DNA of 46,703 nt from Gemmatimonadaceae bacterium. Its GTDB lineage: Bacteria; Gemmatimonadota; Gemmatimonadetes; Gemmatimonadales; Gemmatimonadaceae. The DNA lies in the NCBI GenBank assembly GCA_024710705.1, contig JANJUF010000082.1:1-46703 (forward strand). Reading direction: 5' to 3'. The notes below the pieces were generated by a model. The model ran no database searches, was not told the DNA's origin, and saw nothing but the letters and a program-made list of their open reading frames with translations. Positions 1 to 46,703 of this stretch are shown one piece after another. A program made the position numbers and the translations under genes. Position 1 is the stretch's first letter; each line of letters starts with the position of its first letter.

Positions 1-77
1 ACTTCATCCACTCCAGCAATGGCCTTCGCACCAGCGGCGCGCAGCGACTTCTCGATCGCGCTCCAGCCGCCGGCCAT
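1..77 (-). CDS. rnhB: Ribonuclease HII, N-terminal fragment (cut by window edge)
   Basis: RNase HII removes ribonucleotides from DNA by cutting RNA-DNA hybrids. Only the first 25 codons are inside the window: the ATG at 77 opens a protein that runs off the left edge just after AIAGVDEV. That stretch matches the conserved first active-site motif of RNase HII, G(I/V)DE(A/V)GRG, whose Asp and Glu bind metal. The start lies 10 bases after the rplS stop codon, so it is probably co-transcribed with the ribosomal genes, and rplS-rnhB is a common bacterial order. The call rests on this motif plus context; the rest of the gene cannot be seen. Confidence 0.8.
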   Translation of the reverse strand, partial: MAGGWSAIEKSLRAAGAKAIAGVDE

Positions 78-87
78 GGTCCGCGGC

Positions 88-468
88 TTACGCCGTGGTG
101 GCCTCGCCGGTCACCGGGACCTGCACACGCACCTTCTTCTCGGCGATACGGGCGGCCTTGCCGGTGACGTTGCGGAGGTAGAAGAGCTTGGCGCGGCGCA
201 CGCGGCCACGACGCACGACCTTGATGTCGGCAAGCATGGGGGAGTGCAGCGGGAAGATGCGCTCGACGCCCACGCCGTTCGAGATCTTGCGGACCGTGAA
301 GGTGGCCGAGACGCCGGCGCCCTTGCGGGCGATGCAGACGCCCTCGAACGCCTGGAGGCGCTCCTTCTCGCCTTCCTTGACGCGGACGTTCACGCGGAGC
401 GTGTCGCCGGCGCGGAACGCCGGGACGGTCTTGAGATATTCCTTCTGGGTCTCGATGAACGGATGCAT
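88..468 (-). CDS. rplS: 50S ribosomal protein L19
   Basis: L19 sits at the interface of the ribosomal subunits. The 126-residue product is close to the usual family length, with a slightly extended Ala/Thr tail. It shows the family core: [16 protein letters not shown], then [13 protein letters not shown], the basic [10 protein letters not shown] segment and [15 protein letters not shown]. The start is the ATG at 468. It is the fourth gene of an rpsP-rimM-trmD-rplS cluster on the minus strand, 66 bases after the trmD stop. No strong Shine-Dalgarno sequence is visible before it. Confidence 0.97.
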
Positions 469-534
469 ATGCGGCTCCGGGCGCGCGAGCGGCCCGCTGA
501 GGTTGGTCGTGTTGAGCCTTGTAAGCTACTGCCG

Positions 535-1209
535 CTATTCGGCTTGCGCAACCGTGCCTTGGCGCTTGCGGGTGAGGCGTTCCCCCTCCTCCCGGCGCCA
601 GCGCTCGATCTCGGCGTGGTTCCCGGAGAGGAGCACGTCGGGGACCTTGTGGCCCCGGTATTCGGCCGGGCGCGTATAGCTCGGCGCCGACAATCCACGG
701 TCGAAAAAGGAGTCCGTCCGGGCCGATTCGATGTCGCTCATGGCGCCCGGCAGCAGCCGGACGACGGCGTCCACGATGGCCAGGGCCGCCGGCTCGCCGC
801 CACTGAGGACGAAATCGCCCAGCGAGATCTCCTCGGTAGCTAGGTGGTCCGCCACCCGCTGGTCCACGTCCTTGTAGTGGCCGCACAGCAGTGTCAGCTC
901 CGTGCCCGAGGCGAAGCGCTCGGCGTCGGCGTGGGCGAACACCCGGCCGCGCGGCGACAGGAGGACGATGGGCGCCTTCGCGCCCACGGACTCCACCGCG
1001 TCGAAGAAGGGCTGCGGCTTCATCACCATGCCGGGGCCTCCGCCGAATGGGGCATCGTCCACGGTCTTGTGCTTGTCGGTGGCGAAGGCGCGGAGGTCCA
1101 CACAGTGGTACGACACCAATCCCGCCTCAGCGGCGCGCTTGGGGATCGAGAGTCCGAGCGGGCCGGTGAAGAAGTCGGGGAAGATCGAGATGATGTTGAT
1201 GCGTATCAT
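535..1209 (-). CDS. trmD: tRNA (guanine-N1)-methyltransferase
   Basis: TrmD uses S-adenosylmethionine to methylate G37 next to the anticodon, preventing +1 frameshifting. The 224-residue protein shows the SPOUT trefoil-knot segment ISLGDFVLSGGEPAALAIVD, the LLSPRGR loop and the C-terminal GNHAEIERWRREE helix. It is somewhat shorter than E. coli TrmD. The loop that usually reads GRYEG(V/I)DxR reads GHYKDVDQR here. Its ATG at 1209 overlaps the rimM stop in an ATGA, so translation is probably coupled. It belongs to the classic rpsP-rimM-trmD-rplS operon. Confidence 0.96.
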   Translation of the reverse strand: MIRINIISIFPDFFTGPLGLSIPKRAAEAGLVSYHCVDLRAFATDKHKTVDDAPFGGGPGMVMKPQPFFDAVESVGAKAPIVLLSPRGRVFAHADAERFASGTELTLLCGHYKDVDQRVADHLATEEISLGDFVLSGGEPAALAIVDAVVRLLPGAMSDIESARTDSFFDRGLSAPSYTRPAEYRGHKVPDVLLSGNHAEIERWRREEGERLTRKRQGTVAQAE

Positions 1210-1754
1210 GTCAGGAGTCCGTCGGGCAGGGTCACCTCGATCCGCTTCCCTTCCCGATCTACCTCGTGCACAAACTCGTCCACAAAGGGAAGACTGAACA
1301 GACCGGCCTCGGTGCGGAACTCCAGCAGGAGTCCCTGCGGCAGCTCATAGAACTCGACCACCGGACCGAGCGGCCGTTGGCTCGCGCGGTCCACGAGCAG
1401 CATCCCGACCAACTCGTGGGCGAAGACTTCGCCCTCTTCGGGCTCGGCAAGCTCCTCCACCGGCACCATCAGATGCCGCCCGTTCCACTTCTCGGCCTCG
1501 TTCCGGTCGGCGATCTCGGCGAAGGTCATGAGCGCGCCTTCCTTGAACGGACGGATTCCCGTGACGGTGAGTTCGCGCGGCGCTTTCGTGCGCGGATCCA
1601 CGAACAGGGCGCCGTCGTGCGTCCCCTGAAAGACGCGCGAGCCGGGCGCGAGAATCGCGTCCGGCTCGTCGGTCATCACCTGCACCCCCAACTCCCCCCG
1701 CACGCCATGCGGGCGGCGGACCCGCCCCACGGACGCGCAGTCGGGGAGCGTCAC
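1206..1754 (-). CDS. rimM: 16S rRNA processing protein RimM
   Basis: RimM binds ribosomal protein S19 and helps mature the head of the 30S subunit. The 182-residue protein has the N-terminal RimM barrel (SVGRVRRPHGVRGELGV, typical of the family start) and a C-terminal PRC barrel (HELVGMLLVDRASQRPLGPV through LPFVDEFVHEVD). Translation appears to start at GTG 1754, 8 bases after the rpsP stop, and its end overlaps trmD by four bases. Family length and gene order are normal. Confidence 0.95.
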   Translation of the reverse strand: MTLPDCASVGRVRRPHGVRGELGVQVMTDEPDAILAPGSRVFQGTHDGALFVDPRTKAPRELTVTGIRPFKEGALMTFAEIADRNEAEKWNGRHLMVPVEELAEPEEGEVFAHELVGMLLVDRASQRPLGPVVEFYELPQGLLLEFRTEAGLFSLPFVDEFVHEVDREGKRIEVTLPDGLLT

Positions 1755-1762
1755 CGGCGGGC

Positions 1763-2068
1763 TTAGCCCTTCACCGGCACGGCCTTGGCCGCGAGCTTCG
1801 AGGCCAGGCGGGTCTCGTGACGGGCCTTGAGCACGCCGGCCTTGCGGAGCAACGAGCGGACGGTGTCCGACGGCTGGGCACCGTTGTCGAGCCAGTAGTT
1901 GGCGCGTTCGACGTTCAGCTGCACGGCAGTCTCACCCGAGCGCGGCGCGTACTGCCCGAGGATCTCGATGAACTTGCCGTCGCGCGGCGAACGGCCATCG
2001 GCGACGATGATGCGGTAGGTCGGGGCCTTCTTGCGGCCCTGGCGGCGGAGACGGATACGAACGGCCAT
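1763..2068 (-). CDS. rpsP: 30S ribosomal protein S16
   Basis: S16 is an assembly protein of the small subunit. The 101-residue product starts MAVRIRLRRQGRKKAPTYRI, the unmistakable S16 N-terminus, followed by VADGRSPRDGKFIEILGQY. The ATG at 2068 is preceded by GAGGAT about 7 bases upstream, a reasonable ribosome binding site. It is the first gene of the rpsP-rimM-trmD-rplS cluster; the 144-base gap to ffh carries heptamer repeats. Confidence 0.97.
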   Translation of the reverse strand: MAVRIRLRRQGRKKAPTYRIIVADGRSPRDGKFIEILGQYAPRSGETAVQLNVERANYWLDNGAQPSDTVRSLLRKAGVLKARHETRLASKLAAKAVPVKG

Positions 2069-2157
2069 GCGATAATCCTCGGTCTACTGGTTACGGGTAC
2101 TGCGCCAGGCTCATCGCGATCCACCGGCGTTTCCGGGGCGCACCTGGTTGGAGATGC

Positions 2158-2215
2158 AAGACGGAAGACGGAAGAGGGAAGGATACTGCGCTTTCGTCTT
2201 ACGTCTTACGTCTTA
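2158..2215. repeat. Paired heptamer repeats between ffh and rpsP
   Basis: Two perfect tandem copies of ACGGAAG (2161-2174) are followed 20 bases later by three perfect copies of CGTCTTA (2195-2215). The last copy includes the ffh stop codon (TTA, read as TAA on the minus strand). The two blocks are partly complementary: AAGACGGAAGA can pair with TCTTACGTCTT with one mismatch. An imperfect hairpin could therefore form between the two genes. The same ACGGAAG heptamer recurs at 18958-18978 and 31084-31097. Confidence 0.8.
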
Positions 2216-3511
2216 CCTCTTCACACTCATCTTCTTCATCATCTTCTGCATTTCGCGGAACTGCTCTAACAGCCTGTTCACTTCGCTCACTGGCCGGCCG
2301 GAACCCTTGGCGACGCGGGCGCGCCGGCTGCCATTGATCAGCTCGGGCTTCTTCCTTTCCTCGGCGGTCATCGAGAGCACGATCGCCTCGAGGTGCCTCA
2401 TCCGCTTCGGGTCCACCTGGCTGGCCTGCTTCATCATCTTCGAGTTCACGCCGGGGAGCATCTTCAGGATGTTCTGCATGCTCCCGAGCTTCTCCATCTG
2501 CTTCATCGCCGAGAGGAAGTCCTGGAGGTCCATGCCCTCCTTGCGGACCTTCTTCTCCATGCGCTTGGCCTCGTCGGCATCGAACGCGCCTTGGGCCTTC
2601 TCCACGAGCGTGAGGACGTCGCCCTGCTGCAGGATCCGCCCCGCCATACGGTCGGGATGGAACTCCTCCAGCGCATCGGACTTCTCGCCCACGCCGATGT
2701 ACTTGATCGGCTTCTTCGTGACCCCGTAGATCGACAGCGCCGCGCCACCGCGGGCATCGCCGTCCATCTTCGTCAGGATCACGCCCGTGACGCCGAGTGC
2801 CTGGTCGAAGCCCTGCGCGATGCGCACGGCGTCCTGACCGGTCATCCCGTCGGCCACGAGCAGGATCTCATCGGGTTGCACCGCGTCCTTGAGGCGACGC
2901 AGCTCCTGCATGAGGTCCTCGTCAATCTGCAGCCGGCCCGCGGTGTCCACGATGACCACCCGGTCCCGCTCCCGGCGGGCCTGCTCCACGCCGGCCTTGG
3001 CGATCTTCACCACATCGGTGGTGCTGCGATCGGCATACACCGGCACCTGCAGGTCCCGGCCGAGCGTCTCGAGCTGGTCAATCGCGGCGGGACGATACAC
3101 GTCCGCCGCGATGAGCCGCGTCGCCTTGCCTTCGGCCTTCAACTTGCGCGCGAGCTTGGCGGCGGTCGTCGTCTTGCCCGACCCCTGCAGGCCCACCATC
3201 AGCACCACCGTCGGCGGCACGGAGGAGAGCTTGAGACCCTCCTTCCGTTCGCCGAGCATCGTCGTGAGCTCGTCGTACACGATCTTCACCAGCTGCTGCG
3301 CTGGCGAGACCGTCTTCAGCTGCGACACCCCGACCGCGCGCTTCTCGACGCGGGCGAGGAACTCCCCGGTGAGCTGGAAGCTGACGTCGGCCTCAAGCAG
3401 CACCCGGCGGACTTCGCGCAGGCCCTCCTTGATGTCGGCTTCGGTCAGGACGCCACGCCCGCGCAGTCGCGCGAAGGTGGCTTCCAGTTTCTCGGAAAGT
3501 TCAGTGAACAT
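2213..3511 (-). CDS. ffh: Signal recognition particle protein Ffh
   Basis: Ffh is the GTPase subunit of the signal recognition particle; with 4.5S RNA it targets nascent membrane proteins to FtsY and SecYEG. The 432-residue protein has the N-terminal four-helix bundle, the G domain with P-loop GLQGSGKT (residues 107-114), DTAGRL and TKMDGDARGG, and the methionine-rich M domain (MQNILKMLPG, then the SRRARVAKGSGRPVSEVNRL signature and a Met-rich tail). I chose the ATG at 3511 because MFTELSEKLE is the normal family start; an ATG 39 bases upstream would add an unrelated leader. The gene lies upstream of rpsP, a common arrangement. Confidence 0.97.
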   Translation of the reverse strand: MFTELSEKLEATFARLRGRGVLTEADIKEGLREVRRVLLEADVSFQLTGEFLARVEKRAVGVSQLKTVSPAQQLVKIVYDELTTMLGERKEGLKLSSVPPTVVLMVGLQGSGKTTTAAKLARKLKAEGKATRLIAADVYRPAAIDQLETLGRDLQVPVYADRSTTDVVKIAKAGVEQARRERDRVVIVDTAGRLQIDEDLMQELRRLKDAVQPDEILLVADGMTGQDAVRIAQGFDQALGVTGVILTKMDGDARGGAALSIYGVTKKPIKYIGVGEKSDALEEFHPDRMAGRILQQGDVLTLVEKAQGAFDADEAKRMEKKVRKEGMDLQDFLSAMKQMEKLGSMQNILKMLPGVNSKMMKQASQVDPKRMRHLEAIVLSMTAEERKKPELINGSRRARVAKGSGRPVSEVNRLLEQFREMQKMMKKMSVKR

Positions 3512-3557
3512 AGAGCCTTGAAGGATAACCACTTGGGTGGTGTCCTCCAAGGGTCCC

Positions 3558-3599
3558 GGACCCCCGGAATCGGGGGGTCCAGGGCTGCGAACCGCAGCC
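3558..3599 (-). terminator. Tandem hairpins after the porin gene
   Basis: Directly after the porin stop codon (minus direction) are two perfect stem-loops. GGCTGCG/CGCAGCC (3583-3599) has a 3-base loop. GGACCCCC/GGGGGTCC (3558-3565 with 3573-3580) has a 7-base loop. There is no clear T-run, so this is a likely but not classical intrinsic terminator separating the porin from ffh. Confidence 0.55.
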
Positions 3600-3601
3600 G
3601 A

Positions 3602-4840
3602 TCAGTAGTTGAACTGGGCCTGGAGGCGGAGGAGCTGCCCCTTCTGCCGGTTCCCGACGTTGGCCGCGTCCTCGTACAGGCGGTCCATCGTGGCATACAG
3701 CGCCGTCAGCTCGAAGTTCGAGAACGGGGCCCACTCTACACCGATCTCGAACTCCGTCATGTCGTACCGACGGGCGTCGAGTTCCATCTTCTTGCCCCCG
3801 CGGAACTCGTGCAGTCGCACAAAAGGCTGGATGACCTGCCGATCCTTTGTGATGCGGTACATGGCCTGCACGTATCCGCCCTCGACACGGCGGCTCTCGA
3901 TGGCGTTCGACCCGGCCACGAATTGAGGCCCGCGGCCGATGTTGTACTCGGCCTGGAGTCCGAAGGGCTGGGCGTACCACACGAAGGTGGCCGCCACGCG
4001 CTCATCCAGATACTCCGGCTCGAAGGTGACGCCCGCCGTCCGGGTGGGGACCACGAAGCGGCCCGTGTAGCCCTGGATGGAGGCCTCGACGAACTGCCCA
4101 CTCGCGAGCTCGAACGGATACGTGAGCCGCGCGACGGCGTGCGATGAGTTGTTCGCCTCCGGGCGATTCGCCGTCTGGCCGTTGTAGAGGCCGAAGCCGA
4201 ACACGCCGTAATCACCGGATCCCTTCAGTCCGCGCGCCAGCAACGTCCGGAACCGTTCCGCGGCCGCCGACGGCGACCAGTAGTAGATCACCCCGATGTC
4301 GCGCTCGTTGGTCACGGCGCTATTCATGCCGTCGTGCCGGTCCAGCGGGATGCGGTTCTGCGACGACTGCAGGTTCTCGAAGCCGAATGGGACCTTGCTC
4401 TGACCGAAGCGCAGGCGGTGGGCCCGCTCCGCGTCAAGATACAGATCGAAGTAGGCGTCGCGGAGCTGGAAGTAGTGCAGTCCTCCCGCCGCGTCGCTGC
4501 CGTAGTCGGGCTGGACGTACACATACACCCGTGGGTGCACGTTCCCGAAGAGGATGAGACGACCGCGACGGAGAAAGAACCCGCCATTGTCGCCGATCGA
4601 GCGGTCACACTGCTGGCAGTTCAGGTCGGGGTTCGTCTCGAGCAGTCGGTTGTACCGAATCTGCGCGTAGCCGCGCCAGGCGAGTCGTTCGTACCAGGCG
4701 GCGGGGGCGTCCGGAATCCGGCGCTCGGCGCGCCGCGCGGAATCAGCTGCCGGATCGGTGGGACGTTGAGCGACGAGTGGAGCGGCGGAGATGGCGACGA
4801 GCGTCAGGCAGAGCGCCGTGCGCGAGGTCCGTGGCAGCAC
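3602..4840 (-). CDS. Phosphate-selective porin (OprO/OprP type)
   Basis: This is a predicted outer-membrane beta-barrel of about 412 residues. A signal peptide (TALCLTLVAISAAPLVAQ) is followed by a short linker and a run of alternating strands: WRGYAQIRYNRL, GGFFLRRGRLILFGNVHPRV, FQLRDAYFDLYLD and LRFGQSKVPFGFENLQSSQN. The GRxxFGQSKVPFGxE region is typical of the OprO/OprP family. CQQC at the tip of an early loop is unusual. I chose GTG 4840. The more distal TTG at 4903 lies only 2 bases after the predicted -10 element and would not be in the transcript. A Pho-box promoter upstream fits phosphate regulation. Substrate specificity is inferred. Confidence 0.82.
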   Translation of the reverse strand: MLPRTSRTALCLTLVAISAAPLVAQRPTDPAADSARRAERRIPDAPAAWYERLAWRGYAQIRYNRLLETNPDLNCQQCDRSIGDNGGFFLRRGRLILFGNVHPRVYVYVQPDYGSDAAGGLHYFQLRDAYFDLYLDAERAHRLRFGQSKVPFGFENLQSSQNRIPLDRHDGMNSAVTNERDIGVIYYWSPSAAAERFRTLLARGLKGSGDYGVFGFGLYNGQTANRPEANNSSHAVARLTYPFELASGQFVEASIQGYTGRFVVPTRTAGVTFEPEYLDERVAATFVWYAQPFGLQAEYNIGRGPQFVAGSNAIESRRVEGGYVQAMYRITKDRQVIQPFVRLHEFRGGKKMELDARRYDMTEFEIGVEWAPFSNFELTALYATMDRLYEDAANVGNRQKGQLLRLQAQFNY

Positions 4841-4905
4841 GTGAAGGCGGTCGAATGGACGGTGAGGGGACTGCAGACCGCGACATCCGCCGCGATGGTG
4901 CAAGG

Positions 4906-4948
4906 AATCTAGTCAGTTTGTATCGCTCCGGTAACGGACGGGTGACGG
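4906..4948 (-). promoter_or_regulatory. Pho box and -10 element of the porin gene
   Basis: Reading on the minus strand: CCGTCAC (4948-4942), 4 bases, CCGTTAC (4937-4931), 4 bases, GCGATAC (4926-4920), then 8 bases and TAGATT (4911-4906). Seven-base repeats in 11-base phase followed by a -10 box are the known architecture of PhoB sites (E. coli CTGTCAT-N4-CTGTCAT). Orientation and position relative to the porin are as expected for activation by the PhoB encoded at 19738-20448. Confidence 0.7.
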
Positions 4949-5013
4949 CGCCCGTCCGGTGCCATCAGACCTGCGACCACCGGGTCGGGATGCGCGAGAG
5001 CGAGCAAATGCCC

Positions 5014-5019
5014 TAGATT
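5014..5019 (+). promoter_or_regulatory. Likely -10 box of lon (leaderless transcript)
   Basis: TAGATT lies 6 bases before the GTG start of lon. This puts the expected transcription start at or next to the start codon and leaves no room for a Shine-Dalgarno sequence. No convincing -35 is visible at 17 bases upstream. Confidence 0.55.
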
Positions 5020-5025
5020 CTGCAC

Positions 5026-7497
5026 GTGACCGAGCGCCCCCCCTTCGCCCGCCCGCTGGCCGCCCCCGCGCTGCCGGCCGACCTGCCGCTCTTCGCGCTG
5101 CGCTCCACCATCGTCTTCCCGCACGGCCGCATCGCCGTGCAGATCTCCTCGGCCGACAACCTGGCGTTGTTGCTCGCCCACCCCGACGAAGGCGTGCACG
5201 TGGTGTGCGTGCTCGAGGCCGAGGACGGCGAGCGTGGGCTGTTCGCACTCGAAGGGCGCGTCGGCGTGTTGGCCCGCCTCACCGACCGCCGCCCCATTGC
5301 GGGCGGGATCGCCCAGGTCACCCTCGAGGGACTCGCCCGCGTCACCGTGAGCGGCTGCGTGCGCGACGAGGTCACCGGGTACCCGACGGCGCGAGCGGAG
5401 ATGGCGCCGGAGGTTGAATCCGACGCGGCGGCCGCCCGCGCCCTGATGCAGCGCGTGGCGATTGCCGCCGACGCACGCGCCGAGATTGACACGGCGTTCC
5501 CGCCCGAGCTCCCCGCCCTGCTGCGTCGCGAAGGCGAGTCCCCGTCACGCTTCGCCGACCTCGCGGCGGCTCGCGGCGCACTCCGCGCCGCCGAGAAGGA
5601 CGCGGTGCTGCAACGCCTGGATCCGCTTGCCCGCCTCGAGTTCCTCGCCGAACGCTGGGAACGCGAGATCGCGCGCGCCAAGGTGCACGAAGAAGTACGC
5701 CAGGAGACCGAGCGCCGCGTGGACCGACACCACCGGGAGTTCTTCCTGCGCCAGCAGCTCCAGGCCATTCGCGGCGAACTCGGCGAGGCCGACGCCGGCG
5801 AGGGGGAGATCGCCGACCTCCTGCGACGCGTGGAGGAGTCGAAGCTCCCGCCAAACGTCGCCACCGAGGCGAAGCGCGAGATCGAGCGCCTGCGTGCCCT
5901 CTCGACGGCCTCGAGCGAGCATCAGGTGCTGCGCAATTACCTCGAGTGGGTGCTGACGCTCCCTTGGCAGCAGCGCTCGGGTGACGACCGCGTGGCGCTC
6001 GAGAAAGTGGAGGAAGCACTCGACGGCCGGCACTACGGCCTGCACGAGGCCAAGGAGCGCATCCTCGAGTATCTGGCGGTGCGCCAACTGCGCGGCGACC
6101 GCGGCAACGATCCACATGGGCCCATCCTCTGCTTCGTTGGCCCCCCTGGCACTGGGAAGACGTCGCTGGGCGAAGCCATCGCCGCCAGCATCGGCCGCGC
6201 GTTCTATCGGATCTCCGTGGGCGGGGTCCGCGACGAGGCCGAGATCCGCGGCCACCGTCGCACCTACGTGGGATCGCTGCCGGGGCTGTTCCTGCAGGCG
6301 CTGCGGCGCGTGCAGGTGAAGGATCCGGTGCTGATGATCGACGAGATTGACAAGATGACGGCCGGTGGCCCGAGCGGCGATCCGACTGCCGCGATGCTCG
6401 AAGTGCTCGACCCGGGCCAGAACGCGACCTTCACCGATCACTATCTCAACCTCCCCTTCGACCTCTCGTCGGTGCTCTTCATCTGCACCGCGAACAATCT
6501 CTTCGACATCCCGCACGCCCTGCGCGACCGCCTCGAGGTGATCCGCATTGCCGGGTACACGGTGGAGGAGAAGGTCGAGATCGCCTGGCGCTACCTGTTG
6601 CCGCGGCTCTTCGACGAGCACGGCATCACCGACCACGACCTGCAGTTCACCGACGAGGCGCTGGGCCTGATCGCCAATCGCTACGCGCGCGAGGCGGGAC
6701 TCCGCACCTTCGAGCGACACATCGCGGCACTGATGCGCAAGCGCGCCAAGCGGAAGGCCGAGGGTGAGCAGGGTGCGTGGATCGTGGACCAGCCCCGCGT
6801 GGAGGACGTGCTGGGTCCGCCGCGATTCGCGCCCGAGGCCGCCGAGCAGGAGCCCGAGGTGGGTACCGTCACGGGACTGGCCTGGACGGCCAACGGTGGC
6901 GAGCTGATGACCATCGAGGCCCTGATGATGCCGGGCACGGGTAAGCTCACCGTGACCGGGCAGCTCGGCGACGTGATGCGCGAGTCGGTGGACGCAGCCT
7001 GCTCGTACGTGCGCTCGCGCGGGCACGCGCTGCGGGTGGCCGACCCGGAACTGCGGGCGAGCGACCTCCACGTGCACTTCCCGGCCGGCTCGGTGCCCAA
7101 GGACGGGCCCAGTGCCGGCGTGGCGGTGACGCTCGCGATCGCCAGCGTGATGAGCCGTCGCCCGGTGCGGCGCGACGTCGCCGTGACGGGCGAAGTGACT
7201 TTGCGCGGACGCGTGCTGGAGATCGGTGGCGTGAAGGAGAAGGTGCTGGCCGCCTACCGCGCCGGCCTCCGCACGGTGGTGCTCCCGGCGAGCAACGAGA
7301 AGGACCTGCGCGACATCCCGCTCGAGGTGCGCAACGCACTCACGTTCAAGTGCGTGGCCACGATGGATGAGGTGCTCGCCGAGATGCTCCTCCCGCCGAA
7401 GCCCAACGGCTTCGCGGAAGGGTTGCCGCTCTTCGACGAGGTGTCACGCGCGCCGGCGGACGTGGCCGTGGACGACGCCCCGCCGCCGGCGCGCTGA
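5026..7497 (+). CDS. lon: ATP-dependent protease La (Lon)
   Basis: Lon degrades misfolded and regulatory proteins in the cytoplasm. The 823-residue protein has the N-terminal LON domain (LPLFALRSTIVFPHGRIAVQ), a central coiled coil, the AAA+ module with Walker A GPPGTGKT (residues 372-379) and Walker B LMIDEIDK, and the C-terminal protease domain. The catalytic dyad is Ser696 (KDGPSAGV) and Lys739 (GVKEKVLAAY), 43 residues apart as in E. coli Lon. The start is GTG 5026, directly after a -10-like TAGATT, suggesting a leaderless mRNA. It is divergent from the porin gene and followed convergently by the small Cys-rich gene. The tail after the protease domain is short and acidic/Pro-rich. Confidence 0.97.
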   Translation: MTERPPFARPLAAPALPADLPLFALRSTIVFPHGRIAVQISSADNLALLLAHPDEGVHVVCVLEAEDGERGLFALEGRVGVLARLTDRRPIAGGIAQVTLEGLARVTVSGCVRDEVTGYPTARAEMAPEVESDAAAARALMQRVAIAADARAEIDTAFPPELPALLRREGESPSRFADLAAARGALRAAEKDAVLQRLDPLARLEFLAERWEREIARAKVHEEVRQETERRVDRHHREFFLRQQLQAIRGELGEADAGEGEIADLLRRVEESKLPPNVATEAKREIERLRALSTASSEHQVLRNYLEWVLTLPWQQRSGDDRVALEKVEEALDGRHYGLHEAKERILEYLAVRQLRGDRGNDPHGPILCFVGPPGTGKTSLGEAIAASIGRAFYRISVGGVRDEAEIRGHRRTYVGSLPGLFLQALRRVQVKDPVLMIDEIDKMTAGGPSGDPTAAMLEVLDPGQNATFTDHYLNLPFDLSSVLFICTANNLFDIPHALRDRLEVIRIAGYTVEEKVEIAWRYLLPRLFDEHGITDHDLQFTDEALGLIANRYAREAGLRTFERHIAALMRKRAKRKAEGEQGAWIVDQPRVEDVLGPPRFAPEAAEQEPEVGTVTGLAWTANGGELMTIEALMMPGTGKLTVTGQLGDVMRESVDAACSYVRSRGHALRVADPELRASDLHVHFPAGSVPKDGPSAGVAVTLAIASVMSRRPVRRDVAVTGEVTLRGRVLEIGGVKEKVLAAYRAGLRTVVLPASNEKDLRDIPLEVRNALTFKCVATMDEVLAEMLLPPKPNGFAEGLPLFDEVSRAPADVAVDDAPPPAR

Positions 7498-7513
7498 CCC
7501 GTACCGAGCTGGC

Positions 7514-7606
7514 TTAGCAGCAGCCCGAGGGCTCGCCGCCGCAACAGCCGGAGACATCGCCCTCGCAACATCCGGGCTCACTGCGATCCATCAGATCCGT
7601 CGGCAT
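7514..7606 (-). CDS. Cys-pair octad-repeat peptide (30 residues, unknown function)
   Basis: A short reading frame starts at ATG 7606 with one of the best Shine-Dalgarno sequences in the window (AGGAG, 5 bases before the ATG) and ends at TAA 7514. After a polar leader (MPTDLMDRSEP) it consists of GCCEGDVS, GCCGGEPS and GCC: Cys pairs at residues 13-14, 21-22 and 29-30 in an exact 8-residue period. It lies 37 bases after the ECF sigma factor stop on the same strand, separated by a small hairpin, so it is probably the second gene of that operon. I do not recognise a family. Thiol or metal binding, or acting as a redox-sensitive partner of the sigma factor, are guesses. It could be non-coding, but the ribosome site, the regular repeat and the clean ends argue for a real gene. 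Confidence 0.6.
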   Translation of the reverse strand: MPTDLMDRSEPGCCEGDVSGCCGGEPSGCC

Positions 7607-7624
7607 CTTTGCTCCTGAGGTGTC

Positions 7625-7644
7625 GCGGCGGGGAATTCCGCCGC
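7625..7644 (-). promoter_or_regulatory. Small hairpin between sigma factor and Cys-pair peptide
   Basis: GCGGCGG and CCGCCGC form a perfect 7-base stem with a GGAATT loop, touching the sigma factor stop codon. It could attenuate transcription or stabilise the mRNA between the two genes; no T-run follows. Confidence 0.45.
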
Positions 7645-8264
7645 TACCTCTGCCGACGCTGGATCTGGTGAAAGGACGCAGGCGCGCAGCCGTCCCCGTC
7701 GGCGTTGCCGAGCCCGCGGACGATGCCGCGCGCGTCACGCTGCAGGCCGCAGCAGTTCTGGATCTCGTGCAGCACCGCGGCACGCGCCCGTTGCACACGC
7801 GATTTCATGCCCGAGAGCGAGATGCCCTCCCGACGCGCGGCCTCCTCCTGCGTCAGTCCATCTTCCGTCGTCAGCTGCAAGGCGCGGCGATAGTGCGGCG
7901 CCAAGCCCTCAATGAAGGGCCGGACGCAGCGCGAGATCTCGGCCCGTTCGTCGGACGACTGCTCGGCATCCTCGGCCAGCCCGTCAGGGTCCATATCCGC
8001 GTCGCGCGCGGACCGGCGCCGCGCGGCGCGCCAAGCATCGGTGAGCGCGGATCGCGCGATGCGGAAGATCCAGGCCTCAATGTCCTTGACGTCGGCGACG
8101 GAGGCCCGGTGCCGGGCGAGTCGCAGGAAGACTTCCTGGGCGACGTCGTCGGCATCCACGCCGGCTGGCGCGCGGCGGCGGATGAAGGCGCGCAGCGGGT
8201 CGGCGAAGGCCAGCCAGCGCGCGTCCAGGGCGATATCGGGATGGGGAACGGTGCGTGTGGTCAT
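7644..8264 (-). CDS. ECF RNA polymerase sigma factor with C-terminal Cys motif (SigZ-like)
   Basis: This is a 206-residue alternative sigma factor. Region 2 (PLRAFIRRRAPAGVDADDVAQEVFLRLARH, then IEAWIFRIARSALTDAWR) and region 4 (LAPHYRRALQLTTEDGLTQEEAARREGISLSGMKSRVQRAR) are both complete. The C-terminal extension carries Cys171-Cys172, the sequence GLQRDARGIV, and Cys193; I recall a similar Cys-containing tail in SigZ-type ECF factors, where it could sense metal or redox state. I chose ATG 8264 because it has a good ribosome site (AGGGGGAG) and the sequence upstream of it is not sigma-like. There is no obvious anti-sigma gene next to it. The following small Cys-pair peptide is the only candidate partner in the operon. 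Confidence 0.88.
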   Translation of the reverse strand: MTTRTVPHPDIALDARWLAFADPLRAFIRRRAPAGVDADDVAQEVFLRLARHRASVADVKDIEAWIFRIARSALTDAWRAARRRSARDADMDPDGLAEDAEQSSDERAEISRCVRPFIEGLAPHYRRALQLTTEDGLTQEEAARREGISLSGMKSRVQRARAAVLHEIQNCCGLQRDARGIVRGLGNADGDGCAPASFHQIQRRQR

Positions 8265-8309
8265 GGGGCTCCCCCTTAAGACGCCACGTCCGCGAAAAGG
8301 ACGCAACCC

Positions 8310-8324
8310 GGGGGCGCGGCCCCC
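8310..8324. promoter_or_regulatory. Hairpin in divergent sigma/SET promoter region
   Basis: GGGGGC-GCG-GCCCCC is a perfect 6-base stem in the 107-base divergent region between the ECF sigma gene and the SET gene. On the plus strand a TAGTTT follows at 8327-8332 and could serve as the -10 box of the SET gene. On the minus strand GGTTGC and CGTCTTA resemble ECF-type -35 and -10 pieces, so autoregulation is possible but unproven. Confidence 0.35.
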
Positions 8325-8371
8325 GTTAGTTTTCCGCGCGTGCCGACTGACGCCTGCCCCCCGTCCGCGTG

Positions 8372-8884
8372 ATGCCTCGCCCCTGGGTCGTGCGCCGCTC
8401 CCCGCGTCACGGAAAGGGCGTGTACGCCGTGGCACCCATCGCCGCCGGCACCCGGATCATTGAGTACACGGGGGAACTGATCTCCGAGGCCGAGGGGGAG
8501 CGCCGCTACCCCACCAGGCCCGACGGCCACGAGGAGCCCGAGCACACCTATCTGCTCACCCTCGACGAGCACCGGGTGATCGACGCCAACGTGGGCGGCA
8601 ACGAGGCCCGGTTCATCAACCACTCCTGTGAACCGAATTGCGAGCCGATCGCGTATGGGGACCATATGTGGATTGTCGCCATCCGAGACATTCGCCCGGG
8701 AGAAGAGCTCGCGTACGACTACGCGATCGAGCTCGATGAGCCGCACACCCCGGCGCGCAAGAGGCGCTTTCCCTGCCGCTGCGAGGCGCGGCGCTGCCGC
8801 GGCTCGATCCTGAAGCCCAAGTACGCCCCGCTGCACCCCCTCGTGCGTCAAGCCATCCGGCGCTACGGCCCGGGGGCCCGGTGA
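8372..8884 (+). CDS. SET-domain protein lysine methyltransferase
   Basis: This 170-residue protein is almost entirely a SET domain, the S-adenosylmethionine-dependent lysine methyltransferase fold first known from eukaryotic histone methyltransferases. It begins RRSPRHGKGVYAVAPIAAGT (typical SET start) and contains IIEYTGELIS, the catalytic/cofactor signature RFINHSCEPNC, and GEELAYDYAI. It ends with a post-SET-like zinc cluster (CRCEARRCRGS), which with the Cys of NHSCEPNC can bind zinc. A GTG at 8369 directly before the ATG is an alternative start. Its stop overlaps the next gene's GTG in a GTGA. The substrate is unknown; chromosomal proteins, ribosomal proteins or host proteins have been proposed for bacterial members. 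Confidence 0.9.
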   Translation: MPRPWVVRRSPRHGKGVYAVAPIAAGTRIIEYTGELISEAEGERRYPTRPDGHEEPEHTYLLTLDEHRVIDANVGGNEARFINHSCEPNCEPIAYGDHMWIVAIRDIRPGEELAYDYAIELDEPHTPARKRRFPCRCEARRCRGSILKPKYAPLHPLVRQAIRRYGPGAR

Positions 8885-9990
8885 GCCCGTTGTGGCAGGA
8901 GTTCCTGCTGAGCGTGGCCATCGGGACCATCGCCGGCGGCGTCACCAACGCCATCGCCGTGTGGATGCTCTTCCACCCGTATGAGCGGAAATGGGGATTC
9001 CACGGGGCGATCCCGAAGAACAAGGCGCGGCTGGCCAAGAGCATCGGGCGTACGGTCGGCGAGAAGCTGCTGACGCCCAAGGACCTCCTCGACGAACTGC
9101 ACCGCGCGGGCTTCCGTGACACCCTCGACACCCGGCTGGGGGCGTTCATCCAGGGCGCACTTGAGGTGGAGCGCGGCCCCTTACGTGAGCTACTGCCTCC
9201 TGCGGTCATCGGCGAAGTGGAGCGCACGCTGGCCGGGCTGGGCCCGGCGGTGGGCGAGCGCGTGGCTCAGTACACACAGACGCCGGCGTTTGAGCAGCGC
9301 GTCCGCGAGGCGTTAGCCCGGCTGCGTGGCGAACTTGGCGCACGGCCGGTGAGCGAGGTGCTCACCGCGTCGCGTCGCCAGGAGTTGGCGGCACAGGCGG
9401 CCCAGCTCGCCACCGAGCTGATCGAGGAGAGCCGTCGCGCCGAGGATCGCTCGGCGGCCGCCCGCCTCGGCGACGCGGTGATGCGGCTTGCCGGCGAGGA
9501 ACGCACCAAGGCGTTCATCGAACGGGGCGTGGCCGAGGCGCTGGGGCGGGCGGGCACCCGCACCTGGGGCGATGTGCTCGATGCGGTCGGGGAGGATGTG
9601 GTGGTGCGCTGGGTGCTCGAGGCGGCTCGCGCGCCGCGCGCCGAGCAGCTGGTGTCCGAGGCGGCGGGCAAAGGCGCCCTCGCCCTGCTGGACCGTCCGA
9701 TTGGGCGCCCGGCGCGCTTCCTCGCCGACGACGCCTCGGCGCGGCTCGCGGCCGTGGCGGGGCCGGCGTTGTGGGGATGGCTCGAGCGAGAACTGCCGCG
9801 CTTCGTGGAGCAGCTCGACATCCCGGCGATGGTCGAGCGCAAGGTGCTGGGCTTCAGCACCGCTCGCATCGAGGAGATCATCCGCGGCGTCACGCAGCGC
9901 GAACTCACGATGATCGTGAACCTCGGCTACGTGCTCGGGGCCGTGATCGGCGTGCTGAGCTTCCTCGGACGCAGGTTGGTGGGCGCCTGA
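8881..9990 (+). CDS. DUF445 family membrane protein
   Basis: This 369-residue protein belongs to the DUF445 family, whose function is not established. An N-terminal membrane segment contains the family signature GTIAGGVTNAIAVWMLFHPY, followed by IPKNKARLAKSIGRTVGEKLLTPKDL. A long helical middle, rich in Glu/Arg/Ala, follows. It closes with a C-terminal membrane helix (IVNLGYVLGAVIGVLSFLG). The topology suggests two membrane anchors around a large soluble or periplasmic coil. It starts at GTG 8881, overlapping the SET gene stop by four bases, so the two are made together. Nothing in the sequence tells how the methyltransferase and this protein would cooperate. Confidence 0.85.
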   Translation: MSPLWQEFLLSVAIGTIAGGVTNAIAVWMLFHPYERKWGFHGAIPKNKARLAKSIGRTVGEKLLTPKDLLDELHRAGFRDTLDTRLGAFIQGALEVERGPLRELLPPAVIGEVERTLAGLGPAVGERVAQYTQTPAFEQRVREALARLRGELGARPVSEVLTASRRQELAAQAAQLATELIEESRRAEDRSAAARLGDAVMRLAGEERTKAFIERGVAEALGRAGTRTWGDVLDAVGEDVVVRWVLEAARAPRAEQLVSEAAGKGALALLDRPIGRPARFLADDASARLAAVAGPALWGWLERELPRFVEQLDIPAMVERKVLGFSTARIEEIIRGVTQRELTMIVNLGYVLGAVIGVLSFLGRRLVGA

Positions 9991-9993
9991 GCC

Positions 9994-11250
9994 CTACTCC
10001 TCGCGCAGCGTCACGCCGCGCAGGTTGAGCACGCCGGAGGTCGCCGCGGCGGGCAGGTCCTCCCACACCACCACCGGACGCCCATCAATCACGTCGGCAG
10101 CGAGCATCAGGCGTCGGCCGCGCAGTGTCCACCGACGCGCGTCCCCGGCACCGCCGGTCTGCGGCCTCGCCCCGAAGCGCCGCTCCACCATCCGCTCCAT
10201 CAGGTCGCGGAACTCGGCCGCGTCCACCGACGAATCCCACACGGTCAGCCACACCAGCCCCTCGCCAGCGCGCGTCTCCACGAGCTGGTAGCGATCGCCA
10301 TCCCACCCGCTCGCGCCGGTCGCGGCGAGCGACACGTCCTTCAGGTGCTCGTACAGGAAGAGCCGTGTCTCGAACTCGCCGAGGTGGTCTTCGTGCACGC
10401 GCGCGGCGCCGCGCGGCGCCGGCAGCGTGACCCGCGTGGGGACATCCGGGATGCTGTCGAGATACTTCTCCGGATGCAGGATCTGCTCGGTGGACATCGG
10501 CGGCGGCGCGAACGGCACCTGTCCCGGACGCAACCGCTTGAACTGCCGCACGAACTCGGCTCCGCTCAGGTACGGAAACAGCAGCGTCTCCTGCAGCAGC
10601 GTCGGCGCGCGCGCGAACAGCGGCATGGACGTGGACTGCGAGCGGATCGTCTCGCGCAGCTGGTCCCAGCCGCCGGGTAGCCGCATGGCGAAGTCGGAGC
10701 CGCCGAGCATGATGGAGAGCTGCTCGTAGGTCGCCTGGCCCTCGATCATCGCCTGCACCGCCACCTGGCGGTCGTTGTCGCCCTTCAGCGCGCGCACGGT
10801 ATCGAGCGAGAAGTGCTGGTGCTGCAGCGCGTGGACCAGTTCGTGGGTGATGGTGACGCTGATGATCTGCGCGTCGCCGTCGCCGACCACGTAGAGGACC
10901 TTCGTCGCCGGATCGTAATAGCCCGCCACCTGCTCCTCGAGGAGGTCCAGCAGGTAGGAGCGGAGATCGATGGAATCAGGCAGCAGGCCGAAGCGCTTGT
11001 ACGCCTGTTCCGTGCCGGCAAGCTCGAGCGGCGTGAGCTGTTCGGTGAACTGCCGTTCCACGAACTCGCGCACCTGGTCGCGATCGCGGAGCTCGAGCTT
11101 CGGCGGGGTGAGGAACTTGAGGCCAGTCGCCTGCTCGATCTGGGGAATGGCGCGCCGGACCTCGGTTTGGTACGGGCCGTCATAGCCGGTGGTATCCTGC
11201 GCGCACCCGGCGAGGAGCAGCGCGACGAGCAGCGGAAGTGGACGCGGCAT
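9994..11250 (-). CDS. Lipoprotein with zincin metallopeptidase motif
   Basis: This 418-residue protein starts with a lipoprotein signal (MPRPLPLLVALLLAGC, acylated Cys16). The middle carries HELVHALQHQHF (HExxH at residues 136-140), followed by a Glu in MIEGQATYE (Glu170). Spacing and context suggest a gluzincin with His136, His140 and Glu170 as zinc ligands. The specific family is not one I can name. It would act in the periplasm, anchored to a membrane. The start ATG at 11250 shares a base with the stop of the prepilin peptidase gene (TGATG), so translation is probably coupled. Substrate unknown. Confidence 0.72.
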   Translation of the reverse strand: MPRPLPLLVALLLAGCAQDTTGYDGPYQTEVRRAIPQIEQATGLKFLTPPKLELRDRDQVREFVERQFTEQLTPLELAGTEQAYKRFGLLPDSIDLRSYLLDLLEEQVAGYYDPATKVLYVVGDGDAQIISVTITHELVHALQHQHFSLDTVRALKGDNDRQVAVQAMIEGQATYEQLSIMLGGSDFAMRLPGGWDQLRETIRSQSTSMPLFARAPTLLQETLLFPYLSGAEFVRQFKRLRPGQVPFAPPPMSTEQILHPEKYLDSIPDVPTRVTLPAPRGAARVHEDHLGEFETRLFLYEHLKDVSLAATGASGWDGDRYQLVETRAGEGLVWLTVWDSSVDAAEFRDLMERMVERRFGARPQTGGAGDARRWTLRGRRLMLAADVIDGRPVVVWEDLPAAATSGVLNLRGVTLREE

Positions 11251-12080
11251 CAGACCGTGATCAGCGAGAGGTAGGATTCGAGCAGCCGGTCGCCCCAGAG
11301 GAGCGCCACGATGCCAGCCGGTGCCAGGAACACACCGAAGGGCACGAGCGGCGGTTCGTAGGATACCCCGCTTCGGCGTGCGCGAAGCCACCCGATGGGC
11401 GCGACGATAAGCAGGAAGACGCCGGCACCGAGCGCCGCGGCGATGAAGACGGCGAGGAAGCTGCGTCCGGGCCCGACCATCGCCCCGATCATCGCCATGA
11501 GCGTGACGTCCCCCTGCCCCATGGCCTCCTTGCCCAATGCGACCTCACCGAGCCAGCCGACAATGGCGATGAGCCCGGCGCCGGTGCAGGCGCCGATGAC
11601 CGCGTCCCAGGGCCCGGCGAACGGCCCCGGCTCGCCAACGACGATTGCCACCACTGGCATCAGCATCGCGACGAGGAAGCCCGTGACCGTGAAGCCGTCG
11701 GGAATCACGTAGTGTTGGAGGTCGGTCATCAGCACGCCGAGGAGGATGGTGGCGGCGATGCCGAGGCGGAGCGCGGTGAGCGAGGGGCCGTAGTGCCACA
11801 CGGCCAGCACCCAGATCACGCCGACGGCAATCTCGATGAGCGGGTACTGGGCGCTGATGGGCAGCTGGCAACCGCGGCACTTGCCGCGCAGGATGAGCCA
11901 GGACAGCACCGGGATGTTGTCATACCAGGCGATCGGGCGCTCGCAACGGGGACAACGCGAGCGCGGCCGCACCACCGACAGCTCGGCCGGCCAGCGCGAG
12001 ATGCAGACGTTGAGGAACGACCCGAGACTGGCGCCGAAGAGGAAGATGACCGCCCAGGCGGCGAGCAGGAGGGGATCCAT
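11250..12080 (-). CDS. pilD: Prepilin peptidase / N-methyltransferase (type IV leader peptidase)
   Basis: This inner-membrane aspartic peptidase cleaves leader peptides of type IV prepilins and type II secretion pseudopilins and methylates the new N-terminus. The 276-residue protein has the N-terminal GASLGSFLNVCISRWP motif, the zinc-binding pair CPRC and CRGC that flank IAWYDNIPVLSW, and the two catalytic Asp regions (TDLQHYVIPD and GQGDVTL). About eight hydrophobic segments are visible. The start at ATG 12080 lies 5 bases after the methyltransferase stop. No pilin genes are present in the window, so its substrates are encoded elsewhere. Confidence 0.93.
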   Translation of the reverse strand: MDPLLLAAWAVIFLFGASLGSFLNVCISRWPAELSVVRPRSRCPRCERPIAWYDNIPVLSWLILRGKCRGCQLPISAQYPLIEIAVGVIWVLAVWHYGPSLTALRLGIAATILLGVLMTDLQHYVIPDGFTVTGFLVAMLMPVVAIVVGEPGPFAGPWDAVIGACTGAGLIAIVGWLGEVALGKEAMGQGDVTLMAMIGAMVGPGRSFLAVFIAAALGAGVFLLIVAPIGWLRARRSGVSYEPPLVPFGVFLAPAGIVALLWGDRLLESYLSLITV

Positions 12081-12085
12081 CGGGC

Positions 12086-12850
12086 TCAGGTGGGGGGACG
12101 CAGTGCGTGCAGGAGAATGCCCGCCGCGACGGCGACGTTCAAGGACTCCGCGCCGGGCGTCATGGGGATGCCCACCAGCACTGCGCAGGCCTCGCGCACG
12201 CTCGGCTTGAGTCCGGCGCCCTCGTTGCCCATCACGAGCGCGAGCCGCGGCGGCGGCGGGTGCGCGCCCACCGCGCCGCCGGAGGCATCGGCACCCCAGA
12301 GCGGAACGCCGTGGGCCCGAAGGAACGAAACACACTCCTCCTCGGTAGAGGAGATGGTGGGGTGCGTGAACTGCATCCCCACGGCGCTGCGCACGACCTT
12401 GGCATTCCACGGATCGGCGGTGCCAGGCAGGACCACGGTGGCGAGACATCCGAGCGCCGCGGCGGTACGCAGGAGCGTGCCGACGTTGCCCGGATCCTGG
12501 ATGCCATCAAGCACGAGCAATCGGGCGTCCGGCGACAGTGCGAGGGCGGCGAGGGTCCGCGCGGGCTGTTCGGCGATGGCAAGGATGCCCTGCGGGTGTT
12601 CGGTCTCGGAGGCCGAGAGGAACTCCCGCTCGCTCACGCGCAGCACGTCCACGTCGCGGCCGTGCAGCTGCGCGGCGAGCGCGGCACCGCGCGGGGTCCT
12701 GTCGAGCAGGTCGCAGGTCAGCACAGCTTTGATGCGCAGGGACGAGGCAAGCAGTTCCTCGACCGTGCGCACGCCTTCCGCCACGAACAGCCCTTGGCGC
12801 TCCCGCGCCTTGCGGCGTCGCAAATCCCTCGCTAGGGTCAACACTCGCAT
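12086..12850 (-). CDS. TrmH/SpoU family RNA 2'-O-methyltransferase
   Basis: This SPOUT-class methyltransferase transfers a methyl group from S-adenosylmethionine to a ribose 2'-OH in rRNA or tRNA. The 254-residue protein has the small N-terminal substrate-binding domain (DLRRRKARERQGLFVAEG) and the knot motifs LLVLDGIQDPGNVGTLLRTA, LVMGNEGAGL and IPMTPGAESLNVAVAAGILL. The start ATG at 12850 overlaps the divergent ATG of the M48 protease in CATG. GTG 12844 is a possible alternative start and would remove the overlap. It heads an operon with pilD and the zincin lipoprotein. The exact RNA target cannot be told from sequence. Confidence 0.9.
   Translation of the reverse strand: MRVLTLARDLRRRKARERQGLFVAEGVRTVEELLASSLRIKAVLTCDLLDRTPRGAALAAQLHGRDVDVLRVSEREFLSASETEHPQGILAIAEQPARTLAALALSPDARLLVLDGIQDPGNVGTLLRTAAALGCLATVVLPGTADPWNAKVVRSAVGMQFTHPTISSTEEECVSFLRAHGVPLWGADASGGAVGAHPPPPRLALVMGNEGAGLKPSVREACAVLVGIPMTPGAESLNVAVAAGILLHALRPPT
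12810..12838 (+). promoter_or_regulatory. Promoter of the M48 protease gene
   Basis: TTGCGG (12810-12815) and TAGGGT (12833-12838) are separated by exactly 17 bases, and the ATG follows 10 bases later. This predicts a transcript with only about 3 untranslated bases. The promoter lies inside the first codons of the divergent methyltransferase gene. Confidence 0.6.
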
Positions 12851-13649
12851 GCGCTCTCTCGCCGCCCTCGCCCTTGTGGCCTTCACCGCCGGCTGCGCCA
12901 TCTCGACCCAGCAAGAAGTCGAGATGGGTGCCGGATATGCCGCCGAACTCAACCGGCAGCTCCCCCTCGTGCAGGACGCCGAGCTCAACCGGTACATGAA
13001 CGTACTCGGCGACTCCATTGCCCGCATCGCCGACACGCGGAATCTCGACTGGCAGTTCTACATAGTGGACAGCCCTGACGTGAACGCCTTCGCGGTGCCG
13101 GGCGGGTTCATCTACATGAACCGCGGGCTGATCGAACGGGCCACCAACCTGTCGCAGGTGGCCGGCGTGCTCGGGCACGAGATCGGGCACGTCACGCAGC
13201 GTCATTCGGTGCAGCAGATGCAGAAGGCGCAGGGTGCCAACGTCGGCATCCTCGGGCTCTGCATCTTCCTGCCGAACCTCTGCGCCAGCCAGACCGGCCA
13301 AGCCGCCATCGGCCTCGGCGCCAACGCCGCCATGGCGAGCTTCTCGCGCTCCGACGAGGACGAGGCCGACAAGGTCGCGATCGCCTACCTCATCAGGGCG
13401 GGCATCGACCCCGCGGGCGTACCGGAGATGTTCCAGATCCTCCTGGACGAGCGGCAGCGGAAGCCCGATGGCCTGGAGACCTGGTTCCGCTCGCATCCGC
13501 TGGAGGAATCGCGGATCGAGAATGGTCGCGCGCGCATCGCCGCGTATCCGCCAGAGCAGTTGGTCGGGTTGATGAAGGATTCACCGGCCTTCCAGGCCTT
13601 CCAGCGGCGGCTGAAGTCGCTGCCGCCGTCGCCGCCGCAGTCGCGCTAG
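12849..13649 (+). CDS. M48 family metalloprotease lipoprotein
   Basis: This 266-residue periplasmic zinc protease of the M48 family (BepA/LoiP-like) probably has a role in outer-membrane protein quality control. A lipoprotein signal (MRSLAALALVAFTAGC, Cys16) is followed by FAVPGGFIYMNRGLIE. The zinc motif is HEIGH (His110, Glu111, His114) and the third ligand Glu172 lies in SDEDEADKVA, both standard for M48. LCIFLPNLC forms a Cys-containing hydrophobic insert. No TPR repeats follow, unlike BepA. It is transcribed divergently from the methyltransferase operon. Its stop overlaps the convergent purine nucleoside phosphorylase gene by four bases. Confidence 0.92.
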   Translation: MRSLAALALVAFTAGCAISTQQEVEMGAGYAAELNRQLPLVQDAELNRYMNVLGDSIARIADTRNLDWQFYIVDSPDVNAFAVPGGFIYMNRGLIERATNLSQVAGVLGHEIGHVTQRHSVQQMQKAQGANVGILGLCIFLPNLCASQTGQAAIGLGANAAMASFSRSDEDEADKVAIAYLIRAGIDPAGVPEMFQILLDERQRKPDGLETWFRSHPLEESRIENGRARIAAYPPEQLVGLMKDSPAFQAFQRRLKSLPPSPPQSR

Positions 13650-14470
13650 AGTCTCGCCACCCAGCGTTCGACCAAGCCGCAGAAGGCGTCCCCCGCCTTC
13701 CGCCCCTCTTCCATCACCTCGGCGTGATTCAGCGGCGCCTCGCTGATGCCGGCGGCGGGGTTGGTGATGCAGGAGACGCCCGCGACTTCCATCCCCATCG
13801 CCCGCGCCACGATTGTCTCGGGGACGGTGCTCATCCCCACGGCGTCGGCTCCGAGCGTGGCGAGCATGCGCACCTCGGCGGGGGTCTCGTAGGTCGGGCC
13901 AAGCAGGCCGGCGTACACGCCGCGCGCCATCGACAGTCCACCCTCGCGCGCCGCCGCCTTGAGCAGCGCCTGCAAGCGCGGTGCGTACGGCGCGCTCATG
14001 TCGGGAAAGCGAACATCCCCCGGCTCAAGCAACCCTTCCAGCGGATTCCGGAACTGCAGGTTGAGATGGTCCGTGATCATCATCAACGTGCCGGGCGGGA
14101 AAGCGCGGTTGATGCCCCCCGCGGCGTTGGAGACGAACAGCACCTTCGCGCCGAGCGCGTGGACCACGCGCACCGGGAAGGCGGCGACCTGGGCGCTGTG
14201 ACCCTCATACATATGAAAGCGCCCGGCCAGGAGCAGAACCTCCCGTCCGCCCAGCATGCCGCGGATGAGTTCGCCGCGATGCCCCTCCACGTTCGGCGCG
14301 TGGAAGCCCGGGATCTCCGCGTACGTCACCCGCGTGGCGCCACTGACCCGATCGGCGAGGCTACCGAGCCCGGAACCGAGCACGATTGCCGCGACCGGCG
14401 ACTGCACACCGAGCCGGGCGCGCACCGCATCGGCCGCCAGGCGCGCTGCCACGGCGCCGTGCGGGCTCAC
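13646..14470 (-). CDS. punA: Purine nucleoside phosphorylase (inosine/guanosine type)
   Basis: This enzyme splits inosine and guanosine with phosphate into hypoxanthine or guanine plus ribose-1-phosphate. The 274-residue product has the trimeric PNP family motifs: IVLGSGLGSLAD (phosphate loop), GHRGELIRG, GRFHMYEGH, VSNAAGGIN, PTYETPAEVRML, GMSTVPETIVARAMGM, and the base-binding region TNPAAGISEAPLNHAEV. The start is GTG 14470, which overlaps the adenosine deaminase stop in a GTGA. It is the last gene of the nucleotidase operon and acts on the inosine made by adenosine deaminase. Confidence 0.94.
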   Translation of the reverse strand: MSPHGAVAARLAADAVRARLGVQSPVAAIVLGSGLGSLADRVSGATRVTYAEIPGFHAPNVEGHRGELIRGMLGGREVLLLAGRFHMYEGHSAQVAAFPVRVVHALGAKVLFVSNAAGGINRAFPPGTLMMITDHLNLQFRNPLEGLLEPGDVRFPDMSAPYAPRLQALLKAAAREGGLSMARGVYAGLLGPTYETPAEVRMLATLGADAVGMSTVPETIVARAMGMEVAGVSCITNPAAGISEAPLNHAEVMEEGRKAGDAFCGLVERWVARL

Positions 14471-15510
14471 GCGACGCTCCGGCGCAGGGTATCGAACTCG
14501 GCGTCCACGCGGTTCAGTAGCGCGGCGCGCTCCGTGTCGGGCAGGAAGGCGTTGGCGAATCCGAGGCGGGCCAGGCGGCAGAGTTCGTCGAAGGTGAACC
14601 CGAGGTGCTTGGCCGCGAGCCCGTACTCGGTGACGAGGTCGGTGCCGCTCATCAGGCGATTGTCGGTGTTGATGGAGACCTGCAGCCCAGCGTCGAAGAA
14701 CGCGCGCAAGGGATGCGTATCGTATGAGGCCGCCGCACGCGTCTGCACATTGCTGGTCAGGCAGCACTCGATGGCAACGCCCTTCTCGCGCGCCTCGGAC
14801 ATCAACGCCGGATCGTCGATGAGCCGCGTGCCATGCCCGATGCGGTGCGCGTGGCACTCATGCATGGCGTCCGCCACCGAAGCCGCCCCATCCCCCTCGC
14901 CGGCGTGGCAGGTACAGGGAAGCCCGTGCGCGATGGCGTGGTCGAAGGCCGCCTTGTGCGCCGACGCCGGGTTGCCGGCTTCCCCGCCGGCGAGGTCGAA
15001 GCCCACGACGCCGCGGCCATGGTACTCCACGGCCAGCCGCGCGAGGTCGAGGGAAACGGACGGCGCCATGTTGCGGATCCCACAGACGATCACGCGCGAC
15101 ACGATGCCATACTCGCGCTCGGCGCGGTCGAGGCCGCGCAGCGGCGCCTCCACCGCCTGCGCGAGTGAGAGCCCGCGCTCCACATTCAGGACGGGCGCGT
15201 AGCGGGTCTCGAGGTACCGAATGCCTTCGGCGGCGCAATCCTCGGCCAGTTCGTAGGCGATGCGCTCCATCGCCTCCTCCGTCTGCATCACGCTCAGGGT
15301 GTGACCGAAGCGCGCGAGGTACTCCTCGAGATTTCGTGCATCATCCACCCGCATGTACTCGCGCAAGGCCTCGGCATCGTCCTCGGGCATCACCACGCGT
15401 TGATCGCGGGCCAACTCAAGCATGGTCTGCGGCCGCACCGAGCCGTCGAGGTGGCAATGCAGCTCGGCCTTGGGAATCCGCCGTAGCAATTCGCTGGACA
15501 GCATCGTCAC
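14467..15510 (-). CDS. add: Adenosine deaminase
   Basis: Adenosine deaminase converts adenosine to inosine and ammonia with a zinc-bound water. The 347-residue protein has the metal motif ELHCHLDGS (His18 and His20), ETRYAP, CHAGEG, the HRIGHG motif with catalytic His, and INTDNRLMSGT containing the zinc-binding Asp, all in family order. The start is GTG 15510, overlapping the stop of the small beta-grasp gene by four bases; ATG 15504 is an alternative. Its neighbours supply its substrate (nucleotidase) and use its product (purine nucleoside phosphorylase). Confidence 0.95.
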   Translation of the reverse strand: MTMLSSELLRRIPKAELHCHLDGSVRPQTMLELARDQRVVMPEDDAEALREYMRVDDARNLEEYLARFGHTLSVMQTEEAMERIAYELAEDCAAEGIRYLETRYAPVLNVERGLSLAQAVEAPLRGLDRAEREYGIVSRVIVCGIRNMAPSVSLDLARLAVEYHGRGVVGFDLAGGEAGNPASAHKAAFDHAIAHGLPCTCHAGEGDGAASVADAMHECHAHRIGHGTRLIDDPALMSEAREKGVAIECCLTSNVQTRAAASYDTHPLRAFFDAGLQVSINTDNRLMSGTDLVTEYGLAAKHLGFTFDELCRLARLGFANAFLPDTERAALLNRVDAEFDTLRRSVA

Positions 15511-15743
15511 TCGGCGGCATCCTCGCGGGCGGCGCGGGCGCTGACGATACGCATGACGAAACCGCCCGTGACCGGCGTGTCGGCGGCCACCGGCAGCCCC
15601 CGCGAGTCCACCACGGCGCGCGCACCGTTGCGCACGGCAGCCGCGGCTTCGGCGTCTACCGCGCCCACCGCCTCAAGCACCGTGCTGCCCGGCGGCACCG
15701 AGACGCCTGCTCCATTCACGAAGACGCGCAGGAGTTCACTCAT
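15507..15743 (-). CDS. Small beta-grasp-like protein of unknown function
   Basis: This 78-residue protein is joined to both neighbours by four-base overlaps (ATGA with the nucleotidase stop, GTGA with adenosine deaminase). Its pattern LRVFVNGAGVSVPPGSTVLEAV resembles the first hairpin and helix of ThiS/MoaD-like or 2Fe-2S beta-grasp folds. VVDSRGLPVAADTPVTGGFVMRIVSA could form the closing strands. It lacks the C-terminal Gly-Gly of sulfur carriers and has no Cys ligands for an iron-sulfur cluster. I do not recognise a named family. Its tight coupling suggests a structural or regulatory partner of purine salvage, which is inference. Confidence 0.7.
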   Translation of the reverse strand: MSELLRVFVNGAGVSVPPGSTVLEAVGAVDAEAAAAVRNGARAVVDSRGLPVAADTPVTGGFVMRIVSARAAREDAAE

Positions 15744-18700
15744 GGCAGGGCACGGATGCGCGGCGCACGCAGCGCCTCGGTCATCGTGAGGCGCCCGCCA
15801 GGGACGCGGCGAAGGTGCGCGACGAGGGCGTCGAGGTCAATCACTCCCAGCTCCTCGGGAGCGGAGCCCCCGGTGAGGCCGACGCCGTCGCCACCGCTGG
15901 CGATGAAATCGGACATGACGACCCGATAGCGGCGTCGGTCGTTGAGCGGCCGGCCATCGGCCATCACCGCACGGCGCAGGCGAGCGCCCGGGGCGGCCGT
16001 GGAATCGTACTCGAGCGTCACCCCACTGACGTGCACGTTCACGCGCGTGCCGCCGACCAGCCGCTCGAAGTAGGCCCGGAGCGCGTCACCGCGCACGGTG
16101 ATCCGGACGAGGCGGTTGGCGAAGGGGGCGATTTCGTGCAGGTCGCCGTAGGTCACGGGGCCGGCCCTCAGCTCGGCGCGAATGCCGCCGTTATTCATCA
16201 CGCCGACGTCGGCGTCGCCCGCCGCGCGTTGCGCGTCGGCGATGAGGTTGCCGAGCGCGTGCTGCGCGCCCTCCCGGGGGAAACGATCCTCGCTGGTGAC
16301 GATCACCTCGCGCACGCGCGCGGCCACCGCCGCCACCGCGCGCGCCACGAGCGGGTCGATCCCCGGATCGGGCGCGATGCTGTCGGAGACGACGGCGCGC
16401 ACCTCGGGTCGGCGCTGCACGGTGCCGGGCGCCAGCGCGAGATCCACGACGCCGAGCGCCCGCGTGCTCGAGCGCGCCTGCACGATGGGGATGCCATTGA
16501 CAATCGTGCCCACCGCCGAGTGCGTGTGCCCGCTCACGATGGCGTCCACCGCGCCCGTCGGCAGGGCCCGCGCCATCTCGAAGATCTCGCCGCGGCAGTC
16601 GTCGGGATCGCCGACGTTGCAGAACCCGCCGAGGTGCGCCACGACGATCACGACCGATGCGCCGCGCGCGCGGAGCGCCGCGGCGTGCCGGGCCACCACC
16701 GGTGCCGGATCGACGAAGCGCAGGTCGGCCACGTGGCGCGGCATGGTGGTCCGCGGTGTGGCCGGATCGGCGATGCCGACAATCCCGACGCGTCCCACCG
16801 ACGTGGTGAGGATCGTATCGTTGGGAATCCACTCCACGTCGCGGCCATCGGCATAGGTCACGTTGGCGCCAAGGATGGGCGCGGTGAGCTGCCGCATCCG
16901 CGCGCGCAGCGTGTCCTGACCGTAGTCGAACTCGTGGTTGCCCATCGCGTGGGCGGCGAAGCCGATGGCGTTGAGCACCGGCACCACCGCCGCACCGGTG
17001 GTGAGGTCGGAGGCCGGCGTGCCGGTGAAGAGGTCGCCGCCACTCAAGACGAGCGTAGCACACATCGGAGCGCACTCGGCTTGCGCCTGCCGGACCATCG
17101 TCGCGATCTCGGCGAATCCGCCACGATTGCCCCACGCGCCGTCGGGACGCGGCCGGAAGGCGCCGTGCATGTCGTTCATGGCGAGGAGCCGCAGCGTGCG
17201 GCGCGGCGGGAGGATCTCCCAGTTGCGAACGTACACATCAGCGGGTTCGAGCGTGCCGCGCCGCTTGATATCCTCGATGATGAGTTCGCGGATCTCGCGC
17301 GAGCCCTCATAGACGACCGGCGCGCCGCGAATCATGTCGTAGCCGCCCCCGCCGGAGGCACGGTAGCTGTTGAGCGCCACCGTGAAGCTGTCGGTGTCGG
17401 CGACGGCCCGACCGTTGCGCTCGAGCTTCGTGATGCGCGAGCCAATCGGCTGCGCTAGGTCCACCACGTAGTCGAGGCCAGCCAGCACATCGTAGTTGTA
17501 GCCTGGGATGCGGCGGTCGGTCGTGACGCGGAACTCGCCGTCCGGCCCTTCCTCCACCACCCAGTAGCGATTGCTGTGCTCTAGGAAGGCGCGGATCTGC
17601 GCGCCCGACAGCTTGAGCGCGCGCAGCGTGTTCTCATACGGATACAGCTCCACGATCCGCTCGACGGTGATGTTCCCGGCGTCGAACCGCGCGGCGGTGG
17701 AGAAGACCGAGGCCAGGCTCAACTCCGCGCCCGACTCGCGCCGCTGGACTTCCTGGATGAGGTCGATCATCGGGATGTCGGCACTGCGCGAGGAATCGCT
17801 GCGCCATTCCACGTTCGTGCGTCCGATGACGGCCGTGGAATAGCGGAGGGCCCCTTGGTGGGCGCGCTCCACGGCGCGGACCATCGCGCGCTGCTCAGGC
17901 CAGCCGCGGGCTTGCACTGTCTCGCCTCGCTTCGCGATCACCGTCCAGCGCCCGTCGCGGCGCTCCAGCTCAAGCGTTGCGATGGCGACGCTGGTTGCCC
18001 AGTTGCGGGGCTGCACCACCAGCACACCGTTCACCGTGGTGTCACTGACCTCGCGATGCGAGTGCCCGATGACGATGGCGTCAATGCCAGCGACTTCGTG
18101 AGCGACGCGGGCCATGGGATTCTCGCTTGGGAGCCCGGTGGCTACGGTGTCGTACGAGGTCACGCCATCGAGCCCCGCGTGCGCGACGACAATCACCACG
18201 TCGGCCCCCTCGGCGCGGGCCGCGGCCACCTGCGCCGGCAGCGCGGCGACGATGTCGGTCACCTCGAGGCGCCCGCGGAGGTGGTCGCGATCCCAGACCA
18301 TCGAACCGGGCGTTGTCGCGCCGATGATTGCCACCTTCACCCCGGCACGGGTGACCATCGTGCGCCCGGGATACTGGTGCCCGCCGTCAAGCCTCGTGGT
18401 GTTCGCCGCCAGGAAGGGGAAGCGCGCCTGCGCAACCGCGCGATCGAAGATGCCGAGCCCGTAATTGAACTCGTGGTTCCCCACCGCCGCGGCGTCGTAG
18501 CGCATCAGGTTCATGGCCGCGATCACGGGATGCGGGGCGAGCGAGTCCACGCGCCCGGCCACGTAGGTCATGGCGTTGCCCTGCAGCAAATCGCCGGCGT
18601 CCACAAGAATCACGCGGTTCCGCGCCACGCGCCGCAGCGAGTCGATGATCGTAGCGGCCCGCGCCAGTCCGCGCGTGGAGTCCACCCGGCCGGCGGCGTA

Positions 18701-18835
18701 GTCCCAGCCGCGCAGGCGCCCGTGGACGTCGGTGGTGGCAGCCACCTTGAGCGTCACCCGTTCCTGCGCGGCGGCAGGAGTCGCGGTGGAGGCGACCAGC
18801 AGTCCAACCGCGAGGATGAATCGAAGCGAGAGCAT
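15740..18835 (-). CDS. Two-headed secreted nucleotidase (CpdB-like plus UshA-like, YfkN type)
   Basis: This 1031-residue exported protein contains two complete metallophosphatase/5'-nucleotidase units in tandem. After a signal peptide (MLSLRFILAVGLLVASTATP...), unit 1 has TTDVHGRL, DAGDLLQGN, GNHEFNYG and GHSHRE. Its C-terminal domain (YPYENTLRALKLSG, then LNSYRASGGGGYDM) resembles 2',3'-cyclic-nucleotide 2'-phosphodiesterase/3'-nucleotidase CpdB. Unit 2 has MNDMHGAF, SGGDLFTGTP, GNHEFDYG and GHTHSAVG, and a UshA-like C-terminal domain with MNNGGIRAEL and SDFIASGGDGVGL. The layout resembles Bacillus YfkN, known to act on cyclic nucleotides, 3'- and 5'-nucleotides. It would release phosphate and nucleosides in the periplasm. 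I chose ATG 18835 for the signal peptide. The gene heads the operon. Confidence 0.9.
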   Translation of the reverse strand: MLSLRFILAVGLLVASTATPAAAQERVTLKVAATTDVHGRLRGWDYAAGRVDSTRGLARAATIIDSLRRVARNRVILVDAGDLLQGNAMTYVAGRVDSLAPHPVIAAMNLMRYDAAAVGNHEFNYGLGIFDRAVAQARFPFLAANTTRLDGGHQYPGRTMVTRAGVKVAIIGATTPGSMVWDRDHLRGRLEVTDIVAALPAQVAAARAEGADVVIVVAHAGLDGVTSYDTVATGLPSENPMARVAHEVAGIDAIVIGHSHREVSDTTVNGVLVVQPRNWATSVAIATLELERRDGRWTVIAKRGETVQARGWPEQRAMVRAVERAHQGALRYSTAVIGRTNVEWRSDSSRSADIPMIDLIQEVQRRESGAELSLASVFSTAARFDAGNITVERIVELYPYENTLRALKLSGAQIRAFLEHSNRYWVVEEGPDGEFRVTTDRRIPGYNYDVLAGLDYVVDLAQPIGSRITKLERNGRAVADTDSFTVALNSYRASGGGGYDMIRGAPVVYEGSREIRELIIEDIKRRGTLEPADVYVRNWEILPPRRTLRLLAMNDMHGAFRPRPDGAWGNRGGFAEIATMVRQAQAECAPMCATLVLSGGDLFTGTPASDLTTGAAVVPVLNAIGFAAHAMGNHEFDYGQDTLRARMRQLTAPILGANVTYADGRDVEWIPNDTILTTSVGRVGIVGIADPATPRTTMPRHVADLRFVDPAPVVARHAAALRARGASVVIVVAHLGGFCNVGDPDDCRGEIFEMARALPTGAVDAIVSGHTHSAVGTIVNGIPIVQARSSTRALGVVDLALAPGTVQRRPEVRAVVSDSIAPDPGIDPLVARAVAAVAARVREVIVTSEDRFPREGAQHALGNLIADAQRAAGDADVGVMNNGGIRAELRAGPVTYGDLHEIAPFANRLVRITVRGDALRAYFERLVGGTRVNVHVSGVTLEYDSTAAPGARLRRAVMADGRPLNDRRRYRVVMSDFIASGGDGVGLTGGSAPEELGVIDLDALVAHLRRVPGGRLTMTEALRAPRIRALP

Positions 18836-18840
18836 CTGTA

Positions 18841-18876
18841 AAAATAGACCCTCCCACACCCAATCAGCAGTGGGAG
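18841..18876 (-). promoter_or_regulatory. -10 box and dyad upstream of the nucleotidase operon
   Basis: On the minus strand TATTTT (18846-18841) ends 5 bases before the ATG, predicting a leaderless transcript. A perfect dyad, CTCCCAC (18851-18857 on plus) and GTGGGAG (18870-18876), with a 12-base spacer, covers the region expected for the -35 element. It looks like an operator for a dimeric regulator. The same bases could alternatively form a terminator-like hairpin followed by the T-run. Confidence 0.5.
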
Positions 18877-18957
18877 CCGCCGTGGATAGCCGGCCGAAGC
18901 CCTGCGTCCCCGCGCACCCGTCCCCGCATCCTGCCCCGCATCCGTCCCCGCCCGTCC

Positions 18958-18978
18958 CTTCCGTCTTCCGTCTTCCGT
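18958..18978. repeat. Heptamer repeat CTTCCGT x3
   Basis: Three perfect tandem copies of CTTCCGT (ACGGAAG on the other strand) lie in the 282-base divergent region between the nucleotidase and udk. Just upstream (18905-18958) is a degenerate run of CCGTCCCCGC-like units. Apart from these and the nucleotidase promoter, I see nothing coding in 18836-19117. Confidence 0.8.
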
Positions 18979-19117
18979 CTCGCAGCTTCCGAAAAGTTGC
19001 CAACCCCTCCCCTCCATCCGAGCTTTCCCGGTACACGACCGTGACACCCCCCCTGCTTCTCGCCGTGACTCAATCCGAACAGATTCCTCGCGTGACGATC
19101 ACCCTGCTGGGACACCG

Positions 19118-19741
19118 ATGCGACCGTTGATCATCGGCGTCGCCGGCGGGTCCGGATCCGGCAAGACGACCGTCGCGCGCCGCGTGGCGGACGCCCTCGT
19201 CGGGGCCAAGGTCGCCTTCCTCGATATGGACGCCTACTACCGTGATCGCGCCCTCTCGCACGAGGAGCTGCGGCATCTGAACTGGGATCACCCCGATGCG
19301 TTCGACCTCGAACTGCTCGCCAGCCAGCTGGAGCTTCTGGCCGCGGGCCAGGCGATCGACAAGCCGGTGTACGATTTCGTCTCGCATCGCCGGAAGCCCG
19401 TCCCCGAGCGGATCGAGCCGGTGGACGTGATTGTGATCGACGGAATCCTGCTGCTCGTGGACGAGCGGATCCGCTCGCGACTCGACATCAAGGTCTTCGT
19501 GGATACCGACGCCGACATCCGCGTGGTGCGGCGCATCCGGCGGGACGTGGCCGAGCGCGGACGTCCCATCGAGGAGATCCTCGAGCAGTATCTCACCACC
19601 GTGCAGCCCATGCACCTGCAGTTCGTCGAGCCCAGCAAGCGCTACGCCGACCTCATCATCCCGCGCGGTGGGGACAACGCGGTCGCCATTGACCTGCTGC
19701 TCGCCGCCATCAACCGTCGTCTCTCCGACCCACGCCCGTGA
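19118..19741 (+). CDS. udk: Uridine kinase
   Basis: Uridine kinase phosphorylates uridine and cytidine in pyrimidine salvage. The 207-residue protein has the P-loop GVAGGSGSGKTT (residues 7-18), the substrate motif FLDMDAYYRD, NWDHPDAFD, YDFVSHRRKP and the DGILLLVDERIR region, all in family positions. The start is ATG 19118. Its stop overlaps the phoB start in a GTGA, so it is the first gene of an unusual udk-phoB-phoR operon. It lies divergent from the nucleotidase operon that produces nucleosides, which fits a joint role in reusing scavenged nucleotides. Confidence 0.95.
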   Translation: MRPLIIGVAGGSGSGKTTVARRVADALVGAKVAFLDMDAYYRDRALSHEELRHLNWDHPDAFDLELLASQLELLAAGQAIDKPVYDFVSHRRKPVPERIEPVDVIVIDGILLLVDERIRSRLDIKVFVDTDADIRVVRRIRRDVAERGRPIEEILEQYLTTVQPMHLQFVEPSKRYADLIIPRGGDNAVAIDLLLAAINRRLSDPRP

Positions 19742-20448
19742 CGGCCCCAGCCCACGCCGCCGACCGCATCCTCGTGGTGGATGACGAACCCGACATCGTC
19801 GCGCTCGTCGTCTACCACCTCGCCAAATCCGGCTACAAGGTCTCCTCGGCCTCCACCGGGACCGACGCCCTCGCCATCGCCAAGCGCGACCGGCCGTCGC
19901 TGATCGTGCTCGACCTCATGCTCCCCGGAATGTCGGGCTTCGACGTGCTGGCCAAGCTGCGCGAGGACGCGGGGACCGCGAACATCGCCGTGCTGATGCT
20001 CACGGCGCGCAAGGACGAACCGGATCGCATCAAGGGACTCGAACTCGGGGCCGACGACTACCTCACCAAGCCCTTCTCGCCGCAAGAGCTCGTGCTGCGG
20101 GTCGGCGCGATCCTCCGGCGCGTGGCGGGCGGCGGAGAGCCGACTGACCTCTTGCAGATCGGGCCCATCCGTGTGGATCGGTCGGCGCACCGCGTCACGG
20201 TAAACGACCACGAGATCGAGCTCACGCCGACGGAATACAAGCTCCTCCTCACCCTCGCCGAACGGCGTGGACGGGTCCAGGCCCGCGCGCACCTCCTCGA
20301 GTCGGTCTGGGATGCCGCGCCCGACATCCAGACACGCACGGTGGACATGCACATCCAGCGCCTGCGGACCAAGTTGCATCCGGCCGGTGACTTGATCGAG
20401 ACCGTGCGCGGCTTCGGGTATCGGCTGAAGGGCGGCAAGGACGGGTGA
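19738..20448 (+). CDS. phoB: Phosphate regulon response regulator (OmpR/PhoB family)
   Basis: This 236-residue transcription factor has a receiver domain (acidic pair Asp15-Asp16, phospho-acceptor Asp59 in LIVLDLMLPG, Lys in LTKPFSP) and a C-terminal winged helix (ELTPTEYKLLLTLAERRGRV, then TRTVDMHIQRLRTKL and VRGFGYRL). I assign PhoB rather than another OmpR member because of the adjacent PhoR-type kinase, the Pho-box-like sites in front of the porin, the TonB receptor and the DUF47-Pit-Ppk operon, and the phosphate genes around it. It starts at GTG 19738, overlapping udk, and overlaps phoR by four bases. Confidence 0.9.
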   Translation: MTAPAHAADRILVVDDEPDIVALVVYHLAKSGYKVSSASTGTDALAIAKRDRPSLIVLDLMLPGMSGFDVLAKLREDAGTANIAVLMLTARKDEPDRIKGLELGADDYLTKPFSPQELVLRVGAILRRVAGGGEPTDLLQIGPIRVDRSAHRVTVNDHEIELTPTEYKLLLTLAERRGRVQARAHLLESVWDAAPDIQTRTVDMHIQRLRTKLHPAGDLIETVRGFGYRLKGGKDG

Positions 20449-22160
20449 GACTCACCCAGCGGCTTCTTCTCGGCGCCACGATCGTCGTCGGGTTCCTGGC
20501 GGTCCTCATCCTGACCTTCGTGGACCGCCAACTCACCGTGCGCCTGCGCGATGATGCCGCGGGTTTTCTCGAACGTGAGGCGCGCCTGGTGGGCGTGCTG
20601 TGGACGCGCGAAGGCAACGTCTTCCCCGACTCGCTGGCTGACCGTGTGGGCGCCGCCCTCGGGCGGCGCGTGACCCTCGTGGACACGCTGGGCGTGGTCG
20701 TCGGCGATTCGGAGTTTGATGGGGCGGCGCTTCGCGCGCTCCAGAATCATCGGCTGCGACCCGAAGTGCGCGCGGCCTTCGAGGGGGCGACGGGGCTCTC
20801 GCGACGCCCCTCTCCCTCGACCGGCGACGAGGAGCTCTACGTCGCGGTCGAAGTTCCTCCCCTCGGCGTGGCCCGCGTGTCGTTGCCCACCGAGAGCCTC
20901 GACCAGGTCACGGGCGCCGCGCGGCTCAACATCTTGGGCGCGTCGCTCCTCGCCCTCGCGGGCGCCTTGATCATCGCCTTCCTCTTCGCCCGCTCGGTCT
21001 CGCGGCCGGTGGAGGAGCTGCGCGACGTGGCCCAGGCGCTCGCCGACGGCGACCTGGCGCGCCGCCCGACGTTGCGCGCGCCGGGCGAGATCGGCGACCT
21101 CGCCGAGGCCCTGCGCGAGTTGGCGGAGCAGCTCTCGGCGCGCCTCCACGCCCTGGAGGCCGACGAGACGTTGCTCGTGCAGCTGACCGAATCGCTGAAC
21201 GAGGGCGTGATCGCCGTGGACACGCGGCGGATGGTGGTGCGCATCAACGAGACCGCGCGCCGCCTGCTCGGGATGCGCGCACCCCTGCCCTTTCCGGTGG
21301 ATGACCTGCCCCGCGACGTCGCGCTGCGCGACGCGCTGCAGGACGCCTTCGCTGGCGAGACCACCGAGGGCGCCGAGATCGTCATCGCCGGCCGCACCCT
21401 CAACATCACCGCGCGCCCGTTGACCGGAGGCGGCGCGGTGCTGGCGCTGTTCGACCTCACGCGTGTACGCCGCCTCGAGGCGGTGCGCCGCGACTTCGTC
21501 GCCAATGTATCGCACGAACTGCGGACGCCCCTCACCATCGTGGGCGGTTTCGCCGAGACGCTCGTGGAAGGTGATGTGCCAGCCGAGGCGCAGAAGGGAT
21601 TCGCCGAGCGGATCCTGGGCAATACCCGCCGGATGCAGCGCATCGTGGATGACCTGCTCGACCTCTCGCGCATTGAGTCGGGCGGATGGGTACCGAATCC
21701 ACAGCCCATCGCGCTGGCCACCGTCACGGCCGACGTGTTCGCCGCCGCCCGGGATGCGGCGGAAGCCAAGGGGCTCGACCTGCGCCGCGAGATTCCCGAC
21801 GGCGCGGCCACCGTGCACGCCGACGCCACCGCCCTGCGGCAGGTGCTGGGCAACCTGGTGGACAACGCCGTGCGCCACACGGCCGCCGGCAGCGTCGTGC
21901 TGTTCTCCGAGCCGCATGAGCGCGGCGTCATCGTGGGCGTGCGCGACACGGGCTCGGGCATCGCGCCGGAGCACCTCCCGCGCATCTTCGAGCGGTTCTA
22001 CCGAGTGGATCCCGGGCGTGCCCGCGAGGAGGGCGGCACGGGCCTGGGGCTCGCCATCGTGAAGCACTTGGTCGAGGCCCACGGGGGGCGGGTGCGCGCG
22101 GAGTCGGACCTCGGGAAGGGCTCGACCATCACGGCCCTGTTCCCCCACGGGCCCTCCTGA
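20445..22160 (+). CDS. phoR: Sensor histidine kinase, PhoR type
   Basis: This 571-residue inner-membrane sensor kinase has TM1 at about residues 7-26, a periplasmic region of about 130 residues, then TM2 (LNILGASLLALAGALIIAFL). A HAMP domain follows (RPVEELRDVAQALADGDL), then a PAS domain (LTESLNEGVIAVDTRRMVVR). The HisKA domain carries phospho-accepting His357 in VSHELRTPLTIVGGF, and the ATPase domain shows N box LGNLVDNAVRH, DTGSGI, FERFYRVD and GTGLGLAIVKHLVEAHGG. HAMP plus PAS plus this kinase core is the PhoR pattern, although its periplasmic domain is larger than in E. coli PhoR. GTG 20445 overlaps the phoB stop. Confidence 0.9.
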   Translation: MRLTQRLLLGATIVVGFLAVLILTFVDRQLTVRLRDDAAGFLEREARLVGVLWTREGNVFPDSLADRVGAALGRRVTLVDTLGVVVGDSEFDGAALRALQNHRLRPEVRAAFEGATGLSRRPSPSTGDEELYVAVEVPPLGVARVSLPTESLDQVTGAARLNILGASLLALAGALIIAFLFARSVSRPVEELRDVAQALADGDLARRPTLRAPGEIGDLAEALRELAEQLSARLHALEADETLLVQLTESLNEGVIAVDTRRMVVRINETARRLLGMRAPLPFPVDDLPRDVALRDALQDAFAGETTEGAEIVIAGRTLNITARPLTGGGAVLALFDLTRVRRLEAVRRDFVANVSHELRTPLTIVGGFAETLVEGDVPAEAQKGFAERILGNTRRMQRIVDDLLDLSRIESGGWVPNPQPIALATVTADVFAAARDAAEAKGLDLRREIPDGAATVHADATALRQVLGNLVDNAVRHTAAGSVVLFSEPHERGVIVGVRDTGSGIAPEHLPRIFERFYRVDPGRAREEGGTGLGLAIVKHLVEAHGGRVRAESDLGKGSTITALFPHGPS

Positions 22161-22178
22161 GGCTCGGACCCGGGCCCA

Positions 22179-22219
22179 TTGTAACGGCCTGTTACAGGTT
22201 CGTTGCACTGCTGTAGAGG
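22179..22219 (+). promoter_or_regulatory. Pho-box array upstream of the TonB receptor
   Basis: Plus strand: TTGTAAC (22179-22185), 3 bases, CTGTTAC (22189-22195), 4 bases, TCGTTGC (22200-22206), 4 bases, CTGTAGA (22211-22217). The last three units are in exact 11-base phase. A possible -10 (TAGAGG, 22214-22219) lies 18 bases after CTGTTAC, close to the 19 bases between CCGTTAC and TAGATT at the porin promoter. It sits 19 bases after the phoR stop codon and about 100 bases before the receptor's ATG. Confidence 0.65.
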
Positions 22220-22314
22220 GTCCGGTACGGGCCGGTCGGACATTTCTGTCGTTCCGGGCGCTAGGCGTGGGCCCGGAATCCTCAGAACCTTTCCGACCAT
22301 CTCACGAGACGCCC

Positions 22315-25077
22315 ATGCGCCGTGTCCTGCTTGTACTCGTTGCTGCACTGATCCTTCCCTCCGCCGCCCGCGCGCAGGCCGTGGCGACGGGCCGCGTGGT
22401 GGGCCGCGTCATCGACGCCGCCTCCGGTAGCGGCATCACCGACGCCGGCATCCAGGTCGTCGGCACCTCGCTCGGGACCATGTCGGGCGTCGAGGGCCGC
22501 TTCACGCTCAACGCCGTCCCCGCCGGCACGGTGACGCTGACCGTGCGCCGCATCGGCTACGCCCCCAAAACGATCACCGGCATCTTCCTCGAAGCGGGCA
22601 AGACGGTCGAGCAGACCATCTCCCTCGGCGCGGCGAGCCTCGAGCTCTCGGCCCAGGTGGTCACGGCCGAAGCCGAGCGCGGTACCGTGAACGAGGCGCT
22701 GGACCAGCAGAAGAACTCGGTGAACGTGGTGAACAGCATCACCGCCGAGCAGATGTCCAAGAGTCCGGACGGTGACGCCGCCGCCGCGGTGCAGCGCGTC
22801 TCCGGCGTGAACGTGCAGGACGGCAAGTACGTGTTCGTGCGCGGCCTCGGCGATCGGTACACGACGACCTCGCTGAATGGCGCGCGGATCCCGAGCCCCG
22901 AGCCCGAGCGTAAGGTGGTGCCGCTCGACCTCTTCCCGACCGGGCTCCTCCAGACGATCACCACGGTGAAGACCTTCACGCCCGATCAGCCGGGCGACTT
23001 CTCCGGCGCCTCGGTGGACATCCAGACCAAGGAGTTCCCGGCGCAGCGCACCTGGGCGATGAGCAGCAGCATGGGTGGGTCCGATGCCGTCGTCGGGCGG
23101 AACCTGGTGATGCCAGGCCGTGTGGGCGGTGACCTCTTCGCGAACGGCGCGTCGAACCGAGCCCTGCCGGCCTTCATCCAGCAGTTCGGCAACTTCTCCA
23201 CCTCGTTGCCGGGCCAGGCCGACTACAACCGCATGGTCGCGGATTTCCGGAACTCGTGGTCCCCGCGGGCGCAGGAAGGGGGGCTCAACGGCTCCACCTC
23301 CCTCAGCGTCGGCGGCAACGACCCGGTGTTCGGCCAGCGCATCGGCTACTTGGTGAGCGGCACCTACTCCTACGGGCAGGAGGCACGCCTCAACAACGTG
23401 CGCGCCCTCGCATTGGCGCAGTCCGGTGCGGAGCCGTCGGAGATCGACCGCTATGAAGGCCAGATGGGACGCAGCAGCGTGCTCTGGGGCGGGCTCGCGA
23501 ACTTCAGCACGATCCTCGGCGAGCGCACGCGCGTGTCGCTGAACAACACCTACAACCGCACGATGGACTCGGAGGCCCGCCGCGAGGAAGGGTTCTCGGA
23601 GAACCTCGCGCTGCCGTTCATCGTCACGCGGCAGAAATACATCGAGCGCAGCGTGCGCTCGTCGCAGTTCCTGGTGCAGAGCGACCTGACGGCGAACCAG
23701 AAGCTGGAGGCGGCCGTCACGGCCTCTGGCGTCACGCGTGTGGAACCCGATCGCTCCGAGTTCGTGCAAGCGATCTTCGACGATCCGAACTCCGGCCAGC
23801 CGATGGCGCCGCAGTGGTTCTCATCGTCCAACGAGGGCGCGGTCCGGACCTTCAGCGACCTCACCGAGAACGCCTATGAGGCGCGCGCACACTATCGCAT
23901 CCAGTTCGGCGAGCCGGGGAGCCTGCTCGCCCTCAAGGTCGGCGGCCTCGGCCGCTTCGCCGAGCGCGACGCGACGAGCACGGCCTACAGCATCGCGGCG
24001 TCGGGCCTCACCGATGCCGAGCGGCAACTGGCCCCTGAGCAGATCTTCAGCCAGTACACCGACGCCAGCGACAACGTGTGGCGCGTGACGCCAATCGGCG
24101 TGGGCGGATCGTACACGGCGTCGGATTACCTCGGCGCCGGCTTCCTGATGGTGGAGAAGGAGTTCGGCCCGAAGTGGCAACTCATCACCGGCGCCCGGGC
24201 GGAGTACTCGGATGTGCTCGTGCGCGCCGAGCCGACGGTGGGCGCCACGACCGCCACCAACCCGACGTTCCTCGACGTGTTGCCGGCCATCGCGCTCACC
24301 TATCGCCCGGGACCGCGCACGAACCTGCGGGCTTCGGCCTCGCAGACGGTGTCGCGTCCCGAGTACCGGGAGCTCGCGCCGATCCAGTACCGCGAGGTCA
24401 TCGGGTTCGACAACGTGATCGGCAACCCGAACCTGAAGCGCGCGCTGATCCAGAACTACGACCTGCGCTGGGAGTACTATCCGGGTGCCGGCGAAGTGAT
24501 CAGCGTCGGCGTCTTCGCCAAGCGCTTCACCAACCCGATCGAGCGCGTGTACATCGGCTCCAGCGGCACCCGCATCATCACGTTCGTGAACGCGCTGGGC
24601 GCCGACAACGTCGGGTTGGAGCTCGAGGGGCGGAAGCATCTCGACTTCCTGACGCCGGCGCTGGCCAACTTCTCGGTGAGCACCAACGCCACGATCATGC
24701 GCAGCGAGATCCGCATCGATCCGACCGCAGGCTCGGTGACGAGCGCCTCCCGCGCGATGGTGGGCCAGGCCCCATACATGTTCAACACCGGGCTCACTTG
24801 GGCGTCGCCGCTCGGCACGACCAGCGCGTCGATCCTCTACAACGTGGTGGGCGCCCGCATCACCGACGCCGGTGAGCTCCCCATCCCTGACGTGAAGGAG
24901 CAGGAGCGTCACGTGGTGGACTTCTCCCTGCGACTCCCGGTTGGCGAGCGGCTCAGCGCCCGCCTCGATGCGCGCAACCTGCTGGACGCGCCGTACCGCA
25001 TCCTGCAGGGCCCGATCACGCGTGAGGAGTACCGCGTGGGCCGGACGTACTCGTTGGGCTTCAGCTGGCGCCCGTAG
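22315..25077 (+). CDS. TonB-dependent outer membrane receptor with carboxypeptidase-like N-domain
   Basis: This is a 920-residue outer-membrane active transporter. After the signal peptide (MRRVLLVLVAALILPSAARAQ) there is a carboxypeptidase-regulatory-like domain (GRVIDAASGSGITDAGIQVV to RRIGYAPKTI). The plug domain (NVVNSITAEQMSKSPDGDAA, RVSGVNVQDGKYVFVRGLGD, then SLNGARIPSPEPERKVVPLD) is followed by a 22-strand-type barrel ending in Phe-Ser-Trp-Arg-Pro. The RGLGDRY...PSPEPExxVVPLDLFP plug signature marks a receptor subgroup I associate with Proteobacteria and Bacteroidetes genomes, often next to a beta-helix surface protein as here. Pho-box repeats upstream suggest induction by phosphate starvation; the substrate (phosphate, phosphoester or metal-phosphate) is inferred, not shown. 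Confidence 0.9.
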   Translation: MRRVLLVLVAALILPSAARAQAVATGRVVGRVIDAASGSGITDAGIQVVGTSLGTMSGVEGRFTLNAVPAGTVTLTVRRIGYAPKTITGIFLEAGKTVEQTISLGAASLELSAQVVTAEAERGTVNEALDQQKNSVNVVNSITAEQMSKSPDGDAAAAVQRVSGVNVQDGKYVFVRGLGDRYTTTSLNGARIPSPEPERKVVPLDLFPTGLLQTITTVKTFTPDQPGDFSGASVDIQTKEFPAQRTWAMSSSMGGSDAVVGRNLVMPGRVGGDLFANGASNRALPAFIQQFGNFSTSLPGQADYNRMVADFRNSWSPRAQEGGLNGSTSLSVGGNDPVFGQRIGYLVSGTYSYGQEARLNNVRALALAQSGAEPSEIDRYEGQMGRSSVLWGGLANFSTILGERTRVSLNNTYNRTMDSEARREEGFSENLALPFIVTRQKYIERSVRSSQFLVQSDLTANQKLEAAVTASGVTRVEPDRSEFVQAIFDDPNSGQPMAPQWFSSSNEGAVRTFSDLTENAYEARAHYRIQFGEPGSLLALKVGGLGRFAERDATSTAYSIAASGLTDAERQLAPEQIFSQYTDASDNVWRVTPIGVGGSYTASDYLGAGFLMVEKEFGPKWQLITGARAEYSDVLVRAEPTVGATTATNPTFLDVLPAIALTYRPGPRTNLRASASQTVSRPEYRELAPIQYREVIGFDNVIGNPNLKRALIQNYDLRWEYYPGAGEVISVGVFAKRFTNPIERVYIGSSGTRIITFVNALGADNVGLELEGRKHLDFLTPALANFSVSTNATIMRSEIRIDPTAGSVTSASRAMVGQAPYMFNTGLTWASPLGTTSASILYNVVGARITDAGELPIPDVKEQERHVVDFSLRLPVGERLSARLDARNLLDAPYRILQGPITREEYRVGRTYSLGFSWRP

Positions 25078-25100
25078 CACCACCAGACGGCGCGTCGGCG

Positions 25101-25118
25101 CCGTGACCGGGCTGTGAC
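25101..25118 (+). promoter_or_regulatory. Candidate Pho box before the beta-helix lipoprotein gene
   Basis: CCGTGAC-CGGG-CTGTGAC has the 7-4-7 layout and orientation of the other Pho boxes, but with G at the fifth base of each unit and no clear -10 box at the right distance. It may be a weaker site or chance. Confidence 0.35.
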
Positions 25119-25122
25119 CGAA

Positions 25123-25150
25123 GCGCCACCGGGCAGAGACACGGTGGCGC
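25123..25150 (+). terminator. Stem-loop after the TonB receptor gene
   Basis: GCGCCACCG and CGGTGGCGC form a perfect 9-base stem with a 10-base loop, 45 bases after the receptor stop. There is no T-run. It could be a terminator, a processing point or a regulatory dyad just behind the candidate Pho box. Confidence 0.5.
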
Positions 25151-25214
25151 GTCTGTTGGGTGTGTCGCGCACGGCGTCGCGGTCTGCAGTCCCACACCTC
25201 CACTCTGGATTCCC

Positions 25215-26624
25215 ATGCTCCGACTCCCGACGCTGCGCGCCCTTGGCGCCGTGCTCCTCGCCAGCGCCTCGCTGGCGGCCTGCAACGAGACTGACGGCAT
25301 CACCGGCGGCACGACCGGCGCCGCCGTGATCTCGACCAACATCACCGCCAACCGCACGCTCTATGCGGACACGGTGTACACGCTGCAGGGCTTCATCCAG
25401 GTGACGAACGGCGCCGAGCTGACGATCCAACCCGGCACCGTCATCCAGGGCGACTTCGCGACGCTCGGCTCCTCGCTCTTCATCACCCGTGGTGCGCGCA
25501 TCAATGCCAACGGCACCGCCGCCGACCCCATCGTCTTCACCTCGTCGCGCCCGGTGGGCCAGCGCCAGGCGGGGGACTGGGGAGGCTTGATCATCATCGG
25601 GAACGCCACCAGCAACCGCACCGGCAGCGTGGTGCTGGAGGGCACCGGCACGGGGCCGAGCAATCCGCAGCAGGTCTACAGCGGCGGCACCGACGACCTC
25701 GACAACAGCGGCACGCTGCGCTACGTCCGCGTGGAGTTCGCGGGCTACGCGACGGCCGCCGACGCCGAGCTCAACAGCTTCACCTTCGCCGCCGTCGGCA
25801 GCGGGACCACGCTCGAGTACCTGCAGTCGCTCTACGGTCTCGACGATTCCTTCGAGTGGTTCGGCGGGACGGTGGACGGCAAGTACCTCGTCTCGTACGA
25901 GTCGGGCGACGACCACTTCGACATGTCGGAAGGCTACCGTGGGCGCCTGCAGTACCTGATTGCCTACCAGTCGCGCCTCGTGGTGCCGCGCCCCGGTGCC
26001 GGCTCCACCTCGGGTGACCCACAGGGCATCGAGAACGACGGTTGCGCCGGCGCCGGCTGCACCGACGGCCAGAACTCCACGCCGCTCACCACGCCGGTGG
26101 TCGCCAACTTCACGCTGGTGGGCTCGGGCCTGGGCACCGACATCGATCCGACCTCGGGTGGCAACGGCATGGTCCTGCGCCGCGGCACGGGCGGTTACTA
26201 CGTGAACGGCCTCGTGGCCCGTTGGCCGAAGGGCGCCGTGGCGCTGCGCGACGCAGCGACGCAGACGCGGATTGACGACGGCGTGTTCGACATGCGCAAC
26301 GTCCTCGTGGTGGAGGCCCCGGCGATCTTCAACGTCTCCGGTGGCTTCGTCCTCGCGGACTCGGTGGAGCGCAGCATCGTGCGCGACGCAGCCGCCACCA
26401 CGGCGTCGCAGTTCACGACGTTCTCGATGCCGGCGACCAGTGCGGCATCATTCGACTGGACGCCGCCGGCCGGCGCGCTGGCGGCCAGTGGCGGACTCCA
26501 GACCTTCGCCGGCAACCTGAGCACGGCGGCCGGGGTCTTCGTCCAGGGCACGTCGTACCGCGGAGCCGCCTCGCCGGGTGGCGCCAAGTGGTGGACCGGC
26601 TGGACCGTGTACGCCACGAACTGA
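25215..26624 (+). CDS. Secreted beta-helix lipoprotein, probable receptor partner
   Basis: This 469-residue lipoprotein has a signal ending LAAC (Cys23). The rest is a right-handed beta-helix-like chain of short strands and Gly/Thr/Asn-rich turns: LTIQPGTVIQGD, DWGGLIIIGNAT, DDLDNSGTLRYVRVEFAGYA, SLYGLDDSFEWFGGTVDGKY and GDDHFDMSEGYRG. The acidic turn clusters could bind calcium or other metal. CAGAGC is a possible disulfide loop. I recognise this pattern (DWGGI, YxGG(S/T)DDxDNSG, FEWFGGTV, GDDxFD) as a family found beside TonB receptors in other Gram-negative phyla, but know no proven function. Its position 137 bases after the Pho-regulated receptor suggests they act as a pair at the cell surface. 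Confidence 0.8.
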   Translation: MLRLPTLRALGAVLLASASLAACNETDGITGGTTGAAVISTNITANRTLYADTVYTLQGFIQVTNGAELTIQPGTVIQGDFATLGSSLFITRGARINANGTAADPIVFTSSRPVGQRQAGDWGGLIIIGNATSNRTGSVVLEGTGTGPSNPQQVYSGGTDDLDNSGTLRYVRVEFAGYATAADAELNSFTFAAVGSGTTLEYLQSLYGLDDSFEWFGGTVDGKYLVSYESGDDHFDMSEGYRGRLQYLIAYQSRLVVPRPGAGSTSGDPQGIENDGCAGAGCTDGQNSTPLTTPVVANFTLVGSGLGTDIDPTSGGNGMVLRRGTGGYYVNGLVARWPKGAVALRDAATQTRIDDGVFDMRNVLVVEAPAIFNVSGGFVLADSVERSIVRDAAATTASQFTTFSMPATSAASFDWTPPAGALAASGGLQTFAGNLSTAAGVFVQGTSYRGAASPGGAKWWTGWTVYATN

Positions 26625-26629
26625 CGCCC

Positions 26630-26678
26630 TAGATTGCGAGAGCGGCCGGTGCCCGATCCGGGCGCCGGCCGCTCTCGC
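26630..26678 (+). promoter_or_regulatory. TAGATT box with a 20-base-pair stem-loop
   Basis: TAGATT (26630-26635) is directly followed by GCGAGAGCGGCCGG (26636-26649), which pairs perfectly with CCGGCCGCTCTCGC (26665-26678). A T-G pair and a further GCCCG/CGGGC stem close on a 3-base loop. It may end the beta-helix transcript, or form a stable 5' leader hairpin for the lipoprotein gene, whose ATG lies 17 bases further. Confidence 0.6.
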
Positions 26679-26695
26679 ATCCTCCAGCCTTCGCC

Positions 26696-27307
26696 ATGCG
26701 ACTTACGTCCCTGTTCGCGTTCGCCCTCGCCGCCGGTGCTCTCGCCGCCTGCGAGCGCACTGCCACCCCCGACGCCGCACCGGCCGCCACGCCGCGCGCG
26801 GGCGTCGTGGACAGCGCGCTTCCCATTGACACCCTCCTCCATCGCTTCCGCGCCACGCTCGCCGACACGCCGACGACGCTGGTCGGCGGCGCGTCGTCCC
26901 CCGAAGCGCTCACGCGGACCCTGCTCCGCGCCCTCGAGACGCAGGACACCGCGACGGTGCAGCGGCTGGTGCTCTCCGCCAGCGAGTTTGCTTGGCTCCA
27001 CTATCCGCACACACGCTTCACCCGGCCGCCCTACGAAATGGGCCCCGAACTGCTCTGGCTCCAGCTCGGCATGGCCAGCGAGAAGGGGGCGGTGCGGCTC
27101 ATCCGACGCTACGGCGGCGTGCCGCTCCGCTTCGAGGCTCTGGCCTGCCCCGACAGCGCGACCATCGAGGGACCGAACCGGATCTGGACCGGTTGCCGGG
27201 TCCGATTCGCCGCCTCGGACTCGACGGCGCGTGAACTCGGGCTCTTCGGCTCATTGCTCCAGCGCGACGGGCGGTACAAGTTCGTCTCGTACGCAAACGA
27301 ACTCTGA
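26696..27307 (+). CDS. Lipoprotein of unknown function
   Basis: This 203-residue protein has a lipoprotein signal ending LAAC (Cys19) and a Pro/Ala linker (TPDAAPAATPRAG). The mixed alpha/beta domain contains TLLRALETQDTATVQRLVLS, SEFAWLHYPHTRFTRPPYEM and, near the end, ACPDSATIEGPNRIWTGCRV with two Cys that may form a disulfide. I do not recognise the family. The EFAWLxYP region and single-domain size suggest a small periplasmic binding or accessory protein. It lies 10 bases upstream of the PstS gene on the same strand and is probably in its operon. Confidence 0.75.
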   Translation: MRLTSLFAFALAAGALAACERTATPDAAPAATPRAGVVDSALPIDTLLHRFRATLADTPTTLVGGASSPEALTRTLLRALETQDTATVQRLVLSASEFAWLHYPHTRFTRPPYEMGPELLWLQLGMASEKGAVRLIRRYGGVPLRFEALACPDSATIEGPNRIWTGCRVRFAASDSTARELGLFGSLLQRDGRYKFVSYANEL

Positions 27308-27317
27308 CCCCTCTGGC

Positions 27318-28418
27318 ATGACCGGCTCCCGCTCGGGCGCGTGGTTGCGGACGATCGCACTCGTATGGCTCGGCGTCCTCGCGGGATTCGCGATCGGCAT
27401 CGAGTGGATTCGCTCACGCCCGCAGCCGCCGGCGCCATCCGGGGGCATTGACCTCGTCGGCGCTGGCGCCACGTTGCCGTATCCGCTGTACCGGCGCTGG
27501 TTCGCCGCATACGGCGCAAGCTCGGGCGTACGGATCAACTACTTCTCCGTCGGCAGCACCGAAGGGATCCGGTTGATGCTCGACGGCACCGCGGACTTCG
27601 GCGCGGCCGACCGTCCGCTCAGCGCCGACGAGCGCGCGCGCGCGCGCTGCGGGCCGTTCGAGATGCCCACGGTGGCAGGCGCGGTGGCGGTCGCCTACCG
27701 GCTTCCCGACCTCGGCGCGCCACTGCGGCTCGACGCCGACGTCCTGGCGTCCATCATCCTCGGCCGCATCACGCGATGGGACGACGCCGCCATCCGCGCG
27801 CTCAATCCGGACGTCACCCTGCCGCCGATGGCGATCCACCTCGTCCAGCGCGCACGCACCACCGGAACGAGCGCGCTGTTCGCGCAGTACCTCGCGACGA
27901 GCGCACAATGGCGGCGGGCGTCCGGTTCGGCCGATGCCCTCACCGCAGCCGGGGCGCGGGTGGAGGGGAATGAAGGCGTCACCGCGGCCATCAGCGCGCG
28001 CATCGGTGCCCTTGGCATCGTGGAGTACACCTACGCGCAGCAAGCCGGCCTCGACGTGGCGGCGCTGCGGAACGCCAGCGGCGCGTTCGTCATCCCCTCG
28101 GCGGCCGCGACGGCCGCCGCCGTCGCCGAACTGCTGACACCGGCCGCGGCCGATACGCTGCTCGGGGCCGTGGGTGCGCGTGCAGCCGACGCCTATCCCG
28201 CCGTCGCCATCACACGCATCATGGCCGACGCCGCGCTCGGCGACGCCCAGAAGAGCGCCCACTTCATCGCCTTCGCCCGCTGGGCACTGCGCGACGGCGC
28301 CCGCGTCGCGGCCGAGGTCGGATACGCGCCGCTGCCGGACGGCGTCACCGCGAGGCAATTGCGGCGGCTCGACGCCCTGCGCGCCGGCGTGTGCCCCAGC
28401 CCGCGGGGCCTGGAATGA
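27318..28418 (+). CDS. pstS: Membrane-anchored PstS-like phosphate-binding protein
   Basis: This 366-residue protein has an N-terminal membrane anchor (TIALVWLGVLAGFAIGIEWI) instead of a clear cleavable signal, a Pro-rich linker, then a PstS-type binding domain. Phosphate-site motifs are GAGATLPYPLYRRW (48-61), FSVGSTEGIR (Ser80), DFGAADRPLS (Asp98) and RARTTGTSALF (178-188). The last is the counterpart of RADGSGTSF in E. coli PstS, with Arg at the usual Asp137 position. GALGIVEYTYAQQAGL is also typical of the family. No pstC, pstA or pstB is near. The stop overlaps ppx in an ATGA. It may present phosphate to another system or take part in sensing; both are inference. Confidence 0.85.
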   Translation: MTGSRSGAWLRTIALVWLGVLAGFAIGIEWIRSRPQPPAPSGGIDLVGAGATLPYPLYRRWFAAYGASSGVRINYFSVGSTEGIRLMLDGTADFGAADRPLSADERARARCGPFEMPTVAGAVAVAYRLPDLGAPLRLDADVLASIILGRITRWDDAAIRALNPDVTLPPMAIHLVQRARTTGTSALFAQYLATSAQWRRASGSADALTAAGARVEGNEGVTAAISARIGALGIVEYTYAQQAGLDVAALRNASGAFVIPSAAATAAAVAELLTPAAADTLLGAVGARAADAYPAVAITRIMADAALGDAQKSAHFIAFARWALRDGARVAAEVGYAPLPDGVTARQLRRLDALRAGVCPSPRGLE

Positions 28419-30040
28419 CCGCCCCGAAGACGCAGGACGGGCCCTACCGCCCCGCGCGCGATGACAGGGACCAGCGCATTGCCGCGATCGACATCGGCTC
28501 CAACTCCATCCGCCAGATCGTTGCCGACGTCTCGGCCGATGGCACCATCCGTGTGGTGGACGAAATGAAGGCCGCCCCGCGGCTCGGCGCCGATATCTCG
28601 GCGTCGAACGCGCTCGACGAGACGCACATGACGGAGGCGGTCGAGGCACTCGCCCGGATGGCAACGCTCGCGCGCCAACTCGGCGCCAAGCGCATCGAAG
28701 CGGTGGCCACGAGCGCGGTGCGCGATGCGGTGAACGGCGCGGCCTTCCTGAGCCGTGTCCGCAAGGAGGCGGGGCTCCGCGTGCGCCTCCTGGATGGCGA
28801 GGAGGAGGCGCGCCTCGCGTTCCGCTCCGCCTTGGCGCACTTCGAACTCGGTGCCGGCCGCTCGGTCGTCATGGATATCGGCGGCGGTTCGCTCGAACTG
28901 GCCCTTGCCGCCGACGGGCTCGTGGATCGGCTGCTGTCGTTCCCGTTCGGCGCCATCCGGCTCACCGAACGCTTTCTCCGCGGCAAGCCCGGTCCCAAGG
29001 GCGTGAAGAAGCTGCGCAAGCACGTGCGCGCCGCCATCCGGAAGTCGCTCCCGGTGCGCGACTGGCGCGGTGCCGCGGTGATCGGCTCCGGCGGCACCTT
29101 CACCAACCTGGCCGGCATGTACTTGGCGCGGCAGGGCATCCGCGTGCGCAGCGTGCACGGCACGCGCATCCCACGCCACGAGGTGGAGCACATCCTCGAG
29201 CAGCTGAGCGCGATGACGCCGGAGGAGCGGCTGGAGGTGGAGGGGCTGAATCCCGGACGCGCCGACATCATCGTGGCGGGCCTCGCGGTGGCCGCCGAGG
29301 TGCTGGCTCGCGTGGAGCCGCGCGAACTGGCGGCCTCCGGTTACGGTATCCGCGAAGGCCTGCTGCTCGAAACGGCGCGCGTGCGTCCCGTGATCGCCGA
29401 TCCGGGGGAGGCCCGCGCGCGTTCGGTGCTGGGGTTCGCCGAGAAATGCCGCTACGAGGCACCGCACTCGCAGCAGGTGCAGCGGCTGGCCCTGCAGCTT
29501 TTCGACGCCATGGGCGCGCGGCTCGGCTGCGCACCCGAAGAGCGCCAGACCCTGAGCGATGCCGCCCTGCTGCACGACGTGGGCTACCACATCAACTACC
29601 AAGGACACCACAAGCACTCGTTCCACCTGATCCAGCACGCCGACCTGCTCGGCATCCCGCCGGACGAACAGATCGTGATCGCCCACGTGGCGCGCTACCA
29701 TCGCGGGAGCGAGCCGAAGCGCAAGCACGAGGCGTTCTGGTCGCTCGATCGCGACACGCGTGAGAAGGTGCGGCGCCTGAGCGCCCTGCTGCGCGTGGCC
29801 GACGGTTTCGACCGCGGGCACGTGAGCGTCGTGGACCGCCTCAAGGTGCGCTGGATGGAGCGCGCCATCCGCATCACGCCGGTGCCGCGGCGCGCCACGG
29901 CCCCGATGCGGCTCGAGCTCTGGGGCGCGAGCCGGAAAGCGGGACTGCTGGCGGAGGTTGCGGGCGTGCCGGTGGAAGTGGTGGGACCAGACGGGGCGGT
30001 CTACGCGCCCGACGACGCGGAGACCGACTCCGGGAAGTAG
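28415..30040 (+). CDS. ppx: Exopolyphosphatase / guanosine pentaphosphatase (Ppx/GppA)
   Basis: This enzyme removes terminal phosphates from polyphosphate, and in some members hydrolyses pppGpp. The 541-residue product has the two actin-like ATPase-fold halves (AAIDIGSNSIRQIVADV; LDGEEEARLAFRSAL with the catalytic Glu; VMDIGGGSLELAL; VIGSGGTFTNLAG) and a C-terminal HD-type domain (ALLHDVGYHINYQGHHKHS, then IAHVARYHRG). Full-length Ppx-HD architecture is intact. ATG 28415 overlaps the pstS stop, tying polyphosphate use to phosphate binding. Its 3' end overlaps the convergent ACR3 gene by 40 bases. The partner polyphosphate kinase is encoded at 32324-34516. Confidence 0.93.
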   Translation: MTAPKTQDGPYRPARDDRDQRIAAIDIGSNSIRQIVADVSADGTIRVVDEMKAAPRLGADISASNALDETHMTEAVEALARMATLARQLGAKRIEAVATSAVRDAVNGAAFLSRVRKEAGLRVRLLDGEEEARLAFRSALAHFELGAGRSVVMDIGGGSLELALAADGLVDRLLSFPFGAIRLTERFLRGKPGPKGVKKLRKHVRAAIRKSLPVRDWRGAAVIGSGGTFTNLAGMYLARQGIRVRSVHGTRIPRHEVEHILEQLSAMTPEERLEVEGLNPGRADIIVAGLAVAAEVLARVEPRELAASGYGIREGLLLETARVRPVIADPGEARARSVLGFAEKCRYEAPHSQQVQRLALQLFDAMGARLGCAPEERQTLSDAALLHDVGYHINYQGHHKHSFHLIQHADLLGIPPDEQIVIAHVARYHRGSEPKRKHEAFWSLDRDTREKVRRLSALLRVADGFDRGHVSVVDRLKVRWMERAIRITPVPRRATAPMRLELWGASRKAGLLAEVAGVPVEVVGPDGAVYAPDDAETDSGK

Positions 30041-31071
30041 CGCCGCTGTGCCCACAGCGAGACGTACACCAGCGCCACGAGCACCGGCACTTCGATCAGC
30101 GGGCCGACGACGGCGGCCAGCGCCTCGCCGGAGGTGATCCCGAACGTGCCGATCGCCACCGCAATCGCGAGTTCGAAGTTGTTCCCCGCCGCCGTGAAGC
30201 TCAGCGAGGCCGTGGTCGGGTAGTCGAACCCCAACCGCTTGGCGCTCCAGAACGCGAGCCCGAACATCACCAGGAAGTACAGCGTGAGCGGCACGGCCAC
30301 CCGCGCCACGTCCCACGGCGTTTCGATGATGCGATTCCCCTGCATCGCGAACATCAACACGATGGTGTACAGCAGGCCGATGAGTGCCGTGGGACCGATG
30401 CGCGGCAGGAACGTGCCTTCATACCACGCCTCGCCGCGGCGCTTCACGAGGCTGCGCCGCGTGTACCACCCCGCGAAGAGTGGCACGCCCAGGAAGATTC
30501 CGACGCTCTTGGCGATGTCGCCCATCGAGATGTCGAGCGCGGCGGTCTCGGCGCCCATCCAGCCCGGGACGGTCACGAGGAAGAGATAGCCGAGCAGCGA
30601 GTAGGTGAGGATCTGGAAGACGGAGTTGAGCGCCACGAGGACGGCAGCGATCTCATTCGAGCCGCAGGCGAGCGTGTTCCAGATCAGCACCATGGCGATG
30701 CAGCGCGCGAGCCCGATGAGGATGAGCCCGTTGCGGTACTCCGGGAGGTCGGGGAGGAAGAGCCAGGCGAGGGCGAACATCACGAGCGGGCCGAGCACCC
30801 AATTGAAGAACAGCGAGGTGCCGAGGAGCTTGGTGTCGGCGGCGTGGCGCCCGATGGACTCGTAACGGACCTTGGCCAGCACCGGATACATCATCCACAG
30901 CAGGCCGATGGCGATGGGCACCGAGACGCCGGCGACCTGCACGGCGTCAAGCGCGGCGCCGAGTCCGGGCCAGGCGCGGCCAAGCCCGAGGCCGAGGGCC
31001 ATGGACGCGAAGATCCACAGGGGCAGGTAGCGATCGAGGGTGCTGAGACGCGTGAGGACGGGGGAGGCCAT
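30001..31071 (-). CDS. arsB: ACR3 family arsenite efflux transporter
   Basis: ACR3 is an inner-membrane arsenite/proton antiporter, distinct from ArsB of E. coli. The 356-residue protein has about ten hydrophobic segments and the family features PIAIGLLWMMYPVLAKVRYE, the essential Cys in GLARCIAMVLIWN, and SLSFTAAGNNFELAIAVAIG. The start is ATG 31071, with ATG 31080 as an alternative; neither has a clear ribosome site. It is divergent from ArsR with an AT-rich operator between. No arsenate reductase is present in the window. Placement beside phosphate genes makes sense because arsenate enters through phosphate uptake. Confidence 0.95.
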   Translation of the reverse strand: MASPVLTRLSTLDRYLPLWIFASMALGLGLGRAWPGLGAALDAVQVAGVSVPIAIGLLWMMYPVLAKVRYESIGRHAADTKLLGTSLFFNWVLGPLVMFALAWLFLPDLPEYRNGLILIGLARCIAMVLIWNTLACGSNEIAAVLVALNSVFQILTYSLLGYLFLVTVPGWMGAETAALDISMGDIAKSVGIFLGVPLFAGWYTRRSLVKRRGEAWYEGTFLPRIGPTALIGLLYTIVLMFAMQGNRIIETPWDVARVAVPLTLYFLVMFGLAFWSAKRLGFDYPTTASLSFTAAGNNFELAIAVAIGTFGITSGEALAAVVGPLIEVPVLVALVYVSLWAQRRYFPESVSASSGA

Positions 31072-31082
31072 TGGGGACATTG

Positions 31083-31098
31083 GACGGAAGACGGAAGG
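31083..31098. repeat. Heptamer repeat ACGGAAG x2
   Basis: GACGGAAGACGGAAGG abuts the start of the ACR3 gene, upstream in its direction of transcription. It is the third intergenic site with this tandem heptamer. Confidence 0.75.
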
Positions 31099-31133
31099 TG
31101 AACGGCGAACTGCGCTTGCCTCCCGCCGTTCGG

Positions 31134-31163
31134 TTGCATATCGTATATGCGATACCATATATA
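31134..31163 (+). promoter_or_regulatory. arsR promoter with embedded palindromic operator
   Basis: TTGCAT (31134-31139) and TATATA (31158-31163) are spaced by 18 bases; the ATG follows 8 bases later, so the arsR transcript is nearly leaderless. Between the boxes lie two interleaved dyads, GCATAT-CGT-ATATGC (31136-31150) and TATCG-TATATG-CGATA (31139-31154), well placed for repression by ArsR. The AT-rich stretch stands out in a GC-rich region and also faces the ACR3 gene. Confidence 0.75.
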
Positions 31164-31171
31164 TAAGTGCC

Positions 31172-31552
31172 ATGACCACGCTTGCACCAGCCACCCGCTC
31201 GGCGCTTCGCGGGATTGCCGCGCTTCATGAAGCGTGTGGTGATCCGGCTCGGCTGCGGTTGCTGAACCTGCTCGCGGGGGGCGAGCTCTGCGTGTGCGAC
31301 CTCGTGGAGCTCACGGGGGAGTCGCAGCCCTTTGTCTCGCGCCATCTGGCGCGGCTGCGCGAGGCCGGGCTCGTCTCGGTGGAGCGACGCGGCAAGTTCG
31401 CGTACTACCAACTCGCCGAGCTCGGCTCGCACGCGCAACGCCAGCTCGACGCGGTGCTCGATAGCCTCCACGCCGCCGACCCGCGCCTCCGGCGCGAGCG
31501 CGATGCCGCCGCCACCTCGGCCGCCAAGCGCGGCGCCACGCCCTGCCGGTAG
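31172..31552 (+). CDS. arsR: ArsR family metalloregulator
   Basis: This 126-residue winged-helix repressor contains GGELCVCDLVELTGESQPFV, the classic arsenite-sensing motif with Cys40 and Cys42 at the start of the recognition helix. VSRHLARLREAGLVSVERRG and FAYYQL follow. Cys22 could supply the third arsenic ligand. Binding As(III) should release it from the operator at 31136-31154, inducing ACR3 and its own operon. The ATG at 31172 was chosen because upstream sequence is promoter. The metallophosphoesterase gene follows after 6 bases. Confidence 0.94.
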   Translation: MTTLAPATRSALRGIAALHEACGDPARLRLLNLLAGGELCVCDLVELTGESQPFVSRHLARLREAGLVSVERRGKFAYYQLAELGSHAQRQLDAVLDSLHAADPRLRRERDAAATSAAKRGATPCR

Positions 31553-31558
31553 GGATCG

Positions 31559-32311
31559 ATGACCGTCCAACTCGCGCTGCTCTCCGACGTCCACGCCAAC
31601 TTGCACGCCCTCGACGCCGTGCTGGCCGACATCGGCGCGCGCATTGGCATCGCCGGGCGCTATCACCTGGGCGATCTCGTCGGGTACTCCCCCTTCCCCA
31701 ATGAAGTGGTGGAGCGGATCGAGTCGGAGTCCATTCCCGGGGTCAGCGGCAACTACGACTCCACCGTGGCGCATCGCTACGCCCACTGCGGCTGCCGCTC
31801 CGAGAACCCGATCCAAGAGGCGGAGGCGCACGAGAGCTTCGCGTGGACACTGGCGAACGTCACCGAGACCACGCGCCAGCGCCTCGGGGCCCTCCCGCAT
31901 CGGTTGGACCTGAGGCCGCTGGGCGGCCACGCCGCCGGTCCGACGGTGATCCTCCTGCACGCCACGCCGGTGAACAACCTCGTGTACGTCACCGAAGACC
32001 GCCCCGACGACTTCCTGCGCAAGATGGCCGCGCAGGCTGGCGCGAAGGCCGGCGATGTGATCGCGTTCGGCCACACCCACAAGCCGTGGAACCGTCTCGT
32101 GGATGACGTGCTGTTCGTGAACACTGGAAGCGTCGGTCGCCCGAAGGATGGCGATCCGCGCGCGGGATGGAGCCTGCTCACCCTCGGCGACGGCATCCCG
32201 CGCGCCGAGCAGATCCGTGTGCCCTACGATGTCGACGCGGCCAGCGCCGCCGTCCTCGCGGCCGGTCTGCCGGCGGCCTTCGCCGAGACGATCCGCACCG
32301 GACGCACCTGA
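31559..32311 (+). CDS. Metallophosphoesterase (calcineurin-like family)
   Basis: This 250-residue two-metal phosphoesterase shows the family motifs in order: LLSDVHANLHAL, YHLGDLVGYSP, VSGNYDS, LLHATP, GHTHKPW and NTGSVGRPKDGDPRAG. These give all expected metal ligands (Asp, His, Asn, His-x-His). The pattern resembles YfcE/ApaH-like cytoplasmic phosphodiesterases. No signal peptide is seen. It starts 6 bases after arsR with AGGG just upstream, so it is in the arsenic-regulated operon. Whether it acts on an arsenic- or phosphate-related substrate is unknown. A Cys pair in HCGCRSEN is unusual for the family. Confidence 0.88.
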   Translation: MTVQLALLSDVHANLHALDAVLADIGARIGIAGRYHLGDLVGYSPFPNEVVERIESESIPGVSGNYDSTVAHRYAHCGCRSENPIQEAEAHESFAWTLANVTETTRQRLGALPHRLDLRPLGGHAAGPTVILLHATPVNNLVYVTEDRPDDFLRKMAAQAGAKAGDVIAFGHTHKPWNRLVDDVLFVNTGSVGRPKDGDPRAGWSLLTLGDGIPRAEQIRVPYDVDAASAAVLAAGLPAAFAETIRTGRT

Positions 32312-32323
32312 GGCGCCGCGCGC

Positions 32324-34516
32324 CTAGCCGGTAAAGACCGGGAACGCCGCACTCGAGCTCGGCGGACGCCCCGGCACGCCGCGCGACTGATCGGGCCGCA
32401 GCGGACTCTGGTCCACGGTGAAGGCGCCGCTCTCGCGACTCGCGCCCCAGGAATCGCGCAGCAGCATGCGATGCGTGGAGCGCTCGCCGTGCTCGCCCGG
32501 GTGACGCTGCACGTAGCTGCCGTCGGGCTGCAGGTCCCAGGCCTGGCGGTTGTCGGCCAGGCAGACTTCAAGGACCGTCTGCAGGCGTCGCTTGAAGGTC
32601 GGGTTGGCCACCGGTGTGACCACCTCGACGCGCCGGTCGAGGTTGCGCGGCATCCAGTCGGCCGAGCCGAAGTAGTACTCGGGCTCCCCGACGTTGTCGA
32701 ACATCCACACCCGCGAATGCTCGAGGAAGCGCCCGATGATGCTGATCACGCGGATGTTCTCGGAGAGACCGTCGACGCCCGGGCGCAGGCAGCAGATGCC
32801 GCGGACGATGAGATCGACCTGCACATCGGCCCGCGAGGCCTCGTAGAGGGCGCCGATGATCTCGGCGTCCACGATGGCGTTCATCTTGGCGATGATGCGC
32901 CCGCCGCGCCCGGCACGGGCGTGCTCGGTCTCGCGGGCGATGAGCTCGAGGATGCGCGCGCGCATGTTCACCGGCGCCACGAGCAGGCGGCGATACTGCG
33001 TCTGCCGCGAGTAGCCGGTGAGGGCGTTGAACAGGTCGCTGACGTCGGCGCCGATGGCCTCGTCGCAGGTGATGAGCCCCAAGTCGGTGTAGATGCGCGC
33101 GGTGCGCGTGTTGTAATTGCCGGTGCCGATGTGCACGTAGCGGCGGATGGCGTCCGCCTCCTTGCGCACCACGAGGGCGGTCTTGGTATGGGTCTTGAGC
33201 CCCGGCAAGCCGTACACCACGTGTACGCCGAACGATTCCAGCGTACGCGCCCACGCGATGTTGTTCACTTCATCGAAGCGCGCCTGCAGCTCCACCAGCA
33301 CGGCCACCTGCTTGCCGCGCTGCGCCGCCTCGGTGAGGGCCTGCACGATGGCGCCGTCGCCCGAGGTGCGGTACAGCGTGATCTTGATGGCCAGCACGTG
33401 CTCGTCGCGTGCCGCGCTCTCGATAAACGTCTCCACCGACGCGCCGAAGGAATCGAAAGGATGGTGCACGAGGATCTCGTTCTCGCGCACCACGTCGAAG
33501 ATTGACCGCGTGGTGTCGCGCAACTCCGGCGGCACGTGCGGGATGAGCGGCGGCTCACGATGCTCGGGGAACTCGAGCCCGCTCAGCGGAAAGAGGTCGC
33601 TGGCGTCGAGCAGCGGTCCGGGCTCGTGCACTTCGCGCGCCGAGAGCGGCGCCATCTCCGGCGCCTCGCTGGCGCGCAGTTCATCGAGCAGCAGGTCCTT
33701 GATGTGGGCTGGCGTTCCCTCCTGCACCTCGAGCCGCACGACCTCGCCAAAACGGCGCTGGAAGAGCTGCTCCTCGATCATCGCGAGCAGGTCCTCGGGC
33801 TCCTCGGTGTGCGAGATCTCGAGATCCGAGTAGCGCGTGAGCCGGAAGGTGTAGCAGCCCAGCACCTGCATGCCCGGGAACAGCGCGTCGAGCCGCGAGG
33901 TGATCAGCGCCTCCAGCGGCACGAAACTGTTGGGACGTCCCGTCGGCACCCAGCGCGGGAGGCTCTTGGGCACCTTCACGCGCGCGAACCGCACATCCCC
34001 GCGCTCCGGATCGCGCAGCTCCACGGCCAGCGAGAGCGAGAGGTTGGAGATGTACGGGAAGGGATGTCCCGGATCCACCGCCAGCGGCGTGAGCACGGGG
34101 AAGATGGACTCGGCGAAGTACGTCTCGAGCGTGGCGCGTTCGTCCGGCTGCAGCTCCTGCGGCTGCAGGAGACGCACGCCGATGCCGGCCAGCGCCGGGA
34201 GCAGCGTCTCCACCAGCAGCGTGCGCGCCCGCGCATTGAGTTCGCGCACGCGGAGGTCAATGAGGTCCAGCTGCTCCGCAGCCGTCAGGCCGTCGGGCGG
34301 GGTCTGGAGTACGCCGGCCGAGAGCTGCCGTCGCAGCCCGGCCACGCGCACCATGAAGAACTCGTCGAGGTTCGAGCTGAAGATGGCCAGGAACTTCACG
34401 CGCTCGAGCAGCGGGGTCCGCTCATCCTCGGCCTCGTGGAGCACCCGTGCGTTGAACTCGAGCCAGGAGAGCTCGCGGTTCAGGTAGCCAGGGTCCTTCG
34501 AGGCGAGGGGGATCAC
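32324..34516 (-). CDS. ppk1: Polyphosphate kinase 1
   Basis: Ppk1 makes polyphosphate from ATP reversibly. The 730-residue protein has the N domain (YLNRELSWLEFNARVL, AIFSSNLDEFFMVRVAGL), the head domain and two phospholipase-D-like C domains. Likely catalytic histidines are His462 in YVHIGTGNYNTRTARIY and His600 in LEHSRVWMF, corresponding to His435 and His592 of E. coli. The tail after about residue 665 is Ser/Pro/Arg-rich and not conserved. It starts at GTG 34516, 1 base after the pit stop, as third gene of the DUF47-pit-ppk operon under a Pho box. This couples import to storage. Confidence 0.96.
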   Translation of the reverse strand: MIPLASKDPGYLNRELSWLEFNARVLHEAEDERTPLLERVKFLAIFSSNLDEFFMVRVAGLRRQLSAGVLQTPPDGLTAAEQLDLIDLRVRELNARARTLLVETLLPALAGIGVRLLQPQELQPDERATLETYFAESIFPVLTPLAVDPGHPFPYISNLSLSLAVELRDPERGDVRFARVKVPKSLPRWVPTGRPNSFVPLEALITSRLDALFPGMQVLGCYTFRLTRYSDLEISHTEEPEDLLAMIEEQLFQRRFGEVVRLEVQEGTPAHIKDLLLDELRASEAPEMAPLSAREVHEPGPLLDASDLFPLSGLEFPEHREPPLIPHVPPELRDTTRSIFDVVRENEILVHHPFDSFGASVETFIESAARDEHVLAIKITLYRTSGDGAIVQALTEAAQRGKQVAVLVELQARFDEVNNIAWARTLESFGVHVVYGLPGLKTHTKTALVVRKEADAIRRYVHIGTGNYNTRTARIYTDLGLITCDEAIGADVSDLFNALTGYSRQTQYRRLLVAPVNMRARILELIARETEHARAGRGGRIIAKMNAIVDAEIIGALYEASRADVQVDLIVRGICCLRPGVDGLSENIRVISIIGRFLEHSRVWMFDNVGEPEYYFGSADWMPRNLDRRVEVVTPVANPTFKRRLQTVLEVCLADNRQAWDLQPDGSYVQRHPGEHGERSTHRMLLRDSWGASRESGAFTVDQSPLRPDQSRGVPGRPPSSSAAFPVFTG

Positions 34517-34517
34517 G

Positions 34518-35552
34518 CTAGGAGGTGCGAATGGCGGAGACGATGAGGTAGGAGATCGCCGCCACCGCCGCCGACGCGGGGATGGTGATGACCCAGGCCC
34601 AGATCATCCGGCTGGCCACGCCCCAGCGCACGGCCGAGAGACGGTGCGTGGCACCGACGCCAACGATGGCGCCGGAGATGGTATGCGTGGTGGAGACCGG
34701 GATGCCGAGGAAGGTGGCGAGGAAGATCGCCGAGGCACCGCCCGTCTCGGCGCAGAAGCCCCCGATGGGTCGCAGCTTGGTGACGCGCGAGCCCAGCGTG
34801 TGCACGATGCGCCAGCCACCCATCAGGGTGCCGAGGGCGATGGCCAGGTGCGCGCCGAGCTTGATCCAGAAGGGGATTTCGTCGCCGCCCGGCAGGTAGA
34901 AATGGCGCAGGAACCCCGTCTCGTTCACGAAGTAGGCCTGCCCTGCCACCAGCAGCGACACGATGATGCCCATCGTCTTCTGGGCGTCGTTGGCGCCGTG
35001 GGAGAGCGAGAACAGCGCCGAGCTGGTGATCTGCATGCCGCGGAACAGCGGGTCGAGCTTGGCCGGTCGCTGGTTCCGGAAGATCCAGCTGGTGCCGACC
35101 ATAAGTCCCCAGCCGGCGGCCATGCCCACCATCGGCGAAACGACGATGAAGATGATGGTCGGGACCCAGCCCGAGAGCAGGACGGCACTGAATCCCGCCT
35201 TGGTGACGGCGGCGCCCGCGTAGCCGCCGATCAGCGCGTGCGACGAGCTGGACGGAATGCCATACCACCAGGTGAGCAGGTTCCACGCGATCGCACCGAG
35301 GAGCCCGGCAAGGATCACGTCCGGGTTCACGATGGCCAGGTCGATCATCCCCTTCCCGATCGTCTTGGCGACGTTCGTGTCGAAGAGGAACAGCGCGAGG
35401 AAGTTGAAGGTCGCCGCCCAGACCACGGCGGTGAAGGGCGAGAGCACCCGGGTCCCCACAATCGTCGCGATGGAGTTCGCGGAATCGTGGAAGCCGTTGA
35501 TGTAGTCGAAGATGAAAGCGACACCGACGATCGCGAGGATGTACCAGACCAC
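34518..35552 (-). CDS. pit: Low-affinity inorganic phosphate transporter (PiT family)
   Basis: This 344-residue inner-membrane phosphate (metal-phosphate) symporter has the two inverted family repeats: FIFDYINGFHDSANSIATIV near the N-terminus and SLSHGANDAQKTMGII in the middle. WWYGIPSSSSHALIGGY and GIPVSTTHTISGAIVG are the repeated helix-breaking motifs. About nine to ten membrane segments are visible. I chose GTG 35552 (VVWYILAIVGV), 7 bases after the DUF47 stop. DUF47-pit pairs are common in bacteria and archaea. Arsenate is a known alternative substrate of PiT carriers, which fits the arsenic genes nearby. Confidence 0.94.
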   Translation of the reverse strand: MVWYILAIVGVAFIFDYINGFHDSANSIATIVGTRVLSPFTAVVWAATFNFLALFLFDTNVAKTIGKGMIDLAIVNPDVILAGLLGAIAWNLLTWWYGIPSSSSHALIGGYAGAAVTKAGFSAVLLSGWVPTIIFIVVSPMVGMAAGWGLMVGTSWIFRNQRPAKLDPLFRGMQITSSALFSLSHGANDAQKTMGIIVSLLVAGQAYFVNETGFLRHFYLPGGDEIPFWIKLGAHLAIALGTLMGGWRIVHTLGSRVTKLRPIGGFCAETGGASAIFLATFLGIPVSTTHTISGAIVGVGATHRLSAVRWGVASRMIWAWVITIPASAAVAAISYLIVSAIRTS

Positions 35553-35559
35553 GGATCGC

Positions 35560-36171
35560 TCAGGAGTTCTTGAGGGAAATGCTCTCGAGCACGTTCGCGA
35601 CGTCCTCGCACTCATCCACCGCGTGCTCGAGGTTGTCGTAGATCTCCTTCCACTTGATCACTTCGAGGGCGTCGGGCTTGCCGGCGAAGAGGTCGGCGAT
35701 GGCCTTGGAGTAAATCGCGTCGGCCTTCTCCTCGAGATCCTTCACCTGGCGCGCCGCCTTGTGCACCGCCGACGAGTTGCGGATCTCCTTCACGCCCACG
35801 GAGAGGACGCGGGCGCATTCGACGAGCACGTCCATCAGGGCGATGGCGTCGTCTCGGCGCTCGGTGATGCGGAACATCACGGCGCGGCGAGCCGTCCCGT
35901 CCATCAGGTCCACCACGTTGTCGAGCCGGTTCGCGAGCATATGGATGTCCTCGCGGTCCAGCGGCGTCACGAAGCTGCGGTCGATGCGCTGCATGATCTC
36001 GTAGGTCAGCTTGTCGGCGGCATGCTCCTCCGCCTTCACCTTGACCACGAGTTCCTCCACGCGGGAGGGTTCATTGAAGAGGTCACGCAGGAGGGCGGCC
36101 GAGGTCGTCAGGCGCGCCGAGAGCTGGTCGAAGAGGCCGAAAAAGCCTTCATCCTTCGGCAGAAATCTCAC
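35560..36171 (-). CDS. DUF47 family PhoU-like protein
   Basis: This 203-residue all-helical protein of the DUF47 (PhoU-related) family is thought to regulate the Pit transporter encoded after it. Helical segments show the family pattern: FFGLFDQLSARLTTSAALL, EEHAADKLTYEIMQRI, TPLDREDIHMLANRLDNVVD and VIKWKEIYDNLEHAVDECED, with acidic metal-binding residues. I start it at GTG 36171, giving VRFLPKDEGFFGLF, which matches family N-termini. The ATG at 36279 lies inside the predicted -10 box and cannot be used. First gene of the Pho-box-controlled DUF47-pit-ppk operon. Confidence 0.9.
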   Translation of the reverse strand: MRFLPKDEGFFGLFDQLSARLTTSAALLRDLFNEPSRVEELVVKVKAEEHAADKLTYEIMQRIDRSFVTPLDREDIHMLANRLDNVVDLMDGTARRAVMFRITERRDDAIALMDVLVECARVLSVGVKEIRNSSAVHKAARQVKDLEEKADAIYSKAIADLFAGKPDALEVIKWKEIYDNLEHAVDECEDVANVLESISLKNS

Positions 36172-36274
36172 GATTGGGGGTCCGCTCGGGGCGGCTCGGA
36201 AAAGGTGTTCGGCGAACCCGGTAGGACCGAGTTCCAGAGCCGTGAAATTACGCCCCATCCGGGGCGAACGGCAA

Positions 36275-36309
36275 ACCATAGAAGAGGGACTGTAACAGAA
36301 CCGTTACCG
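36275..36309 (-). promoter_or_regulatory. Pho box and -10 element of the DUF47-pit-ppk operon
   Basis: Minus strand: CGGTAAC (36309-36303), 4 bases, CTGTTAC (36298-36292), 11 bases, TATGGT (36280-36275). The 7-4-7 repeats followed by about 11 bases and a -10 box are the canonical PhoB layout. GTAACGG, a short spacer and CTGTTACAG are shared with the site before the TonB receptor. Confidence 0.7.
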
Positions 36310-36314
36310 TGGAC

Positions 36315-37091
36315 TCAGCCCATGGCGTCCAAGAGCCCACGCTGCAATAACATAGCCCGTCGACGCTCCACCAGCTCCGGCCGCTCGAAGGCGCGCACCA
36401 GCATCGCCCCTGTCAGGAACCCACCGACGTGCGCCCAGACGGCCACGCCGCCCCCCTGCCGCGGCATTCCCGCGAGATCCGGAATCCCCAGCAACACCTG
36501 AATTCCGAACCACCAGATCAGCACCATCCAGGCCGGCAGCGGAATGATCCGAAACAGCACCAAGAAGATGAACAGCATCCGAACCCGGACGCGCGGAAAG
36601 AGCACCAGATAGGCCCCCATCATCCCCGAGACGGCCCCCGAGGCGCCAACCGTCGGAATCGGCGAGCTCGGGTCCACCACGATGTGGGCGACCGCTGCCG
36701 CCACGCCGCAGATGAGGAAGAAGAGCACAAAACGCCCACGCCCCATCACATCCTCGATGTTGTTCCCGAAGACCCAGAAGAAGAGCCCGTTGCCGAGCAG
36801 GTGCACCCAGCTGCCGTGCAGGAAGATCGAGACGATGGGCGAGGCCCAGTTCCGCGGGTCGGCATCCACCACGCAGTTGAGTTCACGGGTCAGGCGGATG
36901 CTCGTGCCGAGCGGGGCGGCCCCGGTCAGCTCCGCCGGGACCATCCCAAGGTTGCACACGCTCATCGCCAGCGTCGTGTGGTCGAACCCACCGCCCTGGA
37001 TGATCAGCCATGCCGAAAGCATCGCGGCCAGGATCAGGATGGTCACGACGGGCACGCGAAGGGTCGGATTTTCGTCGCTGAGCGGAATCAT
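36315..37091 (-). CDS. Rhomboid family intramembrane serine protease
   Basis: This 258-residue polytopic membrane protease cleaves substrates within the bilayer. About six hydrophobic segments surround the family motifs: HGSWVHLLGN, the catalytic serine in VGASGAVSG (Ser151), and the catalytic histidine in WAHVGGFLTG (His221). A large loop between the first and second membrane helices carries Cys46 and Cys73. Start ATG 37091, divergent from dnaK across a 161-base region. It stops just before the Pho box of the DUF47 operon, so it is not part of that operon. Confidence 0.93.
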   Translation of the reverse strand: MIPLSDENPTLRVPVVTILILAAMLSAWLIIQGGGFDHTTLAMSVCNLGMVPAELTGAAPLGTSIRLTRELNCVVDADPRNWASPIVSIFLHGSWVHLLGNGLFFWVFGNNIEDVMGRGRFVLFFLICGVAAAVAHIVVDPSSPIPTVGASGAVSGMMGAYLVLFPRVRVRMLFIFLVLFRIIPLPAWMVLIWWFGIQVLLGIPDLAGMPRQGGGVAVWAHVGGFLTGAMLVRAFERPELVERRRAMLLQRGLLDAMG

Positions 37092-37126
37092 GCAGAAGGT
37101 CCTGTCAGTCCCATCAACCGCGTCGC

Positions 37127-37158
37127 CCAGAGACCGCCAAAATGGCGTGAATCTCTGG
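37127..37158. promoter_or_regulatory. Nested dyad in the rhomboid-dnaK intergenic region
   Basis: CCAGAGA (37127-37133) pairs with TCTCTGG (37152-37158), enclosing GCCA-AAA-TGGC (37136-37146). It lies about 95 bases before the dnaK ATG. It is not a CIRCE element. It may be an operator or a leader hairpin; the role is unknown. Confidence 0.4.
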
Positions 37159-37252
37159 CCCAGCCCTTGCCGTCAACAATCGACGTAACTCTGCTCGCGA
37201 CCAGAAAATCCCGAGCTTTCCGTAGCGCACAAGATATCCCGTCGAGGAACGA

Positions 37253-39184
37253 ATGGCAGACAAGGTGATCGGCATCGACCTGGGCACGACCAATTCCGTG
37301 GTCGCGGTGATGGAGGGCGGAGACCCCGTCGTCATCCCGAACGCGGAAGGTGGCCGTACAACCCCGTCGGTCGTCGGCTTCAGCAAGGACGGCGAACGCC
37401 TCGTGGGGCAGATCGCCAAGCGTCAGGCGGTGACCAATCCGCAGAATACGGTCTTTTCGATCAAGCGTTTCATGGGGGGCAAGCTCTCCGAGACGCAGAC
37501 CGAGACGGCCCGCGTGCCGTACAAGGTGGTGCGCGGCCAGAACGATCTCGCCGCGGTCGAGGTGCAGGGCAAGACCTACACCCCGCCCGAGATCAGCGCG
37601 ATGATCCTCCAGAAGATGAAGCAGACCGCCGAGGACTACCTTGGCCACTCGGTGACGAAGGCGGTCATCACGGTGCCGGCCTACTTCAACGACTCGCAGC
37701 GCCAGGCCACGAAGGACGCCGGCAAGATCGCCGGCCTCGAGGTGCTGCGCATCGTGAACGAGCCGACGGCGGCGGCGCTCGCTTACGGCCTCGACAAGAA
37801 CAAGAAGAAGGACGAGAAGGTCGCCGTGTTCGACCTCGGCGGCGGCACCTACGACATCTCGGTGCTCGAGCTCTATGAAGTGGACGGCACCCGCCAGTTC
37901 GAGGTGAAGTCCACCAATGGCGACACGCACCTCGGTGGCGATGACTTCGACCAGAAGGTGATCGACTGGCTGGTGGCCGAGTTCAAGAAGGACCAGGCCA
38001 TTGACCTCTCCAAGGACCCGATGGCGCTCCAGCGCCTGAAGGAAGCCGCCGAGAAGGCCAAGATCGAGCTGTCGGGGACGATGAGCACGGACATCAACCT
38101 GCCGTTCATCACCGCCGACCAGTCGGGGCCCAAGCACCTCAACTACCAGCTCACGCGCGCCAAGTTCGAGCAGCTGGTGGACGACCTGGTGCAGCGCACC
38201 ATCCCGCCGATGCAGAAGGCGCTCAAGGACGCCGGGCTCGACCCGAGTGCGATCGACGAGGTGATCCTCGTCGGCGGCTCCACGCGCATCCCGAAGATCC
38301 AGGAGATCGTCAAGGACTTCTTCAAGAAGGAGCCCAACAAGGGCGTGAACCCGGATGAAGTCGTGGCGGTTGGTGCGGCGATCCAGGGCGCGGTGCTCAC
38401 CGGCGAGCAGAAGGACGTGCTGCTGCTCGACGTGACGCCGCTCTCGCTGGGCATCGAGACCTTGGGCGGCGTGACCACGGTGCTCATCCCGCGCAACACG
38501 ACCATCCCGACGAAGAAGTCGGAGACCTTCTCCACCGCCGACGACAACCAGACGACGGTCGAGATCCACGTGCTGCAGGGCGAGCGCGAGCTGGCGCTGC
38601 ACAACAAGACCATCGGCAAGTTCCAGCTGACGGGCATCCCGCCCGCTCCGCGTGGCATGCCGCAGGTGGAAGTGACCTTCGACATCGACGCCAACGGCAT
38701 CCTGCACGTGACGGCGCGCGACAAGGCCACCGGCAAGGAGCAGAAGATCCGCATCGAGGCCTCGAGCGGCCTCTCCGACGCCGAGATCGACCGCATGGTG
38801 AAGGACGCCGAGAAGAACTCGGCCGAGGACAAGCGGAAGCGCGAGGAGATTGATACGCGTAACCGGCTCGATACCCTCGCCTACCAGGTGGAGAAGGAGT
38901 CGAAGGAGTGGGCCGACAAGGTGCCTGCGGACCTGAAGACGCGTCTGGACAGCGCCGTGGAGCGCGCCCGCAAGGCGCACCGCGGCGAGGACATGAACGA
39001 GGTGAAGGCCGCGCTCGAGGAGTTGACGGCGGCCTTCCAGGCGGCGGGTCAGGCGGTGTACGCCGCGCAGGCGGCGGCGCCCTCCGACGGGGCCGTTCCG
39101 GCCGACGGTCAGGCTGCCCCTGACGCCAAGAAGGACGACGTGGTGGAAGCCGACTTCGAGATCGTGGACGACAAGAAGGCCTAA
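37253..39184 (+). CDS. dnaK: Chaperone DnaK (Hsp70)
   Basis: DnaK is the ATP-dependent folding chaperone. The 643-residue protein has the nucleotide-binding domain with [43 protein letters not shown] and [13 protein letters not shown]. The substrate-binding beta domain ([27 protein letters not shown]) and helical lid follow, with the acidic tail [11 protein letters not shown]. The ATG at 37253 has GAGGAA about 6 bases upstream. No grpE or dnaJ is adjacent; HtrA follows after a strong terminator, so it is a single-gene unit. Confidence 0.98.
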
Positions 39185-39259
39185 GGCACTCGCCCCCGGC
39201 CTGCTGGAAACCATCGGGCCGCTCCCCGGTACTTATACGGGGACGGCCGGTGAGCCAAA

Positions 39260-39291
39260 AAAAGGGGGCCGCCTGCAGGCAGCCCCCTTTT
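39260..39291 (+). terminator. Intrinsic terminator of dnaK
   Basis: AAAAGGGGGC (39260-39269) pairs with GCCCCCTTTT (39282-39291), with GCCTGCAGGC forming an inner stem. The T-run and A-run on the two sides make it a textbook terminator, 75 bases after the dnaK stop and usable in both directions. Confidence 0.85.
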
Positions 39292-39294
39292 CGC

Positions 39295-39300
39295 TAACTT
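39295..39300 (+). promoter_or_regulatory. Likely -10 box of the HtrA gene (leaderless transcript)
   Basis: TAACTT ends 7 bases before the first ATG of the protease gene, directly after the dnaK terminator, so transcription would begin at or beside the start codon. The -35 region overlaps the terminator stem and is poor. Confidence 0.5.
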
Positions 39301-39307
39301 CAATGCC

Positions 39308-40834
39308 ATGGTGATGCGTGTGAACAGGACCAAGTTGATGATCGGCGTGCTCGCCGCCTTCGCGGGCGGCGTGATTTTCGCGTCGTCGATGGATTGGACG
39401 GATCGTGTCTTCGCGCAGGGGGGCCAAAGCCAGTCGCAGGCCCAGCGCCCGCGCACGGACGAGGTGCGGACCATCGCCGACGCGTCCAACGCCTTCGTGT
39501 CCATCGCCGAGTACATCACGCCGGCGGTGGTTTCGATCCAAGCCGAGCGCACGACGCCGGCCCGCAGCCCGCGCGGCGGGTTGCGGCAGCTCCCGCCGGG
39601 TTTCGAGGAGTTCTTCCGCCAATACGAGGGGCAGCCGCAACAGCAGCAGCCGCAGCAGTCCACGGGGAGCGGATTCCTCGTGACCCGCGATGGCTACATC
39701 CTCACGAACAACCACGTGGTCGAAGGCGCGGACCGCGTGCGCGTGGCCATGCAGGACCGCCGGGTCTTCGACGCCCGGATCATCGGGCGCGACCCGTCCA
39801 CCGACGTGGCCGTGCTCAAGATCGAGGGGCGTAACTTCACCCCGCTCACGTTCGGTGACGACAACACCATCCGCGTTGGCGAGTGGGTGCTGGCGATCGG
39901 CAACCCGCTGGGCCTCGATTTCACGGTCACGGCCGGGATCGTCAGCGCCAAGGGTCGCGGGCTGCCGGGCCTGAACAGCAACCAATACGCCATCACCGAT
40001 TTCATCCAGACCGACGCGGCCATCAACCCCGGCAACTCGGGCGGGCCGCTGGTGAACAGCAAGGGCGAAGTGGTGGGCGTGAACACGGCCATCGCCTCGC
40101 AGACGGGCTACTACGCCGGCTACGGCTTCGCGATCCCGATCACGCTGGCCAAGCAGGTGATGGACGACCTGATCGCCCACGGCGAGGTGCGCCGCGCGGT
40201 GCTCGGCGTGACGATCAACGAAGTGACGCCGGAGGACGCGCAGGTGGCGGGGCTGCGCGCGATTGCCGGCGTGAAAGTCGGTGGCTACTCGGGCGAGGAT
40301 TCGCCGGCGCGGCGCGCCGGCCTTGAGCCTGGCGACATCATCACGCGCATTGACGGGCAGCCGGTGGACCGGGTCAGCGCCCTCCAGCGGGCGGTGCGCG
40401 CCAAGCGCCCCGGCGACACCGTGGAACTCGACGCCATGCGCTACGGCTCGCGCAAGACGTTCCGGGTCCGGCTGGCAGCCGCCCCGAATGACCCGTCGGT
40501 GGTGGCCGAGGCACCGGCGGCCGCACCGCCCGCGACGACGTCACGACTCGGCATCAGCGTGGAGCCGGTGCCAGCCGAGTTCGTGAATGCCCGCCGGATT
40601 CCGGAGCAGTATCGGGGCATGCGGGTGGTCTCCGTGGAACCCGGCAGCCCGGCGGCTGAGGTCATGTTCCGCGACGACGTGATCGCCGAGGTGCTCTATC
40701 CGCAGCCGCGTGGCCGCGTGACGTCGCAGGACGACCTGCAACGGGCCTTGGACCGTGTCCGGCCCGGCGAGATTCTCAGCCTGCTGGTGTTCCGCGCCGG
40801 TGGGACCGCCGTCGTGAACGTGCGCGCGAAGTAG
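39308..40834 (+). CDS. degP: HtrA/DegP family periplasmic serine protease
   Basis: This 508-residue periplasmic protease/chaperone handles misfolded envelope proteins. An N-terminal membrane or signal segment (LMIGVLAAFAGGVIFASSM) is followed by a Gln-rich linker and the trypsin-like domain with His136 (LTNNHVVEG), Asp166 (STDVAVL) and Ser244 (INPGNSGGPLVN). Two PDZ domains follow: LGVTINEVTPEDAQVAGL with DIITRIDGQPVD, and LGISVEPVPAEF with VEPGSPAAEV. The start is ATG 39308, with ATG 39314 possible. It lies after the dnaK terminator with its own promoter. Confidence 0.95.
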   Translation: MVMRVNRTKLMIGVLAAFAGGVIFASSMDWTDRVFAQGGQSQSQAQRPRTDEVRTIADASNAFVSIAEYITPAVVSIQAERTTPARSPRGGLRQLPPGFEEFFRQYEGQPQQQQPQQSTGSGFLVTRDGYILTNNHVVEGADRVRVAMQDRRVFDARIIGRDPSTDVAVLKIEGRNFTPLTFGDDNTIRVGEWVLAIGNPLGLDFTVTAGIVSAKGRGLPGLNSNQYAITDFIQTDAAINPGNSGGPLVNSKGEVVGVNTAIASQTGYYAGYGFAIPITLAKQVMDDLIAHGEVRRAVLGVTINEVTPEDAQVAGLRAIAGVKVGGYSGEDSPARRAGLEPGDIITRIDGQPVDRVSALQRAVRAKRPGDTVELDAMRYGSRKTFRVRLAAAPNDPSVVAEAPAAAPPATTSRLGISVEPVPAEFVNARRIPEQYRGMRVVSVEPGSPAAEVMFRDDVIAEVLYPQPRGRVTSQDDLQRALDRVRPGEILSLLVFRAGGTAVVNVRAK

Positions 40835-40841
40835 CAACGAC

Positions 40842-40964
40842 TTCACCACGAAGTCACGAAGGGCTCCAATGCACGGTGCGGTTGCAGTGCACCCTTCAAG
40901 TCAGATTTGAAGGGTACTGCGAACCCGAAGCCGACATCGGAGCCCTTCGCGACTTCGTGGTGAA
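40842..40964. repeat. 123-base element with 26-base inverted repeat ends
   Basis: Positions 40842-40867 and 40939-40964 are inverted repeats of 26 bases with a single mismatch, which would be a G-U pair in RNA. The 71-base interior holds a second hairpin, CCCTTCAA (40892-40899) with TTGAAGGG (40907-40914), extended by GCAGT/ACTGC and GGTT/AACC pairs. The arms contain two CACGAAG units. It could be a miniature mobile repeat, a structured RNA, or a terminator for the protease gene. No protein is encoded. Confidence 0.75.
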
Positions 40965-41032
40965 CGCCGGCCCGTCCGAATGCTGCCTGCCCGGCGGCAT
41001 TTCAGGGGCGCCCCGCGTATGTTTGGACACAG

Positions 41033-41114
41033 GCGAGAGTGGCGGAATTGGTAGACGCGCGGGACTTAGGATCCCGTGCCGCAAGGCGTGTGGGTTCGAG
41101 TCCCACCTTTCGCA
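41033..41114 (+). tRNA. tRNA-Leu (anticodon UAG)
   Basis: This 82-base tRNA has an acceptor stem GCGAGAG/CTTTCGC (one G-U pair), discriminator A, D-loop with TTGG, and an anticodon stem CGGGA/TCCCG with loop CTTAGGA (anticodon 41067-41069). A variable arm typical of class II tRNAs (GTGCCGCAAGGCGT) and T arm GTGGG-TTCGAGT-CCCAC complete it. The CCA end is not encoded; TTTT follows directly. Confidence 0.97.
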
Positions 41115-41122
41115 TTTTCCTC

Positions 41123-41149
41123 GAGATGTGAGACGGGAGACTTGAGCGG
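41123..41149. repeat. Degenerate heptad repeat after tRNA-Leu
   Basis: GAGATGT, GAGACGG, GAGACTT and GAGCGG follow each other in a 7-base period between the tRNA and crtI-crtB. It resembles the other heptamer repeats of the window but is more degenerate. Confidence 0.5.
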
Positions 41150-41216
41150 TGGGTGCGGCCGGCCCCTCCCCCCGGGGGGCCGCGAACCGCCGAAGGGACC
41201 TGTGCGTTGAGGCTCC

Positions 41217-43733
41217 ATGCGCATCATCGTGGTGGGGAGCGGGTTCGGGGGATTGGCGGCGGCGATTCGCCTGCAGGCTCAAGGGCACGAGGTCACCGTG
41301 CTCGAGCAGCGGGATCAGCCCGGCGGGCGCGCGTACGTCTACAAGCAGGACGGATTCACCTTCGACGGTGGACCGACGATCATCACCGCGCCCTGGCTCA
41401 TTGACGATCTCTTCACGCTCGCTGGCAAGAAGACGTCCGACTATGTGCGGATCGTCCCGATCGATCCGTTCTACCGGATCCGGTTCGAGGACGGCTCGGT
41501 GTTCACCTACAACGCCGATCGCGAGTCGCTGTTGCGCCAGATCCGCCAGTTCCGCGCCGGCGACGAGGCGGGCTACCTCAAGTTCCTCGATGCCAGCGAA
41601 GCGGTGTTCGACTCCGGCATGGCGCTCATTGACAAGCCCTTCGGGCGGCTCGGCGCGATGCTCAAGGTGTTGCCCGACCTCATCAAGCTGCGGGCCGACC
41701 GCACGGTGGCGGGGCTGGCCAACAAGCACCTCAAGGATGACCGGCTGCGGCAGGTCTTCTCGTTCCATCCGTTGTTGGTGGGTGGGAATCCCTTCCAGAC
41801 GACGAGCATCTACGCGCTGATCCACCACCTCGAGCAGAAATGGGGCGTGTGGTTCGCCATGGGCGGCACGGGCAAGCTGGTGGAGGCCTTCGCCAAGCTG
41901 CTCACCGACATCGGCGGCGAACTGCGGCTCTCGACCCGCGTCGAGGAGATCGTGGTGGACGCGGCCAGCGGGAAGGCCACCGGCGTGCGCCTGGCAGACG
42001 GCACGGTACTCGAGGCCGACGCCGTGGTCAGCAACGGCGACGTGGCCTTCACGTACAAGAAGCTCATCCGCCCCGAGTTCCGGAAGACGTACACCGACCG
42101 CAAGGTGGATTCGCTCGACTACTCGATGTCGCTCTTCGTCATCTACTTCGGCACCGACCGCACGTATGAGGACATCGCGCACCACGAGATCCTGATGGGC
42201 CCGCGCTACCGCGGGCTCCTCGACGACATCTTCAACGCCAAGACGCTCTCCAAGGACTTCTCGCTCTATCTGCACCGCCCCACCGCCACCGACCCCTCGC
42301 TGGCGCCGCCGGGCTGCGATGCGTGGTACGTGCTCTCGCCGGTGCCGCACCTCGGTGGCGACACCGATTGGACGAAGGCCGCGCAGGGGTACCGCGACGC
42401 GATCATCGCGTACCTCGAGGAGCGGTACATGCCGGGGCTCTCCAAGCACATCGTCACGGAAATGCGGATCGATCCGCTCCACTTCCGCGACGTGCTCTCG
42501 AGCCACCTGGGCAGCGCCTTCTCGGTGCAGCCCACGCTGCTGCAGTCGGCGTGGTTCCGGCCCCACAACCAGAGCGAGGACATTCCCAACCTGTACTTCG
42601 CTGGCGCCGGCACGCACCCGGGCGCGGGACTCCCCGGCGTGATCAGCTCGGGCAAGATCGTGGCCGACCTCATCGGCAACGCGCCGGCGGACTCGCGGCG
42701 GCGCACGGGCAACGTCAGCATGGCGGTGGCCTCGATGCCGCGCCCCGACTTCCTCAAGGAGACGGACGACGAGCTGGTGCGTTCCGACGCCCAGCACTGC
42801 GAGGCCATCACGCGCGCCCACGCGCGCACTTTCGCGCTCGCCAGTTCGTTCCTGCCGCCGCGGAAGCGGCGTGGGGCGTTCGCCGTGTATGCCTTCTGCC
42901 GGCTGGCCGACGACATCGTGGACCGCAATCGCGACAAGGACCCGGCCTTGCTGACGGCCGAGCTGGATCTCTATCGGGCCGGCGTGGCGGACGCGCTGGC
43001 AGGCAATCCCGACGGGCCGGTGTTCCGCGAGCTCTGGCGCTGCGTGCGTGAGTACGGCGTGCCAGCCGAGCTGCTCGAGGAACTGCTCAATGGCGTGGCC
43101 TGCGACTTGGCGCCGGCACGCTATCGCTCCTGGGCCGATCTCACGGGCTACTGCGAGGGCGTCGCCGCGTCCGTGGGCGCGATGTGCACCCACATCTTCG
43201 GCGTGGTGGGCGACGAAGCCACCCGCCAGAGCGCCGTGAAGTACGCACGCACGTTGGGCGTGGCCATGCAGCTCACCAACATCCTGCGGGACGTGGGCGA
43301 GGACGCGGCCATCGGCCGCTGCTATCTGCCCGACGAGGATCTCGCCACCTTCGGCATCACCGCTGAGCGCGTGCTACACGATCCCTCCCTCAAGGATGAC
43401 CCGCAGTGGCATCGCCTGATGCGGCACGAGGTGGCGCGCGCCCGCGCGCTGTATCGCGCCGCGTCGCCGGGCATCGCGCTCCTCGAACCCGACGCCCAGC
43501 GCTGCGCCCGCGCCTGCGCCGATGGCTACGCTGCCATCCTCGGCGCGATCGAACGGAACAACTACGACTCCTTCTCGGTGCGCGCGCGGGTCGGGAACTG
43601 GAAGCGCGCCGGACTCCTGTGGAGCGTGTGGCGGTCGGGGGCCGAAGTGCCGCCGGCCGATGTGCAGGGACCAGTGATCGAATGGGGGGCACGGCTGCTC
43701 TCGCGCCCCGAGGAGATGGTGCTGAGCGCATGA
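41217..43733 (+). CDS. crtIB: Phytoene desaturase-phytoene synthase fusion (CrtI-CrtB)
   Basis: This single 838-residue frame encodes two carotenoid enzymes. Residues 1 to about 492 are a CrtI-type FAD-dependent desaturase: dinucleotide-binding VVGSGFGGLAAAIRL, GGRAYVYKQDGFTFDGGPTI, and the C-terminal FAGAGTHPGAGLPGV with VISSGKIVADLI. After a linker of about 20 residues, 510-838 are a CrtB-type phytoene synthase with Asp-rich motifs DDIVD (565-569) and DVGED (692-696) and LTNILRDVGEDA. CrtB makes phytoene from geranylgeranyl diphosphate and CrtI dehydrogenates it towards lycopene. ATG codons at residues 502 and 507 could give a separate CrtB by internal initiation. The stop overlaps cruF. 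Confidence 0.94.
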   Translation: MRIIVVGSGFGGLAAAIRLQAQGHEVTVLEQRDQPGGRAYVYKQDGFTFDGGPTIITAPWLIDDLFTLAGKKTSDYVRIVPIDPFYRIRFEDGSVFTYNADRESLLRQIRQFRAGDEAGYLKFLDASEAVFDSGMALIDKPFGRLGAMLKVLPDLIKLRADRTVAGLANKHLKDDRLRQVFSFHPLLVGGNPFQTTSIYALIHHLEQKWGVWFAMGGTGKLVEAFAKLLTDIGGELRLSTRVEEIVVDAASGKATGVRLADGTVLEADAVVSNGDVAFTYKKLIRPEFRKTYTDRKVDSLDYSMSLFVIYFGTDRTYEDIAHHEILMGPRYRGLLDDIFNAKTLSKDFSLYLHRPTATDPSLAPPGCDAWYVLSPVPHLGGDTDWTKAAQGYRDAIIAYLEERYMPGLSKHIVTEMRIDPLHFRDVLSSHLGSAFSVQPTLLQSAWFRPHNQSEDIPNLYFAGAGTHPGAGLPGVISSGKIVADLIGNAPADSRRRTGNVSMAVASMPRPDFLKETDDELVRSDAQHCEAITRAHARTFALASSFLPPRKRRGAFAVYAFCRLADDIVDRNRDKDPALLTAELDLYRAGVADALAGNPDGPVFRELWRCVREYGVPAELLEELLNGVACDLAPARYRSWADLTGYCEGVAASVGAMCTHIFGVVGDEATRQSAVKYARTLGVAMQLTNILRDVGEDAAIGRCYLPDEDLATFGITAERVLHDPSLKDDPQWHRLMRHEVARARALYRAASPGIALLEPDAQRCARACADGYAAILGAIERNNYDSFSVRARVGNWKRAGLLWSVWRSGAEVPPADVQGPVIEWGARLLSRPEEMVLSA

Positions 43734-44656
43734 TGCACGGCTCGACGCAGTCCGCCTACGCCTACGACAAGGCGGCGCAGGGATTCCTTCTCGGGCATCT
43801 CGCGCTCATCGCCTTCGCCACGGCGGCGATGGTCACGATCCTCGCCGGCGACTTCCCCGTCTGGATGCAGGGCCCCTACACCGCCAAGGTGTACGAGCTC
43901 GGCTGGCGCTACTCCGGACAGGTCTACATCCTGCTTGGCGCCGTCGCCGTGGTGCTGCACTCGGCGCCGCGCTTCGGGCTCGGCCAGGCCCTCGCCCTGT
44001 TCGTGGCGGCCAGCGGCGTGGCCCTGCTGTCCGAACTCGGCGGCACCAACACCGGCCTGCCGTTCGGGCACTACCACTACACCGAGATGCTCGGCTACCG
44101 GATCCTCGGCGACGTGCCGTATCCGATCCCGATCTCGTGGTACTACATGCTCTACTGTTGCCTCGCCTTCTGCGCGGCGCTGATGGTCACCGACGACACC
44201 ACACGCACGAAGTGGCGCTGGTCGCTGGTGAGCGGTGGCTTCCTGACGGCTTGGGACGTTCCGATGGAAGTGCAGATGACCAACGTGCAGCCGGCACACT
44301 GGGTGTGGGACCTCGAGAAGTTCCCGGCCTGGGTGCCCGAGTGGCTTGGGGGCCCGATCTTCTACGGCATGCCCCTCTCCAACTGGATCGGCTGGTATAT
44401 CACGGGGGTGCTCGTGAGCCGGCTGATGCTGGCCATCGTCCCGCCCACCAAATGGCGCGCCACGACCGTGGGGCTGGCCTTTCCGCTGGTGCTGTATGCC
44501 ACGAACGGCATCATGCCGATTGCGACGGTGGCGAGGCACGGCTACTGGTGGGCGGTGGTGCTGGGAATCCTGGCCATGGGCGCCCCGCTATGGCTGGTGC
44601 TGCGGGCCCGGAAGCGGGATGCGCGCGCCCTTGGAGCCACCCCCGCCACCGCTTAA
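43730..44656 (+). CDS. cruF: Carotenoid biosynthesis protein CruF (carotenoid 1',2'-hydratase family)
   Basis: This 308-residue membrane protein of the CruF/DUF422 family adds water to the terminal double bond of acyclic or monocyclic carotenoids, making the tertiary OH later glycosylated in myxol- or oscillol-like pigments. About seven to eight membrane segments are visible. The family signature is SELGGTNTGLPFGHYHYTEM, followed by YRILGDVPYPIPISWYYM and later LTAWDVPMEVQM. The ATG at 43730 overlaps the crtIB stop, so the two are coupled. A glycosyltransferase such as CruG is not in the window. Confidence 0.9.
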   Translation: MMHGSTQSAYAYDKAAQGFLLGHLALIAFATAAMVTILAGDFPVWMQGPYTAKVYELGWRYSGQVYILLGAVAVVLHSAPRFGLGQALALFVAASGVALLSELGGTNTGLPFGHYHYTEMLGYRILGDVPYPIPISWYYMLYCCLAFCAALMVTDDTTRTKWRWSLVSGGFLTAWDVPMEVQMTNVQPAHWVWDLEKFPAWVPEWLGGPIFYGMPLSNWIGWYITGVLVSRLMLAIVPPTKWRATTVGLAFPLVLYATNGIMPIATVARHGYWWAVVLGILAMGAPLWLVLRARKRDARALGATPATA

Positions 44657-44659
44657 GTT
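44631..44659 (+). promoter_or_regulatory. Promoter of tig-clpP
   Basis: TTGGAG (44631-44636), a 17-base spacer and TAAGTT (44654-44659) lie at the end of cruF; the -10 includes the cruF stop codon. It predicts a leader of about 100 bases before the tig ATG. Confidence 0.55.
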
Positions 44660-44765
44660 TCCCTGTTCAGGCAGCCCCCCGCCCCGCCTCGGCGAACCTC
44701 GCCCGGGCGGGGCGGATTGCTCTGAGCAGGCCACCGGTTTTTCGACCTTCAAGTCCGACCTCCCC

Positions 44766-46010
44766 ATGGAAATCCAGATCACCGCCACCAAGTCCGAGGG
44801 CGCCGAGCGCCGGCTCCAGGTGGCTGTTCCCCCCGCCCGCGTCGCCGAGGCCCGCAACAAGGCCGCCGCGCGCGTCAGCAAGCAGGTGCGCATCCCCGGC
44901 TTCCGGCCCGGCAAGGCGCCAGCCGCGATGGTCCGCAAGCAGTACGCCGCCGCCATTGACCAGGAAGCCGTGGAAGGGCTGCTCCGCGAGGCCTTCGAGC
45001 AGGTGCTGGCCAAGGAGAGCCTCGACCTCGCCACGCAGCCTCACGCCCACGACGTCAAGTTCGGCGAGGACGACGGGCTCAGCTTCGAGCTGCACTGCGA
45101 AGTGCGTCCGAAGATCGAGCTCACGAGGCTCGAGGGCTTCCGCGTGATGCGCCCCTCGGACAAGGTCACCGATGAGATGATCACCGAGCAGCTCGACCGG
45201 CTCCGTGAGCAGCGCGCGACCTGGGCCCCGGTGGAAGGCAAGCCAGCCGAGGGCAACCTCGTGACGGTGCTGCTCGCGACGGCCGACGACGCCGGTGTGA
45301 TGCCCGAGGGCAAGGAATACCGCCTCGTGATCGGCAGTGGCCAGGTGATCCCGGCCATTGAGGAAGTGGTGATCGGGCTCGCGCCAGGCGAGACGGTGGA
45401 ACAGAGCGTCAAGTGGCCCGAGGACTTCCCCGATGAGGCCCAGCGCGGGCAGTCCAAGCCGGTCCGCGTGACGCTCACGGAAGTGAAGAAGAAGGAGATG
45501 CCACCGCTCGACGACGCCTTCGCCGCCGAGATGGGCGACTTCGCCTCGCTCGACGCGCTGACGGCGGCCATCCGCGAGGACGTGGCCCAGAACCTGAAGC
45601 GCGAAGCCGATGCCGCGTCGCGGACGCAACTGCTGGACGAGATCGTCACGGCCAATCCGTTCGACATCCCGCCGAGTTGGGTGAAGCAGATGATCAAGGC
45701 CTACGCCGAGGCGTACCGGATCCCGGAGGAGGAGATCGGGAAGTTCGCCGGCGAGATGGGCCAGATGGCGGAGCGGCAGGTGCGCCGCGACCTGATCCTT
45801 GACACGCTGGCCGAGCGGGAGAAGCTGGCGGCGGGCGAGGCCGACGTGGACGCCAAGGTCGCGGAGATGGCCGAGCGGCGCGGCGAGGACGCGGGGAAGC
45901 TCTACGCCTCCTTGCAGAAGGCCGGTCGCCTCCGCGAGCTTGAACGGAGCATCACCGAGGAGCGCGTGTTCGCGTGGCTCCTCGAGCGAAACACGATCGA
46001 GCAGGCGTAA
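44766..46010 (+). CDS. tig: Trigger factor
   Basis: Trigger factor is the ribosome-bound chaperone and prolyl isomerase that meets nascent chains. The 414-residue protein has the N-terminal ribosome-binding domain with the signature VRIPGFRPGKAPAAMVRKQY, an FKBP-like middle domain (about 150-240: VEGKPAEGNLVTVLL, PAIEEVVIGLAPGET), and the helical C-terminal domain. I chose ATG 44766 because MEIQITATKSEGAERRLQV is the normal family start. It is followed by clpP after 48 bases, the widespread tig-clpP order. Confidence 0.96.
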   Translation: MEIQITATKSEGAERRLQVAVPPARVAEARNKAAARVSKQVRIPGFRPGKAPAAMVRKQYAAAIDQEAVEGLLREAFEQVLAKESLDLATQPHAHDVKFGEDDGLSFELHCEVRPKIELTRLEGFRVMRPSDKVTDEMITEQLDRLREQRATWAPVEGKPAEGNLVTVLLATADDAGVMPEGKEYRLVIGSGQVIPAIEEVVIGLAPGETVEQSVKWPEDFPDEAQRGQSKPVRVTLTEVKKKEMPPLDDAFAAEMGDFASLDALTAAIREDVAQNLKREADAASRTQLLDEIVTANPFDIPPSWVKQMIKAYAEAYRIPEEEIGKFAGEMGQMAERQVRRDLILDTLAEREKLAAGEADVDAKVAEMAERRGEDAGKLYASLQKAGRLRELERSITEERVFAWLLERNTIEQA

Positions 46011-46058
46011 GCAGCCGCACGTAGACCCGAGTCACGGACCCCCTAGGAGAACGACCCG

Positions 46059-46685
46059 ATGCCCATCATTCCGAATCCGTACGTGATCGAGCGCTCGAGC
46101 CGTGGCGAGCGCACCTATGACGTGTACAGCCGCCTGCTCATGGACCGCATCATCTTCATGGGCACGCCCGTGAACGACGACGTGGCCAACATGATCATCG
46201 CGCAGCTGCTGTTCCTCGAGGCGGACAACCCGGGGCGCGACATCCACCTGTACATCAACTCGCCGGGTGGCAGCGTGAGTGCGGGCTTGGCGATCTACGA
46301 CACGATGCAGTTCCTGAAGTCGCCGGTGAACACGATCTGCATGGGCCTGGCGGCCTCGATGGGCGCCTTCCTGCTGACGGCCGGGGCGAAGGGCAAGCGC
46401 TCGGCGCTGCCGAACTCGCGCATCATGATCCACCAGCCGTCGGGTGGGGCGTCGGGCACGGCGTCGGACATCGAGATCCAGGCGCGCGAGATCATCTACC
46501 TGCGCGCGAAGATGAACGAGCTGATGGCCAAGCACACCGGGCGTCCGCTGGAGCAGATTGAGCGAGACGTGGACCGCGACCGCTTCATGAGCGGCGAGGA
46601 AGCGGTGGCGTACGGCCTGATTGACCAAGTGATCACCAATCGCGCCTCGGCCGAGGCCGCGCAGCAGCTGGTGGCCACGAACTAG
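46059..46685 (+). CDS. clpP: ATP-dependent Clp protease proteolytic subunit
   Basis: ClpP forms the tetradecameric serine protease chamber that works with ClpX or ClpA. The 208-residue protein has [20 protein letters not shown] (oxyanion region), catalytic Ser100 in GLAASMGAF, His125 in MIHQP and Asp174 in DRDRF; Ser-His and His-Asp spacings of 25 and 49 match E. coli. The ATG at 46059 has AGGAG 10 bases upstream. clpX would be expected next but lies outside the window. The 18 bases after the stop hold nothing. Confidence 0.97.
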
Positions 46686-46703
46686 TTTTGGACCCGAGAC
46701 CGG

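Follow-up and report, generated by a model that had tools for sequence, protein, structure and literature searches.

The stretch of DNA analyzed here (the window, 46,703 nt) is contig JANJUF010000082.1 of a Gemmatimonadaceae bacterium whose genome (G000) is 87.6% complete. The nearest relatives that carry names place it in the Gemmatimonadota. Pfam and NCBIfam profile searches of the window found all the named protein families where the earlier note had placed them, and its family assignments within the island stand. The genes and sequence features are as follows.

3602..4903, minus strand: Porin_O_P (OprP-type) porin, an outlying and doubtful member of the island (PF07396, 109.7 bits)
4919..4947, minus: weak triple repeat of Pho-box type ahead of the porin gene (two overlapping pairs, 2 mismatches each, P 0.03)
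13646..14443, minus (start approximate; ORF open to 14857): purine nucleoside phosphorylase, PNP (NF006054, 335.8 bits, cut-off 218)
14467..15510, minus: adenosine deaminase, ADA (TIGR01430, 326.3 bits, cut-off 216.55)
15740..18835, minus: secreted nucleotidase with a CpdB-like and a UshA-like domain (two stretches each of Metallophos and 5_nucleotid_C; motifs DVH/GNHE and DMH/GNHE; start at 18835 and signal peptide assigned by eye)
19030..19046, minus: Pho-box-like repeat between the nucleotidase gene and udk (TGTNAC pair scan)
19118..19741, plus: udk, uridine kinase (NF004018 and TIGR00235, both over cut-off)
19738..20448, plus: phoB-type response regulator (Response_reg and Trans_reg_C; best model TIGR02154, PhoB, 247.9 bits, below its cut-off of 296.2)
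20445..22160, plus: phoR-type kinase (HAMP, HisKA, HATPase; periplasmic stretch of ~130 residues between two hydrophobic segments, judged by eye; best models PnpS and TIGR02966 phoR_proteo, each below cut-off)
22180..22207, plus: Pho-box-like repeats preceding the TBDT gene (TGTNAC pair scan)
22315..25077, plus (ORF open from 22267): TonB-dependent receptor, TBDT (PF07715, PF13620/13715, PF00593)
25102..25129, plus: Pho-box-like repeats preceding the beta-helix gene (TGTNAC pair scan)
25215..26624, plus: beta-helix lipoprotein, ElpS/FII-like (lipobox LAAC, by eye)
26635..26679, plus: perfect GC hairpin with no T run (stem in 13/14 genus loci)
26696..27307, plus: 203-aa lipoprotein (lip203), NTF2-like at best (40-row alignment, model pLDDT 90.3)
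27318..28418, plus: solitary, N-terminally anchored PstS (TIGR00975, 248.2 bits, over the family cut-off of 205)
28391..30040, plus (start uncertain): ppx (PF02541, Ppx-GppA; TIGR03706 261.6 bits, below its cut-off of 307)
30001..31194, minus (start uncertain): acr3, ACR3 arsenite exporter (TIGR00832, 427.7 bits)
31040..31552, plus (start uncertain): arsR (PF01022)
31559..32311, plus: YfcE-like metallophosphoesterase (PF12850)
32324..34516, minus: ppk1 (four Ppk domains; TIGR03705, 821 bits, cut-off 465.85)
34518..35615, minus: pit (PF01384, Pit/PHO4, 304.6 bits)
35560..36279, minus: DUF47/PhoU_div (PF01865, 94.6 bits)
36291..36308, minus: Pho-box-like repeat preceding DUF47-pit-ppk (TGTNAC pair scan)

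The putative names phoB and phoR are supported by adjacency and the Pho boxes; the PhoB and PhoR/PnpS models score best, but below cut-off. The 203-aa lipoprotein gene, the metallophosphoesterase gene, and the PstS anchor were absent from the earlier note. Across the genus the order is nucleotidase / udk-phoB-phoR-TBDT-beta-helix lipoprotein-203-aa lipoprotein-(pstS)-ppx / ppk-pit-DUF47, and it is present, as far as the contigs reach, in all 15 genus genomes with a beta-helix match. The clustering in relatives that the earlier note proposed to look for is therefore found.

Pho-box-like repeats were defined as pairs of TGTNAC half-sites 11 bp apart, a form picked after inspection of the window with the E. 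coli Pho-box consensus as reference. At ≤1 mismatch, the window contains 5 such pairs (one site being counted on both strands) in 4 places, all preceding pho genes, versus a mean of 0.78 and a maximum of 4 in 40 Markov shuffles. The same half-site gives no pairs at spacings of 7, 8, 9, and 12 to 16 bp and 2 pairs at 10 bp. With 2 mismatches, the window's 18 pairs are not above chance (12.95 in the shuffled sequences, maximum 21). Across the genomes compared, a box at ≤1 mismatch precedes the TBDT gene in 12/16 genomes, the beta-helix gene in 8/15, and the DUF47 gene in 7/13 genus genomes. Taken together, these three upstream regions carry the box in 27/44 cases versus 0/97 control starts (lip203, pstS, ppx, ppk, dnaK, degP, ADA, and acr3); at ≤2 mismatches the counts are 37/44 and 4/97. 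The box upstream of udk is seen in 3/15 genomes at ≤1 mismatch and in 13/15 at ≤2. No box of their own (≤1 mismatch) is found upstream of ADA (0/13), ppx (0/16), or pstS (0/12), which could be transcribed by read-through from promoters ahead of them. Because the strong hairpin lies ahead of lip203 and pstS, co-expression of these two with the upstream genes is only putative.

The TBDT, beta-helix, and 203-aa lipoprotein genes have been swapped between genomes as a single cassette, which suggests that the 203-aa lipoprotein is a third component of an outer-membrane phosphorus uptake system. It shows no PDB match at E≤0.001 and belongs to no NCBIfam family. The 469-aa beta-helix lipoprotein matches no Pfam or NCBIfam family; it has at least 575 related stretches and an AlphaFold2 model with a pLDDT of 92.8. 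TBDT and beta-helix relatives adjoin each other in Bacteroidota as well.

The closest known arrangements appear to be the phoBR-TBDT-FII cluster (PUSIV, Fjoh_0542-0549) of Flavobacterium johnsoniae and ElpS of Caulobacter. According to the accessible text of PMC8115612, PUSIV has phoR/phoB beside a TonB receptor with a CarboxypepD_reg domain and an IPR011050-type lipoprotein, with an OprP gene nearby, and its TBDT and FII genes respond to phosphate depletion with strong induction (log2 8.0 and 9.9). The window has the same arrangement of phoBR beside the TBDT and beta-helix lipoprotein genes; the putative likeness to FII (Fjoh_0546) is one of gene arrangement and type. Compared with PUSIV as described there, the island adds the nucleotidase, ppx, ppk, pit-DUF47, and the 203-aa lipoprotein, and it retains an anchored PstS, whereas the same text reports plant-associated Bacteroidetes without PstSABC. 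Its authors give 31 to 36% identity of FI, FII, and FIII to ElpS, and the island's putative likeness to ElpS is drawn through that statement. ElpS is a surface lipoprotein of phosphate starvation whose gene co-occurs with the TonB receptor gene Cc0171; unlike in the island, its release depends on the T2SS and Cc0171 is reported as not phosphate regulated (accessible text of PMC2996285).

Profile searches covered PstC and PhoU, with PstA judged solely from second matches of the PstC model. PstC is found over cut-off in 3 of the 17 genus genomes; the 14 without it include the window's genome, which has no PhoU match either, so the PstS described earlier as solitary is indeed so. This lack of PstC and PhoU is the main oddity of the island; that description pointed toward it without developing it. 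Full PhoU is found only in genus genomes that also have PstC, and two genomes of the Pst-minus group have PhoU-domain matches over cut-off: a partial one of 39.9 bits in G010 and one of 24.1 bits in G005. A PhoR match is present in 17/17. PstS occurs without PstC in 10 genomes, including the one-contig G011 (stated completeness 100%); it is thus the sole Pst part left, in altered form, in 10/14 PstC-less genus genomes. G004, G010, and G012 keep PhoR and have no PstS within the assembled slot.

PhoB-type and PhoR-type proteins, PstS, and 11-bp direct repeats (here of the TGTNAC form) before target genes are common to the island and the canonical PstSCAB-PhoU-PhoBR system. In contrast to that system, the searches gave no PstC or PhoU, PhoR includes a periplasmic stretch, and PstS is anchored and changed at position 137. 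As stated in the accessible text of PMC5775613, PhoR of E. coli has no sensor domain in the periplasm, and deleting phoU or any pst gene leaves it in the kinase-on state; a Pst-less lineage therefore needs another form of control.

The 11 solitary PstS proteins form a single clade (support 100/100) on a long stem branch and occupy, in 11 genomes, the slot held by pstS-pstC in relatives. An apparent N-terminal hydrophobic anchor in place of a cleavable signal peptide, recognized by pattern and hydropathy, is present in 11/11, and the lipobox pattern in none of them versus 15/21 other PstS proteins. E. coli position 137 is R, S, or P in 11/11, versus D or E in 21/21 others; the window's protein has R, without the acidic residue. 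Most of what we take to be the phosphate ligands (E. coli T10, F11, S38, D56, R135, S139, G140, and T141) appear to be kept by the anchored protein in the old pst slot: T10, S38, D56, R135, G140, and T141 are retained in the window, positions 11 and 139 being L and T, and within the clade replacements affect F11 in 2/11, S38 in 3/11, and S139 in 5/11. PstS covaries with ppx (0.77), phoB (0.70), the cytoplasmic part of PhoR (0.63), and ppk (0.62); covariation with the PhoR periplasmic stretch is not special (partial r 0.21). Synechococcus has a Pst complex. According to the accessible parts of the sources, strain WH8102 encodes three PstS homologues (PMC10846223), and Xanthomonas PhoX is an extra PstS homologue beside the Pst complex (PMC5439949). 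These cases share with the island that PstS comes in more than one kind, but their hosts have Pst.

These features are best explained, with a probability of about two in three, by a PhoB-controlled phosphorus-acquisition island in a genus that has mostly lost the Pst pump and PhoU. At the level of sequence, this reading draws on the conserved order, the boxes at four promoters, the missing PstC with PhoR kept, and the anchored PstS. Under phosphate starvation, PhoB would switch on the secreted nucleotidase, with ADA and PNP handling the resulting nucleosides; the outer-membrane cassette (TBDT, surface beta-helix lipoprotein, and second lipoprotein), which would capture phosphorus compounds; Pit, paired with the PhoU-like DUF47, as the inner-membrane importer; and the polyphosphate enzymes Ppk and Ppx. 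The anchored PstS would no longer feed an ABC pump. Its most likely role, although tentatively so, is to keep phosphate on the periplasmic side of the inner membrane and thereby supply Pit. Next comes a rather unlikely role as a phosphate co-sensor, left after the loss of PstCAB and PhoU and acting via the periplasmic part of PhoR; if true, a transporter-based sensor would have been converted into a direct one.

The single regulon of the earlier note holds in part: clustering is conserved and Pho-box-like repeats occur at four places, but the arsenic genes do not fit, and the porin's place is weak. The Porin_O_P assignment is confirmed, and homologues sit inside the island in G012, G016, and G031; the box claimed for it is poor (2 mismatches) and is not seen in G012. 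Such a box makes its membership weak, as does the lack of OprP induction in the Flavobacterium cluster according to the accessible text of PMC8115612 (log2 -1.3, p 0.25). It is very improbable that arsenic defence is built in. The block does contain acr3, arsR, and the metallophosphoesterase gene here and in G005, and acr3 in G010 and G014; however, ACR3, found over cut-off in 9/17 genus genomes, lies inside the island in only these 4 and in no other genome's island, and none of the four has a box upstream of acr3. ACR3 and arsR are probably outside the regulon. It is also doubtful that the cassette imports something other than phosphorus, such as a glycan or metal, and is merely Pho controlled. 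A search with the beta-helix model returned weak likeness to carbohydrate-acting proteins and tailspikes (no match at E≤0.001), but the cassette's position between phoR and ppx is fixed in the genus, and in Flavobacterium, too, it adjoins phoBR.

DUF47 and Pit may instead have taken over from PhoU and Pst the flux sensing that keeps PhoR in check, with the anchored PstS not sensing; this is unlikely, if a serious possibility, and it is compatible with PstS supplying phosphate, so the odds are not exclusive. Adjacent pit and DUF47/PhoU_div genes are a known pair; the island differs in that they are apparently Pho-box controlled and followed by ppk. Pit and DUF47 are each found in 15/17 genus genomes, including the PstS-less G004, G010, and G012, and in the two without a match, G002 and G013, contigs end at this point. 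The DUF47 box is commoner where Pst is missing: within the genus, with kinship uncorrected, 10/12 Pst-minus versus 0/3 Pst-plus genomes at ≤2 mismatches and 7/12 versus 0/3 (p 0.20) at ≤1. Two Pst-minus genomes, G001 and G010, have no box upstream of DUF47, and outside the genus the box is seen in 5/18 Pst-plus and 0/2 Pst-minus genomes. However, a DUF47 match lies ahead of pit in most of the Pst-plus relatives examined too, which makes the pair no special substitute. That PstS is a decaying relic is improbable: no such gene was seen in the slot as assembled in G004, G009, G010, and G012, the stem branch is long, and dN/dS reaches 0.45 for G001/G008, but the frame is open in 11/11, most ligands and the common anchor are retained, and the other three pairs give 0.13 to 0.26. 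Least probable of all is service to a PstCAB overlooked by assembly or models. The window's genome is incomplete and the searches left out PstB, but PstC matches are weak and far below cut-off in the one-contig G011, 7-contig G015, and 3-contig G005, and G011 and G015 have no PhoU.

Accounts of phosphate sensing by PhoR usually run by way of the Pst pump and PhoU. What is new here is a largely PstC-less genus that keeps PhoR, has full PhoU only beside PstC, and carries a clade of anchored PstS changed at position 137. Since a survey of the phylum, in its accessible text, gives pstSCAB as the chief route for phosphate (PMC10581226), this Pst-poor genus would be an exception. With PhoR in 17/17 genomes, PstC missing in 14, and an altered PstS alone in 10 of these, the genus is a natural experiment on PhoR sensing, and the sister pair of G014, with Pst, and G010, without it, invites comparison.

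The window (68.6% GC) corresponds to C65:1-46703 in a 3.0-Mb genome of 137 contigs with a completeness of 87.6%. Profile searches confirm all the families named in the earlier note, which had proposed a single phosphorus regulon with arsenic defense built in. The phoB and phoR products have their top scores against the PhoB and PnpS/PhoR models, below the cut-offs of those models. Missing from that note was the gene for a 203-residue lipoprotein (lip203), located between the beta-helix lipoprotein gene and pstS. Further features in and next to the island are as follows:

31559-32311, metallophosphoesterase gene, also missing from the earlier note
36315-37091, rhomboid gene, just past the range of the earlier note and unnamed there
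37253-39184, + strand, dnaK-like gene

A match to NAD-specific glutamate dehydrogenase (PF10712, 602 bits) at 37088-39214 on the - strand was rejected, as the matching frame runs antisense to the dnaK-like gene. The name of the latter rests partly on PF10712, which we take to be an antisense artefact, and also on neighbors that are 85 to 98% identical.

Searches with tblastn, in which the proteins of the window were compared with 80 loci of named genomes and with the genomes of the genus (G000 to G016; higher G numbers denote other genera or families, and L numbers denote single loci), reveal a common gene order, nuc2 / udk-phoB-phoR-TBDT-beta-helix-lip203-(pstS)-ppx / ppk-pit-DUF47-rhomboid / dnaK, where nuc2 is the two-domain nucleotidase and TBDT the TonB-dependent receptor. 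As far as the contigs extend, this order is present in 15 of the 17 genus genomes, namely, those with a beta-helix match, so the clustering expected of such an island is indeed conserved within the genus. The islands of G008 and G016 are split across contigs and those of G002 and G004 are cut; the G013 contig ends within the TBDT gene, and PstS, Pit, and the beta-helix gene cannot be scored there. Loci L002, L003, L004, L005, and L028 were taken as G006, G014, G003, G008, and G001, respectively, and each was counted once. The pstS gene was not found in the assembled slot of G004, G009, G010, and G012. In G007, which encodes a Pst pump, phoR directly adjoins ppx, and both pstS and the cassette of TBDT, beta-helix, and lip203 genes are missing from the slot. 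Other genera of the family (e.g., G021, G024, and G034) carry pstS and then pstC in the same slot, judging by the coordinates of profile matches.

Among the matches listed, the nearest named relatives of the beta-helix gene come from Gemmatimonadota MAGs, several of them called Gemmatimonadaceae, and 50 of the 80 relative loci are not named Gemmatimonadota. Matches to both phoB and phoR lie inside the fetched stretch in 8 of these 50 (L037, L039, L041, L062, L065, L071, L073, and L076), a loose count, as regulators of this type resemble one another. Locus L121 (G031) combines two beta-helix genes, a Porin_O_P gene, a phoR match, and pstS in one block.

One form of the Pho box, following the E. 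coli consensus, is a pair of TGTNAC half-sites 11 bp apart. The window contains five such pairs with at most one mismatch, at four places, every one before pho genes (0.78 expected). Across the genus, in the 220 bp upstream of each gene start, boxes at this threshold precede the TBDT gene in 12 of 16 cases, the beta-helix gene in 8 of 15, and DUF47 in 7 of 13; udk has them in 3 of 15, rising to 13 of 15 at two mismatches. None was found upstream of lip203 (0/14), pstS (0/12, including the canonical pstS of G009), ppx (0/16), ppk (0/15), dnaK (0/13), degP (0/10), ADA (0/13), or acr3 (0/4). Pooled, the TBDT, beta-helix, and DUF47 genes have boxes in 27 of 44 cases versus 0 of 97 controls, and in 24 of 41 versus 0 of 89 without the window's own genes; at two mismatches, the figures are 37/44 and 4/97. 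Because the genomes are related, the p value of the pooled contrast should not be read literally. Outside the 97 controls stand the rows for rhomboid (1/14, a G004 region shared with DUF47), udk, nuc2 (1/2), porin (0/2), ffh (0/1), and lon (0/2). This distribution of boxes supports control of four promoters by PhoB (those of the TBDT, beta-helix, DUF47, and udk genes); lip203, pstS, and ppx would be read from the beta-helix promoter, which they follow, and pit and ppk from that of DUF47. The beta-helix gene is followed by a perfect GC hairpin (26635-26679) that has no T run; its stem was seen, with sequence change, at 13 of 14 loci of the genus. The hairpin may fix the proportion of beta-helix mRNA relative to the mRNA of the downstream genes.

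The proposal of one regulon is thus well supported for these four promoters and is not supported for the arsenic genes. ACR3 scores above the cut-off in 9 of the 17 genus genomes and lies within the island in only 4, where its upstream region has no box. The arsenic genes are no fixed part of the island.

The outer-membrane cassette appears to move as a unit. In G004, G005, and G012 (L110, L095, and L113), the TBDT, beta-helix, and lip203 genes each form one clade (SH-aLRT of 100 in all three trees), a divergent allele distinct from that of the other genus members. G005 belongs to a different species-tree clade from G004 and G012, and their phoR genes, as well as the G005 pstS, are ordinary. 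This conflict of the cassette trees with the species tree next to ordinary neighbors indicates that the three genes were exchanged together without a change of position, an argument for joint action of their products. For the beta-helix protein, the predicted structure is confident, and there is no close solved relative; the best hit in a PDB sequence search had an E value of only 0.037. A fold-based function for it and for lip203 was rejected, as the good models of both gave no PDB match at E ≤ 0.001.

PhoR is found in all 17 genus genomes (partial in G002, over two contigs in G004, and in two frames in G014), and Pit and DUF47 are each found in 15. In G014, which has a canonical pst operon, the two phoR frames (L103, contig 48, 94245-95958) reflect either a frameshift or an assembly error. 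PstC scores above the cut-off in only three genomes, G007, G009, and G014, each with a PstA-like second match beside PstC and two PhoU-domain matches on the same contig. In G010 (L111, contig 1, 14691-14840), a partial PhoU-domain match of 39.9 bits lies in the island between ppx and acr3 and may be the leftover of a pst-phoU operon that has been lost. The PhoU-domain match of G005 (above the cut-off, at 24.1 bits) is weak and shares one 606-residue frame with Na/Pi cotransporter matches (contig 1, 1959975-1961294); this frame may encode a second importer of phosphate in a genome that lacks PstC. PstS scores above the cut-off in 12 genus genomes. Its solitary form, anchored at the N terminus and with no pstC beside it, is found in 11; the canonical form is found in G009 and, beside the solitary one, in G014. 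Ten genomes have PstS without PstC, including G011 (one contig), G015 (7 contigs), and G005 (3 contigs).

The window PstS can be aligned with E. coli PstS structures, and the 11 solitary proteins fall into a single clade (support 100/100) on a long stem. The residue comparison covered 32 distinct PstS rows, each 250 residues or longer, with shorter and identical rows dropped and L117 and others judged by motif only. In E. coli numbering, T10, D56, R135, G140, and T141 are retained in all 11 solitary proteins; F11 is replaced by Leu in 2, S38 by Thr in 3, and S139 by Thr in 5. Position 137 is Arg in 8, Ser in 2, and Pro in 1, versus Asp in 20 and Glu in 1 of the other 21 PstS. Phosphate binding may survive this change, as altering a salt link in E. 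coli PstS reportedly has no effect on binding (Yao 1996). The link in question would be that of D137. All 11 start with a hydrophobic stretch that lacks a lipobox; the lipobox pattern is present in 15 of the 21 others. The dN/dS values of 0.13 to 0.45 across four solitary pairs show that selection still acts on these proteins. In G019, from another genus, and in L023, its neighbor in the TBDT tree, there is no room for pstCAB between pstS and ppx, and PstS keeps D137 and a lipobox-like cysteine; the pstC of G019 is on another contig. L117 and L023, both outside the genus, have pstS alone between lip203 and ppx, with the same two sequence features. Genes of this type are plausible intermediates.

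In a species tree of ten concatenated proteins (SH-aLRT only, with G002 and G013 poorly filled), both branches at the base of the genus include genomes with the solitary PstS, and of the genomes with PstC, G007 and G009 group together and G014 stands apart. In the PstS tree, the canonical proteins of G009 and G014 group as sisters, with their nearest rows in G039 from another family (99/96); PstS of G017, from the same family as G039, joins them only deeper. On this one gene tree, the pump was perhaps regained. At up to two mismatches, DUF47 has a box in 10 of 12 genus genomes without PstC versus 0 of 3 with it; outside the genus, the respective counts are 0/2 and 5/18. At up to one mismatch, the difference is not significant within the genus (7/12 versus 0/3, p = 0.20) and is 7/14 versus 3/21 over all genomes (p = 0.053).

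Two papers hint in opposite directions at what PhoR reads: it is described as reading extracellular phosphate via PstSCAB in Caulobacter (PMC11208175) and an intracellular signal in Salmonella (PMC11389368). The anchored PstS would keep phosphate at the inner membrane, where it might supply Pit or sense phosphate together with PhoR. A mirror-tree search for its partner gave the periplasmic stretch of PhoR no special signal and thus no support for co-sensing. This result speaks against a sensor that is obligatory, as does the lack of PstS in G004, G010, and G012, and we therefore rank supply to Pit first and co-sensing second. A search mostly of literature open without subscription yielded no paper title on solitary or orphan PstS proteins, on PhoR in the absence of PstSCAB, or on an anchored PstS in combination with PhoR, which is weak evidence of novelty.

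Overall, the island is genuine and conserved and belongs to a familiar type of Pho island; its sensing and import arm represents a new variant. Upon phosphate starvation, PhoB would become active, the nucleotidase would release phosphate from extracellular nucleotides, and the cassette would bind phosphorus compounds at the cell surface; Pit would then import the phosphate, and Ppk and Ppx would store and release it as polyphosphate.
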